A stretch of 64,000 bases of DNA from contig NZ_SJPF01000003.1 in assembly GCF_007859755.1 (NCBI RefSeq), positions 868,001 to 932,000 on the forward strand, read 5' to 3'. Shown one piece after another: positions 1 through 64,000 of the stretch. Source of the stretch: Blastopirellula retiformator (GTDB taxonomy: Bacteria > Planctomycetota > Planctomycetia > Pirellulales > Pirellulaceae). The notes beneath the pieces are model-generated. The model saw only the letters and a list, made by a program, of their open reading frames with translations, ran no database searches and had not been told where the DNA came from. The position numbers and the translations under genes were made by a program. How positions within the stretch are numbered: position 1 is the stretch's first letter; each line of letters starts with the position of its first letter.

Positions 1-360
1 TCGCACGGCCTGTGCGCATACACGCTTCCCCTTCACTCTACGTGCTAAAAGTGTGTCGTCAAGCGAAGACGTTCGCCCAATCTGAGGAAATCCTGGAATC
101 TTTTTCCGGGGAAATGCACATTTGGCACAGGTTCCCGCGTTTCTTTAAATTGCCCCAGTTGTCTAGGTGGAAGACTGCTAAGTGATTGGCATATTTGAAC
201 TTGCGTGGATTTGCTAGATTATGAAATCTGCTTTGCCTGCGAATTAAACGGCGCCTATCGGTCGTTATGTTGAGGTCGCTCCTGGCGTGACAGTCGACCG
301 CAATGGCGATATCTTGAGGGCGCGCTCTGCAAAATCGTTGGATTAGGAGGTGCCTGCGCC
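1..360. other. Upstream region of nuoI, no gene seen
   Basis: No convincing coding sequence is seen here. A strong Shine-Dalgarno (AGGAGG, 345-350) sits ten bases before the nuoI ATG. A weak extended -10-like string (TGCTAGATT, 212-220) lies in an AT-richer patch near 190-230, with TTGAAC at 195-200 only 14 bases upstream of the -10, which is too short for a standard promoter. The nuo promoter is probably in this stretch, but its position cannot be fixed from the sequence. Confidence 0.5.
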
Positions 361-888
361 ATGTTGACTTGGCTGCGCAACGTCTATGCGGCGGTGGTCA
401 CGGTCGCCCAGGGCTTGGCCATTACAATTCGTTACTGGTTCAGCACTTACAACAAAGATCGTAAGGCGTTTACCGAGCACTTCGAATACCCGGAGCTGCC
501 GGTGGCGGTCTCGCCGCGGTATCGTGGCTTCCATCGATTCGACCTCACCACGTGCATTGCCTGCGATCAATGTGCGAAAGCTTGCCCGGTCGACTGCATC
601 TACATCGGGAAAGAGCGTGTTGAAGGGGCGAAAGGCTTCGCCGTGACCGGGTTTACGATCGACTACACAAAGTGCATGTTTTGCGCACTTTGCGTCGAGC
701 CTTGTCCGGTCGACTGTATTTTCATGGGTGGGACCCTCGACCTAAGCAGTTATAGCCGCGACGGCGCCATTGTTGATTTCTCCCGCTTGCCGGTAGAAAT
801 TGCCTGGGGACGCAGCTCGCTCAATCCCACGGCGGTCGCCGAGTCGAAGGTGATCGTAGAGCCAGTGCATAGCGGTCCTAATCAATAA
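361..888 (+). CDS. nuoI: NADH-quinone oxidoreductase subunit I (NuoI)
   Basis: This is the 2x[4Fe-4S] ferredoxin-like subunit of complex I, which passes electrons along the N6a/N6b centres towards NuoB in the peripheral arm. Two complete CxxCxxCxxxCP motifs are visible at about residues 65-76 and 105-116. The 175-residue length fits the family. The start is supported by an AGGAGG ten bases upstream. The gene sits first in the cluster, separated from nuoA by a DUF2203 gene, whereas nuoI normally lies between nuoH and nuoJ. About 115 bases with no gene follow it. Confidence 0.96.
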   Translation: MLTWLRNVYAAVVTVAQGLAITIRYWFSTYNKDRKAFTEHFEYPELPVAVSPRYRGFHRFDLTTCIACDQCAKACPVDCIYIGKERVEGAKGFAVTGFTIDYTKCMFCALCVEPCPVDCIFMGGTLDLSSYSRDGAIVDFSRLPVEIAWGRSSLNPTAVAESKVIVEPVHSGPNQ

Positions 889-1004
889 AATCGTTACCTT
901 GGGACTGTCGCTCAAGAATCCGCTGCAGGTCGCTTTTCAAGGAGCGAAGCGAGGCTTAGACTTGGGTTAGTCAGTCTTCTCTCGAACAGCGATCAGGTTA
1001 TTTG

Positions 1005-1448
1005 ATGACTTCATCTTCCGTGCCGTCGGTTCGTGTCTTTTCTGTCGAACAAGCGAATGCGATGTTGCCGCTCGTTTCGGCGATCGTGGCCGATATCGTT
1101 GAGCTCTCGCGCGATGTGATTTCGCGCCGTGAACGGATCGTCGACCTGGAGCATCGCGCCAATTACGACAGCGCTCCGCGCGTTTACGCGGAAGAGCTGC
1201 GTCTGGTGAAGGATGAGCTGCAGAGCGACTCGGATCGTTTGCAGAACTACGTCGAAGAGCTGCGCGAACTGGGCGTCGAGCCGAAGAGCGGTCCCGAAGG
1301 GCTGGTTGATTTTCCGGCGGTGATTAACGGTCGCTCGGTCTTTCTCTGCTGGAAGTTGGGTGAGCCGACCGTTTCGCACTGGCACGACATGGATGCTGGC
1401 TTTGCTGGCCGTCAGCCGATTACGTCGGATTGCGCCTTTCAAGACTAA
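1005..1448 (+). CDS. DUF2203 family protein
   Basis: This 147-residue soluble protein matches what I know of the DUF2203 family. It opens with a [16 protein letters not shown] segment, continues with a long charged helix (about residues 35-90), and ends with a conserved segment containing [19 protein letters not shown] and [13 protein letters not shown]. Its function is unknown. A TTG three bases upstream is in frame, but the ATG at 1005 is the more natural start. It lies between nuoI and nuoA in the same direction. That suggests co-expression with complex I, but there is no direct evidence that it is a complex I component. Confidence 0.8.
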
Positions 1449-1658
1449 AGGCTGCTCGAGGCTTCTGAGGCTCGCGAAGTCCTGAATTCGCCGAGCGAAA
1501 TCGCCGCTCGCCAGCTTCGGCTAGTTGCATTGAATCCCGGTAGTTCTACAATCCGGGTTGAGTTGCTTCTGCCGTTCAGGGTGATCTCTCCGGCCAGTGG
1601 GTCGCAGTGATGGGCGCTGCCGGCGAAGCAAATAGGTTTTCGCCTCGCGGGATTGGTA

Positions 1659-2288
1659 ATGACGCTCTCTACGACGATTGTCGGCTATCTGCTGTTGTTC
1701 GGCGGCGTCGGTATGGGGTTTGTGCTCTTCAACATCGTGTTGGGCATGTTCCTCCGTCCCAACAATCCCAGTGAAGAGAAAGGCGAGATCTACGAATGCG
1801 GCGAGCCGACCATCGGGTCCAGCTTCGTGCAGTTCGATCTGCGGTTCTACGTCGTGGCGCTGCTGTTCATCATTTTTGACGTCGAAGTGGCGTTCTTCTT
1901 TCCGTGGGCGGTCGTGTTTGGAAAGTCGGCGCAGTTGTCCGATCCCGGGCAGCCGGTCGTGATTGAAAGCGCTGAGGGGCCGGCGACCCTCTCGCCGGCG
2001 GTGATTGGATTGCATCGCGAGTTTGGCCTGCCCGAGTCGCTGAATAATGAAGTCGCCACCGGAGCGGTTTCGCCAGGAATGGTGCACCGGGGCGCCGATT
2101 CGCTGCTTTGGACCTGTCTGGCCGACATCGGTATTTTCTTCGCCATCCTGATGGTTGGGTTCGCCTATGTCTGGAAACGGGGCGATCTCGACTGGGTGCG
2201 GGCGATGACGCCCGAGGCGCGGGCAGGGCCGGACGAGGCGGTTCGCACCTCGGCGTCGCGGTCACAGGCGATGACCCATTCGCGCTAG
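1659..2288 (+). CDS. nuoA: NADH-quinone oxidoreductase subunit A (NuoA), elongated
   Basis: This is a small membrane subunit of complex I at the junction of the membrane and peripheral arms. Three hydrophobic segments are visible: an N-terminal one, one containing the conserved FYVVALLFIIFDVEVAFFFPWA stretch, and one near the C-terminus (about residues 150-170). The signature YECGEPTIGS precedes helix 2. At about 209 residues it is much longer than the usual 120-150, with an extra hydrophilic stretch of roughly 60 residues between helices 2 and 3 and a polar C-terminal tail. The ATG at 1659 is preferred over an upstream in-frame TTG at 1653. Confidence 0.93.
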   Translation: MTLSTTIVGYLLLFGGVGMGFVLFNIVLGMFLRPNNPSEEKGEIYECGEPTIGSSFVQFDLRFYVVALLFIIFDVEVAFFFPWAVVFGKSAQLSDPGQPVVIESAEGPATLSPAVIGLHREFGLPESLNNEVATGAVSPGMVHRGADSLLWTCLADIGIFFAILMVGFAYVWKRGDLDWVRAMTPEARAGPDEAVRTSASRSQAMTHSR

Positions 2289-2333
2289 CGCCCGGCGAAC
2301 GGCCTTGAGGCGAAAACTAGACGAGCAAACATC

Positions 2334-2861
2334 ATGAGTCAAAAACAAGTGCTAGAGCGGCTGCAGCAGCGATTTGGCGACTGCGTCACGCGCGTTGAGT
2401 CCGATGCGATCGATCCCTGGGTCGAGGTGACGCCCGACGGACTGACCGAGCTTTGTCGCTATCTGCGCGATAGGGATGACTTGCGGTTTAACTACTGCAA
2501 CTCGATTTCGGTGGTCGACTACTGCGATCTCGATGGGAAGGCAAGCAAAGCTGGGTGGGCGCCGCACTTGGAAGTGGTCTATCACCTTTCCAGTATTCCC
2601 AGCAAGCGGACGCTAGTCGTCAAAGTGATGCTGCCGCGGTGGAAGGACGACGTCGCAGGGCAATTGCCCGAATTGCCGAGCGTCTCCGGCGTCTGGAGCA
2701 CCGCCGATTGGCACGAGCGGGAAGCGTACGATTTGTCGGGCGTGTGGTTTACGGGGCATCCCAATCTGCAGCGGATTTTGTGCCCCGAGGATTGGGTTGG
2801 TCACCCGCTGCGAAAAGATTACGAAATGCCGCTGGAGTATCACGGTATTCGCGGGCGCTAA
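2334..2861 (+). CDS. nuoC: NADH-quinone oxidoreductase subunit C (NuoC)
   Basis: This is the 30-kDa-type peripheral-arm subunit, which packs against NuoD near the quinone site. The family signature appears near the C-terminus as WHEREAYDLSGVWFTGHPNL, followed by RILCPEDWVGHPLRKDYEMP. The length of 175 residues is normal for a stand-alone NuoC, so there is no C-D fusion. NuoB would normally sit between NuoA and NuoC, but here the nuoA-nuoC gap is only 45 bases and holds no gene. Confidence 0.95.
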   Translation: MSQKQVLERLQQRFGDCVTRVESDAIDPWVEVTPDGLTELCRYLRDRDDLRFNYCNSISVVDYCDLDGKASKAGWAPHLEVVYHLSSIPSKRTLVVKVMLPRWKDDVAGQLPELPSVSGVWSTADWHEREAYDLSGVWFTGHPNLQRILCPEDWVGHPLRKDYEMPLEYHGIRGR

Positions 2862-2915
2862 AGCGAAAGCGGCGCTTGTTGGCGGCGAAGAAAACGAAAG
2901 TGGAGCGAAGCGGTT

Positions 2916-4121
2916 ATGGCCACGGCGCCACAATCCGGCATTGTTGAACTGGACGTCCGCACGGACGAAATGCTGGTCAATATGGGCCCGCAACATCCCA
3001 GCACGCACGGCGTGTTGCGGCTGGTGCTGCGCACCGATGGCGAGATCGTTTCGGAGGCGACGCCTCACATCGGCTACTTGCATCGCTGCGCGGAGAAAAT
3101 CGGCGAGAACCTGACGCCGCGGCAATGGATCCCGTACACCGACCGGATGGACTATCTGGCCGGTATGAACATGAATCTCGGCTGGGCGCTGACGGTCGAG
3201 AAGTTGCTCGACTATGACCTGCCTGAGAAGGCCCGGCATCTGCGGGTGATCATCGCCGAACTAAACCGAATCGCCAGTCATCTGGTCGGCATGGGAACCT
3301 ACGGGCTCGATCTCGGCACGTTCAGTCCGTTCCTGTACGCCTTCCGCGAACGTGAGAAGATTCTCGATCTGTTGGAGGATGCGTGCGGCGCTCGGCTCAC
3401 CTACAGTTATTTGACGCCCGGCGGCGCGACGGCGGACTTGCCGCCCGGTTGGCTGCAGAAGCTGACGGCGTTTCTCGATCAATTTGAGCCGGTGATTCTT
3501 GATTATCACGCGTTGCTGACGACCAACGCCATCTTCGTCAAGCGAGCCGCCAATATCGGCTTGCTGTCGGCCGAAATGGCGATTGACTATGGTTGTTCGG
3601 GTCCGGTTCTGCGCGGATCAGGCGTCGACTATGATTTGCGCCGCGATGGCGAGACTCGGTATACGTCGCTCTACGCCGACTACGCCTTTGAGGTGATTGT
3701 CGAAAAGAACGGCAGCTATCCCCGCGATCATGAATACCCGCCGGTTCCGGCCGAAGCGGTTTTGGGGGATTGTTGGCATCGGTTCTATGTCCGAATGCTG
3801 GAAGTGATCCAGGCGATCAGCTTAATACGCCAGGGGATCGAAAAGTACAGCCTGTCGACCGGGGATTGGGGAACGCCAATCAAGTTGTCGACCAAGCTCC
3901 CGAAAGGAGAGGCGTATCTCGAGACGGAGTGCCCTCGCGGGCAGATGGGTTTTTACATCGTCAGTGACGGAACCGGGCCGATCCCGCGTCGCGCGCGTGC
4001 CCGCAGCAGTTGCTTCAGCAATCTGTCGGTCGCGCCCGAACTGATCCGCGGTTGTTTGATCGCCGACGTTCCGGCGATCGTGGGGTCGTTGGATATTGTG
4101 ATGGGAGAGATCGATCGCTAG
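2916..4121 (+). CDS. nuoD: NADH-quinone oxidoreductase subunit D (NuoD)
   Basis: This is the 49-kDa subunit of complex I, related to the large subunit of [NiFe] hydrogenases, and it forms much of the quinone-binding cavity. Hallmarks include NMGPQHPSTHGVLRLVLRTDGE near residue 20, the HIGYLHRCAEKIGE segment and the C-terminal DIVMGEIDR. The 401-residue length is normal. It lies 54 bases after nuoC. It lacks the cysteine pairs of true hydrogenases, as expected for this subunit. Confidence 0.97.
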   Translation: MATAPQSGIVELDVRTDEMLVNMGPQHPSTHGVLRLVLRTDGEIVSEATPHIGYLHRCAEKIGENLTPRQWIPYTDRMDYLAGMNMNLGWALTVEKLLDYDLPEKARHLRVIIAELNRIASHLVGMGTYGLDLGTFSPFLYAFREREKILDLLEDACGARLTYSYLTPGGATADLPPGWLQKLTAFLDQFEPVILDYHALLTTNAIFVKRAANIGLLSAEMAIDYGCSGPVLRGSGVDYDLRRDGETRYTSLYADYAFEVIVEKNGSYPRDHEYPPVPAEAVLGDCWHRFYVRMLEVIQAISLIRQGIEKYSLSTGDWGTPIKLSTKLPKGEAYLETECPRGQMGFYIVSDGTGPIPRRARARSSCFSNLSVAPELIRGCLIADVPAIVGSLDIVMGEIDR

Positions 4122-4164
4122 GCGAAAAGCCGTGTGTTGGCGATGATTTTCCCCTTGTAGCTGG

Positions 4165-4193
4165 TTTCGATTGTCCGCAACGAGCGGTATGAT
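4165..4193 (+). promoter_or_regulatory. Possible internal promoter before nuoH
   Basis: The nuoD-nuoH gap (about 140 bases) is the widest in the downstream part of the cluster. It contains TTTCGA, a 17-base spacer and TATGAT, a reasonable -10 with a weak -35. The -10 also overlaps a small inverted repeat (AGCGGT / ACCGCT). This is pattern matching only. Confidence 0.25.
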
Positions 4194-4262
4194 AACCGCT
4201 GCAAACGACTGCCCGCTTTCCTTCCCCAAACAGTACGCTCGAACCGACGGATCGCGATTCCC

Positions 4263-5567
4263 ATGGCCGACTATTTTTCAACCTGGCTTCCAGAGGGTTG
4301 GGATTGGGTTGGCTGGCTCGTTGCGGCGGTGATTCAGGCGATCTTGCTGTTGCACGTGATCGCCGTCGGCGCGGTCGTCTTCATCTGGCTCGAGCGGAAG
4401 GTGGCCGGTCGTATTCAAGATCGACTCGGCCCGACCCGCACCGGCGGCAAGTTCGGCTGGCTGCAAACGTTGGCTGACGGGATCAAGTTGCTCGGCAAAG
4501 AAGACTTGATGCCAACCGACGCCGACTCGTTGCTGTTCAAGTTGGCGCCTTATATTTCGCTCACCGCCAGTTTTGCGGCGTTCATGGCGTTGCCGTTCGC
4601 CAGCGATTGGGTCGGCGTACGACTGAACATCGGGCTCTTTTTCATCTTGGCCGTGCTCGGACTGGAAGTGTTCGGCGTGATTCTGGCTGGCTATGGATCC
4701 GGATCGAAATGGTCGCTTTTTGGCGGGATGCGGCAAGCGGCTCAGGTCGTCAGCTACGAAGTGCCGCTGGGGATCTGTGTGGTGGTGCCGGTGATGATCG
4801 CCGGAACGATGGACCTGGTGACGATCGGCGATCAGCAGGCTGGCCTGTTTAGCAACTGGCTGTTCTTCCACGATCCCTTTTGCATGATCTTGTTTTGGGT
4901 TTATTTCACCTGTGGCATCGCCAGCGTGAATCGGGCCCCGTTCGACCTGGCCGAAGCGGAAAGCGAATTGGTCGCCGGCTTTTTGACCGAATACTCGGGC
5001 ATTCGCTGGAGCTTGTTCTTCATGGCCGAATATGGCTCGATGTTCCTGGTCAGCGGGCTGGCCGCCATTTTGTTCTTTGGCGGTTGGAACGGACCGATCC
5101 CGATCTTCTTCTGGGTACCAGAAGGAAACTTCCCGCTCGAGACGCTCGCTAACTTGGTTGGCCTGGGCAACTTCATGCTGAAGGCCTCGATCGGCGTGTT
5201 GGTGATGATGTGGGTGCGGTGGACGCTTCCCCGCTTGCGGATCGACCAAGTCATTACGATGTGCCTGAAGTATTGCGTGCCGATCGCGGCGTTTTGTTTT
5301 GTCGGTTCGCTGATCTGGACCGCCGCGCATCTGCCTTTCCTGAATGACGTCTTGCCGATGCAGGCTCGCGCCGACGTTCGCGAAGGGTGGGTGCAAGATA
5401 TCGATGACCGGATGCAGCGACTTGAGAAACGCCTGGCGACCGAAGCGTATGAGTTGAACTCGGCCGTCGAAGGGGGCCCGCAACAAGAGGCCCAGGTCTC
5501 AGATGATATAGATGCGGCGGATCGCGTCGCTGCGAAATCGACTCGCGCGCAGGAGGAGGCCCGATGA
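4263..5567 (+). CDS. nuoH: NADH-quinone oxidoreductase subunit H (NuoH)
   Basis: This is the multi-pass membrane subunit that, with NuoB and NuoD, encloses the quinone chamber. The family signature follows the first helix: ERKVAGRIQDRLGPTRTGG, then LADGIKLLGKED. The acidic quinone-loop motif FDLAEAESELVAGFLTEYSG is intact. At 434 residues it is about 90 longer than usual. The excess is mostly a charged C-terminal tail (from about residue 365) with a heptad-like, probably coiled-coil stretch (DIDDRMQRLEKRLATEAYEL). The stop overlaps the nuoJ start by four bases, so translation is probably coupled. Confidence 0.95.
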   Translation: MADYFSTWLPEGWDWVGWLVAAVIQAILLLHVIAVGAVVFIWLERKVAGRIQDRLGPTRTGGKFGWLQTLADGIKLLGKEDLMPTDADSLLFKLAPYISLTASFAAFMALPFASDWVGVRLNIGLFFILAVLGLEVFGVILAGYGSGSKWSLFGGMRQAAQVVSYEVPLGICVVVPVMIAGTMDLVTIGDQQAGLFSNWLFFHDPFCMILFWVYFTCGIASVNRAPFDLAEAESELVAGFLTEYSGIRWSLFFMAEYGSMFLVSGLAAILFFGGWNGPIPIFFWVPEGNFPLETLANLVGLGNFMLKASIGVLVMMWVRWTLPRLRIDQVITMCLKYCVPIAAFCFVGSLIWTAAHLPFLNDVLPMQARADVREGWVQDIDDRMQRLEKRLATEAYELNSAVEGGPQQEAQVSDDIDAADRVAAKSTRAQEEAR

Positions 5568-6295
5568 CGAACCTTCCCTTGCTGCTGTCGGCCGCCATCA
5601 ATTGGCATACGGTCTTTTTCTACCTGGTCTCGTTCGCCGCTTGCGGATTTGCTCTGGCGATGGTGGTCTCGAATAACGTCGTTCGGATGGCGTTCTTCCT
5701 GGTGATCAGCTTGGCGGCGACCAGTGGATTGATCTTCTTGACCGGCGCCCATTTTGTGGGCGCGATGCAGCTGATGATTTACGTCGGCGGAACGGTCGTG
5801 CTGTTGATCTTTGGCGTGATGCTGACCGCACAGCAGGCGTTCATCAGCATGAAAACAAAGGCGGGCGACTGGATCTTGGCGCTCATCGTCGGCGGTTCGC
5901 TACTGGCGCTACTGACGCAAATCGCCTTTAGCGTGCCGGCTTGGCGGACCAGCAACTACCAGGCTCAGTTGCAAGCCGAAGTAACCGCCGCCGAAGAAGA
6001 AATCATCGCGGCGATGGCGGCCGACAATCGGACCGAACTGACGCCGGAAGAGGAAGCGAGACTGCGCCCGCTATTGGCGAAGCTGAAATATGGCCAGCCT
6101 GGGTTAACCTCGCAGGTTGGCTTGGGATTGGTCGGCGTGCGGGCGGACCAGCCCGAGCTCGACTCGCCCGGTTACGCTGGCTACTTGCTGCCATTCGAAA
6201 TCGTCTCGGTTCACTTGCTGGTCGTGCTGATCGGGGCCGCCTATCTGGCGCGGTCGAAGCGATCGGTCTCGCCCACTGGCGAAGGAGGACATTGA
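5564..6295 (+). CDS. nuoJ: NADH-quinone oxidoreductase subunit J (NuoJ), with extra soluble loop
   Basis: This is a membrane subunit of complex I near the E-channel. The N-terminal part has the usual run of hydrophobic helices, including the LMIYVGGTVVLLIFGVML segment. Between the fourth and last helices (about residues 127-200) there is a long hydrophilic, glutamate-rich insertion that includes AAEEEIIAAMAADNR and TPEEEARLRPLL. The last helix (about residues 207-230) is followed by a short basic tail. The protein is 243 residues, against about 165-185 in many bacteria. The ATG overlaps the nuoH stop, and its own TGA overlaps the nuoK ATG. Confidence 0.93.
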   Translation: MTNLPLLLSAAINWHTVFFYLVSFAACGFALAMVVSNNVVRMAFFLVISLAATSGLIFLTGAHFVGAMQLMIYVGGTVVLLIFGVMLTAQQAFISMKTKAGDWILALIVGGSLLALLTQIAFSVPAWRTSNYQAQLQAEVTAAEEEIIAAMAADNRTELTPEEEARLRPLLAKLKYGQPGLTSQVGLGLVGVRADQPELDSPGYAGYLLPFEIVSVHLLVVLIGAAYLARSKRSVSPTGEGGH

Positions 6296-6630
6296 TGGAC
6301 TTTTTGACGGAGCCGGTGGGGCTTTCCCACTTCCTGGCGGTTGGCGCGTTCCTATTTGCGATCGGCGCCGTCTGTATGGCGACGAAACGGAATACGCTGG
6401 GCGTGCTGATGGGCGTTGAGCTGATCCTCAATGGCGCCAACGTCAACTTCGTGGCGTTCGCTAGTCCGTACTTCCGTGAGGAGAATCTGGGTCTGGAAGG
6501 AAGTCTGCTGGCGCTGTTCGTCATCGTGTTGGCGGCGGCTGAAGCGGCGGTCGCATTGGCGATCGCGCTGAACTATTACAACAACCATTCCACCATCGAC
6601 GTCGACAAGGCGAACGAGTTGAAGGGCTGA
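6295..6630 (+). CDS. nuoK: NADH-quinone oxidoreductase subunit K (NuoK)
   Basis: This is a small three-helix, Mrp-related membrane subunit of complex I. The protein is 111 residues, starting at the ATG inside TGATG that overlaps the nuoJ stop, with GGAGG just before it. Conserved features are LGVLMGVELILNGANVNFVAF, containing the buried glutamate, and VLAAAEAAVALAIAL, with the second glutamate, both of the proton path. The reading frame stays open 118 codons upstream into nuoJ, but that extension is not NuoK-like. Its own TGA overlaps the nuoL ATG. Confidence 0.95.
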   Translation: MDFLTEPVGLSHFLAVGAFLFAIGAVCMATKRNTLGVLMGVELILNGANVNFVAFASPYFREENLGLEGSLLALFVIVLAAAEAAVALAIALNYYNNHSTIDVDKANELKG

Positions 6631-9134
6631 TGCTGACTCCTGAAGACAGTCTGCCGATTCTGCTCGGACTAGCGGTCTTGTTTCCGCTAGTTTCGTTCGT
6701 CGTGATTTTCTTGTTCGGCAAGCGGCTCGATCAACTCGGCTCGTACATCGCGACCGGCGCGATCGCGGCGGCGGCGATGTGTTCGCTGACGGCAGGCGCT
6801 ATCTGGGTGACCAGTCACGCTCCGCCATCGGCGCATCATGCCGCTCATGAAGAGTCTCAAGCCGTCGTTTCCCCAGGGGCGGCGCAGCTTGTAGCGATGC
6901 ACGACGGCGACCACGGACATGCTCACCCGCATGACGACGACGGGGTCGATCCGCACTTCATTCCGCCGGTCTACACGGGGCATTGGTATTCGCTGGGGCG
7001 CTTCTACGGTGCTGAAGTCGCGATCAATTATTACATCGACGCTCTGACGATCGTGATGTTTTGCGTCGTGACCTTCATCGCGACTTGCATTCATTTCTAC
7101 GCGGCCGGCTACATGCACGAAGAACTGCATGAGGTGACCGATCACGAGGTAACGCTTTCCGATGGCGATCATTTGAAACGCCCGGGCCGCTATCCCCGGT
7201 TCTTCCAGTATCTGTCCCTCTTTTGCTTCAGCATGTTGGGGCTGGTCATCTCGGGCAATATCGCGATGACCTTCGTCTTCTGGGAGTTGGTCGGGGCCTG
7301 CAGCTATTTTCTGATTGGCTTTTACGTCGAACGACACTCTGCATCGACCGCGGCAAACAAAGCGTTCATCGTCAATCGCGTCGGCGACTTCGGCATGCTG
7401 ATCGGCCTGATGGCGATCTGGGCGAGCCTAGCGACTTTCAACTTTGGCGACGTCGATCGAAACGAAAACGGCACGCTCGAGCCGAACGAATATGGTTTGT
7501 TCTCGCTATTGCGGCCTGCCGGGGAAGATGGTCTGCACGGGTTAGTGGTGCCGGACGGAATGGTGCTGCAGGGGGCGAAGGGGAAAGTCGAAGAGTTGAT
7601 CGCGACGGCCCAGCCGGGGACGACAACCGACCAACTGCAGAGCGATATCCTTTCGCAAGTCCCATTGTGGCGGGACGGCAAAGCGGAAGGGGATGCGACG
7701 CGTTACGGCTATTGGTTGTTGGTGGTCGCCGGAATTGGCATTTTTTGCGGATGTATTGGAAAGAGCGCCCAGTTCCCGCTGCATGTCTGGTTGCCCGATG
7801 CGATGGAAGGCCCGACTCCTGTCTCGGCGCTGGTCCACTCGGCGACGATGGTTGCGGCCGGCGTCTTTTTGGTCGCCCGGTTTTATCCGGTCTTCGCGCC
7901 CGAGGTGTTGCTGATGATCGCGGTGATTGGCTGTGTGACGCTGCTCATTGGCGGCTCGATTGCGATCGTTGCGACCGACATCAAGCGGGTGCTGGCCTAT
8001 TCGACCGTCAGCCAACTCGGCTACATGATGCTCGCGCTGGGCCTGGGTGGTTGGGCAGCTGGGGTGATGCACCTGGTGACGCATGCGTTCTTTAAGAGCT
8101 TGCTCTTTATGTGCTCCGGCTCAGTCATTCACGCCGTCCATACCAACGAGATGACGGCGATGGGCGGCCTGCGAAAGAAAATGCCGTACACCGCCTACAC
8201 GATGCTGATCGGTTGTCTGGCGATCGCTGGCGTCGGCGTGCCGTCGGCGCTGGGGATTCCGTTCGGCTTCTCCGGCTACTACTCCAAAGACCTGATGCTG
8301 GAGCAGGCGTACTTGTTCCGCTCGGCCAATCCGCTGTGGGGTTCGGTCTTCTTTTATGCGGCGACCGGCGGCGCGGCGGTGACCGCGTTTTACATGTTCC
8401 GGATGTGGTACCTGACCTTTGCCGGAGAGCCGCGTGACGAACATCGCTACGACCATGCCCACGAATCGCCCAAGGTGATGTATGTGCCGCTGATCGTATT
8501 ATCGGTCATGGCGGTCGCGGTCGCGTGGCCCATCTTCGGCAACTATGGACTAGCGAACCTGATCGAACAAGCACGCCCGGTCGGGCTTTGGTCGGATATG
8601 GCGAGTCTGGACGGCGGTTACGTCTGGCTGCATGAGTCGAAGAGTCACGCTGAGGAGATCCGCACGCCGGTCGGCCTGATGGCGTTTGGCGCCGCGATGA
8701 CGGGCATCTTTTTGGCGACGCTGATGTATTTGTGGAAGTCGCTTGATCCGGTCGACGCCCGCAAGGCGTTCGCCCCGATTTACAAGTTTTTGGTACACAA
8801 GTGGTGGTTTGACGAAGCGTACGAGCTGCTGTTTGTGCGACCGGCGAAAGGAATCGCGGCTTGCGCCGCCTGGTTTGATACGCAGTGCATTGACCGTTTC
8901 CTGAATGGTCTCGCTTGGTCGGTGCGGCAACTGGCCCGCGTCGGCGAGTATTGGGTCGATCGCCAAGCGGTCGATGGCGCCGTCAATTGGCTCGCGGCCA
9001 AGACGTACGCCACCGGTAGTTCGCTCCGCGGCCTGCAGACTGGCAGCTTGCGGCAGTACGTGATGTTTATCGTGGTCGGCACGCTGGCGTTGTTTGTGCT
9101 GATGAGTTTTTGGTCATACGGTTTCGCTCGCTAA
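6630..9134 (+). CDS. nuoL: NADH-quinone oxidoreductase subunit L (NuoL), with EF-hand-like insertion
   Basis: This is the largest antiporter-like proton-pumping subunit, placed at the distal end of the membrane arm. The proton antiporter core is clear: the FFQYLSLFCFSMLGLV and FVFWELVGACSYFLIGFY segments, then LHVWLPDAMEGPTPVSALVHSATMV and the conserved lysine/histidine helices. At 834 residues it is about 200 longer than E. coli NuoL. Extra parts are a His/Asp-rich periplasmic-type loop (about residues 66-115, with HDGDHGHAHPHDDDG) and a soluble insertion around residues 270-350 that begins with an EF-hand-like loop (residues 276-287). It is tightly coupled to nuoK. Confidence 0.95.
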   Translation: MLTPEDSLPILLGLAVLFPLVSFVVIFLFGKRLDQLGSYIATGAIAAAAMCSLTAGAIWVTSHAPPSAHHAAHEESQAVVSPGAAQLVAMHDGDHGHAHPHDDDGVDPHFIPPVYTGHWYSLGRFYGAEVAINYYIDALTIVMFCVVTFIATCIHFYAAGYMHEELHEVTDHEVTLSDGDHLKRPGRYPRFFQYLSLFCFSMLGLVISGNIAMTFVFWELVGACSYFLIGFYVERHSASTAANKAFIVNRVGDFGMLIGLMAIWASLATFNFGDVDRNENGTLEPNEYGLFSLLRPAGEDGLHGLVVPDGMVLQGAKGKVEELIATAQPGTTTDQLQSDILSQVPLWRDGKAEGDATRYGYWLLVVAGIGIFCGCIGKSAQFPLHVWLPDAMEGPTPVSALVHSATMVAAGVFLVARFYPVFAPEVLLMIAVIGCVTLLIGGSIAIVATDIKRVLAYSTVSQLGYMMLALGLGGWAAGVMHLVTHAFFKSLLFMCSGSVIHAVHTNEMTAMGGLRKKMPYTAYTMLIGCLAIAGVGVPSALGIPFGFSGYYSKDLMLEQAYLFRSANPLWGSVFFYAATGGAAVTAFYMFRMWYLTFAGEPRDEHRYDHAHESPKVMYVPLIVLSVMAVAVAWPIFGNYGLANLIEQARPVGLWSDMASLDGGYVWLHESKSHAEEIRTPVGLMAFGAAMTGIFLATLMYLWKSLDPVDARKAFAPIYKFLVHKWWFDEAYELLFVRPAKGIAACAAWFDTQCIDRFLNGLAWSVRQLARVGEYWVDRQAVDGAVNWLAAKTYATGSSLRGLQTGSLRQYVMFIVVGTLALFVLMSFWSYGFAR
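7455..7490 (+). other. EF-hand-like calcium loop inside nuoL
   Basis: The twelve codons read DRNENGTLEPNE. Acidic or amide residues fall at loop positions 1, 3 and 5, glycine at 6, leucine at 8 and glutamate at 12, which fits the canonical EF-hand calcium loop. The flanking helices of a true EF-hand are not obvious, so it may be a single dockerin- or EF-like loop. Confidence 0.5.
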
Positions 9135-9188
9135 TCGTTTACGTAAGGCAGCCTGGTCCGAGGTTTTATCGCCGCGGGAACTGGAATT

Positions 9189-11009
9189 ATGGATCTCGTC
9201 ACTTTCTCGATGTCGGCGCTGATATTCTTTCCGTTGGCCGCCGCTGCGCTGATTGCGTTTATTCCCGGCGATCGGAAGAACGTGATCCGTTACGCGACCC
9301 TCTTGGCGACGATGGTGCTGTTGGGCGGCGTGCTGTTGGGGATGACGTTCGGCGGTAACGAGACGATCGCGTTCGACATCCAGCAAGCCGGCATGCAGAA
9401 CGTCGTCAGCCTCCCCTGGATTCCGACGTTCAACATTGACTACTTCCTCGGCTTCGACGGCATCAGCTTTCCGCTGGTGGTGCTGACCGCGCTGATCAGC
9501 GCGCTTGCCATGGGCGCCAGTTGGACGATCGACAAACATGTTAAAGGCTACTGCGTCCTCTACCTGGTGCTGCTGGGCGGAATGATGGGCGTCTTTATCT
9601 CGCTCGACTTCTTCCTGTTCTATATCTTCTGGGAAGTGATGCTGCTGCCGATGTACTTCTTGATTGGCGTCTGGGGCGGCCCACGCAAAGAATACGCGGC
9701 GATCAAGTTCTTTCTCTACACGCTCTTCGGCAGCGTGCTGATGCTGGTCGCCATTTTGATGATCTTCTTCAATAGCGATCTCCGGCAACTCACGCCGCAG
9801 CAATTGGTCGACAGCCGCGTTCGCTTGGCCGGAGTCGAGCAGATCGGCTCGCCGGTAGAGCATTTGGCCGCCGCGACCAAGTATCAGGAACTGATCGCCG
9901 CCCAAGAAACGCCCGTCCATACGTTCAACATCCTCGCCCTTCAGCAAATGGGGCAGCATACCGAACTGTTCGATCGAGAGGCCTTCTTTGGTCAGTCGCT
10001 GCAGTGGTGGGCGTTCGTGCTGCTGTTTATCGGCTTTGCGATCAAATTGCCGTCGGCGCCATTCCATACCTGGTTGCCGGATGCGCATGTCGAAGCCCCG
10101 ACGCCGATCTCCATGATTCTGGCCGGCGTGCTGCTGAAGATGGGGGGCTACGGGATCATTCGGATTTGCTATCCGATCTGTCCTGACGCCGGCTATGACC
10201 TGGCTTGGGTTGTTTGCTCAATCGGCGTGCTGAGCATGATCTACGGCGCCTTTGCGGCGCTCGCGCAGTCCGACTTCAAGCGGATGGTCGCTTACAGTTC
10301 GGTCAGTCACATGGGCTATGTGGTGCTGGGGCTGGGCGTGTGGAGCGCGACGGTCGTTGGCGATCCGGTCTCGTGGAACATGGGCGTCAAAGGCGCCTTG
10401 TTCCAGATGATTGGGCATGGCATCAGCTCGGCCGGCATGTTCTTTATGGTGGGCGTCATTTATGACCGCGTCCATCATCGCGACCTCAACCAATTCGGCG
10501 GGCTCTTCGGCAAGATGCCGGTTTACACGTCGATGGCGATCATCCTCTTCTTCGCCGGGCTCGGGTTGCCGGGGCTGTGCGGTTTTATCGGCGAGGCGTT
10601 CGTCGTCCTTTCGGTTTGGAAGTTCAGCGCGTTGCTCGCCGTCGCCGGCGCCTTTGTTGTGATCTTGACCGCCGGCTATATCCTGTGGGCTGTGCAGCGG
10701 GTCTACCTGGGACCAGAGTACAAGGGGAAGCACGAAGAAGCGCTCACCGAGATCAATCTTCGCGAGATGGCGATTGCTGTGCCGCTCTGTGTGCTTGCCA
10801 TCTTGTTTGGCGTGCTGCCAAACACCGTGTTCCGCTACATGGACGCCACGGTCGACGCCCAAGTGCAAGACCTCGCCACGTGGACCAAAGAGACGAAGAT
10901 CCCGCGGCTGCAACAAGAGCGAGCCGAACAAGAGAAGACCGCTGCGGCTGTAGCGCCCAGATTGGACCAACAAGCGGCCGACGTCGTCGCTGCCAAGGGC
11001 GAGATTTAA
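9189..11009 (+). CDS. nuoM: NADH-quinone oxidoreductase subunit M (NuoM), with insertion
   Basis: This is the second antiporter-like proton-pumping subunit of complex I. Family motifs include FFLFYIFWEVMLLPMYFLIG with the key glutamate, FHTWLPDAHVEAPTPISMIL, and FKRMVAYSSVSHMGYV. A soluble stretch of about 75 residues (roughly 198-270), without hydrophobic helices, is inserted before the helix preceding the LPDAH motif. The C-terminus carries a charged extension of about 50 residues with a helical, glutamine/glutamate-rich character. The total is 606 residues against about 500 usually. It starts 54 bases after nuoL. Confidence 0.95.
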   Translation: MDLVTFSMSALIFFPLAAAALIAFIPGDRKNVIRYATLLATMVLLGGVLLGMTFGGNETIAFDIQQAGMQNVVSLPWIPTFNIDYFLGFDGISFPLVVLTALISALAMGASWTIDKHVKGYCVLYLVLLGGMMGVFISLDFFLFYIFWEVMLLPMYFLIGVWGGPRKEYAAIKFFLYTLFGSVLMLVAILMIFFNSDLRQLTPQQLVDSRVRLAGVEQIGSPVEHLAAATKYQELIAAQETPVHTFNILALQQMGQHTELFDREAFFGQSLQWWAFVLLFIGFAIKLPSAPFHTWLPDAHVEAPTPISMILAGVLLKMGGYGIIRICYPICPDAGYDLAWVVCSIGVLSMIYGAFAALAQSDFKRMVAYSSVSHMGYVVLGLGVWSATVVGDPVSWNMGVKGALFQMIGHGISSAGMFFMVGVIYDRVHHRDLNQFGGLFGKMPVYTSMAIILFFAGLGLPGLCGFIGEAFVVLSVWKFSALLAVAGAFVVILTAGYILWAVQRVYLGPEYKGKHEEALTEINLREMAIAVPLCVLAILFGVLPNTVFRYMDATVDAQVQDLATWTKETKIPRLQQERAEQEKTAAAVAPRLDQQAADVVAAKGEI

Positions 11010-11027
11010 GGACAAGGCCGAGCCTGC

Positions 11028-12767
11028 ATGTTTTATCAACTGATCGAGCAACTCCGAATCGACACGCTCCAGCAGAGCTTGCCTCTGATTGGCGCCGAGT
11101 TGACGTTGACGTTCGCGATCTTGCTGATTTTGCTCTGCCGCATGTTGCCGGTCTTGGAAAAGATCGACGCGGTCTGGCTGGCGATCGTCGGCGTGGTCGC
11201 GGCGTTGATCGCGCTCCGTCCGTTTCAACCTTGGGCGGTAAATGCTGAGGGGGCGACAACTCCAGTCGCGATGGGGGATCTTCAGCCGACGGAACTTTTT
11301 ACCGGCATGCTGACGCATGATGGGTTTGCGATCGCGATTAAAACGCTGTTGCTCTTCTTCTTGCTCCTCTTCTTTGTGCTGACGAAAGTCACTCGCCTGG
11401 CGGCGAAGTACGACAGCACCGACTTTGTCGTACTGGCGCTAGGTTCAACTCTCGGCATGTTCATGATGGTCGCCTCGAACCACATGATCATGGTCTTCAT
11501 GGGGGTCGAAATGGCGAGCGTCCCGTCGTACGTCATGGTCGCGCTGCAGCGGCGCAACCGAAAAGCGTCGGAGGCGGCGCTCAAGTATGCCGTCTACGGC
11601 GCCGGAGCCGCAGGCGTCATGCTGTACGGGATCAGCCTGTTGTGCGGCGTGCTAAACTCGGCCCATCTGCCGACGATGGCGACGCGGCTCAGCGAAGTGC
11701 TCGCCGCCGATTCCGGCAGTTCCGAGATCTTGGTGCTGGCGCTCGGCGGTTTGATGCTAGGCGTTGGTTTGTCGTTCAAGTTATCGGCGTTCCCGTTCCA
11801 CTTCTGGTGTCCCGACGTGTTTGAAGGGGCGACTTCGGAGGTGAATGCATTTCTGTCGGTCGCCTCGAAAGCGGCGGCCCTGGCGCTGCTGGTGCGGGTA
11901 GCGATTGGCTTCACCACTTTGCCTGCCCAGCCCGAGCAAGTCGCCAGGCAAGACAAGCCGGCAGTGGAGCAGGTTGTGACCGATCCGTCGGAAGTGCAAC
12001 TGGTCAATTTTGTCGACGCCAAGCAAGCCGACGATGCCAAGCCAACGGAAACGCTGGCGCCGGCTCGCAAGTTTGTCTGCTTGCTAGTCGCGGTGATCGC
12101 GGTGGCGACCTGCACGTTTGGCAATCTGGCCGCGTACGCGCAGACGAACATCAAGCGGCTGCTCGCTTATTCGACGATTGCCCATGCCGGGTACATGATG
12201 ATGGCGGTTCCGGCGGCGATCGCGGTTGCGGAAGTGAGTCAGGACTCCGCCCGCCAGGCGATCGCCTATCTGGCGCTCTATGCGGTGATCTATCTGTTCA
12301 TGAACCTCGGCGCCTTTGCGGCGGTCGCGTTCGTCCGCGAGGCGGTCGGTAGCGACGAGATCAAAGACTACGCCGGGATGTTGCGGCGCAGCCCGACGCT
12401 GGCGATCTGCTTGACGTTGATCTTGGTCAGCTTGATCGGCTTGCCGCCGCTGGCGGGGTTCATCGGCAAATTCGCCATCTTTGCGGCGATCGCCCAGGCT
12501 TGGAACCAGACGTCGTATCCCTTTCTGATGCTGCTGCTGGTCGCTGGCGGTTTGAACACGGCGATCAGTTTGTTTTACTACCTGCGAATCGCCAAGGTGA
12601 TGACGATCGATGGCGAGTCGGACGAGACCGCGCCGATGCAAAAGCCGATCGGCATGATCCAAAACGGCTACTTGGCGCTAGTGACCGCTCCGCTGGTGTT
12701 GCTCATGTTCAATTGGGACTTCCTCAACGCGTGGCTGCTCGAGGCCGTGTCGCACATTTTGACCTAA
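11028..12767 (+). CDS. nuoN: NADH-quinone oxidoreductase subunit N (NuoN), with insertion
   Basis: This is the third antiporter-like subunit of complex I. Conserved features include MIMVFMGVEMASVPSYVMVAL, FHFWCPDVFEGATSEVNAFLSVASK, and NIKRLLAYSTIAHAGYMM. A hydrophilic segment of about 50 residues (roughly 300-350, with QPEQVARQDKPAVEQV) sits between two transmembrane helices and is not usual in the family. The protein has 579 residues. It follows nuoM by 18 bases and is the last nuo gene. The next gene starts 19 bases later. Confidence 0.95.
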   Translation: MFYQLIEQLRIDTLQQSLPLIGAELTLTFAILLILLCRMLPVLEKIDAVWLAIVGVVAALIALRPFQPWAVNAEGATTPVAMGDLQPTELFTGMLTHDGFAIAIKTLLLFFLLLFFVLTKVTRLAAKYDSTDFVVLALGSTLGMFMMVASNHMIMVFMGVEMASVPSYVMVALQRRNRKASEAALKYAVYGAGAAGVMLYGISLLCGVLNSAHLPTMATRLSEVLAADSGSSEILVLALGGLMLGVGLSFKLSAFPFHFWCPDVFEGATSEVNAFLSVASKAAALALLVRVAIGFTTLPAQPEQVARQDKPAVEQVVTDPSEVQLVNFVDAKQADDAKPTETLAPARKFVCLLVAVIAVATCTFGNLAAYAQTNIKRLLAYSTIAHAGYMMMAVPAAIAVAEVSQDSARQAIAYLALYAVIYLFMNLGAFAAVAFVREAVGSDEIKDYAGMLRRSPTLAICLTLILVSLIGLPPLAGFIGKFAIFAAIAQAWNQTSYPFLMLLLVAGGLNTAISLFYYLRIAKVMTIDGESDETAPMQKPIGMIQNGYLALVTAPLVLLMFNWDFLNAWLLEAVSHILT

Positions 12768-12786
12768 CCGCGGAAATCGTCGTCGC

Positions 12787-13221
12787 ATGTTTTCTTCGTC
12801 TACCGCACAGCTGTTGAATCAACTCGCAGCGCTGCATCGACACTCGCTCCCTGCCTATCTCCGCTTTACGCGGCCGTGGGTCGGGTATGAAGATGAAGAG
12901 GCGGTGGATGTGCTCCGGCAACTGGCGAGCGATCACAAGTACCTGGTCGACAAGATCGTGGCCCAGTTAGAGCCGTTAGGATTGGACCTGCCGCTGGGCC
13001 AATTTCCGATGGAGTTCACCAGCCTGCATGATCTGTCGGTCGAATATTTGGTGAAGCGCACGCAGCAGTTTCAGCAAGGGTTTGTCGAGCGGCTTGATGA
13101 TCTGGCCGCGGTCATGCCCAACGAGCCGCCGGCCCGCGAACTGGCCGAAGAAGCGCTTGGCATGGCGAAGGGACATCTAAAGAACCTGGAAGAGGCGGCC
13201 GCCGATTTGGCCGCCTCGTAA
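12787..13221 (+). CDS. Uncharacterised small helical protein after nuoN
   Basis: I do not recognise this 144-residue protein with confidence. It has no signal peptide or membrane segment and looks entirely alpha-helical, with heptad-like stretches at about residues 35-65 and 85-140. Histidines fall early (LHRHSLPAYLRF, DHKYLVDKI) and late (GMAKGHLKNLEEA), and glutamates are spaced along the helices. That could suggest a ferritin-like four-helix bundle, but this is only an impression. It starts 19 bases after nuoN, and its TAA overlaps the next ATG, so it is probably part of the same transcript. Confidence 0.7.
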   Translation: MFSSSTAQLLNQLAALHRHSLPAYLRFTRPWVGYEDEEAVDVLRQLASDHKYLVDKIVAQLEPLGLDLPLGQFPMEFTSLHDLSVEYLVKRTQQFQQGFVERLDDLAAVMPNEPPARELAEEALGMAKGHLKNLEEAAADLAAS

Positions 13222-14024
13222 TGAAGAGTGGATTGCCGATGAGTTTGTTCGATACGCATGCGCATCTGTTTGACGAAGCGCTGCTGACGCAGATAGACGA
13301 TGTTGTCGCCCGGGCGAAAGAAGCCGGGGTCGAAAGAATGCTGGTCGTCGGCACGACTGCCGACGATAGTCAACAAGCGATCGAACTCGCTGAGCGTTTC
13401 CCGGAGATTTGCGCCACCGTCGGCATCCAGCCCAACAACTGCGCTGAAGTGCAGCCTGGCGATTGGGAGCGGATCGTCGCGATGCTGGATCATCCCCGGG
13501 TTGTCGCGTTGGGGGAGACGGGGCTCGATCGCTATTGGGACTACGCTCCGTTCGACTTGCAGCAAGATTATTTCGATCGGCATTTGCGGCTGTCGCAAGA
13601 GCGCGACTTTCCGTTCATCGTCCACATGCGGGATTGCGGCGACGACATTGTGACGATGTTGCAAGAGGCGGCCAAGCGAGCGCCGCTGCGAGGCGTCATG
13701 CACTCGTTTACCGGCGAACCGGCGCTGCTGCAGCAATGTCTAGAGCTGGACATGTACATCAGCTTCGCCGGGATGGTCACCTTCAAAAAGAGCGGCGACC
13801 TGCGGGAAGTGGCGGCGATGGTACCGAAAGATCGGATCTTGATCGAAACCGATTCGCCTTATCTCAGTCCAGAACCGGTCCGGGGTAAACGCCCCAACGA
13901 GCCGGCGTATGTCGCGCATACGGCCGCCTGCGTCGCCGCCGCGCGAGGCGAATCGCTCGACGAGTTTGTGAAACTGGCCACAGAAAACGCGTATCGGCTG
14001 TTCCATCGCGTCGGCAAGGCGTAG
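13221..14024 (+). CDS. TatD family metal-dependent DNase
   Basis: This is a TIM-barrel metallo-hydrolase of the TatD/YcfH group, cytoplasmic deoxyribonucleases implicated in DNA repair and degradation. Metal ligands are visible as DTHAH near the N-terminus (residues 11-15), the GETGLDRYWDY segment, HMRDCGDD, the VMHSFTGEP histidine, and ETDSPYLSPEP near the C-terminus. The length is normal. The first ATG overlaps the TAA of the preceding gene. A second in-frame ATG at 13239 gives a more typical N-terminus (MSLFDTHAH). The TAG stop is formed by the left end of a repeat element. Confidence 0.93.
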   Translation: MKSGLPMSLFDTHAHLFDEALLTQIDDVVARAKEAGVERMLVVGTTADDSQQAIELAERFPEICATVGIQPNNCAEVQPGDWERIVAMLDHPRVVALGETGLDRYWDYAPFDLQQDYFDRHLRLSQERDFPFIVHMRDCGDDIVTMLQEAAKRAPLRGVMHSFTGEPALLQQCLELDMYISFAGMVTFKKSGDLREVAAMVPKDRILIETDSPYLSPEPVRGKRPNEPAYVAHTAACVAAARGESLDEFVKLATENAYRLFHRVGKA

Positions 14025-14109
14025 CAGTCCGTTGATTTTCTCGAAGAGCTGCGCTCTGAGCCTGGCGAGGTTGGAAAATGCCACGATGGCATTTTTCAAC
14101 AGGCAGGTA
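14022..14109 (+). repeat. Family-A TA-flanked hairpin element, copy 1 (short form)
   Basis: This copy is about 88 bases including the flanking TA at each end. It starts TAGCAGTCCGTTGATTTTC and ends in a strong hairpin: TTGGAAAATGCC (14071-14082) pairs with GGCATTTTTCAA (14088-14099) across an ACGAT loop. A small AGAGC-TGC-GCTCT hairpin lies at 14045-14057. It lacks the middle hairpins of the two longer copies (28641-28761 and 44236-44390). The first TAG is the stop codon of the TatD gene. The ends are inverted relative to each other (GCAGTCCGTTGA versus GCTGCCTGTTGA in the other copies). Confidence 0.85.
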
Positions 14110-14130
14110 GTCGTCGGCGTGGGTGGTTGG

Positions 14131-14159
14131 TTTCCGGCGTGCGCCGATTGCGCTACAAT
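14131..14159 (+). promoter_or_regulatory. Possible promoter of the thioredoxin-like gene
   Basis: TTTCCG (14131-14136), a 17-base spacer and TACAAT (14154-14159) lie about 50 bases before the ATG at 14208, just after the repeat element. The -10 is good and the -35 is weak. Confidence 0.4.
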
Positions 14160-14207
14160 AGCGCAAACGTCGCCAGTCACAAGATACCGCAGAGGAGAGA
14201 CTGACCC

Positions 14208-14804
14208 ATGGTCAAAACCGAGAGCACCATGTTGCCGCTTGGCACGCCAGCCCCCGATTTTTCGCTCGTCAACGTCGACGGAAAGACCGTCTCGCTTGGC
14301 GATTTTGCCGGCGCTCCTGCGCTGGTTGTCATTTTCATGTGCAACCATTGCCCCTTCGTCAAGCACCTGGCCGATGACCTGGCCACGTTTGGTCGCGAGT
14401 ACCAGGCCAAAGGCGCCGCTGTCGTCGCGATCAGCCCGAACGATGTCGCCAACTATCCGGCCGACTCGCCAGAGAAGATGGTCGCCGAAGCGGAAGAGCG
14501 TGGTTACGCGTTCCCCTATCTCTATGATGAAACGCAAGCCGTCGCCAAGGCGTACAAAGCGGCCTGCACGCCCGACTTCTACGTTTTCGACAAAGATCAG
14601 AAGCTCGCCTATCGTGGGCAGTTTGACGCCAGTCGTCCTGGCGGCGACATCGCCGTGACCGGCGAAGATCTCCGCAAAGCGGTCGATACCGTGTTGGCCG
14701 GCGAACAGCCAAGCGACGATCAAACGCCCAGCCTCGGCTGCAACATCAAATGGATTCCTGGCGCCGAGCCCGAGTATTTCAAGCCGCAGGGCATCAACCA
14801 GTAA
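14208..14804 (+). CDS. Thioredoxin-like (AhpC/TSA-type) protein
   Basis: This 198-residue protein has the redoxin/alkyl hydroperoxide reductase-like fold. It starts with LGTPAPDFSL, then has an active-site dithiol CNHC (residues 45-48) in VIFMCNHCPFVKH. The resolving cis-proline region is represented by AACTPDFYVFD. The FMCNHCPFV-type active site belongs to a widespread group of thioredoxin-like proteins whose substrates are mostly unknown; a thiol-disulfide or peroxide role is likely. No signal peptide is seen, so it is probably cytoplasmic. It stands alone with its own likely promoter and ends convergent with the next, minus-strand gene. Confidence 0.9.
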   Translation: MVKTESTMLPLGTPAPDFSLVNVDGKTVSLGDFAGAPALVVIFMCNHCPFVKHLADDLATFGREYQAKGAAVVAISPNDVANYPADSPEKMVAEAEERGYAFPYLYDETQAVAKAYKAACTPDFYVFDKDQKLAYRGQFDASRPGGDIAVTGEDLRKAVDTVLAGEQPSDDQTPSLGCNIKWIPGAEPEYFKPQGINQ

Positions 14805-14818
14805 GGCCTGTAGGGGGG

Positions 14819-15955
14819 CTATTCAGCGGCTGCTGACGTTTCGACGCGGGATTGTTCGGTCATTCGCCGCACGATTTCGGTCGGATCGCCGGTTTCCTGA
14901 AAAATCAATCGTTGCCGATCGGCCCACGTGGGTCGGTCGGCAATTTCTTGCGCACGTCGCAAGTAATCTTCGCAGCCTAGTTCTATCGCCGACGGCATAA
15001 GCCGCTCGATGAGCCGCGCCACGATTTGGCTGACCGACTCCACTTCGTAAGTGTACGAGTTGACCAGTTGTGCGTTCGAGCCGAAGCGGCAGGCCCGCCA
15101 TTTGTTTTGGCGGACCATCATGGGGTGGCAATCGTGTTGGTAGGCGCCATGGTCAATCTCGTCCGAGAGATGTTTGACCAGGCACTGGATCACCGCCGAG
15201 ATCGTCATCGCGTCGTCCAGGTTGCCCGGCATGTCGCAGACGCGGACTTCAACCGTGCCGAAGTTATGATGCGGGCGAACGTCCCACCAGATTTCGCGAA
15301 TCGTATTGATGAATCCAGTGTCGACCATGTGGTTGACCAGCCAGACGTACTCGCTCCAGTTGCGCATCAAAGGAGGCAGGCCCGCGGTCGGCAAACCTTC
15401 CATGATCTTGCTGCGATGCGAAGCGAGGCCGGTATCGTGGTTTTCCCAAAAGGGACTGCTGGTCGACAGGGCGAGCAGCACCGGCAAGTACTGCATGATG
15501 CGATCGCAGATCATCACCGCCTTATCGCCCGATTCGACGCCAACATGCACATGCAGCCCATTGGTAACCAGGCGGCGGGCCATCTCTTGTAGCAATTCGA
15601 CCAGGTTCAGGTAGCGCTCGGTCTGCGTTACCTGTTGTTCGGACCAGTGCGAGAACGGATGCGTCGATCCCCACCAGAGTCGGAGACCGTGTTGGTCAGT
15701 CAGCGCCTGAACCGCGGCCAGGTTGCGGCGGAGATCCCCTTCGGCCTGATCGATGGTCAGGCAGATCTCGGTGTTGATTTCCAAGCAGCACTGCATCAGC
15801 TCCGGTTTGATCCGCGAGGCAACTTCCGGCGGGGCGACTTCGATCAACCGTTGGACCGAGTTCGCCAAAGCCATCGTCTGGTTGTCGACGATGCCCAGTT
15901 CCAATTCGATGCCGACGGTAAACGCCTCGTTGGACGTGAAAACTAGCTTGCTCAT
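14819..15955 (-). CDS. YbdK-type carboxylate-amine ligase (GCS2 family)
   Basis: This ATP-dependent ligase belongs to the glutamate-cysteine ligase type 2 superfamily. YbdK-type members have weak glutamate-cysteine ligase activity, and their true substrate is uncertain. Family features are FTVGIELELGIVD at the N-terminus, the ELMQCCLEINTEIC segment with metal-binding acids, NGLHVHVGVESGDKA, and the HHNFGTVEVRVCDMPG catalytic segment. The start at 15955 (MSKLVFTS) matches the family. An in-frame ATG at 15973 adds six residues. The length of about 378 residues is normal. Confidence 0.9.
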   Translation of the reverse strand: MSKLVFTSNEAFTVGIELELGIVDNQTMALANSVQRLIEVAPPEVASRIKPELMQCCLEINTEICLTIDQAEGDLRRNLAAVQALTDQHGLRLWWGSTHPFSHWSEQQVTQTERYLNLVELLQEMARRLVTNGLHVHVGVESGDKAVMICDRIMQYLPVLLALSTSSPFWENHDTGLASHRSKIMEGLPTAGLPPLMRNWSEYVWLVNHMVDTGFINTIREIWWDVRPHHNFGTVEVRVCDMPGNLDDAMTISAVIQCLVKHLSDEIDHGAYQHDCHPMMVRQNKWRACRFGSNAQLVNSYTYEVESVSQIVARLIERLMPSAIELGCEDYLRRAQEIADRPTWADRQRLIFQETGDPTEIVRRMTEQSRVETSAAAE

Positions 15956-16005
15956 GGCGGGGCGATTCCTCAAGCGGGCAGCGAAGGAAGGGGCGGCGGA
16001 TGCGA

Positions 16006-17232
16006 TCAGCGATGCGGTTCGTGGGGTTCGAACGCATGAATGACGGTACTGGCCAACGTCCGTGCGCCGATCGCCAGGACCGCTTCGTCGATATCAAACA
16101 GGGGGCTGTGTAGTAGCGGCGCGACGTCGAGCGATGGAGAACGACAGCCAAGTCGCGCCATCGCGCCAGGCACATGTTCGAGATAGAATGCAAAATCTTC
16201 GCCTCCCATGCTGGCTCGAGGAATCTCATATATCGCCTCGTGACCGAATGACTCGACGATCGCCGTTTTCAAGTGCGAGATCGGCTTGGCCTCGTTGATG
16301 ACGGCGCCAGTGCCGACGTCAAAATGAATGGCGATCGAGGTGTCGGTCGCTCGCTCAACCCCTTCGATGACGCGGTGCATGTGGTCGATGGTCCGTTGCC
16401 GGACGTCGCGATCGAGCGTGCGCAGCGTGCCGAGCAGTTCAACTTGTTCGGGAATGACGTTCAGGTTTTCACCACCGTAAATTCGCCCAAAGGAGAGGAC
16501 GACGGCGTCCTGGCTGTCGGTCACGCGGGGGATCGACAGGTACAACGCGTTGATCAACTGGGCGGCCGCCGCGATCGGATCGCGCGACTCATGCGGTCGG
16601 GCGCCGTGGCCGCCTAGGCCATGGATCAAGATCCTTACCGCATCGCAACTGGCGGTCAGCGCTCCGACCCGTAAGCCGATTCGCCCGGTCGGCAACATCG
16701 GATCGACGTGGGTCGCGTAGATCTCACGCACTTCTTTCAAGGCGCCGACCGAAATCATTTCCGACGCGCCGACGCAGGTTTCTTCCGCCGGTTGGAAAAT
16801 CGTTCGCAAACGCACCGGCCAGGGGAGGGCGCCCATGCGATCGAGTTCGACGATCAGGGCCGTCGCCCATAGCGCCATCGTCGCGTGCGCGTCATGCCCG
16901 CAGGCATGCATCAGGCCGGGGCATTGGCTGCGGTAAGGAATGTCTTTTTGATCCTGGATTCGCAGACCGTCGATATCGCCGCGAACGGCGATCGCCTCTG
17001 GCAGCGCCTCGGCGTGCGGCGTATGCCATTCGGCCAGCACGCCGCGCCCCTCGGGCCCCATGCGCAGATCAATCCCTAGCGAGTTCAACTCCTGGTAAAT
17101 CGCCAGGCTGGTGTGATACTCGTGACCAGAGGGCTCGGGGTTTTGATGCAGCCGTCGGCGGAAGTCGATCCACTTCGGCTCTTGGGCCGCGATCAACGCC
17201 GCGAGTTCGGATTGCCAGGTTCGTTCGATCAT
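16006..17232 (-). CDS. M20 family amidohydrolase (N-acyl amino acid / hippurate hydrolase type)
   Basis: This zinc-dependent amidohydrolase of peptidase family M20D probably releases free amino acids from N-acyl or similar amides. The pattern is complete: RRRLHQNPEPSGHEY, VRGDIDGL, HACGHDAHATM with metal-binding His and Asp, FQPAEE with the catalytic and metal glutamates, and MGGEDFAFYLEHVPG near the C-terminus. The 408-residue length is normal. No signal peptide is seen. It is transcribed away from the terminator at 17340-17362. Confidence 0.92.
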   Translation of the reverse strand: MIERTWQSELAALIAAQEPKWIDFRRRLHQNPEPSGHEYHTSLAIYQELNSLGIDLRMGPEGRGVLAEWHTPHAEALPEAIAVRGDIDGLRIQDQKDIPYRSQCPGLMHACGHDAHATMALWATALIVELDRMGALPWPVRLRTIFQPAEETCVGASEMISVGALKEVREIYATHVDPMLPTGRIGLRVGALTASCDAVRILIHGLGGHGARPHESRDPIAAAAQLINALYLSIPRVTDSQDAVVLSFGRIYGGENLNVIPEQVELLGTLRTLDRDVRQRTIDHMHRVIEGVERATDTSIAIHFDVGTGAVINEAKPISHLKTAIVESFGHEAIYEIPRASMGGEDFAFYLEHVPGAMARLGCRSPSLDVAPLLHSPLFDIDEAVLAIGARTLASTVIHAFEPHEPHR

Positions 17233-17332
17233 GTCTAAAGAGTACGCGACAGGTCAGGAAAAGTTAATCTATCCTGATTTACGGTAGCATTTTGGGGGCG
17301 TTTTGGTCCGCTGTAATCGCGACAAACCAGGC

Positions 17333-17362
17333 AAAAAAAAAGGCTCCCGAAGGAGCCTTTTT
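17333..17362. terminator. Bidirectional intrinsic terminator
   Basis: GGCTCC (17342-17347), a CGAA loop and GGAGCC (17352-17357) form a stem flanked by nine A on the left and five T on the right, so it can act on both strands. On the minus strand it would end transcription of mqnD before the M20 gene. Confidence 0.85.
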
Positions 17363-17413
17363 ACCGTTTCAGCGGATTGTTGGGAACAGATCGCCCCAGC
17401 GTGAATTGCCGCC

Positions 17414-17518
17414 TAGAGCGTTTTTCTGATAGCGGTAGCGTTTCTGGCGTTAGTGAGGCAAGCTGGTCAAGGCGGCCGCAACCAGCCAGAACGATACAGA
17501 TGGAGGAAAACCGCTCTA
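17414..17518. repeat. Family-B TA-flanked palindromic element
   Basis: This element of about 105 bases starts CTAGAGCGTTTTTCTG and ends with the inverted counterpart of CTAGAGCGGTTTTCC. These ends match at 13 of 15 positions. Further inside, GTAGCGTTTCTGGC on the left matches the reverse complement of a right-hand segment near 17486-17502. The whole element can therefore fold into a long imperfect hairpin. It is flanked by TA on each side, and its right end forms the TAG stop codon of mqnD on the minus strand. Its sequence is unrelated to family A. Confidence 0.75.
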
Positions 17519-18376
17519 GACGAACTCAGGTTCGATCAGCGTCGGGATAACGCCTGCTTCGTAACCCTTGCGAAGGAACAGGCGGACCGACTCGCGGCCT
17601 TTTTCGCCAAAGTCGACCGTCCAGTCGTTGACGTACATTCCGACGAACTTGTCGGCCAGTTGGTTGTCTAGCCCGCGACCGAACTGCAGCGCGTAGTCGA
17701 GCGCTTCCTGGCGATGATCGAGCCCGAAGACGATGCTTTCTTTCAGCAGACGGGTCACTTCGCGAATGTTCTCTTCGCCGAGATCCTTGCGAATGCCATT
17801 GGCGCCCAGCGGCAGCGGCAAGCCGTCGGTCAGGTCGTGCCACCAAACGCCGAGATCGACGATCAGCTGCAGTTGCTCACGACCGAAGGTCAGCTGCCCT
17901 TCGTGAATGATCAGGCCGGCGTCGAGCTTTTGCCCTTCGTACTCGCCGGCGGCGACCGATTCGATGATCTGGTCAAACGGCACGACGACATGCTTGAAGT
18001 CGGCGTCCAGACAGAGACGCAGAGCCAAAAAGGCGGAGGTCAGCGTCCCTGGCACGGCGATCGTCTTCGACTTCAGGTCTTCCAGCGAGCAGGCCTCTTT
18101 GGCGACGACCATGGGGCCGTAGTTGTCCCCCATGCTGGCGCCGCACGAGCAGATCGCGTACTTGTCATACAGATGCGCGTAGGCGTGAATGCTGATCGCG
18201 GTCAGCTCCAGCTCACCCTCAAAAGCGCGACGGTTGAGAGTCTCGATGTCGACCAGTTCGTGCTCGAAACGGTATTCGCCGGTGTCGATCTTATCCGCGG
18301 CGAGCGCATAGAACATGAAGGCGTCATCGGGATCAGGACTATGGCCGACGCGAATCAGTTGAGTCGAGGTGGACAA
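17516..18376 (-). CDS. mqnD: 1,4-dihydroxy-6-naphthoate synthase (MqnD), futalosine menaquinone pathway
   Basis: This periplasmic-binding-protein-like enzyme of the futalosine route converts cyclic dehypoxanthine futalosine to 1,4-dihydroxy-6-naphthoate. The N-terminus HSPDPDDAFMFYALA is the family hallmark, followed by the ELTAISIHAYAHL and MGDNYGPMVV segments and the DAGLIIHEGQLTF motif. The length of 286 residues is normal. MqnA-type proteins are related, but the DPDD motif points to MqnD. Its presence suggests the organism makes menaquinone by the futalosine pathway, consistent with a menaquinone-using complex I nearby. No other mqn genes are in the window. Confidence 0.88.
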   Translation of the reverse strand: MSTSTQLIRVGHSPDPDDAFMFYALAADKIDTGEYRFEHELVDIETLNRRAFEGELELTAISIHAYAHLYDKYAICSCGASMGDNYGPMVVAKEACSLEDLKSKTIAVPGTLTSAFLALRLCLDADFKHVVVPFDQIIESVAAGEYEGQKLDAGLIIHEGQLTFGREQLQLIVDLGVWWHDLTDGLPLPLGANGIRKDLGEENIREVTRLLKESIVFGLDHRQEALDYALQFGRGLDNQLADKFVGMYVNDWTVDFGEKGRESVRLFLRKGYEAGVIPTLIEPEFV

Positions 18377-18551
18377 GGGAAAACCTCCGGGTCAAATCGC
18401 TAAGTGCAGGGCAATCTCTCAATCGTCGCCGATCTGCCCGACCTACGCAACCGGGGCACAGGGGGAAGATAGGCGACCTTATCGAGACAACCGCAGGTTG
18501 CGAGCAGGCGCAACCTGTTTTGGCGATTTCGAGCCGGGAGATTCCCCAGAA

Positions 18552-19112
18552 TTAGGCGTCCAGCGAGAAGCCGGAACCATGTCCCGAGGCGTAGTCGCCG
18601 GCGGGCGGGGAGTGCGGGCCCCAGCTCGTTCCACCCTGGTGACCACTTTCGGGCAGCGGTTGCGAGTTGGAGACGGTGATCTCCTTCACCTCTTCACGAG
18701 GCATTTCGGGCGCCTCGGGCATCGCTTCACACAACTGGCTCCAGGTATCCCGTTCTTCTTCCAATACCGGAATCAGCGACAGGATCTTTTCGTACTGATT
18801 CGAGATCTGGATGTCCGACAGTTCGCGAAACAGATAGAGATAGACGCCGGCGACCTGGCCTGCTAGCGGCGTAATCTGCGGGCGGATGTTGATCAGAATC
18901 TCGGTGATGATTCCGCGGCAACGCAGCAGCGCTTCCCAAGCGGCCTCGTCCTGCCCCTCGTCCTTCAGGTGCTTGGCCTGTTGAGCGAAGCGAATGGCGC
19001 CGCCGATCAGCATCAATTGAAGCTTTTGCGGGGTCGCCGTCAGGACTTCCGTTTCGAGATAGGAGTTGGTTGCGCCGTATTCGAACATGAACTCTGCCGG
19101 GTTAGATATCAA
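18552..19112 (-). CDS. fliS: Flagellar export chaperone FliS
   Basis: This cytoplasmic chaperone holds flagellin unfolded before export. The N-terminal helical core matches FliS: the YLETEVLTATPQKLQLMLIGGAIRFAQQA segment, then two more helices to about residue 130. The C-terminus (about residues 130-186) is a proline/glycine/serine-rich tail that is not part of the family, making it longer than the usual 125-135 residues. It follows fliD by 72 bases on the same strand, the usual fliD-fliS order. The giant flagellin encoded just upstream is its expected client. Confidence 0.9.
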   Translation of the reverse strand: MISNPAEFMFEYGATNSYLETEVLTATPQKLQLMLIGGAIRFAQQAKHLKDEGQDEAAWEALLRCRGIITEILINIRPQITPLAGQVAGVYLYLFRELSDIQISNQYEKILSLIPVLEEERDTWSQLCEAMPEAPEMPREEVKEITVSNSQPLPESGHQGGTSWGPHSPPAGDYASGHGSGFSLDA

Positions 19113-19184
19113 GAAGTTGGGGTTACTGGGCGTTGCTTTATCTATCGGACGCTGGCGGGCCCGGCTTTGTGCGATTTTCCGCGA

Positions 19185-22100
19185 CTAGCTTTCTGGGATC
19201 GTAATTGGCTGAATCGCCGACAGGTACTGCGTGTTGGCCTGGATATTCGCCAACGTCGATTCCAAATCATAGAATTGGTTCAACAAAATCTCTTGGCGAC
19301 GCTCAAGCTTTTCGTTCCAGGTGTCGATCCGCTCCTGGTTCAAGTCGATCTTGTTCTGCAGCGCTTCGATGCGACTGATCAACAGCGAACTGTTGGCGCC
19401 GGCGAATGACTCCATCAGATCGTCGAATTGCTGTGCGAAACCGAGCTTCTTCGTCTCTCCACCGATGGTCTGCTCTTTCAGAAAGAACTCTTCGACCGCT
19501 TCGGGGTCTTCGGCGAATTTCTGTTGCAACTTGGCCGTGTCGAGCGACAGTTTGCCGGTGTCGTTGTAGTTAAAGCCGAGCTGCGCAAGCGATTGCACGT
19601 CGCCCAGTCCAGGAAAGCGTTTCGTCAGGATCTCACTCAGTTCGGAATCAATCCGATTCGCTTCATTGGTGCCGAATAAGACGCCGGTCGAGCTGTCCGA
19701 TTCGTTAAAGGCGGTGTAATCGTCCATCAGATCGACCAACGCATTGTATTGCGTCACGAAGGAGTCAGCGGCGGAAACAAGCGCCGAGTCCGATTCGGAA
19801 ACGTTAATATTGATCGGCGAATTGGTCGCCTCTTTGATCGTAACGCTAATCCCTTCGACGACGCCGCCAAACGTATTGGTCGATGACGTGGTCAGGATGC
19901 CGGTCGAGCCGTTCGAGTTCGATCCGAATAGGAGCAACGCGTCTTGTCCGCGGACCGTTTCGCTGAAATCAAACTGCGAGTTGGACCCATCGATCTGAAA
20001 AGCGCCGCCGCTGCCGGTATTGTCGGAGGTCAGCGAAATGCGATACCGCCCAGAACCGGCGCCGTAGTCAAACACGTTGGCCGAAAAGCCGGCGTCGAGA
20101 TCGTTGATCTTGGTGATCAAATCGTTGATCGTGTCGCCCGCTTCGATCTCGACCGTCTTGTTGAACGAACCGCTCAGGCTTTGCCGCGTTTCGCCATCCG
20201 CGACTGCGCCGACGCCGACCAGGCCCAGTGACGTCGCCGTGCCGGTCGAACCCGAGTCGAGAATTCGCAGATCGCCATCGCCGTTAGCCAAGTCCGTGAT
20301 CTTTAGCCCGTCGCCGGTTTCGTTGATCTCGGCCTTCACCTTGACGCCGGTCTGGCTGTTAATCGCGTTCAGCAAGTCGCCGACCGTTTGGAACTCGGGC
20401 AGGGTGAGGTCAATCACCCGGGCGCCGCCGGAAGTGTCCCGAATGATAAACCGGCCGCGACTGATTCCCTCGCCGCCGTGAAGCGAGTCAAGTTCCGTGT
20501 TTTCGCTGATATGTTGGAAGTGCAGCGAACCCGATTCAACTTTCGTCTGGGACGAAGCGGACGCGATATTCAGCTGCGTCGCCGAGTTCGTGCCGTCGGC
20601 GTCTGCGATGATGAAGTTGCTGTAGAATTGCCCGGTCGTGTCTTCGAGGGTGATGCCGTTTCCGGCCGAATTGTACGAGGCTTCGATCCCCAATCCCGAA
20701 TCGTCGAACGCGTTCAAGATGTCTTGCACCGTTTCAGCGCTCGACAAGTCAATGGTCGCTGTGGCGCCACTGCGGTCGGTCACGTCGATCGAGCCGATCG
20801 TGAAACCCTGCCCGCCGTTGAGCGAACTGATCAGCTTCGAGTTGAGTCCGCCAATGTAGCGACCGCTGGAGATCGTATCGCTGGTGGTTGAGAGGGCGAT
20901 TCCGAGATCTTCGGCTGCGTGGCCGTCGCCAATGCTGCTGACCGAGAACGAGCCGCCGAGATCGGTCGACAGATCGATCAGTTCGATATGGTCCCCATCC
21001 GCCGAAAGTTGCGCTTGCAGCCGGGTCGGATCGATCTCGTTGAAGATCGTCAGTAGGTCGCCCAAGGTCTGCGGCGAACGTTCTTCGCGAGCCGCTCCGC
21101 CGGAAGTGACCGCGGTGCTGTCGACGTCGACGATGCGATTGCCGCTGCCGCCGGTTGCGGTCGCAGCGGTAAACCGGGCCGAGGTGGTCGCATTGTTGTT
21201 AATCGCCGTGATCACATCGTCGGCGGTGGTAACGCCTTGCTGCACGCGCACGGTCAGCGTGATGTTGTCGGGGTCGCTGTCGTCGTACTCGACCACTTCG
21301 CTGCCGGCAGTGACGCCTGGGTCATCGACATAGCGGAGCGTGACGTTGTCGTAGTCGCCCCCCAATTGTTTGGCGGTCAGCTGGACGACGCTGTCGACCG
21401 CCTGGGCGGTGGAGATGCCGATCGAATTGGCCGTGCCGCCGCTGGTTGTGCCAGTATCGGTAACGTCGACCAAACCGGCGCCAGTGCTCGTGCCGGCATT
21501 GGCGGCCGAGAAGAGGGGGCTGACGGTCGGATCGCCATTGATCGCCGAGATCACGTCGTTGGCGGTCGATTCGCCTGCCTTGATATGAACGGTGAGCGTC
21601 TTGTTGCCGGGATCGCTGTCGTCGTAGACGACCGTTTCGCTTCCCTTGCTGACGCCGGGGTCATCGACGAACAAGATTTCTACATCGTCGTAGTCGCTGC
21701 CGGCGGTGATGGCGCTGATCTCGATGCTGGCGTTTGCGTTGGCGGCCGTAGTTTCGGCCGTCGCTAGGGCCACGCCCCCGCTGGAAATCGCGGTGTCGAT
21801 CTCGTCAATCAGGCCGTCGCCGGTTCCGCCGTCTAGCGTTGCGGCGGTGAAGTGGACGCTGGCGGCGGCGTCGTTGTTGATCGCGCTAATAATGTCGGCG
21901 GCGGTCGTCGAGCCTTCGTCGATCTGAATCGTGATCGTTTTTCCCAGTTCGTCGTAAACGACCGTTTCCCCACCTTGGGTGACCGACCCATTGTCTTGGA
22001 AGATGACCGAGACGCCATCGAACGTGTCGCCGGCGCTGTTGGCCGTGATGCTGAACTTGGGGTCGGTCGTCGGCGTCGACGCGGCGGCGGCGGCTTCCGG

Positions 22101-22967
22101 CTGCGCGGTCTGACGAAGCCCGATGCTGCGCGTGGTGCCGTCGCGGAACGTAATCGACAGGTCGTCCAGATCGCTGCTCAGGCGAATGCCGGCCCCATCG
22201 CGCAGCGCCGACAGCTTGGTGCCGGAGTGGAGCGAGAAAATGTCGTTGCCCAAGTACGAATTGTCAGCGACGTTGACGTCGCGCAGCCCCAGGTCGGCGG
22301 CAGTCGATCCGCCGGAGACCTCTTTGACGACCAGATTGTTGGTCGTTTGACCGGTGTTGTCGGTCAGTTTGATCTGGTCTCCCTCGATCGTGGCGGTGAT
22401 ATCGATATCGTCGTTGCTGTTGATCGCATTCAGCACGTCGTCAATCGTCGTCGCATACGAGAGATCAATGGTCGCCGTATCGCCGGCGCGGTCGGTAATG
22501 CGAATCTTGCCAGACGCGACCCCTTCGCCGCCATTCAGCCGGTTCAGGTCGAGCCCCTTGTCCAGTCGTGGGCTTGAGCTAAACGAAATCGAACCGGCGC
22601 TTAACGCTTCGTCGAGCGACGAAACGCCGGAGCTGAGGTATTGCTGGGACTGCGCCAGACGAACTGGCGTCACCTGCGTCGTGCCGACGCGCGGGGTGCC
22701 GGTCACGGTCGCGGTCAGGGCGCTGGAATTGCTGGTTTGGGCCGTGCGGGCGTTAAAAACGGCCGTCTTGCCCAGCGCTTGGGCGGAAAACTGCAAGCTA
22801 AGGACCGAAGCGGTGACCTTGCTCAGGGCGCCCTGTTGATCGGTGACGGTCTGCGTGCGGGAGATGAGCAGATCGCGCGGACGGGCCTCGACCTGGAGCA
22901 GCTGCGTAACCGTCTCAACAATGTTGATGCCGGAAATCAGACCAGTGGTGCTGCTAATCCCTGCCAT
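19185..22967 (-). CDS. fliD: Flagellar filament cap FliD (HAP2), giant form with repeat modules
   Basis: FliD caps the growing filament and folds exported flagellin. The N-terminus (ISSTTGLISGINIVETVTQLLQVEARPRDLL) and the C-terminal coiled-coil half (about residues 1085-1250, with LVDLMDDYTAFNESDS and ALQNKIDLNQERIDTWNEKLERR) are typical. At 1260 residues it is roughly 2.5 times the usual size. The excess is in the middle: several flagellin-IN-type repeats (for example TTIDDVLNAINSN) and three tandem copies of a module of about 100 residues. The module reads roughly ANxAGxDYDDVxxxFVDDPGV, then YDDSDPxNxTLTV, then TTADDVITAIN. The same module is found in FliC and FlgL of this window. Confidence 0.93.
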   Translation of the reverse strand: MAGISSTTGLISGINIVETVTQLLQVEARPRDLLISRTQTVTDQQGALSKVTASVLSLQFSAQALGKTAVFNARTAQTSNSSALTATVTGTPRVGTTQVTPVRLAQSQQYLSSGVSSLDEALSAGSISFSSSPRLDKGLDLNRLNGGEGVASGKIRITDRAGDTATIDLSYATTIDDVLNAINSNDDIDITATIEGDQIKLTDNTGQTTNNLVVKEVSGGSTAADLGLRDVNVADNSYLGNDIFSLHSGTKLSALRDGAGIRLSSDLDDLSITFRDGTTRSIGLRQTAQPEAAAAASTPTTDPKFSITANSAGDTFDGVSVIFQDNGSVTQGGETVVYDELGKTITIQIDEGSTTAADIISAINNDAAASVHFTAATLDGGTGDGLIDEIDTAISSGGVALATAETTAANANASIEISAITAGSDYDDVEILFVDDPGVSKGSETVVYDDSDPGNKTLTVHIKAGESTANDVISAINGDPTVSPLFSAANAGTSTGAGLVDVTDTGTTSGGTANSIGISTAQAVDSVVQLTAKQLGGDYDNVTLRYVDDPGVTAGSEVVEYDDSDPDNITLTVRVQQGVTTADDVITAINNNATTSARFTAATATGGSGNRIVDVDSTAVTSGGAAREERSPQTLGDLLTIFNEIDPTRLQAQLSADGDHIELIDLSTDLGGSFSVSSIGDGHAAEDLGIALSTTSDTISSGRYIGGLNSKLISSLNGGQGFTIGSIDVTDRSGATATIDLSSAETVQDILNAFDDSGLGIEASYNSAGNGITLEDTTGQFYSNFIIADADGTNSATQLNIASASSQTKVESGSLHFQHISENTELDSLHGGEGISRGRFIIRDTSGGARVIDLTLPEFQTVGDLLNAINSQTGVKVKAEINETGDGLKITDLANGDGDLRILDSGSTGTATSLGLVGVGAVADGETRQSLSGSFNKTVEIEAGDTINDLITKINDLDAGFSANVFDYGAGSGRYRISLTSDNTGSGGAFQIDGSNSQFDFSETVRGQDALLLFGSNSNGSTGILTTSSTNTFGGVVEGISVTIKEATNSPININVSESDSALVSAADSFVTQYNALVDLMDDYTAFNESDSSTGVLFGTNEANRIDSELSEILTKRFPGLGDVQSLAQLGFNYNDTGKLSLDTAKLQQKFAEDPEAVEEFFLKEQTIGGETKKLGFAQQFDDLMESFAGANSSLLISRIEALQNKIDLNQERIDTWNEKLERRQEILLNQFYDLESTLANIQANTQYLSAIQPITIPES

Positions 22968-23106
22968 AGGGGAAATTGTCGCTTTCTCAGGCGGCCCGCG
23001 CGGCCTGCGTTAAGGTCGAAGACAGATAGCGTCATCATCAGATATCGACCTCGCGGCGGTAAGATCTCCAGCTTATTCCGATTAGAGAAGCTTGCGGATT
23101 GCGCAT

Positions 23107-23140
23107 AAAAAAAGCCTCCGCCAGGTTGGCGGAGGCTTTC
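23107..23140 (-). terminator. Intrinsic terminator after the flagellin gene
   Basis: GCCTCCGCCA (23114-23123) and TGGCGGAGGC (23127-23136) form a perfect ten-base-pair stem with a three-base loop. On the minus strand it is followed by a run of seven T. It lies 26 bases beyond the fliC stop, so fliC is probably a single-gene transcript and fliD starts separately. Confidence 0.92.
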
Positions 23141-23165
23141 GTGGTTTCGCGTCTCAGGCTGTCGC

Positions 23166-26100
23166 TTAACGCAGCAGGCTGAGGACGTTTTGCGGGTTCT
23201 GGTTGGCGATACCCAACACCGAGGTACCCGACTGAACGAGAATCTGAGCTCGCGTCAGTTTGGCCGATTCGGTGGCGAAGTCGGCGTCGCGGATCGAGCT
23301 TTCGGCTTCGGTCAGGTTCGCCAGGGTGTCGTTCAACGAGAAGATGTTGGAGTCCAAGGTCGTCTTCTGGAAGGCGCCCAGTCGACCGCGGAGCGAGGTC
23401 ACCACGCCGATGACTTCGTCCACCACCTTCGCGGCTCCGCCAACGTCGGCCGTCAGGCTCTTGTTGCCGCCCGAGCGAAGCTCAAACAAGCGACCGCTGA
23501 CGCCGCCCAGGGTGGCGGTGCTAACGCTCTGGATGCCAAGGCGGGCCTGCTGGTTGCTGACCACGTCGGGGCCGAGTTGGAACAAGGCGCCGCCGCCGAC
23601 GATCTCGAATTCAAATTCGGAGTCGTCGGTCACGTTCTCGCCGATCGAGAAGCTCAAGTCGAGCGAGGACGTGTTGATCGAGGCTTTCAGGCCGTCGCCG
23701 ATCGCTTGGATACCGTTGATGCGAACATCGACGTCGGTACCGGTCACGCGATCGACCCCTTCGTTGCCGTCCTGATCGGTCAGGCTGAAGCTGCCGCTGA
23801 GGGCCTTCACGCTGACGAACGAGTCCGAACCGAAGCGAGTGGCTTGGAACGTCAGGCCCAGGTTTTCCAGGTCCGAGTTGCCAAGCAACGCGGCGCCATC
23901 GGACGAGCCGTTGTCGACCACGCCACCGGTCAAGGTCGCGGTATCGTCGGTGGTGACGACGCCGGCGCCGCCGGAGGTGACGCTGAACACGAGGCTCAGG
24001 TCGGCGTCGCCGTCCAGGGCCGCTTTGATGTCGTCAGCCGACGAAACGCCTTCTTCGATGTAGAACGTCAACGTCTTCGAGGCGGCGTCATATTCGCCAC
24101 GTTCGTCGACGCCGGCCGTAACCGTGGCGTCGTTGACGAACTGAACCGTCACGTCGTCATACTCTTCGCCGGAGTTGATCGCGGTGAAGGACAGTTGGGC
24201 GGTCGAACCGTTGACGGCGAAGGTCGTACCCGCCGCTTGGGCGTCTTCCAGGACGGTGCCGCTGGTGGCGAACGTGATGTCCTCGTCGGTCACTTCCAGG
24301 ACGCCGCTGCCGTCGCTACCGCTGACGTTGGTGACGCTGATGCCGCGTTCTTGGAGGTAAGCCAAGGTCGTGGCCGCTTCGCCGGGGTCCGAGATGAACT
24401 CGCTCGGATCGTCGAAGAAGGCGATCAGGTCGTTCGCGGTCGTCAGGATGTTGCCATCTTCGTCCGTTTCCAGATTGACGATCAGGGTGCCTTCGTTTTG
24501 CAGGCCGCCGCTGGTCGTTTCCGGAACCGACAGTTTCGTCGAGATGCTATCGATAACGTCGGTGCCGGTGCTCGTTCCGAAGTGTTCGGCTTCGAAGAAG
24601 TCGCTGACGTACTCGTCGTTGTTGAGAGCTTTCACCACGTCGTCGGCGGTCGAAACGCCTTCCGAGACGTAGATGTTCAACGTCTTGTTCTCGCGATCGA
24701 GCAAGACGTATTCGTCGCCGCCGGTCAGGACGGTGTCGTCCTGGATGTTGACGGTGTAGCCGTCGTATTCCGTGCCTTGCAGTTTGGCTCGGATGGTGAA
24801 GGTGCCGTTGGCGTCCGAGTTCTGAATGATCGTCTGCGACAGACCTTCCACGCGGGGATCAGTCGTCGTGTCGATGCTCAGACCGGTGCCGGCGTTGGAG
24901 ACGTAACGAATGTTCGGCGAATCTTCCGGAGCCAGGAACTGCAGCGACGTGTTCTGCTCGGCGACGCCGTTGTAGGCGTAGTCGGTGAACGCGGTAACCG
25001 TATCGTGACCGTCGTTGCCGACCGACAGCGAGGCGGTGACCTTGTCGTTGCCGACAGCGGCGTTGATGGCCGCGATGACGTCGTTGGAGGTGGCGATGAT
25101 GTCGCCGCCATCCACGCCGCCCGCGGTCGCGCCGCCAGCGTAGGTGCCGGTCGCAGTAACGGCGCCGGCGCCGGCGCCGTAGCCAGTCGTTTCGGTGACG
25201 GCCGCGGTGAACAGCTCGGAAACCTTACGACGGTCGCCGCCGACAAACAGCGTGGTGCCGGTCGTGTCGCCGACTTGAATGGTACCGGTACCATCGCTTC
25301 CCAGGGCGGTCGAAGCGTCGAACTGCGTCAACGCGTCGATGGCCGTGATCACCTGGTTGGCGGTCGACGCGGCGTTGACCTGAACGGTCAGGGTGCCGGC
25401 GTTGGCGTCGTAGGTGGCCGTTTCAGCACCGGCCAACACACCGCCTGCGGTCGAGTAAATGACCTGGACGCCGTCAACCGACTCGCCGCCGGCGAGGGCG
25501 CGAACGTGAATCTGAGCATTGGCGTTGGTGCTGCCGTTGCCGATCAAGACCGACGCGTTGGAGCGTTCGGTCGTCGTGCCGCCGGCGAAGGTCGAGCTAC
25601 CGGCGATATCGGCTGTAGCGGCGGCGCCAGAACCGTCATTACCAGTCGCGTAAGCGGCCGAGAACAGGTCGCCGACTTGGGCGTTGATCGCGTCGCGAAC
25701 CTGCGTACCGGTCGAGTTGCCGCTGTCGATCTGAATAACGAGCTTGTTGTTCGTCTCGTCGAAAGTGACGACTTCGCTACCTGCCGTGGCGCCGGCGGTG
25801 TATTCGATGCCGACCGCGTTGGTGTCGGCGCCGAGCAGCTTCGAGGTCACCGTCAGCGAGGCGTTCGCGGCGCCGGAAGTGGTGAACGAGGCGGCGGTAC
25901 GTTCGGTCGCGTTGTTGATCGCGTTGACGATCGAGTCGGCGTTCGACGCAGCGTTCTTGGTGATCGTCAACGTCTTGGTCGAAGCGTCGTACGAAGCCGA
26001 TTCGTCGCCGAGCTGGGCGCCATCGGCGAACACGACGCTGATGTCGTTGTAGTCGGCCCCAGCGTCATTGGCGGTGATCGAGAAGGCGTTGTTTTCGCCC

Positions 26101-27050
26101 GCGGTGTCGACGACCAACGAAGCGACTTCATAGGCCGAAACGCCCAGCGTCACTTCCAGCTTGGCCGGTTCGTCGCCGACCGGAGCGGTGAAGCTGGCCG
26201 ACGTCGTGGTCGAGGTGCCTTCGGTGTATTTCAAACGAACGTCGCCGGCTTCAAAACCAGCGTCATTCGCGGTCAGGACGATGTCGTTGTCGGTGCCGAA
26301 GCTGCTGACGGTCAGCTCACCCTTGGTGGCGGCGGTTTCGACGAGCGCTTCCACGCCGGTGGCGTCCGAGACCAGGTTCACGGCCGAAGCGATTTCTTCG
26401 ATCGTCGAACCCTTGGCGAAGTTGAACGCTTCGGTACCGTTGGCGCCGCCGATTTCCAGAACCAGGTTGTCGGCGACGGCGCCGAAGCCGTAGTTCAGTT
26501 CAGCGCGGGTCGCCTGCTTGACGACGTTGACCGCGACGCCGATCGAGCTTTGCGTGCCGAAGTTGGCCTGATCGATACGCAGACCTTCGATCGCCGAGCT
26601 GTTGACGTTCTGGGTGATGAAGTCGAGGTTACCGTCCAGCAGACGCTTGCCTTGGAACGAGGTGACCTGGGCGATACGGTCGATCGCTTCGAGCGAGGAG
26701 TCGATCTGCAGCTGATTCGCCGCGATCTGGTCATCGCTGAGGGCGCCGGTATTGGCGGCTTCCGAGATCAGGCCGCGAATGTCGTTGAGCAGCGAGCTCA
26801 CCTGACCAAGAGCGCTGTCCGCGGTGGCGATCAGCTGGTTGGCTCGTTCGCTATTGGTGATCGCCTTTTCGACGCTGGTGATATCGCTACGGAGCGATTC
26901 GCTGGCGATCAAACCGGCCGGATCGTCTTTACCGCTGTTGATGCGGAGACCGGTGCTCAAACGCGTGAGCGTGGTGTTGAGGTCCGAGTTGGAGCGGCCC
27001 AAGTTCTTTTGAGCGACGAGCGAACTAACGTTTGTATTGATGCGGGTCAT
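23166..27050 (-). CDS. fliC: Giant flagellin FliC
   Basis: This is the filament subunit, exported by the flagellar type III system. The conserved N-terminal D0/D1 region (about residues 1-170; MTRINTNVSSLVAQKNL, LSTGLRINSGKDDPAG) and C-terminal D1/D0 region (about residues 1200-1294; ending NQNPQNVLSLLR) are intact. Between them lie about 1000 residues of surface-exposed sequence made of roughly five degenerate modules of the SITANDAGADYNDISVVF, YDASTKTLTI, ADSIVNAIN type. At 1294 residues it is far above the usual 270-500. An AGGAGG lies 11 bases before the ATG. A leader of about 215 bases and a sigma-28-like promoter precede it. Confidence 0.94.
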   Translation of the reverse strand: MTRINTNVSSLVAQKNLGRSNSDLNTTLTRLSTGLRINSGKDDPAGLIASESLRSDITSVEKAITNSERANQLIATADSALGQVSSLLNDIRGLISEAANTGALSDDQIAANQLQIDSSLEAIDRIAQVTSFQGKRLLDGNLDFITQNVNSSAIEGLRIDQANFGTQSSIGVAVNVVKQATRAELNYGFGAVADNLVLEIGGANGTEAFNFAKGSTIEEIASAVNLVSDATGVEALVETAATKGELTVSSFGTDNDIVLTANDAGFEAGDVRLKYTEGTSTTTSASFTAPVGDEPAKLEVTLGVSAYEVASLVVDTAGENNAFSITANDAGADYNDISVVFADGAQLGDESASYDASTKTLTITKNAASNADSIVNAINNATERTAASFTTSGAANASLTVTSKLLGADTNAVGIEYTAGATAGSEVVTFDETNNKLVIQIDSGNSTGTQVRDAINAQVGDLFSAAYATGNDGSGAAATADIAGSSTFAGGTTTERSNASVLIGNGSTNANAQIHVRALAGGESVDGVQVIYSTAGGVLAGAETATYDANAGTLTVQVNAASTANQVITAIDALTQFDASTALGSDGTGTIQVGDTTGTTLFVGGDRRKVSELFTAAVTETTGYGAGAGAVTATGTYAGGATAGGVDGGDIIATSNDVIAAINAAVGNDKVTASLSVGNDGHDTVTAFTDYAYNGVAEQNTSLQFLAPEDSPNIRYVSNAGTGLSIDTTTDPRVEGLSQTIIQNSDANGTFTIRAKLQGTEYDGYTVNIQDDTVLTGGDEYVLLDRENKTLNIYVSEGVSTADDVVKALNNDEYVSDFFEAEHFGTSTGTDVIDSISTKLSVPETTSGGLQNEGTLIVNLETDEDGNILTTANDLIAFFDDPSEFISDPGEAATTLAYLQERGISVTNVSGSDGSGVLEVTDEDITFATSGTVLEDAQAAGTTFAVNGSTAQLSFTAINSGEEYDDVTVQFVNDATVTAGVDERGEYDAASKTLTFYIEEGVSSADDIKAALDGDADLSLVFSVTSGGAGVVTTDDTATLTGGVVDNGSSDGAALLGNSDLENLGLTFQATRFGSDSFVSVKALSGSFSLTDQDGNEGVDRVTGTDVDVRINGIQAIGDGLKASINTSSLDLSFSIGENVTDDSEFEFEIVGGGALFQLGPDVVSNQQARLGIQSVSTATLGGVSGRLFELRSGGNKSLTADVGGAAKVVDEVIGVVTSLRGRLGAFQKTTLDSNIFSLNDTLANLTEAESSIRDADFATESAKLTRAQILVQSGTSVLGIANQNPQNVLSLLR

Positions 27051-27268
27051 TGGGAGTCACCCCTCCTAAATCCAGGGACTGCTTTGGAGCCCGTCCGACG
27101 CCTGGGGAACAAAACTGATCGGAACGGTCGGCTGCGAACGCAGCCCAATTCACACCTTTCTAATTGTCATTTCAGGAGGCTTCCTGCCCCTGCAGGTCAT
27201 CCTGCCGCTTCGCCCTGGTGAAAGGATTTCTCGCCAGCGCTCGACCGATCCTATGCACGATCATCTAT
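27051..27268 (-). promoter_or_regulatory. Flagellin 5' leader with possible CsrA sites
   Basis: The region between the putative start site and the fliC ATG is an untranslated leader of about 215 bases. On the minus strand it has several GGA motifs. One is in a small hairpin, GCAGG-ATGA-CCTGC (27192-27205), and one overlaps the Shine-Dalgarno AGGAGG (27062-27067). CsrA binds such GGA motifs and represses flagellin translation in Bacillus, with FliW as antagonist. csrA and fliW lie immediately upstream here. The CsrA role is inferred. Confidence 0.4.
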
Positions 27269-27274
27269 CGAGGA

Positions 27275-27302
27275 CTATCGACACTCGCAGTTTTACGCTT
27301 TA
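27275..27302 (-). promoter_or_regulatory. Sigma-28 (FliA)-like promoter of fliC
   Basis: On the minus strand TAAAG (27298-27302) is followed after 15 bases by GTCGATAG (27275-27282). This is close to the sigma-28 consensus TAAA...GCCGATAA, with one base more spacing than the E. coli form. It is correctly placed about 230 bases before the flagellin ATG. Confidence 0.55.
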
Positions 27303-27473
27303 GGTGATTGACGAAGTTTTCCTGGTGGGACGAGAGAACGTAATAGTCCCAAGCGTTACGACCGGTACAGGGCGTCGAATTTCGACGTTTTCCGTTGTTC
27401 AGCACCGTGTCGTTGCGCCTAGCCGCAGGCGCAGATTGCGATTTTCTGGGCGGAGAAAAGAGGTCGCAGCCGC

Positions 27474-27501
27474 GACAAAGAAAGGCGCCGGGCCAGGCGC
27501 C
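27474..27501 (-). terminator. Probable terminator after csrA
   Basis: Two GGCGCC hexamers (27484-27489 and 27496-27501) form a self-complementary stem with a GGGCCA loop. On the minus strand the stem is followed by a T-rich tract (TTTCTTTGTC). It would end the long flg-fliW-csrA transcript about 70 bases beyond the csrA stop. Confidence 0.65.
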
Positions 27502-27567
27502 ATAGAGCGGTTTACGATAGGTAAGACGATCAGGCGGGATCGATCGTAGCGGCGCCGCTGCGCGGAA

Positions 27568-27789
27568 CTACTTCGTCTTACGGAGAGCGGCGGCTTCGTT
27601 CGGCTGCAGCCGAGCCGCTTGTTGATTCTCGCGTTGAATCGCCTCGTACACCTCTTGGCGGTGAACGGGGATATCTTGCGGGGCGGCGATCCCTAGACGG
27701 ACTTTGTCGCCGCGAATATCGACGATCGTGATCACGATGTTATCGCCGATCATGATGCTTTCGTCACGATGCCTCGACAAGACGAGCAT
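27568..27789 (-). CDS. csrA: Carbon storage regulator CsrA
   Basis: This small RNA-binding dimer controls translation and mRNA stability. The protein has 73 residues: the N-terminal [18 protein letters not shown] strand, the [23 protein letters not shown] core with the conserved RNA-contacting arginine, and a polar tail rich in Ala and Gln. A clear AAGGAG precedes the ATG. It lies next to fliW and upstream of fliC, the same grouping as in the Bacillus CsrA-FliW-flagellin switch. A GCCGATAG string (27933-27940, minus strand) upstream resembles a sigma-28 -10, but lacks a good -35. Confidence 0.97.
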
Positions 27790-28035
27790 ATCAGGCTCCT
27801 TCCTCGGTGCGCTGTTCTATTCCGATTGGCGGCGACGCCAGCCAGCGGTAGGGCGTTTACTTCTAAGCGGTAGTCAGCTAGCGGTCCCGCGTGGGGATAG
27901 CATCGCTGTCGCGGCGCCGGCCGCTGTAGCATCTATCGGCCTTTGATCGGTCGCCAATCAATATCCGCCATAAGGGTCGACTTCTGTCGGCGGAAACGAA
28001 TGTACCGCCATCCTTGGTCTGCAGATTCGACCGAA

Positions 28036-28476
28036 CTAGGCGCTTTTGCGATAGACCGACGGCTCGCTCTGGATTTCGTACTGCAGCGGCTGTTCGTCGG
28101 TCGTCACGATTTGAAGACCAAGTTGCTTGGTCAGATTGATTACGACCGGCGCTCGCAGATTAATCGTCAGAGAGTCGTCATGTTTGCTGACGATGGTCAG
28201 CACAAAGACTTCGTCATCGGCCGTCAATCGCAACGGCGAGGACTCTTCTTTTTCCATCCGCACCCGGTATTCGGGGGCGAAACGGCGGGGGCTGACTACC
28301 GCCAGCGCCACTTCCGGCTGCTGGAGCGACTGAAGCCAGCCGAGATCTTCCGACTGTTCGTCCGACAGCAGAATCCAGTTGACCAGGTTCTCGAAACCAA
28401 TCAAACCGTCCGCGAACAAGATGACCTCTTCATCCGCGATTTCCAGCTTTCCGAAGCGAGCAGTATAGATATCCAT
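28036..28476 (-). CDS. fliW: Flagellar assembly factor FliW
   Basis: FliW binds flagellin and CsrA. When free flagellin is exported, FliW is released and inhibits CsrA. The start at 28476 (MDIYTARFGKLEIADEEVILFADGL) matches the family. The frame is open 39 codons further upstream, but that part is not FliW-like. The GLIGFENLVNWILLSD segment and the VVINLTKQLGLQIV segment are conserved. The protein has 146 residues, which is normal. It sits between flgL and csrA, with a family-A repeat element in the gap to flgL. Confidence 0.94.
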   Translation of the reverse strand: MDIYTARFGKLEIADEEVILFADGLIGFENLVNWILLSDEQSEDLGWLQSLQQPEVALAVVSPRRFAPEYRVRMEKEESSPLRLTADDEVFVLTIVSKHDDSLTINLRAPVVINLTKQLGLQIVTTDEQPLQYEIQSEPSVYRKSA

Positions 28477-28640
28477 GGTCGAAACGTCTCGATCAGTGAT
28501 GCATTGCTGGCATTTCGCCCTTGCGGCGATCCAATTCCTAACATTCCGAATTATCGGCTGCCGGAAGGAGGCGAATCCATAAAATCCGAACATCCAGCGC
28601 AGAACGCTGTTGACCGCATTTACTATCGCATCGCTCGACT

Positions 28641-28761
28641 TAGCAGTCCGTTGATTTTCTTGACGGACTGCGTGATCGCACGGATGCGAGCCGCGAAGAG
28701 CTATGCTCTGAGCCTGGTGAGGTTGGAAAATGCCACGAGGGCATTTTTCAACAGGCAGCTA
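28641..28761. repeat. Family-A TA-flanked hairpin element, copy 2 (medium form)
   Basis: This copy of about 121 bases runs from TA to TA. It begins with hairpin 1, GCAGTCCGT paired with ACGGACTGC. A TCGCA-CGGA-TGCGA hairpin follows, then the AGAGC-TAT-GCTCT hairpin, and it ends with TTGGAAAATGCC / GGCATTTTTCAA (28723-28751). The right end CAGCTA forms the TAG stop codon of flgL on the minus strand, so the element abuts a gene end as in copies 1 and 3 but with its other side. It lies in the flgL-fliW gap. Confidence 0.88.
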
Positions 28762-31700
28762 GATATAGTCGAGCAGCGACAACTGATAGATCTGGCCGAT
28801 CGTCTGCAGCGAAGCCTGGTAAGAGGCCTGTTGCGCCGCAAAGTTAGATGCCGCTTCGACAAAGTCGACCTCGATCTCGTCCGACAGGTTCGCCTGCAGT
28901 TCGATCATGTCGTCATCGAGCCGCGTTTTCAGCAGATCGACGTTTTGCGAGCGGGCGCCAAGCTCGCCGCGCGTGAAGCTGAGCCGCTCCAGGTCGGCGT
29001 CCAGCGAATCGACCAGGCGGCTGATCTGCACATAGTCGCGGGCGACGATCGATTCGTTCAGCTTAATCAGCGTATTGAAGACGCTTTTGGTCTCCCGCAG
29101 ATTGACGTCCTTGCCGGCCAGGACTTCGGCGGTGCCGCCGGAGGTTGTGCCAACCGCGCCGGTCGCCGACACGGTTCCGCTGCCGTCATTGGTCGTATCG
29201 ACGCTCCGGTCGAGTTCGGCCTGAAACGTCCCTTCCAGGTTGATCGCGTTGATGATCTCGGTGGTCGTCGTGACGCCGGCGTCGATCGAAACGGTCAGCG
29301 TTTTCGCGCCCGAGTTATAGACGGCGGTTGGGTCGCCGGAGACCAGCGTATCGGTGAAAATGATCTCGACGTCATTGTGTCGCGTGCCTGGATAGAGCGA
29401 CTGCAGCGAGAAGGCGGTATTTACGTCTTCCGGCGTTGCAAACGCAACGGCGGCCGTGGCAGGCTCGGCGTCGGCGACCGGCGTGCCGCCGTTGGTCGAC
29501 GCCAACACGCCAACGTCGGCGACTAGTCCCGTGCCGTTGTTGGTCGGATCGTTTTCGAGCGAGAGATCGGCGCTGAAGATGCCGTCGGCGTTGATCGCCG
29601 CAACGACCGTATTGGCGGTGGTCGCCGCCGGATCGACGTCGATCGTCAGCTTTTTGGTGGTCGGATCGTAGTTGACGATCGCCTGATCGCCGGAGGCGGT
29701 GGAGTTGACGAACTCGACCTGGACGTTATTGAACGTCGTGCCCGGCAGAACGGCCTTGATTTCGATCGCGTTGTTCGCATCGCCAGGGGGCGCAAACTCG
29801 ACCGTCGCCGCCGCTTGCGTGGCGGTTGGCGAATCGGAGACGGTCGTGACCAATTCTCCTTCCGGCATCAGGCCGAGATCGATGACCGCGTGGCTAAGCG
29901 TCTCGCGCTCGATGGTCAGACGTCCGACTCCCTGGGGATTGTCGTCGATCAACTCGATGCCGTTGCCGAAGTCGGCCAGTTTGGCGACGATCGGGCTGCC
30001 ATCCTGGTTGTCAGGATGATTATTGATCAGGTTGAGAACGTCGCCGATCGTCTTGGCGCTAGAAACGTCAATTTCCAGTTGCTGCCCATCATTGCGAGTA
30101 ATCGTGAAGTCGGTTCCGTCGGTCGAATTGACTCCCAGGCCATGGTTGAGCGAACTGAGTAGCGTCGACTCGCTGAAGGTGCGCAGGCCCAACTGCGAGG
30201 CGGTTGTGCCCCCATTCTCGCCGATGCTGAAATCGCCGCCGCTGACCACCGAACGCAGATTGATGCCGCTGCCGGCGGTGTTGATTTCGGCCAGAAGCCC
30301 CAGTCCCGCCCCATTGAGGATATTGAGCAGGTCCTCGACCGTTTCCGCCTCTTCCAGCGTCACGACTTGCGTCTGTTCCCCATTGGTGATCTGCAGACCC
30401 GATTCGGCGTCAAAGTTGGCGCCGCTTCCCCCTAGAAACGTCCCGGTGACCGTCGTGTCGATGACGCCAGTGCCGCTCTGAAAGTCGGAGATCGAGTCGT
30501 GGTAGTCGATTTCGGCTGAGTAGAGTTCGCTGAAATTGGCGTCGTCATTGAGCGCCTCAACCAGATGATTGGCGGTAGTGCGATCCGCATCAACCCGTAC
30601 GAAGATCGCGTTCTCGTCGCCGCCGCTGTTGCCGGTGTTGCCGATCGGGCCGTCGTCGGTGGCCGAGACGAACGACGCGGGATTGAACGTATTGCCGTTA
30701 GAACTGTCGGGGCGCACCGAGAAGGTCCCCTCGGCGATAATGGCGTTCATTAACGTCTGCAGCGACGTCTCATCGCTGTCGTCGACAGCCAGCGTTAGGG
30801 TGCGCGTCGTACCGTCGTCGCTATAGGTGGCCGTTGCGGCGTCGCCAATGTCGTCCGAGGCGTCGATCACAATGTTGACGTTGTTGAAGTCAAAGCCGGC
30901 CTGATTGGCGGTCAAAATCAAGTCGTTGTTGCCGCCTGATAGTGGAACGGCGGCTCGGGCTTTGACGCCGACGTCCGACACGGTCGTGGTATAGGTGTTC
31001 GCGCTGTTGGTGGCGAGTACGGCGCTGGCCGGATTGTAGGTTTCGCCAGTCGATCCATCAAAACCGACTGAAAACCGCCCATCGGCCAAAAAGGCGTCGG
31101 TGAGCGTTTGCAGCGTCGTTTCGTCAGTGTCGTCGATCTGCACGGTGATCGTCTTGATGCCGTTGATGGTGGTCGTGGGACCAATCACCGCGGCGTCGCC
31201 AATATCGCCCGAGGAGTCGAAATTGATGCTGACGCGATCGAGACTGCCGTCGGTCGAGTTGGCGGTCAGCAGCAGACTGTTGCCGGCGCCATCGAGGTTG
31301 AGCGTCGTTTGGGCCCGCTGTAGGTCTTCGGCGAAGTTGACCACTTCGTTGCCGCGGGTCAGTCCCGGCTTGGCTTGCAGCAAGTCGTCGTTTACCAGGT
31401 TAAGCGTCACCCCGTTCGCTTCGGCGCCATTGTTCAGGGCGTTCAGGATGATGTCGTTGTTCGAGCCGGCGTATGAGACGAGCGCTTGGGCTCGCGCACC
31501 GAGCAGGTCGGCCAGCTTGGTCGACTTGGTGATGATCGGATCGAGGTCGGCGCCTTCGATCGGGTTGACGCCATTGCCGTTGGTTTTCAGGATGCCCAAC
31601 TGGGCGGCGACGCGACTTCCCCCTTCTTCGCGAATCGTCAGGTTTCCGCCGCCGGCGTCGTCGATGTCGATTACCAAGCCGTTGTTGTCGATCCGAGCCG

Positions 31701-32490
31701 AGATTTGACGTCCGGGGGGCGGATTTCGTTCGATCAGGCCGATCACGTCCCCGATCGTTTCCGCCGAGCTGATGTCGATCTTGACCGGAATCGTTCCGTC
31801 CGAGATGACAAAGCTTCCTTTGGTGACGCCAGCGCCGCCGCGGAGATCGGACAGTTTCGTATCGAGCGTCAAAACGGGATTGAGATCGACCTTCGTTTTC
31901 ACCTCCGGCGAGATCGCGCCAAACGCCGTATCGCCATTGACGGTGGTGTCGAACAGCAGGTCAGTATCAGCAAAGCTGTTGAGACTGTTGGTATTGCCGT
32001 GGTAGGTGACGAGTCCATTCTCGATCGTAAACGGGGTGGTCGTCGTGTTCGAGCCGCCAAACAGATAACGACCGCGGAATTGGCGGTTGCCGATATCCAG
32101 GAACTGCTGCAGCGCGTTTTGAAACGACTGGCTGGCGGCGGCGACTTCGCTATCGGTCGCCGTCGAGTCAACCATCGTGACCGCCAAGCCGCGCATTTCC
32201 GACAGTAGGTCGGCGGCGCCGGCCATCGCCGTATCGGTCGCCGAAAGATACGATTGACTGGTCGTCAGGTTGACGCTGATCTGCGTCTTGCGCTCGATCA
32301 GCGACTGCAGCGTGATGCCGCGAATCGCCGCCGGAGCGTCATCGCTGGGCGCCAGTAACCGTCGCCCGGTGCTGAGCTGGTTCTGAAGGCTGAACAGGTT
32401 GGCCTGGCTCGCCGCTAGCTGCGACAGCAGACGCGCCTGCAGGTTGCCGTCGCTAACGCGGGTTGTCGGGACCGGTACGATTCGGGTCAT
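28759..32490 (-). CDS. flgL: Flagellar hook-filament junction protein FlgL (HAP3), giant form
   Basis: FlgL joins the hook-side protein FlgK to the flagellin filament. The flagellin-like N-terminus (residues 1-170; LLSQLAASQANLFSLQNQLSTGRRL, FRGRYLFGGSNTTTTPF) and C-terminus (about residues 1140-1243; VDSLDADLERLSFTRGELGARS, ending QLSLLDYI) are typical. At 1243 residues it is about four times the usual 300. The middle has several IN-type motifs (SSAETIGDVIGLIERN) and at least four modules of the same kind as in FliC and FliD (for example FNNVQVEFVNSTASGD, YDPTTKKLTIDV, ANTVVAAIN). Its stop codon is in a repeat element. Confidence 0.92.
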   Translation of the reverse strand: MTRIVPVPTTRVSDGNLQARLLSQLAASQANLFSLQNQLSTGRRLLAPSDDAPAAIRGITLQSLIERKTQISVNLTTSQSYLSATDTAMAGAADLLSEMRGLAVTMVDSTATDSEVAAASQSFQNALQQFLDIGNRQFRGRYLFGGSNTTTTPFTIENGLVTYHGNTNSLNSFADTDLLFDTTVNGDTAFGAISPEVKTKVDLNPVLTLDTKLSDLRGGAGVTKGSFVISDGTIPVKIDISSAETIGDVIGLIERNPPPGRQISARIDNNGLVIDIDDAGGGNLTIREEGGSRVAAQLGILKTNGNGVNPIEGADLDPIITKSTKLADLLGARAQALVSYAGSNNDIILNALNNGAEANGVTLNLVNDDLLQAKPGLTRGNEVVNFAEDLQRAQTTLNLDGAGNSLLLTANSTDGSLDRVSINFDSSGDIGDAAVIGPTTTINGIKTITVQIDDTDETTLQTLTDAFLADGRFSVGFDGSTGETYNPASAVLATNSANTYTTTVSDVGVKARAAVPLSGGNNDLILTANQAGFDFNNVNIVIDASDDIGDAATATYSDDGTTRTLTLAVDDSDETSLQTLMNAIIAEGTFSVRPDSSNGNTFNPASFVSATDDGPIGNTGNSGGDENAIFVRVDADRTTANHLVEALNDDANFSELYSAEIDYHDSISDFQSGTGVIDTTVTGTFLGGSGANFDAESGLQITNGEQTQVVTLEEAETVEDLLNILNGAGLGLLAEINTAGSGINLRSVVSGGDFSIGENGGTTASQLGLRTFSESTLLSSLNHGLGVNSTDGTDFTITRNDGQQLEIDVSSAKTIGDVLNLINNHPDNQDGSPIVAKLADFGNGIELIDDNPQGVGRLTIERETLSHAVIDLGLMPEGELVTTVSDSPTATQAAATVEFAPPGDANNAIEIKAVLPGTTFNNVQVEFVNSTASGDQAIVNYDPTTKKLTIDVDPAATTANTVVAAINADGIFSADLSLENDPTNNGTGLVADVGVLASTNGGTPVADAEPATAAVAFATPEDVNTAFSLQSLYPGTRHNDVEIIFTDTLVSGDPTAVYNSGAKTLTVSIDAGVTTTTEIINAINLEGTFQAELDRSVDTTNDGSGTVSATGAVGTTSGGTAEVLAGKDVNLRETKSVFNTLIKLNESIVARDYVQISRLVDSLDADLERLSFTRGELGARSQNVDLLKTRLDDDMIELQANLSDEIEVDFVEAASNFAAQQASYQASLQTIGQIYQLSLLDYI

Positions 32491-32615
32491 GGCGGTAGCG
32501 CTGTTTCCAGCGCGAGGGAAAAATGATGGTTGCGTACGTTCGGGCGCCGCCGGTCAACGAGAACCGATCGGTTGCGCTTCAATCTGTCGTTACCGCGACT
32601 TCATCTTGTGTTTCG

Positions 32616-34319
32616 TTATAGGTTGACCAGCACTTCCAGCAGTTCGTCGATGACCGAAATCAATCGCGACGCCGCTTGAAACTGCCGCTGGTAGGTAATC
32701 AAGTTGACCGCTTCTTCGTCCAGGCTGACGCCGCTGAGGCCCAGCTTTTGGCCATCGAGCGTTTCCTTGAAGACGCGGTATCCTTCGGCGACCGACTTGG
32801 CGACCGAGGCCGACTGGGTCACATCGCCGACCAAGGTTTCATACTCGTTTTCAATCGTTCGCCCCCCTTTGGTATCGAGCGGGCGATCGAGAAAACTGGC
32901 GAGTTCGACCGCATTGTCGGTGTCGGCCCCAATCCCGCCTTTGCTGGCGGCGAACTTCGAGGGATCGGTCGAAACGGCGTCATGCACGCCGATCGTGCGG
33001 GCCGTGGTTCCGGTGAAGAACGTGCCGAGTCCCAGGGCGGCCAGCGCTCCGCTGGTATCGTTGCCAAAGGCGAATTCAATGTCAGGCGAGTCGCTATCAA
33101 TTTGCAGATGTCCATCGAGCGAAATCGAAGCGCTTAAGCCGTCAATGTCATTGATCGCGTCGGCGACGTCTTGCAGCGTGGTATCGTCGGACAAGCCGTT
33201 CAGTTTGACCGCGATGTTTTCGGTCTCGGTAAGCCCGGTCGCCGTGTTGAGCGTGTGGACGGTGAACGAGCCGTTGACCGGCGTGTAGGTCAGGCCGGCC
33301 TGATCCAGCGGCTCGTCGATCGACTCTTCGGCGACGAAGAACTCGCTGGTCATCGTCTGGTAGCCCGACTCTCCCTGACCGCTGGAAAAGACGCGGTTGA
33401 ACTCGAAGATTAACGTCTGTGCGAAGTCGTCCAGGTTGTTCAGGAAATCGCCGACGATGTCGTCGCGCGAGGTGAGCAAACCTTTGAGCTTGCCTGAATT
33501 GACCTGAATCGGCGAGTCGGTCCCTGCGAGCGTCATCTTGGCGATGCTCAACCCATCTTCGGCGACCGTCTTGGTCTCGACCTGACGGGCGATGCCGTCG
33601 ATCACCAGGTATTCGCCTCCCAGGAAGACCGAAATCGAACCGTTTTCCTGTTCGACCCCTTTGATGTCGATGATTTCGGCCAGCTGGGTCAGCTTCCGTT
33701 GTCGTTGATCGCGGAGACCGATAGCGTCGCTCTTGGTGACCGGTCCCGCCTCGAGATTGGTGATCTTGACGTTCAGTTCGGCAATTTCATTCAGCAGACT
33801 GTTGATGTCGTCGGCCGCTTGGTTGACTTGCTTGTTCAAGTCGGTGTGAATTTCTTGCGCACGGTTGTACATGCTGCTAATATCATTAGCTAGCGTTTGA
33901 CCGCGGAGCACCGACAGGTTGCGGACGCCGACATCTTCCGGCTGGTTCAAGATGTCGTTGATGCTGCCCAAGAAATCGTTGAGCGAGGTGCTGATGTCGG
34001 TATTGCTCAGTTCGCCAACCAAGGCCTCGAGCTGAAGATAGACGTTTTCCTGCGTTTCGCCGTTGGCCAGATCGCTGATCGAGTTGCGCAGACGCTCTTC
34101 AAGAAACTTGTCGACTTGCTGGACGACCCCTTCGACCTGGACCCCCATGCCCAGCAGCAAGCCGCCGTACTTCTGCGTCGGCGCAGGAGTATAGATGACC
34201 CGTTCGCGCAAATAATCAGGCGTATTGACGTTGGCAATATTATTGCCGGTCACCTGAATGCCGATTTGCGCGGCAAGCAGCGCGTTTTTCGTTTGTTGTA
34301 GAGATGTGTAAAGAGTCAT
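32616..34319 (-). CDS. flgK: Flagellar hook-associated protein FlgK (HAP1)
   Basis: FlgK is the first junction protein between hook and filament. The N-terminus (LYTSLQQTKNALLAAQIGIQVTGNNIANVNTPDYLRERV) is the rod/hook-type signature. The central YLVIDGIARQVETK and the C-terminal SLDEEAVNLITYQRQFQAASRLISVIDELLEVLVNL are conserved. Unlike its partners FlgL, FliC and FliD it has a normal size (567 residues) and only one IN-like motif (TTLQDVADAINDIDG, about residue 400). It follows flgN by 30 bases. Confidence 0.95.
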   Translation of the reverse strand: MTLYTSLQQTKNALLAAQIGIQVTGNNIANVNTPDYLRERVIYTPAPTQKYGGLLLGMGVQVEGVVQQVDKFLEERLRNSISDLANGETQENVYLQLEALVGELSNTDISTSLNDFLGSINDILNQPEDVGVRNLSVLRGQTLANDISSMYNRAQEIHTDLNKQVNQAADDINSLLNEIAELNVKITNLEAGPVTKSDAIGLRDQRQRKLTQLAEIIDIKGVEQENGSISVFLGGEYLVIDGIARQVETKTVAEDGLSIAKMTLAGTDSPIQVNSGKLKGLLTSRDDIVGDFLNNLDDFAQTLIFEFNRVFSSGQGESGYQTMTSEFFVAEESIDEPLDQAGLTYTPVNGSFTVHTLNTATGLTETENIAVKLNGLSDDTTLQDVADAINDIDGLSASISLDGHLQIDSDSPDIEFAFGNDTSGALAALGLGTFFTGTTARTIGVHDAVSTDPSKFAASKGGIGADTDNAVELASFLDRPLDTKGGRTIENEYETLVGDVTQSASVAKSVAEGYRVFKETLDGQKLGLSGVSLDEEAVNLITYQRQFQAASRLISVIDELLEVLVNL

Positions 34320-34349
34320 CCTTGACTTTTCTCCCGGGACCTTGCGGCG

Positions 34350-34886
34350 TTACGCCTCGTGGTCCACAAGAGTTCCTCCTTGTTGCGCCGAGTATTGGTG
34401 CGCGGAGTTCTCCTGTTCATAAATCGGCTGAAGTTTGCCGCCGGTCGCGATGATCTGCAAAATCTGCGACAAATGCAGGACGGAACGCTGGGCTAGCACG
34501 AAGTTAACCAGGGTCTCGTTCTGGATGGTCCGCATCCGATCCTTCGCCGAACTGGCTATCTCGCGCAGCTTCTCGCCTTCGTCGCCATCAGCCATCTCGG
34601 CTAGCGACGCAATGCTATCGCTGGGCAACCCGTGTTGTTCGGCCGAGGTCAGCAGGTTGTGCCGCACATCGCGAAGTTGCTCGAGCCGCTTGATCAGCTC
34701 CAACTCGCGCTGTTGGGTCGCCTCCATGCCGGGGATATCCCGAGCGACCATCTGGCTGCGCTTGGTGCCGAGCACTTTGATCAGTTCGTCCTGGACGCTG
34801 GTCAGTTCTTGCAGAACTTCGGCGGTGGACGCTTCCCAGTCGACGGTCGACGCTTCCGACACGTCGTCTATGGGCGTAAAAGACAT
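34350..34886 (-). CDS. flgN: FlgN-family chaperone for FlgK/FlgL
   Basis: This is a small cytoplasmic helical protein of 178 residues. A long helix (about residues 20-75; LTSVQDELIKVLGTKRSQMVARDI) is followed by a second helical stretch and the C-terminal LAQRSVLHLSQILQIIATGG segment. Together with the position directly before flgK, this fits the FlgN chaperone that keeps hook-associated proteins export-ready. Sequence similarity across FlgN proteins is low, so position carries much of the weight. The C-terminal tail (QQGGTLVDHEA) is polar. Confidence 0.8.
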   Translation of the reverse strand: MSFTPIDDVSEASTVDWEASTAEVLQELTSVQDELIKVLGTKRSQMVARDIPGMEATQQRELELIKRLEQLRDVRHNLLTSAEQHGLPSDSIASLAEMADGDEGEKLREIASSAKDRMRTIQNETLVNFVLAQRSVLHLSQILQIIATGGKLQPIYEQENSAHQYSAQQGGTLVDHEA

Positions 34887-34927
34887 AACGAGAACCTTAC
34901 TCTAGCGGCAGGCGAGGGAAGGGGGGT

Positions 34928-35347
34928 TTACGCCAAAGCGTCCAACAGCGGAGCGCTCGGTTGATCGTCTAACGTTTGAACGGCCTGCAACAAGCTGACC
35001 TGTTTCCAGTGCGGGGGACGTTGCGACGAATCGCTAGAGCTGCTGCTCGCATTCGGTTCGGCGCTCAAATTTTGTTGCGACATGAATTGCTCGAACATGG
35101 GACCTGACAGCTCCTGGGCGCTCGCCTCAGACAGTTTTTCAACCAGCAGTTGATCGAGTTGCGATTGGAAGACCTCTTCGCCGCGACCGCCATGAAAATA
35201 GGCGGGCTTGCCGACCGACTTCCGCATCGACTTCAACATCTGGCCAAACAGCGTCTCGCCGACGAACTGATCGAACTTTTCCCGAACTTCCAAGTTCTTG
35301 GCGTTGGGAGCGGTGACATTCGGATCGGCGTTGACGTTGCTAACCAT
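34928..35347 (-). CDS. flgJ: FlgJ-type rod-binding protein (no muramidase domain)
   Basis: This 139-residue protein matches the N-terminal rod-binding domain of FlgJ: FDQFVGETLFGQMLKSMRKSVGKPAYFHGGRGEEVFQSQLDQLL, then a helix and a serine-rich tail. The peptidoglycan-hydrolase domain found in enterobacterial FlgJ is absent, as in many other bacteria that use a separate hydrolase. It lies between flgI and flgN, the expected place. Confidence 0.88.
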   Translation of the reverse strand: MVSNVNADPNVTAPNAKNLEVREKFDQFVGETLFGQMLKSMRKSVGKPAYFHGGRGEEVFQSQLDQLLVEKLSEASAQELSGPMFEQFMSQQNLSAEPNASSSSSDSSQRPPHWKQVSLLQAVQTLDDQPSAPLLDALA

Positions 35348-35368
35348 GATTTTTCTTTCCGGCGATCG

Positions 35369-36517
35369 TTAGTTCACAAAAACCAGTTCGCCATACAGTT
35401 TGCCTTGAGCGTGGATCGCCACGATGATGTCGATCACGTCCTCGGCCGGAACTTTCAGCGTGTTCAGGGCGTCGACCAGATCTTTCAGCCGGGTCGCATA
35501 GGCGGGCTGCGTATTGACCGGCACAAACTTGTTCGATTCCGGATCGATCGTTTCGATCTTGATGCCGTTGTGGGTGACGACGTCGGGGCCGATTTCGACG
35601 TCCGAGCCGACCACGATCACGCCGCGGGCCTTGTTGATCACCACCTTGTTATTCAATTGCTTGTCGACGATCGGCGTGTCCATCAGGATCGAGACGAAAA
35701 AGACCGGATCCGATTGATACTGCGGCGGGATCTGCACTTCGATCGTCTTTTGATCAAGCGCCCGGGCGATTTGCGTCCCGGCCGACGAGCCTTGTCCGAC
35801 TTGCAGCAGGTTGCTGATGCTGAAGACGACCTCTTGGGCCATCTGCCAATCTTTGTGCCCGTCGTTCAGCACCAGGTAGACCTTGTTGTCTTTCGAGACG
35901 AACGTGTTGCGAATCGACCGCTCGATTCGGCAGCCCGAACTGATGCGAGCGTTGGTCGGCACCGCTTTGCTGAACGTTTCGAGGTTGCCGGAGGCCATCG
36001 CCCAGACCGTTTTGTCGTGTGGATTGGGGCCTTGCAGCGTGCTGATCGCCAGCGATCCGCCTTCCAGGCTCTTCGCGCCGAGCGAGCTGACTTCGCAGTC
36101 GATCATGTCCCCTTCGTCGGCGCCTTCGGCCGGCACCCGAGCCTGCACGATCACTAGGGCGGTGTTGGTAACGGTCTTCAGCGCTTCCGGCAGGTATTCG
36201 CCCTCGGGGCCCGAACCGGAGTTGCTGCCCAGGTGCTTCAGCACCAGCGACAACGCCTTGTGGGTCGGGGTCAGCTGCTTGTCGCCGGTCCCTTTCAGAC
36301 CGACCACTAGGCCAATCCCTTGCAGGAAGTTTTCTTCCTGGCCTTTGACGCGGACGAAGGTCGACAGCGGCTGCGTGATTTGAAAACGTTCGGCGACCAG
36401 CGGCTGCGGCGGGGCGACCGGCGGTTGCGTTTGCGGCTGAGCATGGGCGACGGCCGCAAACGCGGCGACGACGACCAGCGACAAGAGGCGAACGGGTTTC
36501 ATGGCGGATGCGATCAT
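35369..36517 (-). CDS. flgI: Flagellar P-ring protein FlgI
   Basis: FlgI assembles in the periplasm around the rod as the P-ring. A signal peptide is visible (KPVRLLSLVVVAAFAAVAHA). The mature part contains GIGLVVGLKGTGDKQLTPTH and the DVVTHNGIKIETI and PAYATRLKDLVDALNTLKVP segments typical of the family. The start at 36517 has an AAGGAA Shine-Dalgarno. The frame opens 13 codons further upstream without support. The length of about 382 residues is normal. A P-ring argues for a peptidoglycan layer, in keeping with recent views of planctomycetes. Confidence 0.95.
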   Translation of the reverse strand: MIASAMKPVRLLSLVVVAAFAAVAHAQPQTQPPVAPPQPLVAERFQITQPLSTFVRVKGQEENFLQGIGLVVGLKGTGDKQLTPTHKALSLVLKHLGSNSGSGPEGEYLPEALKTVTNTALVIVQARVPAEGADEGDMIDCEVSSLGAKSLEGGSLAISTLQGPNPHDKTVWAMASGNLETFSKAVPTNARISSGCRIERSIRNTFVSKDNKVYLVLNDGHKDWQMAQEVVFSISNLLQVGQGSSAGTQIARALDQKTIEVQIPPQYQSDPVFFVSILMDTPIVDKQLNNKVVINKARGVIVVGSDVEIGPDVVTHNGIKIETIDPESNKFVPVNTQPAYATRLKDLVDALNTLKVPAEDVIDIIVAIHAQGKLYGELVFVN

Positions 36518-36531
36518 GTTCGTTTCCTTGC

Positions 36532-37227
36532 TTAGAACCACTTCCATTCGTCCCACATCAGCAACAACCAGCCGCGGCGATACGAGTCGCGGACGTTGCC
36601 TGATTCACGCTTGGTGATGCTCAGGTTCGCCAGGCGTTCGCTCAGCACGACGTTGTTCGGATCGATGTCTTCGACGCGGCAGATGCCTCGCAGGTAGTAG
36701 GTCCAGACCTCGTTGTTGACCTCGATCTCTTTTTGGGCTTCCAGCTTCAGCGTGCCGTTGGGCAAGATCTCGAGCACGGTCGCCGCGACGCGAAACCGGA
36801 CTTCTTCGAGCGTTTCCAAGGTGCCTTGCGAGCGATTGTTGCTGTTGAGCTGACCGGTGATCTGGGGCGAGCCCTCGTTTTGGGCGTCCGGCACGATCGC
36901 CTTCAGGTTTTCGAGGTGAACCCAGTTCGACAGGATCGCGTTGAAGTTCGACTGTTTCCGCCGATTCAGTTGGCCTTCCGACTCCATTTCGGCCGCTTCG
37001 TCAACGCGAATGTGGACGATGTCCTGGACCTGAATCTTGCGCGGCGGGGGCAATTCGCGGTAGAGCCAGCTCAGGTCGCGGATGGCGCCTTCGACTTGTT
37101 CGCCTTGTCCGTTGGGGACGCCCGGTAGGCTACGCTGAGCCAGGCTCGAGGTTGGGCCTTGAGCGGCGGCCAGCGAAGCGACGCCGGCGGTCAGCAGCAG
37201 TGAAAGTAGGATCGCGGTACGGTTCAT
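36532..37227 (-). CDS. flgH: Flagellar L-ring protein FlgH, without lipobox cysteine
   Basis: FlgH forms the outer-membrane L-ring around the rod. Conserved segments are KIQVQDIVHIRVDEAAEMESEGQ, the FRVAATVLEILPNGTLKLEAQKEIEVNNE stretch and YYLRGICRVEDIDPNNVVLSERLANL. The signal peptide (AILLSLLLTAGVASLAAAQG) ends in an AxA-type cleavage site, with no cysteine where the usual lipobox would be. The ring protein is therefore probably not lipid-anchored. The ATG overlaps the flgA stop by four bases. Confidence 0.93.
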   Translation of the reverse strand: MNRTAILLSLLLTAGVASLAAAQGPTSSLAQRSLPGVPNGQGEQVEGAIRDLSWLYRELPPPRKIQVQDIVHIRVDEAAEMESEGQLNRRKQSNFNAILSNWVHLENLKAIVPDAQNEGSPQITGQLNSNNRSQGTLETLEEVRFRVAATVLEILPNGTLKLEAQKEIEVNNEVWTYYLRGICRVEDIDPNNVVLSERLANLSITKRESGNVRDSYRRGWLLLMWDEWKWF

Positions 37228-38090
37228 TGTTGGGCTCCTTTCGGGGCGGTAGCGGTGACGTGATGTTCGTCGCTATTGAGCGTGATGGCCTGACCGTGGC
37301 CGATTGCACGAACCTGGAACATTTCGCCTCGTTCCTGACCGCGGCGCGAATCGGGTGAGATCGCTTGAACGTTCAGCAGTTGACCAACGCTGGCGTCGCC
37401 GGCGGCGATCGCATCGCGGCGAATCACCAGGCCGCCAATCTTGACCATGACGGTGACGACGTCGTTTTGACGAATGACGATCGGCTCTTGCACCCAGCCC
37501 GCTTCGATCGGACGCTCGGCCGGCAGCGAACGAACCGCTTGTTTGCCGATCAGCGATTCGATGCGGGTTTCGTAGTTGCCGTTGGTCCGCACTAGGTTCA
37601 GCGGTTGCACGGTCAGGTCGGTCGCTTGGATCACTTCGCCGCGACGAATCGGGCGAACGGTATGGACGACCAGTTGTTCGCCTTCGGCCAGCGGACCGCC
37701 GTTCCAGACGGTTTGCTGGATCGAGGTTGCGTCGGCGGCTTGGCGAATCGTTTCGCGAACCGGAGCGTCGCCGCTGGTGCGAACGATGCGCGTGCGACTG
37801 GCGCCGGTGAAGTACAGGTCGGCGTCCTTAAACCCGCGAGCGCTGAGTTGGGCGCGGATATCGTTGATGGTGACGAAGCGAGAGCGGGCGGCGCTGGGGG
37901 CGGGGAACAATTCCAACTGCTCCAGCTCTTGCACGTATCGCTGCGACGGGCCGGCGACGTCGGCCAGATCGCCCAGGCGAACGATCGAGTCGACGACCAC
38001 CGCTTCGCGGCGGAGGACGACGTCGTAGCCGTGCGCGGCGCCGGTCAGGCCCGTTAGCAGCAGAGCGAAAGTGGCGAGGGTACGAAGCAT
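37224..38090 (-). CDS. flgA: FlgA, P-ring assembly chaperone
   Basis: FlgA is a periplasmic chaperone needed for P-ring polymerisation. It has a signal peptide (LRTLATFALLLTGLTGAAHG), an N-terminal domain, and a C-terminal SAF/beta-clip domain (about residues 150-280; RPIRRGEVIQATDL, RSLPAERPIEAGWV, VTVMVKIGGLVIRRDAIA, GHGQAITLNSD). The 288-residue length is somewhat above average. The gene lies between flgG and flgH and is coupled to flgH. Confidence 0.93.
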   Translation of the reverse strand: MLRTLATFALLLTGLTGAAHGYDVVLRREAVVVDSIVRLGDLADVAGPSQRYVQELEQLELFPAPSAARSRFVTINDIRAQLSARGFKDADLYFTGASRTRIVRTSGDAPVRETIRQAADATSIQQTVWNGGPLAEGEQLVVHTVRPIRRGEVIQATDLTVQPLNLVRTNGNYETRIESLIGKQAVRSLPAERPIEAGWVQEPIVIRQNDVVTVMVKIGGLVIRRDAIAAGDASVGQLLNVQAISPDSRRGQERGEMFQVRAIGHGQAITLNSDEHHVTATAPKGAQQ

Positions 38091-38120
38091 GGGTTTCCGT
38101 GTCCGGTAAGTGGCAAACGA

Positions 38121-38921
38121 TTAACGACGCAGGTTCGTGATCAACTGCAGGATCTGGTCGCCCGCCTGGACGGTTTGCGAATTGAGTTCAAACGAGCGTT
38201 GGGTGGTGATCAGGTCGACCAGTTCCTGGACCGGTTCGACGTTCGAGGCTTCGAGGAAGCCTTTCTCGATACCGCCGAAACCGTCGAGGTTGGGGTTGCT
38301 GATGATCGCCGCGCTCGAAGCGTTCGTTTCGGCGTAGAGGTTATCGCCCAGCTTCAACAGGCCTTCCGGGTTAATGAAGTTGGCCAGCTGAATCTGTCCC
38401 ACTTCTTCCAAGGTCTGCAGGCCAGGACGCTGTACCGAAACGATGCCGTCGGACGAAACTTCGATCGCGGTCGCGTCGGGAGGAATCACGATCGACGGTT
38501 CCAGCGGACGACCGATGCCGGCCGAACCGGTGACGATTTCGCCATTGGCGTTGATCGAGAAGTTGCCGGCCCGGGTGTAGAAGGTCTGGCCGCTCGGGTC
38601 GAGGACTTGGAAAAAGCCTTGGCCGCGAATTGTCCAGTCGAGCGAGCGGTTGGTTTCGCGGAAGGCGCCTTGCTGGAAGTCGGTCTGCGTGCTGGAAACG
38701 CGAACGCCCAAACCGATGGCGGTGCCGGTCGGCGTCGGGTTCGACGTGCTGTCGAGCTGGCCCGGCAAGACGCGGTTGTCGTAGAACAGATCCTCGAAGT
38801 TCGCGCGATCCTTCTTGAAGGCGGTCGTGTTGACGTTCGCCAGGTTATTGGAGATCACGTCGAGCTTGGTCTGCAGCGACTGCATCCCAGTGGCGGCGGT
38901 GTAGAGGGTTTGAACGCTCAT
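38121..38921 (-). CDS. flgG: Flagellar distal rod protein FlgG
   Basis: FlgG builds the distal rod. The N-terminal motif SLQTKLDVISNNLANVNTTAFKKDRANFEDLFYD and the C-terminal FLEASNVEPVQELVDLITTQRSFELNSQTVQAGDQILQLITNLRR are both diagnostic. The middle SLDWTIRGQGFFQVLDPSGQTFYTRAGNFSINANGEIV is the core beta-rich FlgG domain. The length of 266 residues is normal. Confidence 0.96.
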   Translation of the reverse strand: MSVQTLYTAATGMQSLQTKLDVISNNLANVNTTAFKKDRANFEDLFYDNRVLPGQLDSTSNPTPTGTAIGLGVRVSSTQTDFQQGAFRETNRSLDWTIRGQGFFQVLDPSGQTFYTRAGNFSINANGEIVTGSAGIGRPLEPSIVIPPDATAIEVSSDGIVSVQRPGLQTLEEVGQIQLANFINPEGLLKLGDNLYAETNASSAAIISNPNLDGFGGIEKGFLEASNVEPVQELVDLITTQRSFELNSQTVQAGDQILQLITNLRR

Positions 38922-38957
38922 GGTCGTTACTTAATCCAAGGGGAAAAACGCCGGCGG

Positions 38958-39725
38958 TTAGCCTTGGCGGAGTACGCGGTTTACCAGGTTTCCGAGCATC
39001 TCGTCGTGGTTTTTGATCAGGTTGACGTTCGCTTCGTAGGCGCGTTGGGCTTCGATCATGGTCATCATTTCGGTGATCGAATTGACGCCGGAGCCTTCCA
39101 GAAATCCGGGACGGGTCTGACGTTCGTCTATTTCCAACTCCTGCACGCCGGCCAGCGGATAAAAGGCGGTGTCGCCATACTTGGCCAAGTCGCTTAGCGA
39201 AGCGGGTTTGACCATCGACAGCGGGACGACGTCGCCGCCAACGGTGACGAAACCGTTGGTGTCGAAGTAGTCGCCCACGTGGCGGGCCAAAGCTTCGGGA
39301 TCAACCTGGATTGGCTCGCCTTGCGTGTCGAGCACCGGGTTGCCCGAAGCGGTGACCAGATTGCCTTCGGCGGTGAAGGTGAAGTCGCCGGCGCGAGTCA
39401 GATACTTTTGCCCGTCGATCAGGATCTGGAAGAAGCCTTCCCCTTCGATCGCCAGGTCGGTCGGCATGTTGGTGCCTCGCAGCGTGCCGCGAGCGTAGTC
39501 GGTGACCCGTTCGCTGACGTAGACGCCGCCGCCGACATCGTTGATCGAGCCAGAGTTGGGATAGTCTTTGCCGTCCTCAATGGCCTGGGAATAACGAGCC
39601 TGGAGAACGGCTAGATCGCGCTTGAAGCCCGCCGTGTCGACGTTCGCGATGTTGTTTGCGAGCACTTCGACCCGTTGGGCTTGGGCTTGGGCGCCTTCCG
39701 CGGCGATGTATAGGCCGTATGGCAT
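38958..39725 (-). CDS. flgF: Flagellar proximal rod protein FlgF
   Basis: This rod protein of the FlgF type has an N-terminus (YIAAEGAQAQAQRVEVLANNIANVDTAGFKRDLAVLQARY) that differs from FlgG. The middle LAIEGEGFFQILIDGQKYLTRAGDFTFTAEG and the C-terminus EGSGVNSITEMMTMIEAQRAYEANVNLIKNHDEML complete the family pattern. The protein has 255 residues. It is the first gene of the flagellar run and is preceded by a sigma-54 element, so it probably heads the operon. Confidence 0.94.
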   Translation of the reverse strand: MPYGLYIAAEGAQAQAQRVEVLANNIANVDTAGFKRDLAVLQARYSQAIEDGKDYPNSGSINDVGGGVYVSERVTDYARGTLRGTNMPTDLAIEGEGFFQILIDGQKYLTRAGDFTFTAEGNLVTASGNPVLDTQGEPIQVDPEALARHVGDYFDTNGFVTVGGDVVPLSMVKPASLSDLAKYGDTAFYPLAGVQELEIDERQTRPGFLEGSGVNSITEMMTMIEAQRAYEANVNLIKNHDEMLGNLVNRVLRQG

Positions 39726-39772
39726 TTGTGCGTCTCATCCATGATTCGCCCCCCCAGGCGTCGCTCAACTAA

Positions 39773-39788
39773 TGCAAGGGGCGTGCCG
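39773..39788 (-). promoter_or_regulatory. Sigma-54 promoter of the flagellar operon
   Basis: On the minus strand the sequence reads CGGCACGCCCCTTGCA. That is GGCACG at -24 and TTGCA at -12 with the required spacing (GG and GC ten bases apart). It lies about 36 to 50 bases before the flgF ATG. Sigma-54 control of middle rod and hook genes is common in polar-flagellated bacteria. Confidence 0.8.
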
Positions 39789-39997
39789 AAACTTGCGTCA
39801 GTTGGCGGAAGAAACGGAGCGAAGCTCGCAAGTGCTGCAAATAACGAGAGATACGACGAACGGAATTGAATCGGCCGCTCGCGAAGGTGCGACCAGAACG
39901 TCGCGCAGAAATTGCCGAACACGCAGGGATTGCGGAACGCTAGCGGAAAGAGTTGCCGGTAGCGACGTTGTTTGCCGGTTGGATCAAGTGCTGATCA

Positions 39998-40047
39998 CTT
40001 GGCGCCATGTTCTTCTCGCGAAGACGCGATAAGAACATGGCGCCAAG
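39998..40047 (-). ncRNA. Long hairpin after hemC
   Basis: The stem pairs CTTGGCGCCATGTTCTT (39998-40014) with its perfect complement (40031-40047). A single C/T mismatch follows, then a five-base-pair TCGCG/CGCGA inner stem and an AAGA loop (TCTT on the minus strand). It begins four bases after the hemC stop on the minus strand. There is no T-run, so it is not a classic terminator. A hairpin with the same fold occurs at 53236-53269. Confidence 0.6.
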
Positions 40048-40051
40048 GCGA

Positions 40052-40978
40052 CTAACCGCCGGTTGCTCGGGCGAAGGCGATCAGTCGTTCGGCGCCTTGG
40101 ATCGCCAGTTGGTCGGCGACCTGACGGCCAATGTCTTCGGCGCGATTGGGCGGTCCGCAGGCCGAGGCGGTGATCTTGTGGTGGCCGTCGCCGCTGACGA
40201 CGACGCCATCGAGAAACAGCAACTGCTTGGCATCGTCGATCCGTCCCCAAGCGCCGACCGGCGCCAGGCATCCGCCTCGCAAGTTGCGAAGCATCGAACG
40301 CTCGGCCAAGACCGAGTAGTGGGACGGAGCGTGATTGAGCGGCGCTAGCACGTCGGCCGAGACCATGTCGTTCTCACGAATCTCCAGACCTAGCGCTCCT
40401 TGGCCAACGGCCGGCAGCATCTGCGTCTTCGGAATGACGTGGCGGATCCGTTCGTACATCTCAAGCCGGCGGAGGCCCGCTTCGGCCAGGATGATCGCGT
40501 CATAGTGACCGTCGTCCAGTTTGCGGAGCCGGGTGTCGAGATTGCCGCGGATGTCGCGGATCTGCAGATCGGATCGCAGGTGTAACAGTTGCGCTTTGCG
40601 GCGCATGCTGCCGGTACCGATGATCGCCTCGTTCGGCAGGCTGAGGACGTCCGACGCCTTGGGCGAGATCAGGACGTCGCCATCGGCCGCACGTTCGGGC
40701 ACCGCCGTCAGTCGTAGGCCCGCGACCGCTTCGGTCGGCAGATCTTTGAGACTGTGGACGGCGACGTCGATGCGGTTGTCGAGCAGGGCCGCCTGAATTT
40801 CGGTCGTAAAGACGCCCCGTCCGCCGATCGAGTCGAGGGGGCCTTTCGTGACGTCACCTTGGGTGGCGATCTGGATGATTTCGACTTCCGCTCCGCCGGC
40901 GCGAAGCTGATCGGCAACCCAGTTGGCTTGCCATTGTGCGAGTTGACTGCCTCGCGTTCCAATCCGTATAGCTGGCAT
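40052..40978 (-). CDS. hemC: Hydroxymethylbilane synthase (porphobilinogen deaminase)
   Basis: HemC joins four porphobilinogen units into the linear tetrapyrrole for heme. The start IRIGTRGSQLAQWQANWVAD and the arginine-rich active-site strands are conserved (DVAVHSLKDLP, GTGSMRRKAQLLHLRSDL, RGNLDTRLRKL). The dipyrromethane-binding cysteine is in RGGCLAPVG (about residue 237). The length of 308 residues is normal. It is a single minus-strand gene between the flagellar block and a DUF502 gene. Confidence 0.96.
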   Translation of the reverse strand: MPAIRIGTRGSQLAQWQANWVADQLRAGGAEVEIIQIATQGDVTKGPLDSIGGRGVFTTEIQAALLDNRIDVAVHSLKDLPTEAVAGLRLTAVPERAADGDVLISPKASDVLSLPNEAIIGTGSMRRKAQLLHLRSDLQIRDIRGNLDTRLRKLDDGHYDAIILAEAGLRRLEMYERIRHVIPKTQMLPAVGQGALGLEIRENDMVSADVLAPLNHAPSHYSVLAERSMLRNLRGGCLAPVGAWGRIDDAKQLLFLDGVVVSGDGHHKITASACGPPNRAEDIGRQVADQLAIQGAERLIAFARATGG

Positions 40979-41134
40979 AGGTCTTGAGGAGTCTGAGGAG
41001 GGCCGTTCTGTAAGAGGTATCGGCGGAAACTTGCCCTTTCCAGCCAGATGCCCTACGAGTCGTGATTCTCGTATCCCCCGATAGAATAGCGTAACAAGCG
41101 AAGCTTAGCGAGACTTACGCCCAAAAGGTGGGGG

Positions 41135-42223
41135 CTATTTCTGCACGAACGGGGGTGAGTCGCTCACCGCATGGGGCTTGCCGTTCTGCTCCGCTTCGGC
41201 GTGCGCCTTCTCTTCGGCGATCTGCGTAGCGATGCGACTGGCCATTTCCCGGGTCATTTGATGGTCGGGGACGACCACGCCGCAGCTGACGATAAATTGT
41301 AGCGCCTGGTCCAGCGTGATGTTCAGGTCGACCGTCTCACTTTTCTTGACGTTGACCGTAAATCCGGTCGCCGGCATCGGCGATGTGGGGATCAAGACGG
41401 TCATCACCGGTTCGTTGGCGACGCTACGAATATCGAGGAGGCTCTCGCTGGTGACGAAGCCGAGCGACCAGATTCCCTTTCGCGGGTATTCGACCGCCAC
41501 GATCCGCGTGAACTCCAGCTCCCGCTCATTGAGCAGGAAGTCGGTCACCTGCTTTACGGAAGAATAGACGTTGCGCACGATCGGCAACCGGTGCAGAATT
41601 TGTCGTTCGGACGCGGTCCACAAGATCCGGCCGACTCCGATCGCGACGAACTTGCCGGAGAAGTAAAGCAGCAGCACAAAGATGCAGAGGAGGGCGGGGA
41701 TCGTGATCTGGCGACGCAAGAAGCGCAGTTGCACATATTCCTGGTAGAACGCGGCGCCCGAGTAAGGGAGCGGCTGATCGTGCAGGTTCTGATCGACCAG
41801 ATTGTAGACCGAAGCCGGAATCCAATCGCCGTTGGGCGTTTGATGGTAGACGGTGTTGTGCAGCATCGCGGTCTCATCGCCTGGCTGCGCGTCCGGCATC
41901 GTCCGATGCACGTCGCGGATCGCCATCGAAACGAAGTAACGCGCGGTCGCCTCGACCGGAGTCAGCACGTAGTTCTGAACCGACGATAAGACCCAGATCA
42001 GGATCAAGATCGTCAGCAGCGGAGGCGCAACCAGACCGAGACCGCGCAACAGTGCGCGGCGGAAGGATTGGATGCCGCTCGGTTTTTTGGGTTGCTCTTC
42101 CGAATTCATATCTAACTGCAGGGGTTTGCTAGCAGTGCGCGGTGCTGCACGAGATTCTTCGACTGTCGGCCGGCTGTCGAGTGATTCGGAAACGTTAGTT
42201 TCCTGTTTCGCCGAGTGGCGCAC
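41135..42223 (-). CDS. DUF502 family membrane protein
   Basis: This is an integral membrane protein of unknown role. One transmembrane helix lies at about residues 58-83 and a second at about residues 170-195, followed by the conserved DUF502 domain (RLPIVRNVYSSVKQVTDFLL, then FVTSESLLDI, then MTVLIPTSPMPATGFTV). An extracytoplasmic-type loop of about 85 residues between the helices is longer than usual. The N-terminus is uncertain: ATGs at 42223 and 42109 (MNSEEQPKK) are both possible. The first 29 bases overlap the end of comF, upstream on the same strand. Confidence 0.85.
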   Translation of the reverse strand: MRHSAKQETNVSESLDSRPTVEESRAAPRTASKPLQLDMNSEEQPKKPSGIQSFRRALLRGLGLVAPPLLTILILIWVLSSVQNYVLTPVEATARYFVSMAIRDVHRTMPDAQPGDETAMLHNTVYHQTPNGDWIPASVYNLVDQNLHDQPLPYSGAAFYQEYVQLRFLRRQITIPALLCIFVLLLYFSGKFVAIGVGRILWTASERQILHRLPIVRNVYSSVKQVTDFLLNERELEFTRIVAVEYPRKGIWSLGFVTSESLLDIRSVANEPVMTVLIPTSPMPATGFTVNVKKSETVDLNITLDQALQFIVSCGVVVPDHQMTREMASRIATQIAEEKAHAEAEQNGKPHAVSDSPPFVQK

Positions 42224-42980
42224 GTGCGGCGACCGCTACGATTACGCGATCGGCGCCGCTTTTACGCATTTTACTGGTTATCTCGCTGGCCGTCGCGCCG
42301 CTGGTCATCACGTCGTCGACCAGCAAAACGGAGCGTCCGGCCAGCAAATGGGGCGTTTTCACCCGAAAACCGTCCCGCACGTTCGCTCGACGAGCGGTGA
42401 TGCGCAGCTCGGACTGCTTACGCATCCTTCGCGAAATTTTTAGCGCCTGGGGACGAAATTTCACATTCAGACGCTTGGCAATCGCTTCGCCCAGGCGCTG
42501 AGCAGGATTGAATCCACGACGAATTTTCCGCATCCAGTAAATCGGTACCGGTACGACCAGATCAATTGGTCCCAGCCACTCGGTGGCGGCGACTTGATCC
42601 GCCAATAGATCGGCTACTGCTGCGCAGACGGGAGCGCCGCCTGCCTGTTTGGCGGCGATGATCGCGTGCTGCAATAAGCCGGCGTGATCCCCCAGCGGAA
42701 TCACGCCTTCCCATTTTAGGCGCCGTTGGCGACAGAAGTCACAACCGTCGGCGCCCGGTACGTGCCCTGGAGGCAAGCGATTTCCGCAGCGCGAGCAGCG
42801 AATGGCCGCTTCAAGAAGCTGCTGGCGGCAGGTCATACAGCAGGGCGCCGCATTTCCCGCAGTCGCCTCTACGGCGGAAAGACAAAGTGGACACGCAGCC
42901 GGCAGCAGCAATCGTCGCCAAGGCGAGATTGCCCAGCTTGCGAGTGTTCGCCAGTTGGTTGCGGTGTGCGTCGTTGACAT
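42195..42980 (-). CDS. comF: ComF family phosphoribosyltransferase-like protein
   Basis: This is a ComF/GntX-type protein, linked in other bacteria to DNA uptake or use of DNA as a nutrient. The N-terminal zinc-binding part has four CxxC pairs (ACPLC, CCMTC, CSRC, CDFC). The C-terminal phosphoribosyltransferase domain has VVPVPIYWMRKIRRGFNPAQ and the PRPP motif VLLVDDVMTSGATASE. I chose the ATG at 42980 (MSTTHTATNW); 42989 is also possible. The frame is open to 43109 without family similarity. It overlaps the start of the DUF502 gene and is divergent from the lptF/G-like gene. Confidence 0.88.
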   Translation of the reverse strand: MSTTHTATNWRTLASWAISPWRRLLLPAACPLCLSAVEATAGNAAPCCMTCRQQLLEAAIRCSRCGNRLPPGHVPGADGCDFCRQRRLKWEGVIPLGDHAGLLQHAIIAAKQAGGAPVCAAVADLLADQVAATEWLGPIDLVVPVPIYWMRKIRRGFNPAQRLGEAIAKRLNVKFRPQALKISRRMRKQSELRITARRANVRDGFRVKTPHLLAGRSVLLVDDVMTSGATASEITSKMRKSGADRVIVAVAARAPLGETGN

Positions 42981-43086
42981 GCCGCCCATTATAGGGGAAG
43001 GAGTGGTCCGATTCACCTTTGGGAAAAATCGCCTTCGCGGTATAGTCTCTGGCGATTTCCGCTTCGATCCCGTCACCTCTGTCGAG

Positions 43087-44238
43087 ATGATTCCGGCCGT
43101 GTACATCATCGACCGCTATCTGCTGCTGCAGTTCGTTAAGTCGTTCCTGATCTTCTTCGTCAGCTTTACTGGGCTGTACGTCGTGATCGATTCGTTCAAC
43201 AACCTAGACGAGTTCCTGCGGTACGGCGAAGAAACGGGACGGGGCGCGTTTCCGATCTTGATCGACTATTACACGCCGCGGATTTTTACCTTCTTCAACA
43301 TGACCGGGGGCATTCTGACGCTGATTGCGGCGATGTTCACCGTCACCTGGCTACAGCGGCACAACGAAATGACCGCGCTGATGGCGGCCGGCATTACCAA
43401 AGAGCGAATCGTCCGCCCGGTGATTATCGCGGTGGCGGTGATCGCGGTGCTGGGCGCTTTGAACCGGGAATTCGTGGTGCCGGAATACTCCGACGCTCTC
43501 AGCCGCAACGCCCAGGATTGGCTGGGCCAATCGGCCAAGCAGATGCAACCGAAATACGACAACCTGACCGACGTGCTGATCAGCGGTAATCATACCTTCG
43601 CCAACGAGATGCGGATCGAAGGCCCCAAGTTTCGGCTGCCGCGGTCGCAGGCGGGGATGGGCGCCAAGTTGAACGCCGAAAATGCTTTCTTCAAACCGGC
43701 CGAAGGAGATCGCCCCAGCGGCTACTTGCTTGACAACGTCACCGAGCCCGAAAACCTGGCCGAAATCCCGTCACTGCTCGATCGGGAGGATCGCGTCTTT
43801 GTGATGATGCCGAAGGACAACGCGTGGCTGGCGCCGAATCAATGCTTTGTCGTCAGCGAACTGACGTTCGAGCAACTGACCGCGAGTCGCGAATGGCGCA
43901 ATAGCGCCTCGACCTGGGCGCTGGTCTCGGCGCTCCGCAATCGCTCGCTCGACTTTGGCGCCGACGTGCGGGTCGAAATACACAGCCGGCTGACGCAGCC
44001 GTTTCTCGATATGACGCTGCTGCTGTTGGGATTGCCGCTAGTTTTGAAGAACGACAATCGCAACGTGTTTGTGGCGATCGGCTTGTGCGGCGCAGTGGTG
44101 GTCCTCTTTTTCGCAGTGACGATGGCCAGTCGCGGCATGGGCGCCAACTACATGATCAGCCCGGCGCTGGCGGCCTGGTTTCCGCTGATGGTCTTTGTGC
44201 CGTTTGCGACGTACATGTCCGAAGCGATGCGGGCCTAG
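43087..44238 (+). CDS. LptF/LptG family permease (YjgP/YjgQ)
   Basis: This membrane permease belongs to the LptBFG type, which extracts lipopolysaccharide from the inner membrane. The start at 43087 gives MIPAVYIIDRYLLLQFVKSFLIFFV, matching the family. The frame is open 95 codons further upstream without similarity. Helices at the N-terminus and in the C-terminal 100 residues (FLDMTLLLLGLPLVLKN) flank a periplasmic beta-jellyroll-like region (about residues 150-290). Only one paralogue is present in this window, so F versus G cannot be told apart. Its TAG stop is the left end of a family-A repeat. Confidence 0.88.
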   Translation: MIPAVYIIDRYLLLQFVKSFLIFFVSFTGLYVVIDSFNNLDEFLRYGEETGRGAFPILIDYYTPRIFTFFNMTGGILTLIAAMFTVTWLQRHNEMTALMAAGITKERIVRPVIIAVAVIAVLGALNREFVVPEYSDALSRNAQDWLGQSAKQMQPKYDNLTDVLISGNHTFANEMRIEGPKFRLPRSQAGMGAKLNAENAFFKPAEGDRPSGYLLDNVTEPENLAEIPSLLDREDRVFVMMPKDNAWLAPNQCFVVSELTFEQLTASREWRNSASTWALVSALRNRSLDFGADVRVEIHSRLTQPFLDMTLLLLGLPLVLKNDNRNVFVAIGLCGAVVVLFFAVTMASRGMGANYMISPALAAWFPLMVFVPFATYMSEAMRA

Positions 44239-44390
44239 CAGTCCGTTGATTTTCTCAACGGGCTGCTGGATCGCAGGGACGCGATCCCAAAATAGCGACA
44301 TAAGTCGTTATTTTGCGAGCCGCGAAGAGCTATGCTCTGAGCCTGGCAAGGTTGGAAAATGCCACGAGGGCATTTTTCAACAGGCAGCTA
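44236..44390. repeat. Family-A TA-flanked hairpin element, copy 3 (long form)
   Basis: This is the longest copy, about 155 bases, from TA to TA. It is a string of five hairpins. Hairpin 1 is a 13-base-pair stem (44237-44249 with 44255-44267) with one G-T pair. Hairpin 2 is GGATCGC / GCGATCC (44268-44287). Hairpin 3 is AAAATAGCGAC / GTCGTTATTTT (44289-44314). Hairpin 4 is AGAGC-TAT-GCTCT (44326-44338). Hairpin 5 is TTGGAAAATGCC / GGCATTTTTCAA (44352-44380). Its first TAG is the stop codon of the lptF/G-like gene. It lies between two convergent genes. Confidence 0.9.
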
Positions 44391-44422
44391 GTCCGGTTGT
44401 CTGTTCCAGCTTCAACGCCATG

Positions 44423-46483
44423 TTATCGCCGGGCAGTCTCCGCATTCGCGGTGAGCGGCGGGATCTTTTCGTTCGGGTAGAGCTTCTTGAACTCTTCCAG
44501 GTTCCGCTGCGTCTTGATCCGTTCGATGTTGTTGGGCAATCCGCCGATCGCGGTCTGGTACCACTGGGCGGCGCGGCGTTGGATCCGCTTTTTCTCGAGC
44601 GGGTTGAAGCCGGAAGTCGCTTTCCACCACATGTCGCCAATTTCGGCCTGCAGCGTCGGCGTTGTCGGGATTTCGAGCTCCAGCAACGCGGCGTCCTTCA
44701 GATTTTGATTGCTCGATTTGGCCAGGAACGGCAGTCCCTTGTCCCACTGATTGCGATGCAGACAGAGATAGCGACCTACCAGCAAGTTGCCGTCCGGGTT
44801 GAACGAGGGCCGCTCTAGCGAGAGAAACTGCGCCTCGATGTCGGAGTAAACTTTCCGCGCTTCGGTCACTTCGTCGCGGAGGGCGGCGATCCGCTGCACC
44901 ATGGCGCCGTCGTTTTGCGAACGGGCGAACGTTTCGATAATCGTGAATAGTTCGTCGATCGCTTTGAAGTTGTTGCGATCGTAGGAGACCTGCCAGATCT
45001 GGATCGCCAACTGCTTGAATTCCTCTTTCCGCTGCGGCGGAATACGAGCGACATTTTGCGAAGCGAACCGGAGCAACTGCAGCTGTTGATTGACGGTGTC
45101 GAACTCGAACTGGCTGTTGAGCGCGTCAAAGGCGTCTTTGGCCGTCGCGGGGGCTTTCCCTTTTTGCGCCATCTGGTACGCCAACGAGTACATCGCGAAC
45201 TGCTGCACCGGATCGTCACCCAGCTTCTTGCCGGAGTCGACCAGCATCTTGGCGAGTTCGGCCTGGCGATTATCCGAGTCGGCGACCCGGAATTCGTTGG
45301 AGAAGATCTCCCGAATCCGCGTCTCGGCGATCTCGGTCAACTTCGGATCGGGAATCGGCAACTTCTGCACGCCCAGAGATTCTTTCGAGCCCAACGCAGG
45401 ACCCAAGTCTCCGGCCGGCGCTTGTCGCGTTGGCGTCATCTTGACCGGCGTGCTCGCGGCGACCTGGCCTGGGTCAGGCATCGTGGGAGCTGCGGCGACA
45501 TTAGTCGGAGCGGTAGCGGCCGAGTCGGCGCCAACCTTGCGAATGTCAAACCCGTTGGCCAAGACGAAGAAGTCGGTCATCTCGGTCGGCGTAACCGAGG
45601 CGGGAACCAGGTGCGTCTCGCCATCGGCGGTGATGACATAGATCGAACCGTTGCGGAGCTGCCCCATCCCTTCCCGCGGGGCGGCCGGATTGAACTCGAG
45701 ATCGAACGGTTTGACCCAGCTGACCGACATCGCGTCATCCGCTTCGACGACCAGCGGGATCGTGCCCAGCGAGCGGCGCCCGACCGTCTCGAGACTGGTT
45801 GGCGAAGAAGCCCGGGCGGCACACGTCGGCCCAAACGCCATCAAAAAGTTGGTCGCTTCGTCGCGGCGTTCCGGCGATTGATAGACGGCCGGAATCTTCT
45901 TCGCCAGGGCCAGGTTTTGTTTATCGTTCCACGGCTTATCGAGGGCGAACTGGTCATACAGATCTTGGTAGCCGAGATATGGTAGTAGATCGATCCGCCA
46001 ACCGAGCAGCGTATTGCCGCGCGAGTCTTTGCGGACGGCGCCCGGGATCTCTCCCTTATCGGTAATCATGTCGGCCAAGGCCTCGCCGATGATTTCGAGC
46101 TTGGCTTGCGCTTCGGCCGCTTTGTCGGCTGGTGGATTTTGCGCCAGCCGTTCAATTCGCTCTCGCCGCCCGGCATATTTGGGATCGATGGCCGGGGTGG
46201 TTTCGGCCGGCATCGCTTCGGCGGTCGCCGGCTGTTTGGTCGTGGGGGCTGGTTTCTTCGTTTCGGCGGCTGGTTTCTTGGGCGGATTGGCCGCCTTCGG
46301 TTTGGGGGCCGGGGTTTTCGGCGGGGGCGTTTCTTCTTCCTCTTCATCATCCGACGAGCGGCTGAATGAGACGGCATTCATCCGGCGCTCGGCGTCGGAA
46401 CTGCAGCTACAACCGCCGTGCAGCAAAGCCAACAGAAGCAATAAAACGAAGTACGGACGGGGAGAAAGCGGGATCATGTTCAA
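44423..46483 (-). CDS. Large lipoprotein with DUF1559-like domain
   Basis: This is a 686-residue predicted lipoprotein. The signal peptide ends in LLHGGCSC with a lipobox cysteine. A proline/lysine/alanine-rich linker follows (about residues 45-110), probably spanning from the membrane. Next comes a domain like planctomycete DUF1559-type proteins (about residues 125-330; LLGWRIDLLPYLGYQDLYDQFALDKPW, IPAVYQSP, YVITADGETHLVPA). The last 330 residues are helical and uncharacterised. They lack obvious motifs but have tetratricopeptide-like helices. The function is unknown. It converges with the lptF/G-like gene. Confidence 0.8.
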   Translation of the reverse strand: MNMIPLSPRPYFVLLLLLALLHGGCSCSSDAERRMNAVSFSRSSDDEEEEETPPPKTPAPKPKAANPPKKPAAETKKPAPTTKQPATAEAMPAETTPAIDPKYAGRRERIERLAQNPPADKAAEAQAKLEIIGEALADMITDKGEIPGAVRKDSRGNTLLGWRIDLLPYLGYQDLYDQFALDKPWNDKQNLALAKKIPAVYQSPERRDEATNFLMAFGPTCAARASSPTSLETVGRRSLGTIPLVVEADDAMSVSWVKPFDLEFNPAAPREGMGQLRNGSIYVITADGETHLVPASVTPTEMTDFFVLANGFDIRKVGADSAATAPTNVAAAPTMPDPGQVAASTPVKMTPTRQAPAGDLGPALGSKESLGVQKLPIPDPKLTEIAETRIREIFSNEFRVADSDNRQAELAKMLVDSGKKLGDDPVQQFAMYSLAYQMAQKGKAPATAKDAFDALNSQFEFDTVNQQLQLLRFASQNVARIPPQRKEEFKQLAIQIWQVSYDRNNFKAIDELFTIIETFARSQNDGAMVQRIAALRDEVTEARKVYSDIEAQFLSLERPSFNPDGNLLVGRYLCLHRNQWDKGLPFLAKSSNQNLKDAALLELEIPTTPTLQAEIGDMWWKATSGFNPLEKKRIQRRAAQWYQTAIGGLPNNIERIKTQRNLEEFKKLYPNEKIPPLTANAETARR

Positions 46484-46769
46484 GCTCGGTCACCTTGCGA
46501 AGCGTGCATACCAAGGCCGATTCTAGGCGATCACCCAGTTGAGGCTGACCGTCGTCAACGGAAATTCTCACGATCTTTACCGTTTCCTCATTTATCGCCG
46601 GGCAGCGTTCACTTTGGGAGAGGTAGAGGCGAATGGGCGAAGCGGGTTAGCTTGTTTACCGAGATCTTTACGCAGTGACCTGGCGGGTTCGTCTGGCGGT
46701 ATTTGGAGGAAAGAGGCAAAATGTAGGTCTGCCTGAAAATCACCACACACTTTCTCCCCGGAGCTGTTC

Positions 46770-47366
46770 ATGTTGCGTTTGGCGATGATTGCTGCGTTCT
46801 CGGTTCTGTCCGCTACCTCTTTGCTGGCTGCCCCGGCCTCGCAGGGAAAAGTAACCGAAAAGGTCTACTTTGATATTGCGATCGACGGCAAACCGGCCGG
46901 CCGGATCGTGATCGGCCTGTTCGGCGAAGACGTGCCGAAGACCGCGGCCAACTTCCGCGCCCTCTGCACCGGCGAAAAAGGGAAGGGGCGTTCTGGCGTT
47001 CCGCTCTCCTACAAAGGAAGCACCTTTCACCGCATCATTCCGCAGTTCATGCTGCAAGGCGGGGACTTCACCAACGGCAACGGCACCGGCGGCGAAAGCA
47101 TCTACGGCGCCAAGTTCGCCGACGAGAACTTCAAGTACACCCACGATGGCGCCGGTGTCTTGAGCATGGCCAACTCGGGCCCCAACACCAATGGCTCGCA
47201 GTTCTTCATCACCACGGTCAAAACGGACTGGCTCGATGGTCGCCACGTCGTCTTCGGCCGCGTCCTGCAAGGGATGGACGTGGTGAAGAAGGTCGAATCG
47301 TACGGTACGCAAAACGGCAAGCCCCGCGCGACGGTCACCATCGCTGACTGCGGCGTGGTCAAATAA
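46770..47366 (+). CDS. Secreted cyclophilin-type peptidyl-prolyl isomerase
   Basis: This enzyme catalyses proline cis-trans isomerisation to assist protein folding. A signal peptide ([21 protein letters not shown]) indicates export to the periplasm. The cyclophilin core is complete: [21 protein letters not shown], then [23 protein letters not shown] with catalytic arginine and glutamine, then [20 protein letters not shown] and [12 protein letters not shown]. Most closely it resembles eukaryote-like secreted cyclophilins found in planctomycetes. A strong terminator follows the gene. Confidence 0.95.
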
Positions 47367-47399
47367 CCCGCCGATACGACAAAATTCGATTTCCACTGG

Positions 47400-47431
47400 A
47401 AAACGCCGGTCCTTGCCGGCGTTTTCTTTTT
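47400..47431 (+). terminator. Intrinsic terminator after the cyclophilin gene
   Basis: AAAACGCCGG (47400-47409) and CCGGCGTTTT (47416-47425) form a perfect ten-base-pair stem followed by CTTTTT. It ends the cyclophilin transcript 34 bases beyond the stop. Confidence 0.92.
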
Positions 47432-47500
47432 GCCCCCCACCCGGTCTGGCGGTTATAAAGGAGGACTCCCCTGTGGACTCCCGCCTGAAGAGAGTTGATC

Positions 47501-48919
47501 ATGCGTCGATTCGCCTCGCTTTGCTTCCTGTTGCTGGCCGTTTCGCTGGCTTCCGCCGCCGAAAAGCCGAACATCGTCTTTCTGTTCGCAGACGATTACA
47601 GCTACGAATGCGTCGGCGCCTACGGGCATCCGATGGTGCAAACCCCCAACATCGACCAGTTGGCCAAACAGGGAACGCGGTTTACCCACGCCTACAACAT
47701 GGGGTCGTGGAGCGGGGCCGTTTGCGTCGCCAGCCGCACGATGCTTAACACCGGGCGATTTGTCTGGAACGCCGAGAAGGTCTACAAATCGGCCGACCAA
47801 GAGCGAGTCGCCGGGCGATTTTGGTCCGAATACATGAAGGCCGCCGGCTACGACACCTACATGACCGGCAAGTGGCATGTGCCGGCCAAGGCCGACAAGG
47901 CGTTCGCCACCAGCGCCCACATTCGCGGCGGCATGCCCAACCAGACGGAAGCTGGCTACAACCGTCCCCAAGCGGATGGTTCCGACAGATGGTCGCCGTC
48001 CGATCCTCAGTTCGGCGGTTTCTGGGCCGGCGGTAAGCATTGGAGCGAAGTGGTCGCCGATGACGCGATTGGCTTCCTGGAAACGGCTGCCAAGCAGGAA
48101 AAGCCGTTCTTCATGTACTTGGCCTTCAATGCCGTGCATGATCCGCGGCAATCGCCACAGGAATATGTCGATCGCTACCCGGTCAGCAAGACCGACGTGC
48201 CGGCCGACTTTATGCCGGAATACCCTGAAAAAGAGGCGATGGGCGCCGGCAAAGGCTTGCGGGACGAGAAATTAGCCCCGTTTCCCCGCACCCGGCACTC
48301 GATTCAGGTTCATCGCAGCGAGTACTACGCGATCATCGAGCACATGGACGTTCAGGTCGGGCGGATTCTCGACGCCCTCAAGGCGACCGGTAAAGCCGAC
48401 AATACTTATGTCTTCTTCACGGCCGACCATGGATTGGCCTGCGGACACCACGGTCTGCTCGGCAAGCAGAACATGTACGACCATAGCGTGCGGGTGCCGT
48501 TGATCGTCGCCGGACCCGGTTTGCCGCAAGGTAAAGTGTGCGAAGTGCCGGTCTATCTGCAGGATGTGATGGCGACCGCCCTGGAGGTCGCAGGGGTCGA
48601 AAAGCCGGAGCATGTCGAATTTCGCAGCCTGTTGCCGGTGATTGCCGGCGAGCGAGAGGTCCAATACGACGCGATTTATGGCGCCTACCTGAATAAACAG
48701 CGAATGATCACCGCCGATGGCTACAAATTGATCCTCTACCCGACGATTGCAAAATTGAAGCTGTTTCATCTGACGGACGATCCGCAAGAGCAGCAAGATT
48801 TGGCGGCAAAACCGGAGCAGCGGGAGAGAATTTCGGCCCTTTTGCAGCAATTGATCGGCCTGCAAGCGGAGCTCGGCGACCAGCTTGATCTAAAGAAACC
48901 GTATGGCGATTGGCTGTAG
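47501..48919 (+). CDS. Secreted sulfatase (cysteine type)
   Basis: This is a sulfuric ester hydrolase of the arylsulfatase superfamily with a signal peptide (RRFASLCFLLLAVSLASAAE). The metal-binding FLFADDYSYE and the activating motif CVASRTMLNTGR are present. The cysteine would be converted to formylglycine by an FGE or an anaerobic maturase that is not in this window. Later active-site segments are MTGKWH, and TADHGLACGHHG near residue 310. The ATG at 47501 is preferred over an in-frame TTG at 47495. Planctomycetes carry many sulfatases for sulfated algal polysaccharides; the substrate here is unknown. Confidence 0.93.
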   Translation: MRRFASLCFLLLAVSLASAAEKPNIVFLFADDYSYECVGAYGHPMVQTPNIDQLAKQGTRFTHAYNMGSWSGAVCVASRTMLNTGRFVWNAEKVYKSADQERVAGRFWSEYMKAAGYDTYMTGKWHVPAKADKAFATSAHIRGGMPNQTEAGYNRPQADGSDRWSPSDPQFGGFWAGGKHWSEVVADDAIGFLETAAKQEKPFFMYLAFNAVHDPRQSPQEYVDRYPVSKTDVPADFMPEYPEKEAMGAGKGLRDEKLAPFPRTRHSIQVHRSEYYAIIEHMDVQVGRILDALKATGKADNTYVFFTADHGLACGHHGLLGKQNMYDHSVRVPLIVAGPGLPQGKVCEVPVYLQDVMATALEVAGVEKPEHVEFRSLLPVIAGEREVQYDAIYGAYLNKQRMITADGYKLILYPTIAKLKLFHLTDDPQEQQDLAAKPEQRERISALLQQLIGLQAELGDQLDLKKPYGDWL

Positions 48920-49061
48920 TCAGCCGCCTGGGCAGCGGTGAAAAGCCGAGAAATACTGGGAAAAGCGCCCCAGAAGCTGGTCCCAATCGCCCAGCGGAAT
49001 GATCTGGGAAGCGGCTCAAAATTGGGGTAGACTTTCCGCTTCGTTTTCCTGCTGGGAGGCC

Positions 49062-49091
49062 TTGCAAGCCAATCGCCAAGAGCGTTATACT
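49062..49091 (+). promoter_or_regulatory. Probable sigma-70 promoter of rpmJ
   Basis: TTGCAA (49062-49067), an 18-base spacer and TATACT (49086-49091) precede the rpmJ ATG by 41 bases. The boxes match the housekeeping consensus well. This is the likely start of the ribosomal gene run. Confidence 0.65.
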
Positions 49092-49132
49092 GGCTCGCTT
49101 CCACCATAAGCATTGATTGGAAGCTGTAGGCG

Positions 49133-49246
49133 ATGAAAGTTCGAGCCAGCGTAAAACGCATCTGCGACAAGTGCAAAGTAGTCCGCCGCCGCGGCCGGAT
49201 TTTCGTGATCTGCGAGAATCCCCGCCACAAGCAACGCCAGGGCTAG
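49133..49246 (+). CDS. rpmJ: 50S ribosomal protein L36 (RpmJ)
   Basis: This small gene encodes a 37-residue protein of the 50S subunit. The sequence starts [14 protein letters not shown] and has the zinc-ribbon CxxC (CDKC), then [22 protein letters not shown]. The histidine and second cysteine of the zinc site (CENPRH) are present. It lies upstream of rpsM, as in many bacterial alpha operons, but here it follows a sulfatase gene instead of secY/adk/map/infA. Confidence 0.93.
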
Positions 49247-49400
49247 GCCGCAAGGTCCGCCTCTGAATGGCGCATGGACCTGCCGGTCACGAGGCTTCCG
49301 CAAGGAAACCCGCTTTGTGACCTGTCTGTCGCACCTAAACCGTACAATTTTCCGCACATAGAGTAATTCGACGCCACGGCGTCTTGGTAGGAGTAGAGTT

Positions 49401-49784
49401 ATGCCCCGTTTGATGGGTGTCGACATTCCGAACGACAAACCGACCTGGATTTCGCTGACGTACTTGTACGGCGTTGGACCGCACACCGCGCGTGAGCTGT
49501 GTGTAAAGGTTGGCATTTCGCAAGAACGCAAAGCTGGCGAGCTGCACGAAGATGAGCTCAGCAGAATTGCCGGTTTGCTGGAAACGGAATACACCGTTGA
49601 AGGTCCGCTCCGCCGCCAAATCTCGCAAAACATTCAGCGTTTGAATCGCATTGTTTGCTATCGCGGCTTGCGTCATCGCCGCGGTCTGCCGGTTCGCGGA
49701 CAGCGAACCAGCACCAATGCCCGTACTCGCAAGGGGCCGAAGAAGACGGTCGCCGGCAAGAAGGGCGTGAAGGACCTGCGCTAA
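49401..49784 (+). CDS. rpsM: 30S ribosomal protein S13 (RpsM)
   Basis: S13 sits at the head of the 30S subunit and contacts the P-site tRNA and the 50S subunit. The N-terminus is MPRLMGVDIPNDKPTWISLTYLYGVGPHTA. The C-terminal basic tail GLRHRRGLPVRGQRTSTNARTRKGPKKTV is intact. The length of 127 residues is normal. A gap of about 150 bases separates it from rpmJ. Confidence 0.97.
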   Translation: MPRLMGVDIPNDKPTWISLTYLYGVGPHTARELCVKVGISQERKAGELHEDELSRIAGLLETEYTVEGPLRRQISQNIQRLNRIVCYRGLRHRRGLPVRGQRTSTNARTRKGPKKTVAGKKGVKDLR

Positions 49785-49859
49785 TCTGGCAGGCAGGTCG
49801 GCTTCCATTTCAGGCGGACCTGGATCAAGCGAGCATCCACACATCAGGAGATTGGCGCA

Positions 49860-50240
<381 letters not shown>

Positions 50241-50301
50241 TCGTCGCGTTTCCCGCTTTCCCCCCACAGCTGTTTCGAAGTTCGTCGAACGGAGAGAATC
50301 A

Positions 50302-51288
50302 ATGCATATTCGCTGGCGCGGTTTGGAGTTGCCGAGCGTCGTTAATTGCGAAGCCGAAACCCTGTCGTCCAACTACGGCAAGTTTATCGCCGAGCCGTTT
50401 GAACGCGGTTTTGGCGTGACGATCGGCAATAGCCTGCGACGCATCCTGCTGTCGAGCCTGGAAGGCGCCGCGGTTACGCAGATTAAGGTTCGTGGGGCTC
50501 AGCACGAGTTCACCTCGATCCCCGGCGTGGTCGAAGACATGACCGAGATCGTCCTCAACACCAAGGCGATCGTCGTCAAAAAGCACTCCGAGATGACCAA
50601 GGTCATCACGATCGAAAAGCAGGGGCCCTGTGAGATTACCGGCGCCGACATTCAGTGCGACCCGGAAGTCGAGATCATCAACAAAGACATTCCCCTCTGC
50701 ACGATCACCGGCGACATTCCGTTCATGATGGAAATGGTCGTCGAATCGGGCCGCGGTTATATTCCGGCGACCGAGCACAGCACCGCTGAGCACGAAATTG
50801 GGATCATCCCGGTCGACGCCGTCTATAGCCCGGTGACCCGTGTTCGCTACGAAGTGGAAGAAACCCGCGTCGGTCAGAAGACGAACTACGACAAGCTGAC
50901 CCTGGAAATCTGGACCGACGGTTCGATTCATCCGGAATACGCGTTGGTCGAAGCGGCGAAGATCCTTCGCAAGCACCTCAACCCGTTCGTTCAATACAAC
51001 GAACTCGGCTCGAAGATCAGCATCCCCAGCCGCACTCAGGCGAGCGGCCTGGATCCGGTGCTTGAATCGAAGCTGAACATGAGCTTGGCCGAAATGCACC
51101 TGTCGGTGCGGGCCAGCAACTGCTTGGAATCGGAAAATATCAATACGGTCCGCGACCTGGTTCGCCGTACCGAAGATCAGTTGATGGAAGTTCGTAACTT
51201 TGGCGAAACGACGCTGACCGAAGTGAAGGAAAAGCTGAAAGAGCTCGGCCTGCACTTGGGAATGCGAGTTACCTCGGCGCCTCGTTAG
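50302..51288 (+). CDS. rpoA: RNA polymerase alpha subunit (RpoA)
   Basis: RpoA forms the dimer on which the polymerase assembles, and its C-terminal domain contacts UP elements and activators. The N-terminal domain has [34 protein letters not shown] linker follows, then the C-terminal domain (about residues 255-320) with [46 protein letters not shown]. The length of 328 residues is normal. It lies 61 bases after rpsK. Confidence 0.97.
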
Positions 51289-51350
51289 TCAACGCCCTCA
51301 ACGACCGTAATTTGCAATTCACACGGTTAGTTTCATAAGACGTTAGTACC

Positions 51351-51998
51351 ATGCGACATCGAAAAAAAGGCCGAGTTCTCGGACGTTCGTCCCCGCACCG
51401 CAAAGCGATGATGCGGAACATGGCGAGCAGCCTGCTCCTCTCGCTTCGTAGCGACGACGTGAACGAATCAGGTTACGAGTATCTCCCGTCCGACACGCCT
51501 GACGCCGGACGTAACGTGCCGAAGGTCAAAGGCCGCATCGTCACCACGATCTCGAAGGCGAAAGAAATTCGCCCCTACATCGAGAAGGTGATCACCATCG
51601 CTCGCAAGGCGTTGCCACACATCCGCGCTGCGGAAAAGCTGGCGACCTCGGAAGCCAAATACGATGGCAGCGGCAAGGTGAACCCGGCTTACAAAGAGTG
51701 GCGCAAGAGCGAAGCCTACGTCGAGTGGAACAACGCCCAGGCGCCCGCCTTGGCTGCCCGTCGTCGTTGCGTCTCGATGCTTGGCAACCACCAAGCTGTC
51801 GACATCCTGTTCGACGTGATCGCCCCGAAGTTTGAAGATCGCGATGGCGGTTATACCCGCATCCTGCGTCTGGCTACGCCGCGCTTGGGTGACGCCGGTA
51901 CCCGCGCGATCATCGAATTCGTCGGCAACGATCGCGATCGCACCAGCGAAGCGGCCGAACGCCCGGCGTTTGAAGGCGAAGCCGCCGCGGCCGAGTAA
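51351..51998 (+). CDS. rplQ: 50S ribosomal protein L17 (RplQ), enlarged
   Basis: L17 lies near the peptide exit tunnel. The start MRHRKKGRVLGRSSPHRKAMMRNMASSLL and the last part (LFDVIAPKFEDRDGGYTRILRLATPRLGDAGTRAIIEFV) are typical. The protein is 215 residues, against about 115-130 in most bacteria. Two insertions account for this: one of roughly 20 residues after SLRSDDV and one of about 45 residues (about 85-130) in the middle. A short alanine/glutamate tail follows. It ends the ribosomal run and is followed by a terminator. Confidence 0.95.
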   Translation: MRHRKKGRVLGRSSPHRKAMMRNMASSLLLSLRSDDVNESGYEYLPSDTPDAGRNVPKVKGRIVTTISKAKEIRPYIEKVITIARKALPHIRAAEKLATSEAKYDGSGKVNPAYKEWRKSEAYVEWNNAQAPALAARRRCVSMLGNHQAVDILFDVIAPKFEDRDGGYTRILRLATPRLGDAGTRAIIEFVGNDRDRTSEAAERPAFEGEAAAAE

Positions 51999-52054
51999 GC
52001 GAATCATCCCGGTCATTTTTTTGACCGCAATTCGCTTTGCCTTGGACAAACCAA

Positions 52055-52094
52055 AGCCGTTATACTCCCGCACGTGGAGTGTAACGGCTTTTTT
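52055..52094 (+). terminator. Intrinsic terminator of the ribosomal alpha operon
   Basis: AGCCGTTATACTCC (52055-52068) and GGAGTGTAACGGCT (52076-52089) form a 14-base-pair stem with one T-G pair, followed directly by six T. It lies about 57 bases after rplQ. Confidence 0.93.
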
Positions 52095-52114
52095 CATGGA
52101 CGGACGATTCTCGC

Positions 52115-52792
52115 ATGCCTGCAGCTGGCTCTTCTCGCCGACGAGCGCTCTCTCCGGTGAAGCGAAACTCCCTGCCGGGGTTCGACTTCTCATGGCACAT
52201 GCGCCAGCTGGTCGCCGACATGGTCGCCCGCACTCCCGAGCTGAAACATATCAATCTCAGCCGGATGGCGGTCGCCGTCGCCCAGGCTCGCAAAGATGTG
52301 CAATATGGGATCTTCGCGTCGCTCACGCCGATGCGTTTTGAAGGGGGCGCCACCACCACCGTCCGTCGCGGGCACACGTACCGCGTGCAGCGTCTGACCG
52401 ACGACAAGGGACGCGAGATGCTCTACATCCTTACGTTCTACCTGCCGCGGTTCATGGACATGGTATTCGAAGAGAAGATGATCACCATCTTCCACGAACT
52501 GTGGCACGTCAGTCCCAAGTTCGACGGCGACATCCGTCGTTTGCCCGGTCGCTGCTACGCTCACTCCCACTCGCAAAAAGAATACGACGAGCAAATGGGG
52601 GTGCTGGCCAACAAGTACCTAATGACAGCCCCGCTCCGTACGCACTACCAGTTTCTCGAACTCAATTTCGCCCAACTCCACCAACAATTCGGCCGCGTCT
52701 ACGGTATCAAAATCCCGCGGCCGAAATTGGAGTTGGTAGGCAAAGCTCCGCCGAAACCGAAGAAGAAAACGCGGCGGCGGAAAACGGGTTAG
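52115..52792 (+). CDS. Putative metallopeptidase with HELWH motif
   Basis: This is a 225-residue soluble protein with a zincin-type HELWH motif (residues 127-131) in MITIFHELWHVSPKFDGD and further histidines in CYAHSHSQKEYDEQM. The pattern resembles the family described as putative phage metallopeptidases, and in that family the substrate is unknown. The C-terminal tail is very basic (KPKKKTRRRKTG) and could bind nucleic acid or ribosomes. It lies just after the ribosomal run but beyond a terminator, so it is likely expressed separately. The start at 52115 is the first reasonable ATG. Confidence 0.7.
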   Translation: MPAAGSSRRRALSPVKRNSLPGFDFSWHMRQLVADMVARTPELKHINLSRMAVAVAQARKDVQYGIFASLTPMRFEGGATTTVRRGHTYRVQRLTDDKGREMLYILTFYLPRFMDMVFEEKMITIFHELWHVSPKFDGDIRRLPGRCYAHSHSQKEYDEQMGVLANKYLMTAPLRTHYQFLELNFAQLHQQFGRVYGIKIPRPKLELVGKAPPKPKKKTRRRKTG

Positions 52793-52904
52793 TCGCTCTG
52801 ACCGATTTGCTTGACAAAGCGCACGGAATTGCTGTCGACTACAAGGTCGTTAAGGAGAGGGCAGGCGGCCGCGGTTGGTTGCCCCAAGAAAACGGCGGCA
52901 TGGA

Positions 52905-53315
52905 GTCCACTCCGTGATCAAAAAAACGCGCTCGGTCCAGTCCAGTTGATCGGGATTGGTGGATGCGTATCCGGCGACTCCGCCAGCGAGAAAAATGTCG
53001 CGGTCCAGTCCACGACGCGTGAAAAAACGAATCGTCCAGTCCAGTCCGTTCTCAAAACTACCTAAGTTGCCAACTTGGGCGTTGGCCGCGAAAAAAACGT
53101 TGCGGTCGAGTCCACTACCAAGCAAGAAAGCGAATCGTCCGGTCCAGTCGGTTACTTAAGCCGCCTAAATTGCCAGCTTGGGCGTCGGACGCGAAAAAAA
53201 ATGGACGCGAATAGTCCAGTCCTGTCCACCGAAGACACGCTCTTCTCCCGCAGACGGGATAAGAGCATGGTGGGCACGAAAAAAATGTGCGCCAGTGGTC
53301 CAGTCCGCTAGTCCA
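52905..53315. repeat. Degenerate tandem repeat with about 100-base period
   Basis: The region between the metallopeptidase and the ABC exporter holds four to five degenerate units of about 97-104 bases. Reading on the minus strand, each unit begins TGGACT(C/G)GACC, continues into a short poly-T tract (for example TTTTTTTCGCG), then (in two units) GACGCCCAAGxTGGCAAxTTAGG, and reaches a second CTGGACTGGACGATTCG half-repeat. The left end of the first unit overlaps the last codons of the ABC gene. Two small frames on the minus strand run through it, but I do not regard them as genes. Confidence 0.7.
53236..53269 (-). ncRNA. Hairpin inside the tandem repeat, related to 39998-40047
   Basis: GCTCTT (53239-53244), a mismatched C, TCCCG, a CAGA loop, CGGGA, a mismatched T and AAGAGC (53261-53266) form the stem, with further pairing outside. 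The fold matches the hairpin after hemC, with two compensatory base-pair changes. Both lie downstream of a minus-strand gene. Confidence 0.5.
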
Positions 53316-55515
53316 GCTGCTTCCTGAAACGCGCAATCGACAGGGAGAGGATCACGAAGCAGCAGATCGACAATCCGGCGATCGAGGGAATCAGATCGAC
53401 GAAGTCGGCGTTGCGCAGGACGATGCCCCGGAGGATTTCGATGAAGTAGGTGACCGGGATGGCGAACGTCACCAGGTAGATCGGCAACGGCATTTCGCTG
53501 CGGGGGAACATGAATCCCGACAGGAGGACCGACGGCAGCATGATCAGAAACGAAAACTGCAGCGCCGCGACCTGCGTCTTGGCCAGCGTCGAGACCAGCA
53601 GTCCCAGGCCAAGCGAGCAGACGATAAACAGTGCCGACAGCACCGTCAGCAAAAACAGGTTGCCCCGGATCGGCACGCCGAAGACATAGACCATGACGGT
53701 CAGCACCAGCAGCATTTCGACCAGGCCGATGATCGAGTAGGGAATCAACTTACCGAGCACGAGGCCCGCCCGGCCGACCGGCGTGACGAACAACTGCTCG
53801 AGCGTTCCCAGCTCGCGCTCCCGAACGATGGCGAAGGCGGTCAGAAAGAGCGTCACCAACTGCAGGATGATGCCGACCAGCCCCGGCACAAAGAACCGGG
53901 CGCTTTCCAGGTCGGGGTTGTACAGCAAGCGCGGCCGGATGTCGATCGGCAGGGCCAGCTCGCCCCATTGATCGCGAGCCGGCGCCCGCTGAACTTCGCC
54001 TGCACTGTTTTTCGCCCGACCGATCGAAAGGTTGAGACCAAGCAGCGCGACCGCGTTTTGGGCGGTGGTCGCCACTTGTGAGTCGCTGCCGTCGATCAAC
54101 ACTTGGACCTGCGCCTGACGTCCTTGGGCCAGGCTGTCGCTGTAGTTGGGTGGGATCCTAACGCCCACCTTGGCGCGGCCCGAAGTGAGCGAGCGATGAA
54201 AACTATCTTCATCATAGACGCGGTCGATCAGCTTCAGCTTGCGGGTGTTGACCAGGGCGTCGATCAGCCGCTGGCTGTCTTGGCGACCATCGAGGTCGTA
54301 GACCACCATCGGGATGTTTTCAATTTGAATGTCGATCGCGTAGCCGAAGATCAAGATCTGCATCACCGGCACGACGAACATGAAGAAGAGGGTGCTCGGT
54401 TGGCGGCGAATGTGCGACATCTCTTTGACGAAGATCGCCAGCAGGCCATCGGTCGAATGGCCGGTGAGCGTCGATTTGTGCTGGCGAGGCGGAGCGGGGG
54501 AGGGCGCCTCCATCTCTTCGGCAACCTCGCGGGCCGACTCCAGGCGAACCGTTTGCGCCGGTTCGCCATTGTCGCGGCGCTCTTCCGCCTTCTTGGTCAG
54601 CGTGACGAAGACATCCTCCAGCGTCGGTTCGATCTCGCGGATCGGCAACTTGTCGACGGCCGTCTCCAGGTCGTCGGCCAACTGCTGGTGGGTGTACGAC
54701 TCGTCAACCAGCGCGTGGATCATCTCGCCAAACAGCGTCGCGTCATGCACCTGCGGCACGTGGGCCAGTTTGGTCAGCCCGGCCGAGGGATTATGGGCGT
54801 CGATCTCCAGCCGCTTGGTTCCCATAGGCGTCACGTCAGGCAGTTGTTTCAGCTCTTCGCCGCGACCGAGCACCAGCAGCTTCGACATGAAGATATAGCC
54901 GACGTCGGTGCAACGTTCCGCTTCGTCCATGTAGTGGGTCGTCACGAACAGCGTCACCCCCTGGGCGGCCAGTTCAAACAACAGATCCCACAACTGCCGC
55001 CGCGCGACCGGATCGATCCCGGCGGTCGGCTCGTCCAGAAACAGCACGTCCGGTTCATGAATCAAAGCACAGGCGAGCGCCAGCCGTTGCTTCCAACCGC
55101 CCGAGAGCGTTCCCGCCAGTTGGTCGATGCGATCTTCCAGACCCGTCAGATCAAGCACCGCTTGGCGACGCTCGGTCAGGCGCAGGTCAGGCAGGCCATA
55201 GATTCGCCCGTAGAAGTCGAGGTTCTCCCGCACCGACAGGTCGCCGTACAGACTGAACTTCTGCGACATGTAGCCGATGCGACGTTTGATCTCCTCAGGC
55301 TGAGTGCGAACGTCGAAGCCCAGGACCGACGCGTCGCCTGCCGACGGCTCAAGCACGCCGCACAACATCCGAATGATCGTCGACTTGCCGCTGCCGTTAG
55401 GGCCGAGTAATCCGAAGATGGCGCCCCGCTGGACGTCGAAACTGACGTCATCGACGGCGACCAGATCGCCGAACGTGCGAGAAAGTCCCTCGACTCGGAT
55501 AACGGGCTCGCTCAT
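53308..55515 (-). CDS. ABC-2 type exporter, fused ATPase and permease
   Basis: One polypeptide carries an ABC ATPase (about residues 1-320; Walker A GPNGSGKST at 38-46, signature LSGGWKQRLALA, Walker B VLFLDEPTAGID) and an ABC-2 type permease (about residues 360-735). The permease part has a first helix, a large extracytoplasmic domain and five C-terminal helices. The architecture resembles the enterobacterial YhiH/YbhF-YbhS exporters, with a linker of about 50 residues between the parts. It is encoded with the adjacent HlyD-family gene, five bases away. Efflux of drugs or other hydrophobic compounds is likely; the substrate is unknown. Confidence 0.92.
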   Translation of the reverse strand: MSEPVIRVEGLSRTFGDLVAVDDVSFDVQRGAIFGLLGPNGSGKSTIIRMLCGVLEPSAGDASVLGFDVRTQPEEIKRRIGYMSQKFSLYGDLSVRENLDFYGRIYGLPDLRLTERRQAVLDLTGLEDRIDQLAGTLSGGWKQRLALACALIHEPDVLFLDEPTAGIDPVARRQLWDLLFELAAQGVTLFVTTHYMDEAERCTDVGYIFMSKLLVLGRGEELKQLPDVTPMGTKRLEIDAHNPSAGLTKLAHVPQVHDATLFGEMIHALVDESYTHQQLADDLETAVDKLPIREIEPTLEDVFVTLTKKAEERRDNGEPAQTVRLESAREVAEEMEAPSPAPPRQHKSTLTGHSTDGLLAIFVKEMSHIRRQPSTLFFMFVVPVMQILIFGYAIDIQIENIPMVVYDLDGRQDSQRLIDALVNTRKLKLIDRVYDEDSFHRSLTSGRAKVGVRIPPNYSDSLAQGRQAQVQVLIDGSDSQVATTAQNAVALLGLNLSIGRAKNSAGEVQRAPARDQWGELALPIDIRPRLLYNPDLESARFFVPGLVGIILQLVTLFLTAFAIVRERELGTLEQLFVTPVGRAGLVLGKLIPYSIIGLVEMLLVLTVMVYVFGVPIRGNLFLLTVLSALFIVCSLGLGLLVSTLAKTQVAALQFSFLIMLPSVLLSGFMFPRSEMPLPIYLVTFAIPVTYFIEILRGIVLRNADFVDLIPSIAGLSICCFVILSLSIARFRKQLD

Positions 55516-55519
55516 CGCG

Positions 55520-56647
55520 CTACTTTCCTTGCGGCTCGAGCCAGACGTCGGCGGCCATTCCGCTGCGCAGCTTATCGCGTCCGTCGAGCAGCGTCACCTT
55601 GATGCGGAAGACCTGCTTCGAGCGTTCCTCCGGCGTTTGTACGTTGTTGGGTGTGAACTCGGCGTTGCGAGCGATGAATGTGATTTCCCCGGCAAACTGT
55701 TCGTCATAGCTGTCGACGGTGATCGGCAGCTTTTGACCCAGCTGGATATTGAGATGGTTTTCTGGAACGTAGGCCCGCACCCACAACTTCTTCGGATCGA
55801 TCAACGTCAGCATCGGGGCGTTGGGCGGCATCAAGTCGCCCGGCTCCAGCTCGAGCGCTTCGACGATCGCATCGGTCGGGGCGGTAATATTCAGCTCGCC
55901 AATTCTCGTCTCGATCGCAGCGACGTTGGCCGTTGCCGCGGCGACGGCCGCTTTGGCCTGGGCGATCTCTTCATCGCGATAGCCCGATTTCCGCAGGTTG
56001 AACTCTTCGCTCGCTCGAGCGAGCGCTGCACGGGCCTGGGCGATTTCTTCCTGGCGAGTTCCTTCGACCAACAGCGACAAGGTGCTCTCGCGAATGACCG
56101 AATTGCTTTCCGCCTCGCGCAGCAGATCCGAGACCCGATCGAACTTCTCCTGCGTGCCGGCGCCCTTCTCGAACACCTCCTTCTCGCGCTTGTAGTTGGC
56201 CTGGGCCAGTTCCAATTGCGACGAGGCCATCTTCAATTCGGCCCGGGCGGCGTCGATCTCTTGCTGCCGCGGACCATTGACCAGCATCTGGAGTCGAGCC
56301 GAAAGTTCGTCAACCTGCGCTTTGGCTTGAGCGATCTCTTCGGCGCGGTAGCCTGCCTGCAGCTTGTTGAGCAGCGCCTGCTGGTCGTCCTGTTCGGCTT
56401 TTGCGGCGGCCAGTTGTTCGTTCAGATCGAACGGTTCCAGGCGAACGAGCACCTGCCCTTGCTTGACCAGGTCCCCTTCCTCGGCCAGCACTTCGGCGAT
56501 TCGTCCGCCGACGCGCGAGCCGAGACGGATATCTTCGGCCTCGATATAGCCCGAGACTTTCAGCGGTTCGTGCCGCAATTGGCTGTAAGCCAACAGCGAT
56601 CCAAAGATGAGGATCAGCACGGCGATCAGGGCGATGCGAGACGACAT
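55520..56647 (-). CDS. HlyD/membrane fusion protein of the ABC exporter
   Basis: This periplasmic adaptor links the inner-membrane exporter to the outer membrane. The start at 56647 (MSSRIALIAVLILIFGSLLAY) gives an N-terminal membrane anchor. The frame is open to 56776 without support. A biotinyl-lipoyl-like half (KVSGYIEAEDIRLGSRVGGRI, EEGDLVKQGQVLVRLEPFD) is followed by a long coiled-coil hairpin (about residues 90-220, several QEEIAQARA-type repeats), then the second lipoyl half and beta-barrel. It resembles YbhG/YhiI. The stop lies four bases before the ABC gene start. Confidence 0.92.
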   Translation of the reverse strand: MSSRIALIAVLILIFGSLLAYSQLRHEPLKVSGYIEAEDIRLGSRVGGRIAEVLAEEGDLVKQGQVLVRLEPFDLNEQLAAAKAEQDDQQALLNKLQAGYRAEEIAQAKAQVDELSARLQMLVNGPRQQEIDAARAELKMASSQLELAQANYKREKEVFEKGAGTQEKFDRVSDLLREAESNSVIRESTLSLLVEGTRQEEIAQARAALARASEEFNLRKSGYRDEEIAQAKAAVAAATANVAAIETRIGELNITAPTDAIVEALELEPGDLMPPNAPMLTLIDPKKLWVRAYVPENHLNIQLGQKLPITVDSYDEQFAGEITFIARNAEFTPNNVQTPEERSKQVFRIKVTLLDGRDKLRSGMAADVWLEPQGK

Positions 56648-56854
56648 AGCGACATCCGCGAGGAAAGTGATCGTTGCAAATCGATTCAAAGATCGACAGG
56701 AGTAAACGTCGGCAACTCTAACACCTGTTCCCTTGCCGCCCCCGGCTTGAAATGGCGCAACAGAAGCGCGCCGCAATTCTCACCTCGAAGGGATATGCGT
56801 CGTACCGATTGTACGAATTTTACTCGGCTGGCTGCCTGGGCCGCAACGAGAGGC

Positions 56855-57991
56855 CTATTTGACGCTCAGCATCCGCTCCAAAGCGGTCCGCGACCACTGG
56901 GCCGTTTCGTCATCGACGCGGACGACGTTGACCGGGCTACCAGCGTCGAGATTCTCGAGGCTCCAGCAAAGATGGGCCAGGTCGATGCGATACATCGTGG
57001 CGCACATGCAGACGACCGGCGACAGGAAGTGAATCTCTTGCTCGGGATGTTCCTGTTTCAGGCGATTGACCAGGTGCAGTTCGGTGCCGATCGCCCACTT
57101 GGTGCCAGCCGGAGCATTCTTGACCGTCTCGATGATCTTGCCGGTCGAGCCCGAGACGTCGGCGATCTCGTTGACTTCCTGCATGCACTCGGGATGAACC
57201 AAGATCTGGATCCCGGGATAGTCGCGACGAAACGCGGCGACATGTTCCTTCTTGAACATCTGATGAACGCTGCAGTGACCTTTCCAGAGGATTACTTTCG
57301 AGTTCTGGATCGCTTCTTCGGTGTTGCCGCCAAGTTCCGAATCATAGGGATTCCAGACCGGCATCTGATCGTTCGTGATTCCCATCGTCAGCGCGGTGTT
57401 GCGCCCCAGGTGTTGATCTGGGAAGAACAGAACGCGGCTGGTCCGCTCGAACGCCCATTTCAAAACCGAAGCGGCGTTGCTCGACGTGCAGACGATACCG
57501 CCATGCTTGCCGACGAACGATTTGAGACTGGCGGCCGAGTTGATGTACGTGACCGGCGTGATGTCTTCGGTATCGATCAGTTCGCCGAGATCCTCCCAGG
57601 CGTTTTCGACTTGTTCGATCGCCGCCATGTCGGCCATCGAGCAACCGGCCGCCATGTCCGGCAAGATGACGTCGACGCGGTGACCATTGCGCTCGGCGAC
57701 TTTCTCGGGCCGGTTAGCCAAAATGTCGGCGGTCTCGGCCATGAAGTGAACGCCGCAGAAGACGATGTTGCGACAGTCGCCGCTCTCGGCCGCCATCTTG
57801 CTCAGTTGATAACTGTCGCCGCGCAGGTCGGCCAGCGCGATTACTTCGTCCTGCTGGTAATGATGCCCCAAAATCAGCAGACGGCTGCCTTGCTTGCTGC
57901 GGACCGCATTGATCCGCTCAGTCAGCTCTTCGTTGCTAAGCGAACGGTAAGGAGCGAAATCGAATGCGGGGGTCTGAAGCGTCGTGGTCAT
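56855..57991 (-). CDS. nadA: Quinolinate synthase NadA
   Basis: NadA condenses iminoaspartate with dihydroxyacetone phosphate to quinolinate, for NAD synthesis, using a [4Fe-4S] cluster. Conserved features are LILGHHYQQDEVIALADLRGDSYQL, DMAAGCSMAD with the first cluster cysteine, LVHPEC with the second, and VVCMCATMYR with the third. The start at 57991 (MTTTLQTPAFD) is preferred over 58036. The length of 378 residues is normal for the longer NadA type. nadB and nadC are not in the window. Confidence 0.95.
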   Translation of the reverse strand: MTTTLQTPAFDFAPYRSLSNEELTERINAVRSKQGSRLLILGHHYQQDEVIALADLRGDSYQLSKMAAESGDCRNIVFCGVHFMAETADILANRPEKVAERNGHRVDVILPDMAAGCSMADMAAIEQVENAWEDLGELIDTEDITPVTYINSAASLKSFVGKHGGIVCTSSNAASVLKWAFERTSRVLFFPDQHLGRNTALTMGITNDQMPVWNPYDSELGGNTEEAIQNSKVILWKGHCSVHQMFKKEHVAAFRRDYPGIQILVHPECMQEVNEIADVSGSTGKIIETVKNAPAGTKWAIGTELHLVNRLKQEHPEQEIHFLSPVVCMCATMYRIDLAHLCWSLENLDAGSPVNVVRVDDETAQWSRTALERMLSVK

Positions 57992-58422
57992 GGCGCTATC
58001 TGCTGTACTGCCGAGAAAATGGGGAGGAAACAGCAAATTATACCCCTCAGCGGCGGTTGGCTGTAGGTGCGGGGCTTTCCGCCGCAGTACCTGTCAGAAA
58101 ACGCTGCGGGAAGTTCCGTGTTAGTTCGTCGTTTTTTTAGTAGGCGGATCGACGTAAGTCGGCACAACAACGTCGCCAAAGCGCAATGAAACGCAAGATT
58201 GCCGGACATAAGACACGATTCGCGCTGCTAGCGAGTGAAAGCGCAACGTGGTACTCGACGCCGTCACACCTGCGCAGGAATTAGGCAGTGCCCAGGATTC
58301 TCACTTAAACCAATCCGTTAGATGGTGTTTAGGTGGAGAGCGGTCGCCTTGTCGAATTGGCATGTCAATTGCCTAACGTAGTCTGGTCCGACCTTTTGTT
58401 TGATGGTTCGACTTAACAAGGA
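57992..58422. other. nadA-HAD divergent intergenic region, no gene seen
   Basis: About 430 bases separate the two divergent genes. I see no coding sequence or strong hairpin in them. A T-run (seven T near 58132) and several AT-rich patches near 58305-58410 may include promoter sequences, but none is convincing. Confidence 0.5.
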
Positions 58423-59292
58423 ATGAGCAAGATGAGCCTTGGATTTTTGATTGACATGGATGGCGTGATTTACCGCGGCAGTCAGCTGATTGACGGCGCG
58501 GACCGCTTTATCGCCACACTGAAAAAGAAGCAGATCCCTTTTTTATTCCTGACCAATAACAGTCAGCGAACTCGCCGCGACGTTTCGGCCAAGCTGAACC
58601 GCATGGGGATCGACGTCGAAGAAGAGCGGATCTTCACCTGCGCGATGGCGACCGCCCGCTTTCTGGCGAAACAGAAGCCAGGCGGAACGGCGTTTGTGAT
58701 TGGCGAAGGTGGCTTGCACAACGCGCTTCACCGCAATGGCTATGCGATCGTCGATCACGCGCCTGACTACGTGGTGGTAGGCGAAGCTCGTTCGATCACG
58801 CTGGAGATGTTGGATGCCGCGGTGCAGATGGTGCTGGATGGCGCGCAGTTGATTGCGACCAACTTGGACCCCAACTGCCCGACCAAGAACGGCACCCGCA
58901 GCGGCTGTGGCGCGACCGTTTCGTTTATCGAAAAGGCGACCGGCAAGCAGGCCTTCAGCGTCGGCAAGCCAAGCCCGGTGATGATGCGTTCGGCGCAGTG
59001 GGAACTGGGAGTTCGATCGTGGGAAACGGTCATGATCGGCGACACGATGGAGACCGACATCCTGGGCGCTGTGCAGATGGGTTACTACGCCACGTTAACG
59101 CTCAGCGGCGGTTCGCGAGCCGAAGACCTGTCGTCATATGCGTTCCGCCCAGATCGCGTGATCAACTCAGTCGCCGATTTGATCGAAGACATCGAGAACG
59201 ATACGATGCTGCCCGCGTGGGATCATGGCATCATGCCGCATGCGATGGAAGAGAACGAACGGATGATGTACGCCGCTTCGCGGAGTATGTAA
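58423..59292 (+). CDS. NagD-like HAD-IIA hydrolase
   Basis: This is a haloacid dehalogenase-superfamily phosphatase of subclass IIA. The nucleophile motif LIDMDGVIYRG (Asp at residues 11 and 13), motif II FLTNNSQRTR, and the lysine and acidic motifs GKPSPVMMRSA and MIGDTMETDILGA are all present, with a type IIA cap between. NagD-type proteins hydrolyse nucleotide or sugar phosphates; the substrate here is unknown. An ATG at 58432 is an alternative start. It converges with lysA. Confidence 0.93.
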   Translation: MSKMSLGFLIDMDGVIYRGSQLIDGADRFIATLKKKQIPFLFLTNNSQRTRRDVSAKLNRMGIDVEEERIFTCAMATARFLAKQKPGGTAFVIGEGGLHNALHRNGYAIVDHAPDYVVVGEARSITLEMLDAAVQMVLDGAQLIATNLDPNCPTKNGTRSGCGATVSFIEKATGKQAFSVGKPSPVMMRSAQWELGVRSWETVMIGDTMETDILGAVQMGYYATLTLSGGSRAEDLSSYAFRPDRVINSVADLIEDIENDTMLPAWDHGIMPHAMEENERMMYAASRSM

Positions 59293-59420
59293 GCGAGCGT
59301 TTTGGGGCGCCCCTGATAGCTCTTCTTTTCTATCGGGGCGGCGTAGGGGATCGACTTTGTGCGTTGCCAAATGGAGTGGCGATGTTCCGTTTTTTGGCGG
59401 GCCGCGGATTGATGCCTCCG

Positions 59421-59459
59421 GCCGACTTTGTCGGCCCAGATAGCGGGAGCTATCTGGGC
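59421..59459. terminator. Tandem hairpins between convergent HAD and lysA genes
   Basis: GCCGAC-TTT-GTCGGC (59421-59435) is followed at once by a perfect 11-base-pair stem GCCCAGATAGC / GCTATCTGGGC (59434-59459) with a four-base loop. A third stem, with one bulge, lies around 59307-59340. There is no T-run, so a bidirectional terminator role is only inferred from the position. Confidence 0.5.
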
Positions 59460-59475
59460 TAACCGACGATGATGA

Positions 59476-60747
59476 CTAGCGCGGGATGTGCTCGCCAGCG
59501 ATCATGTTTTCAAACGACTGGCGTTCGCGGATCAGGTGGATTTGACCGTCTTGGATCATCACCTCGGCGGCGAGCGGCTTCGAGTTGTAGTTCGAGCCCA
59601 TTACCGAGCCATACGCTCCGGCGCACTCGATCACCAGGAAGTCTCCAATCGACGCCGCAGGTAAGCTGCGGGTGCCGACGAAGCCCCCTTCGGTTTGCGT
59701 GAAGATGTCGCCTGACTCACAGAGCGGACCGCCGACGACGACGTCGACATGCGGACGCTCTTCGGCTTCGCCGCTGGCCAGCGCGATCGACATCGGATGA
59801 TATGAGCCGTACAGGATCGGACGAGCCAGATTGTTGAAGCCCGCGTCGACGACGTAGAACTTGTTATCGCCCATCGATTTGATGGCGCGAATTTCGGCCA
59901 GCAGATAGCCTGCTTCGGCCGAGAGGTAGCGGCCCGGTTCGATCTCGAGCGAGATATCATGCCCGAACGCGTCTTGCAGGCGATTGCGGACGTCGTTCCA
60001 GAGTTCAAAGTACTGATCAAGATCAACATACGACTGCGACTCGTTGTACGGAATCGGCAACCCGCCCCCAGCGCTGATCGTGGTGATGGTGCGGCCCACT
60101 TCCAGCGCCGCCTTTTCCATGGCGCCGCAGACTTGGGCCAGGTGCTCCAGGTCGGTGCCGGAGCCGATGTGCATGTGCAGGCCGGTGACGCGTACGCCAT
60201 GTTGGTCGGCGATCAGCAGGCAGTCGTTCAGCTGTTCGTGCCAGATGCCGTGCTTTGATTGTTGGCCGCCGGTGTTGGTCTTTTGGCTATGGCCATGACC
60301 GAAGCCAGGGTTGATCCGCAGCGTGATCTCGCTGCCGGGCGCCGCTTGGCCCAATTGTGCGATCATGTCGGGCGAACCGCAGTTCACATGCAGACCATGC
60401 TCGACGCACAACTCCAGCGCTTCGCGATCAAAGATGTCGGCGGTGTAGACGATTGGCGCCGGTTCCCCCTTGGGGACGTAGCCAGCGGCAAGGGCTCGGC
60501 GGATTTCGCCAGCGCTGACCGCGTCGACCAGCACGTCGTTGCGGCGAACCAGATCGAGGATCGCTAGGTTCGAGCAGGCCTTTTGGGCATAGCGGATGAC
60601 GTCGAACTTGCGGAGGTCGTTGATTCGCTCGACAATTTTCGCCGCGTCATAAACGAAGGTCGGCGTGCCGTATTTCGCCGCCAAATCCACAACGGAGACC
60701 CCGGAGATTTCGGTGCGAAACGTTTGGAAATGCGGCACGGTCGGCAT
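59476..60747 (-). CDS. lysA: Diaminopimelate decarboxylase (LysA)
   Basis: This is a PLP-dependent decarboxylase producing lysine from meso-diaminopimelate. The PLP lysine is in IRYAQKACSN (about residue 56). HMHIGSGTDL, SAGGGLPIPY, LEIEPGRYLSAEAG and VVGGPLCESGDIF are the other barrel and active-site segments. The length of 423 residues is normal. It implies a diaminopimelate pathway, in keeping with peptidoglycan synthesis. It is convergent with the HAD gene. Confidence 0.95.
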   Translation of the reverse strand: MPTVPHFQTFRTEISGVSVVDLAAKYGTPTFVYDAAKIVERINDLRKFDVIRYAQKACSNLAILDLVRRNDVLVDAVSAGEIRRALAAGYVPKGEPAPIVYTADIFDREALELCVEHGLHVNCGSPDMIAQLGQAAPGSEITLRINPGFGHGHSQKTNTGGQQSKHGIWHEQLNDCLLIADQHGVRVTGLHMHIGSGTDLEHLAQVCGAMEKAALEVGRTITTISAGGGLPIPYNESQSYVDLDQYFELWNDVRNRLQDAFGHDISLEIEPGRYLSAEAGYLLAEIRAIKSMGDNKFYVVDAGFNNLARPILYGSYHPMSIALASGEAEERPHVDVVVGGPLCESGDIFTQTEGGFVGTRSLPAASIGDFLVIECAGAYGSVMGSNYNSKPLAAEVMIQDGQIHLIRERQSFENMIAGEHIPR

Positions 60748-60856
60748 GGTTGGCTACCCTATCGGGGTCAAAGAAGGAAGTAAGGGTTGTGTCGAATCGC
60801 CTATTTTAAGGGACGATCCACGATCGGGACACGCCCCATGTGCGGCGGTTCGCGGC

Positions 60857-62917
60857 TTAGCTGGCCCCAAGTTCGCCGATCGCGTCCTTGGCGATCACCG
60901 GCCGCTGACAGGCGAAGTTTTCGCAGACGTAGACGGTGCCGTCGGCATCCGGCAGCGGCATCTTGCCTGCGAAAATCGGCGCCAATGGAGCGTCTTCCTC
61001 CGGCATCTCGGTCGGCGAAACGCAGGCGATGACGCTGTTGGGGGAGTAGCTGCGGCGGTATTCTGTCAGAAATGTTTGCGTGTCGCCCGACGTCGGATGG
61101 CCCAAGACCACTACTTCGCGGGCCGGGCCGACATAGCGATCAACCGCCGTCAGCATTTGCCCGGTGGCAGTTGGATGCTTTTTCATCAACGGCGCTGCAA
61201 CCCGCATCGCCGTTAGCGCTTCGTCCAGCAGGTCGGTGTTGCCCAATAGCGCGGCCAGCCGCAGCAAGACGACCGCCGCCATCGAGTTGCCGCTGGGGAC
61301 GCTGTTGTCATACAGGTCTTTGTTGCGTGCGATCAGTTGTTCATGATCATCGGCCGTGAAGTAGAAGCCGCCCCCTGCCGGATCGGCAAAGTGGCGGATC
61401 ATCAGGTTCGTCAGGTCGATCGCTCGGTCGAGCCAACGATCGTCAAACGTCGCTTCGTAAAGCGAGACGCAGGCATTGGCCAGATTCGCGTAGTCGTCTA
61501 AGTAGGCGGCTAATTTAGCAACGCCCTGGCGATAGGAATGAAGGAGGCGTCCCCGCTCGTCGATCATGGTATCGAACAGGAAGTCGGCCGCCTTTTCGGC
61601 TGCGGCGAGATACTTCGGCTCGGCAAGCGCACCGGCCGCCTGAGCCAGGCTCTCGATCATCAGGCCGTTCCAGCTGACGAGAACCTTGTCGTCCTTACTG
61701 GGGCGAATACGATCGTCTCGAATTCGTAGTAGCTTCGCACGATCGGCGCCGAGCTCCTCGCGCAGCTCGATTGCGTTTACTCCCTTGGCGGCGGTCCAAG
61801 CTTCAATCGACTGCGGCAGGTTCAGGATGTTGTGCCCCTCGAAGTTGCCGGACTCGCTGACGTCGTAGATTTCGCAGAAGCGATAGCCGCGGACTTCGCC
61901 GAGGGCAGAGACGATCTCGTCACGATTCCAGACGTAGAACTTCCCCTCGACCCCTTCGCTGTCGGCGTCCTCGGCGCTGTGAAAGCCGCCCGATTCGTCG
62001 GTCAGATAGTGAATGACATAGTCGCAAGTTTCGCGGGCAACACGAGCAAAATCTTCCCGATCGGTCGCGCGATAGGCGTCGACATAGATGCCGACGAGCA
62101 GCGCATTGTCGTAGAGCATTTTTTCGAAGTGGGGAACGAGCCACTCGGCATCGACTGAATACCGCGCGAAGCCGCCGCCGAGATGATCGTAGATACCGCC
62201 CCGAGCCATTTGGTCGAGGTTGTGCGTCACGATCTCCAGTGCGCGGCTGTCAGGCTTACGGCGACTGTAACGCAGGCAAACCGCCAGATCCATGGTGTGC
62301 GGAAACTTCGGCGCTCCGCCGAAACCGCCGTGGTTGAAGTCATAGACCGATTCGAGGTACTTGTACGCCTGATCGAGCAGTTCGAGGCCGATCGCTTCGC
62401 CGGAGTCTTCGGCCTGTCCAATCTCTTGCAGGCGTTCGGCGAATTTGTCGGATTGTTCGAGCGCAATCGCCCGGCGGTTTTGCCAGGCGTCCATCACCGC
62501 CCGCAACACTTGGTCGAAGCCAGGCATGCCTGCCTTGGATGTTGGCGGCCAGTAGGTGCCGCCGAAGAACGGTTTCAGCTGCGGCGTTAGAAAGACCGAC
62601 ATCGGCCAACCGCCGCGGCCGGTCAGCATCTGGACGGCGTTCATGTAGATCTGATCAAGATCGGGACGCTCTTCGCGGTCGACCTTGATCGAGATGAAGT
62701 GCTCGTTCAGGTAGTCCGCGATCGCCGGGTTCTCGAAGCTTTCGTGCTCCATGACGTGACACCAATGACACGCCGAATAGCCAATCGACAGAAAGATCGG
62801 CTTGTCCGCTTCGACCGCCTCCTCCAAAGCGGCCGCATCCCACGGACGCCAATGGACTGGGTTGGCGGCATGTTGCAGCAGGTAGGGACTCGACTCATTG
62901 GCCAGGCGATTCGCCAT
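60857..62917 (-). CDS. DUF255/YyaL-type thioredoxin-domain protein
   Basis: This large protein belongs to the YyaL / spermatogenesis-associated protein 20 family. An N-terminal thioredoxin-like domain (residues 1-170) has ANRLANESSPYLLQHAANPVHW and the dithiol CHWC (residues 50-53) in IGYSACHWCHVMEHESF. A large alpha/alpha-barrel, glycosidase-like domain follows (about residues 180-650). The family function is unknown. The start at 62917 (MANRLANESS) is chosen because it matches the family and has GGAG upstream. The frame extends to 63226 over panB without support. The protein has 686 residues, a normal length. It is 56 bases downstream of panB, so co-transcription is likely. Confidence 0.92.
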   Translation of the reverse strand: MANRLANESSPYLLQHAANPVHWRPWDAAALEEAVEADKPIFLSIGYSACHWCHVMEHESFENPAIADYLNEHFISIKVDREERPDLDQIYMNAVQMLTGRGGWPMSVFLTPQLKPFFGGTYWPPTSKAGMPGFDQVLRAVMDAWQNRRAIALEQSDKFAERLQEIGQAEDSGEAIGLELLDQAYKYLESVYDFNHGGFGGAPKFPHTMDLAVCLRYSRRKPDSRALEIVTHNLDQMARGGIYDHLGGGFARYSVDAEWLVPHFEKMLYDNALLVGIYVDAYRATDREDFARVARETCDYVIHYLTDESGGFHSAEDADSEGVEGKFYVWNRDEIVSALGEVRGYRFCEIYDVSESGNFEGHNILNLPQSIEAWTAAKGVNAIELREELGADRAKLLRIRDDRIRPSKDDKVLVSWNGLMIESLAQAAGALAEPKYLAAAEKAADFLFDTMIDERGRLLHSYRQGVAKLAAYLDDYANLANACVSLYEATFDDRWLDRAIDLTNLMIRHFADPAGGGFYFTADDHEQLIARNKDLYDNSVPSGNSMAAVVLLRLAALLGNTDLLDEALTAMRVAAPLMKKHPTATGQMLTAVDRYVGPAREVVVLGHPTSGDTQTFLTEYRRSYSPNSVIACVSPTEMPEEDAPLAPIFAGKMPLPDADGTVYVCENFACQRPVIAKDAIGELGAS

Positions 62918-62973
62918 GGTGATCTCCGGCGGGGCGGTGGACGCGAAAGAAAGGGAACCGATTGCGGCGGCGA

Positions 62974-63783
62974 TTATTTGAAACTTTGGGCTTCCGCCGG
63001 AAAGGCGCCGCTGCGGACTTCTTCGCAGTATTGTTTGGCGGCGGTCGAGATTTGCCCGCGAAGATCGGCGTACGCTTTGACGAACTTCGGCACATAGCCG
63101 CCGGTCAGGCCCAGCATGTCGTTGACGACCAGCACCTGGCCGTCGCAGCCGACGCCAGCGCCGATACCGATGGTAGGAATCGACAGTTCGGCCGAGATTT
63201 TTTCGGCCGATGAACGCGGAACACACTCCAGCACCATGCCGAAGGCCCCGGCGTTTTGGGCGGCCATGGCGTCGGCCATCAGCTGTTCTTCGTCGCGTTG
63301 TACTTTGTAGCCACCCATTTGCATCACCAGTTGGGGGCGAAGTCCGACGTGAGCCATGACCGGGATTCCTGCGGAGACGAGCCCGGCGATTACTTCCGCT
63401 TGCTCGACGCCCCCTTCCAGTTTGACCGCTTGGGCGCCGGTTTCTTTCAAGACGCGGCCCGCCGCTTCGATGGCGCTGTAAACGCCGAGGTGAAAGCTGG
63501 GAAACGGCAGATCGACGATCACCAGGGCTCGTTTCACCGCCCGGGCAACCATCTTGGCGTGATAGATCATCTCGTCGAGGGTGACCGGCAGCGTGGTGTC
63601 ATGTCCTTGAACGACCATCGAGAGGCTATCGCCAACCAGGATCGAGTCTACACCTGCTTCGTCGAGCAGCTGCGCCATGGTGTAGTCGTAGGCGGTGAGC
63701 ATCGAAAGTTTCTTGCCGTCCCGTTTCATTGCGACAAATTTGGGGACGGTGATGCGGTCCGAGGCTTGTTTGTGCGAGGACAT
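62974..63783 (-). CDS. panB: 3-methyl-2-oxobutanoate hydroxymethyltransferase (PanB)
   Basis: PanB makes ketopantoate, the first step to pantothenate and CoA. Features include LTAYDYTMAQLLDEAGVDSILVGDSLSMVVQGHDTTLPVTLDEM, KLEGG, GLRPQ, and GIGAGVGCDGQVLVVNDMLG. The 269-residue length is normal. It is the first gene of a likely two-gene unit with the YyaL-type gene. Confidence 0.96.
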   Translation of the reverse strand: MSSHKQASDRITVPKFVAMKRDGKKLSMLTAYDYTMAQLLDEAGVDSILVGDSLSMVVQGHDTTLPVTLDEMIYHAKMVARAVKRALVIVDLPFPSFHLGVYSAIEAAGRVLKETGAQAVKLEGGVEQAEVIAGLVSAGIPVMAHVGLRPQLVMQMGGYKVQRDEEQLMADAMAAQNAGAFGMVLECVPRSSAEKISAELSIPTIGIGAGVGCDGQVLVVNDMLGLTGGYVPKFVKAYADLRGQISTAAKQYCEEVRSGAFPAEAQSFK

Positions 63784-64000
63784 TGGCGGCCAATCTTCTA
63801 TCTAAGGACTTGCGGCGAGAAGCGCCGTATTCACCTCAATTGTCGCCGCAGCGCCCAAATCGGGCAACCGCTGTCGCGACTGCGGTTGGACGAGAACGCC
63901 CACTTTTGGCGGGTCGCTTTTCGGTGGCCCTGAATCGTGCATAATTCGCCATAGCAGACAACTTTGTCTTCTCCAATTCTGGCGGCACTCATCAAGAGGC
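63784..64000. other. Window end, upstream of panB, no gene seen
   Basis: No gene is supported in the last 217 bases. A CATAAT string at 63940-63945 could be the -10 of a rightward promoter for a gene beyond the window. Confidence 0.4.

Follow-up and report, generated by a model that had tools for sequence, protein, structure and literature searches.

Three copies of a small hairpin element in the window

The window, a stretch of 64,000 nucleotides from Blastopirellula retiformator, carries three copies of a small hairpin element, next to genes for a TatD_DNase, a flagellin-domain (FlgL-type) and an LptF_LptG protein (Table 1). As proposed in an earlier note made from the letters of this DNA, the three copies have common ends and a common last hairpin, and at one end of each lies the TAG stop of the neighbouring gene. 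The right-end word GCATTTTTCAACAGGCAG occurs three times in the window when up to three mismatches are allowed, compared to 0.05 expected. The note had the three loci right, but the element proper is narrower than the boundaries it gave. Each copy begins with CAGTCC and not, as had been thought, with GCAGTCC, the leading G being part of the target. Note also that the TA reported on both sides of every copy is there, although it is really the core of 4-bp repeats (GTAG/GTAG, TTAG/CTAG and CTAG/CTAG), of which that of copy 2 is imperfect.

Table 1. Features of the three copies and of a csrA gene in the window
Feature	Position	Strand	Description
Copy 1	14025..14106	+	82 bp, internally deleted element
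Copy 1 left target duplication, GTAG	14021..14024		14022-14024 are the TAG stop of the TatD_DNase gene
Copy 1 right target duplication, GTAG	14107..14110
csrA gene, 73 aa	27568..27789	-	one of 13 CsrA-family matches in the genome; possible trans-acting partner, outside the element
Copy 2	28644..28758	+	115 bp, internally deleted; matches consensus positions 1-46 and 76-149
Copy 2 left flank, TTAG	28640..28643		duplication with one base differing; single TTAG in L192 and L193, CTAG in L191
Copy 2 right flank, CTAG	28759..28762		28759-28761 on the - strand are the TAG stop of the flagellin-domain (FlgL-type) gene
Copy 3	44239..44387	+	149 bp, full-length element
Copy 3 left target duplication, CTAG	44235..44238		44236-44238 are the TAG stop of the LptF_LptG gene
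Copy 3 right target duplication, CTAG	44388..44391
Copy 3 hairpins	H1 1-27, H2 30-49, H3 50-77, H4 81-109, H5 113-143, tail 144-149		element coordinates
H2 hexaloop of copy 3, AGGGAC	44275..44280	+	ANGGAN, putative CsrA/RsmE-type loop

The element is a MITE that duplicates a 4-bp YTAR-like target

The whole 6.2-Mb genome contains 292 right ends with at most one mismatch to GCATTTTTCAACAGGCAG, while the reversed-pattern control gave none; inside one genus, DNA matches per genome ranged from 2-7 up to about 300. The main form is small (149 bp) and non-coding, and its terminal inverted repeats are imperfect (left CAGTCCGTTGA..., right ...TCAACAGGCAG): CAGTCCGTTGA and the reverse complement of the right end, CTGCCTGTTGA, are identical by eye at 8 of 11 positions. 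The high copy number and inverted repeats, together with the target duplications and empty sites described below, support the proposal of a MITE-type non-autonomous element. The plasmid and phage collections gave no match to it, and neither did Rfam at the element in five loci, with E values up to 5.

Flanks and stop codons were tallied in 53 two-ended copies from a 1.264-Mb sample of the same genome (11,743 bases of which are N), one-ended, IS-interrupted and 27-42-bp forms being set aside. An identical 4-bp repeat flanked 40 of the 53, compared to a mean of 11.1 and a maximum of 23 in 20,000 shuffles. The commonest duplicated 4-mers were CTAG, TTAG and CTAA, and the rarer targets GTAG, ATAG and ATAA were also duplicated on both sides of a copy. 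In the 40 copies with identical flanks the central T and A were invariant, the first base was C in 20, T in 14, A in 4 and G in 2, and the last base was G in 29 and A in 11. Thus, 34 fit YTAR at the first position and all 40 at the last. In the remaining 13 copies, including C1:312976 (TTAA/TAAA), the flanking 4-mers were not identical. Outside this genome, identical flanks were seen in 9 of the 19 copies tallied and in 4 of 6 in named records. The duplicated target is therefore 4 bp and YTAR-like, not TA, and the G that had been read as the start of the element belongs to it.

These results bear on two other ways in which the element could have moved. The earlier note suggested an IS630/mariner-like transposase, whose pattern is a TA duplication. 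A TA does form the core of the target, standing on both sides in 48 of the 53 copies, and its invariance in the copies with identical flanks would suit such an enzyme. However, the bases outside it repeat too (of those 48 copies, 41 have the same first base on both sides and 44 the same last base), the rarer targets also recur on both sides, and the insertion sequences whose ends resemble those of the element are IS5/IS1182-like (see below). The 4-bp repeats rule out a duplication of TA alone, and movement by an IS630/Tc1-mariner transposase is extremely improbable.

No target duplication would be expected of a REP/REPIN-like palindromic repeat that is mobilised by a RAYT, a tyrosine transposase of the IS200/IS605 type. 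The element resembles such repeats in being palindromic and extragenic with a GTAG-like tetranucleotide at its ends, yet this tetranucleotide varies between copies and is repeated within a copy in 40 of 53. REP families are described as carrying a fixed tetranucleotide tag, and GTAG REPs have been reported from the PVC superphylum (PMC3733652). Since the flanking 4-mer here is both variable and duplicated, we dropped this reading as very improbable.

Sister species carry empty sites

Empty sites at orthologous loci, a check proposed in the earlier note, were found at window sites 1 and 2 and at C1:312976. At site 1, the insert is absent from all three sister species, which have a single stop there (TAG in G002, TGA in G001 and G003). 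At site 2 it is likewise absent from all three, which have a single TTAG (G001 and G003) or CTAG (G002). In the sister G002, a single GGTTAAGG corresponds to C1:312976, and the two stretches of homology there overlap at the target. At site 3 the sisters lack the element, but their gene ends in TGA there and the empty target is not visible.

Insertion preserves stop codons near gene ends

Although all three window copies sit at stop codons, in the sample this is the case for about half: 25 of 53 copies use the stop codon of a gene (strand-aware count), compared to 10.4 expected among non-gene sites. Genes were called with a simple purpose-written hexamer caller. The excess was not significant when the comparison was with sites no more than 50 bp from a gene end (p = 0.14); this control is restricted to YTAR sites, whereas in a few of the 53 copies the first base is A or G. 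The idea that stop codons are a specific target beyond gene ends was accordingly dropped. In total, 43 of the 53 copies lie at a stop or within 150 bp of the 3' end of a gene, and the sample has no copy within a predicted gene. We read this absence as selection against gene disruption. Reading frames across the joined flanks are common in many copies; as they also occur at the stop sites, such frames are no proof of disrupted genes.

The earlier note held that a G at the end of the element rebuilds the TAG. Instead, the stop is kept by the target duplication: a TAG or TAA stop with C or T in front of it is a YTAR site, and since the whole target is duplicated, insertion keeps the stop in either orientation. 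In the sample, 11 of the copies at stops are sense and 14 antisense to the gene. Among copies with one facing gene end, 10 are sense and 22 antisense (p = 0.05).

Insertion sequences with similar ends are IS5/IS1182-like

Several genomes contain insertion sequences whose ends resemble those of the element. That of the sister species G001 is 1472 bp long and flanked by CTAG on both sides, and its two ends agree with each other at 18 of 20 bases; its transposase gene contains an in-frame stop. Another, in G025, measures 1069 bp (CTAG flanks, 17/20 end bases), and a third, in G003, 1377 bp (TTAA flanks, CAGGCTGCTGAAAAA, 15/20 end bases). The ends of the G003 relative differ most from those of the element. 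The relative in the B. retiformator genome itself has the right end TCAACGGGCTG followed by CTAG and encodes a protein 61% identical to that of G001. It is without the N-terminal part, its residue 9 aligning to residue 63 of the G001 protein, and in place of the missing part there is a frame which we take to be IS3-type orfA-like. Searches of this genome with PF01609 and PF05598 found no intact transposase with such ends. The element ends CAGTCCGTTGATTTT and CTGCCTGTTGAAAAA are similar to the insertion sequence ends CAGCCCGTTGAAAAA but not identical, the core and the CTAG flanks being common to both.

The B. retiformator relative has the domains DUF772 and DDE_Tnp_1. With the NCBIfam model IS5_4 (cut-off 140 bits) the G003 relative passes with 196 bits, and the B. 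retiformator (94.8) and G001 (89.1) relatives fall below. With IS1182 (cut-off 270 bits) all three are below the cut-off, at 208 for G003, 163 for B. retiformator and 168 for G001, although this is the best NCBIfam match of the latter two. Judging from the similar ends and the CTAG flanks, the source of the element is most likely an IS5/IS1182-like insertion sequence and not, as had been suggested, an IS630/mariner one.

Two further insertion sequences were considered as the motor. One, with six PF01609 copies, we labelled IS4/IS231-like; five of these copies (L157, L159, L160, L166 and L167, not L158) lie inside the last hairpin of an element, and L059 shows a repeat of 13 bp, TGCCACGAGGGCA. 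Thus, it is a parasite of the repeat and not its motor. The other encodes a 406-aa protein and carries our label ISAs1-like; its ends, CACGGCGAT, do not match. A search of the first 1.2 Mb of contig 1 for an autonomous copy (two ends separated by 400-3500 bp, with the same 4 bp on either side) returned only neighbouring copies and two interrupted by an insertion sequence of those just described. One weak paired-end candidate was seen in locus L072 of G001.

The fold is conserved across the order

The interiors of MITEs are free to drift, and these elements usually decay after a burst. Here, the 149-bp body consists of five hairpins whose pairing is kept by compensatory changes across the order, and the element model matches 50 of its 296 genomes (the best 10 or fewer candidates per genome were scored in one search, the best 7 or fewer in another). 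Since the hairpin string has been kept in this way, we infer that active lineages were selected for the fold.

Taken together, we are confident that the element is a MITE family inserted by a staggered cut at a 4-bp YTAR-like target, with a transposase that is most likely IS5/IS1182-like and acts in trans, and with a fold under selection. The transposase would be provided by a DDE insertion sequence with ends CAGCCCGTTGAAAAA, as the similar ends suggest, and its staggered cut would leave the four bases duplicated on both sides, as is seen in the flanks and empty sites. Insertion at a stop codon would copy the whole target and so keep the stop, and selection would remove gene-disrupting insertions, leaving most of the remaining copies at a gene end or shortly beyond it. 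The fold might in addition act as RNA, possibly via CsrA at the H2 loop.

What the fold is selected for has several possible answers. It may be kept for reasons at the level of DNA or transcription, either as cruciform ends for the transposase or as terminator-like hairpins that limit the cost of insertion, and we give this somewhat less than an even chance. In support of this, A-tract/T-tract arms are present in H3 and H5 on either strand, copy 3 folds much more stably than shuffled sequences whichever strand is taken (z = -8.3 and -5.9), and most copies lie close to gene 3' ends. In addition, the mismatches have no strand asymmetry of the kind that selection on one RNA strand would give: counted by type there were 22 G-U and 20 A-C. 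Counted by cells, which are not independent, there were 50 and 27, and the singletons of the B. retiformator genome gave 8 and 11. The asymmetry was therefore dropped as a sign of one-strand RNA selection. This explanation does not, however, account for the loop of H2, in which A and GGA are conserved and the two N positions are not.

The H2 loop was analysed in alignment A4 (33 copies passing E 1e-22 in 32 chosen loci), with weaker relatives such as L241-L244 and L248 outside the counts. It contains GGA in 32 of the 33 copies and ANGGAN in 23; weighted frequencies are 0.91-1.00 for the A and the GGA, and 0.45 and 0.54 for the two N positions. CsrA/RsmE sites are described as hairpins with an ANGGAN hexaloop, with the SELEX consensus RUACARGGAUGU and CsrB repeats CAGGA(U/A/C)G (PMC7652899). 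It is thus possible, although we hold it to be rather doubtful, that the fold functions at the RNA level and is bound by CsrA, either as a mobile transcribed docking site that would titrate the protein or as a site through which CsrA would restrain or aid the element. In its favour, H2 keeps its A and GGA, whereas in the stems the letters change and the pairing is preserved; five of the 33 loops contain exactly CAGGA[UAC]G, and by eye the 119-nt relatives in f8 have two NGGAU loops. Moreover, CsrA is present in 25 of 25 genomes examined, with 13 matches in B. retiformator and 7 in each sister. Against it, the H2 loop (mean information 1.26 bits) is not the sole conserved part, the H5 loop (1.32) and the H4 arms (1.32-1.35) being conserved as well, and GGA is scarce in the other loops (5/33 in H5, 1 in H3, none in H1 and H4). 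The mismatch types, too, are about balanced. Copies at stops occur in both orientations and those with one facing gene end lean antisense, so that host genes show no preference for the sense RNA. Finally, genomes with more CsrA do not have more of the element: G037 has 14 CsrA and one match, G033 has 4 CsrA and at least 10 scored matches.

The element could also derive from, or be the source of, a single-copy structured host RNA in the genus g38. Five g38 genomes have one related core each, in all five inside a tRNA gene array; CAG ends are absent from the four cores examined, three of which are in A4 with ANGGAN in H2. Nevertheless, the tRNA genes are on the other strand from the match, at least three further genomes of g38 are without a match at E 1e-4 among the matches listed, and the direction cannot be told, as the core may be a fossil insertion. 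We consider a host origin or descent of this kind unlikely.

Discussion

The closest known systems share parts of this organization. RUP and the Correia/NEMIS MITEs are described as non-coding elements of about 100-200 bp with terminal inverted repeats, hairpin transcripts and TA in the target, and RUP is believed to owe its mobility to IS630-Spn1 acting in trans (PMC2229807). The element here differs in its 4-bp YTAR-like duplication and in the IS5/IS1182-like insertion sequences with similar ends. Another high-copy MITE-like repeat, often in UTRs, is bcr1 of the Bacillus cereus group (PMC3446304). The element here differs from it in sequence and host phylum. The target duplication of bcr1 presumably differs too, and we know of no order-wide spread of that repeat. 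The IS5 family is reported to duplicate YTAR (PMC10359306), like the element, and its likeness extends to the domains of the B. retiformator relative and the IS5_4 score of the G003 one, whereas the B. retiformator and G001 relatives score better with IS1182. IS1272, of the IS1182 family, is reported to replace stem-loops rather than duplicate its target (PMC5678879). As for CsrB, the account in PMC7652899 gives it 22 GGA sequences, while the element, whose hairpin would be a putative CsrA site, has one strict loop in 149 nt and is mobile and multi-copy. The titles and abstract openings of mostly open-access literature on MITEs, Planctomycetes and CsrA held no element that we recognised as this one.

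The stop-codon pattern is a plain demonstration that a 4-bp duplicated target makes stops safe landing sites. Through several families of one order, the 149-bp interior has kept a hairpin string and a constrained loop like a protein site, which makes the question of whether MITE folds are selected, and for what, directly testable. More tentatively still, this order-wide mobile family may carry a conserved CsrA-binding RNA; each sense-transcribed insertion would then add a CsrA site at a host 3' end, and, with some 300 copies after a burst, the family could titrate CsrA or rewire its regulation in a genome that has 13 CsrA-family matches. If the loop does bind CsrA, it would be a route by which transposons connect to a global regulator of RNA.

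An abundant MITE family with a 4-bp target duplication

The three hairpin copies that the earlier note had described in the window (C3:868001-932000), with common ends and a common last hairpin, were all found (see the table). Their reading as a mobile element stands, and the presence of an abundant MITE family in this genome (6.2 Mb) is confirmed. The element sequence has the ends CAGTCCGTTGA...TCAACAGGCAG; its right end gave 147 + 145 matches in the genome with at most one mismatch, and 0 in the reversed control. Copies were tallied in a sample of 1.264 Mb (11,743 bases N), which joined the window to an unselected stretch, the opening 1.2 Mb of contig 1. It contained 53 copies with both ends; 46 of these measure 149 or 150 bp, and internal deletions have shortened the other 7 to 82-139 bp.

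The flanking 4-mers were identical left and right in 40 of the 53 copies (shuffled mean 11.1, maximum 23, 20,000 shuffles). In these 40 copies the first base was C20 T14 A4 G2, the second and third were invariably T and A, and the fourth was G29 A11. The G with which the element had been said to begin changes with the flank (G, A or T) and recurs on the opposite side; it is therefore part of the duplication. A duplication of 4 bp, YTAR-like (C/T-T-A-A/G), is thereby confirmed, and the TA-targeting, IS630/mariner-like mechanism proposed in the earlier note falls. The target duplication of IS5 is YTAR, according to PMC10359306. Tiny forms are also present in this genome, consisting of the first hairpin (H1) alone or of both ends as one palindrome, and YTAR-like 4-mers flank most of them on both sides.

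Coordinates of the element copies and of other features (C1, contig 1 of this genome; G002, a sister species)
Feature	Position	Length	Remark
Copy 1	window 14025-14106	82 bp	
Copy 2	window 28644-28758	115 bp	
Copy 3	window 44239-44387	149 bp	
CsrA	window 27568-27789		
Second palindromic repeat	window 40005-40046		TTGGCGCCATGTTCTT...AAGAACATGGCGCCAA
Compared site	C1:312976		one GGTTAAGG in G002 vs GGTTAA[element]TAAAGG here, the right side of the repeat one base shorter
Compared sites	C1:316266, C1:309646		element likewise absent in the sister comparison; flanks poorer
Tiny forms	C1:439684, 959221, 867567, 203455, 686328-686370	~27-43 bp	
Distant hairpin string	L248:301-423 (G606)		

Comparison with three sister species of the genus (G001, G002 and G003) bore out the empty sites expected of such an element: the insertion points of copies 1 and 2 lack the insert in all three, homology ending at the flank and restarting 25-74 bp on at the first and 31-32 bp on at the second. 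The aligned sisters have a single stop at each point: for copy 1, G002 reads TAG and the other two TGA; for copy 2, G002 reads CTAG and the other two TTAG. The element is absent from the site of copy 3 as well, where the sisters' gene ends in TGA, and therefore the target itself is not preserved there. DNA matches to the element numbered only 2, 7 and 4 in the three sister genomes, and matches to the RNA model 4, 8 and 7, with at most 10 candidates per genome scored.

Insertion at gene ends

Using genes predicted with a simple self-made gene caller, none of the 53 copies lay inside a gene. The placement at stop codons, described earlier for all three window copies, extends to 25 of the 53, in which the flanking repeat forms the gene's stop; 10.4 were expected from tetramer-matched, non-gene sites (binomial p = 5e-6), and the odds ratio against other non-gene YTAR sites was 3.4 (p = 2e-5). 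The excess was not significant, however, against sites at most 50 bp downstream of gene ends (odds ratio 2.0, p = 0.14); within 50 bp of gene ends, 380 YTAR sites are stops and 239 are not. Since the excess shrinks in this comparison, the sample shows that gene 3' ends are preferred or tolerated, stops there offering many YTAR sites. Note that the stop copies are 11 sense and 14 antisense, and that either orientation is harmless at a stop because the duplication copies the whole stop.

A candidate source of transposition

The element is probably IS5/IS1182-driven, and an insertion sequence of this kind would have mobilised it. The genome encodes a relative of an IS5/IS1182-like transposase with the domains DUF772 and DDE_Tnp_1, whose right end is TCAACGGGCTG followed by CTAG. 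Its N-terminal part is absent and it lies beside a frame that we take to be IS3-type orfA-like; two family searches found no intact copy of the IS5/IS1182-like insertion sequence in this genome. Relatives with both ends are present in G001 (1472 bp, CAGCCCGTTGAAAAA, CTAG flanking left and right), in G003 (1377 bp, TTAA, CAGGCTGCTGAAAAA) and in another genome, G025 (1069 bp, CTAG). The transposase of this genome shares 61% identity with that of G001, and in NCBIfam the group falls between IS1182 (below cut-off) and IS5_4, whose cut-off only the G003 protein passes.

Another insertion sequence, with ends ATACCGTTCGGCACGCC and presumably IS4/IS231-like, lies inside the element's last hairpin in 5 of 6 PF01609 copies (L157, L159, L160, L166, L167 (L059); also L050) and seems to target this hairpin; the insertion in L059 has the 13-bp repeat TGCCACGAGGGCA. 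The second palindromic repeat of the window has many matches in G002.

A conserved multi-hairpin body

On the plus strand, copy 3 is predicted to fold into five consecutive hairpins, H1 to H5 (-73.4 kcal/mol, z -8.3; minus strand, z -5.9). In a MAFFT alignment of 22 copies from families f1, f2 and f4, the covariation score was 0.186 vs 0.107 shuffled (reached by 0/500) and at most 0.074 slid; 12 pairs had changed on both sides, a number reached by 24 of 500 shuffles, and the number of pair types showed no excess (38 vs 37.1 shuffled). With 33 more diverse copies, 40 of 52 pairs had changed on both sides, vs 16.4 in shuffled alignments and no more than 24 in slid ones, in an alignment built to the model and biased towards structure. 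Model searches matched 50 of 296 genomes within the order. Across the phylum they matched 8 of 392, 6 of these 8 in the family to which this genome belongs; no Rfam family matched at the element. The core is also found in Planctomycetota bacterium LB_PLM_3 and Pirellulales bacterium SJ86.

Five genomes of one genus (g38) carry one related core each, always within a tRNA array and on the strand opposite to the tRNA genes (5/5), and without CAG ends in the four examined by sequence (4/4); this single-copy core may be either ancestral or the fossil of an insertion. Genomes of family f8 (L241, L242, L243) contain a 119-nt relative with, by eye, two NGGAU loops, in L241 as a tandem pair with 4 bases between. 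The distant hairpin string in G606, from another family of the phylum, lacks CAG ends, and its loops read ATGGAT and AGGAG by eye. A contig of the viral collection IMG/VR, IMGVR_UViG_2891333991_000001 (L268), carries a copy closely resembling those of this genome, incomplete at the end of the stretch examined.

The H2 loop has GGA in 32 of the 33 copies and ANGGAN in 23, with weighted frequencies of A 0.92, N 0.45, G 1.00, G 0.91, A 0.96 and N 0.54; among this genome's own copies GGA is present in 66 of 69, and considerable variation within the loop is confined to the first N. The stem letters are variable (0.42-0.91), yet they pair in 91% of cells. The H5 loop and H4 arms are equally conserved (1.32-1.35 bits vs 1.26 bits in the H2 loop), and H2 is therefore not the sole constrained part. 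In PMC7652899, the reported RsmE loop is ANGGAN, which the H2 loop matches; the H2 loop also comes close to two CsrA motifs given there, RUACARGGAUGU as SELEX consensus and CAGGA(U/A/C)G as the repeat of CsrB. CsrA was found in 25 of 25 genomes searched, and the window CsrA has, by eye, L4 and R44, listed as CsrA residues in a figure legend of the same paper. CsrA-family matches number 13 in this genome and 7 in each of the three sister species.

This loop would fit binding of the element by CsrA at the RNA level, a reading to which we give a rather low probability. Against an RNA role, mismatch types lack strand asymmetry, host genes show no sense bias (10 sense, 22 antisense), and the H5 loop has GGA in only 5 of 33 copies. 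A reason for the fold at the DNA or transcription level is a possibility that we put forward tentatively. Both readings concern the fold only, and neither is a rival to the MITE reading. The part worth following up is the conserved multi-hairpin body with its CsrA-type loop.
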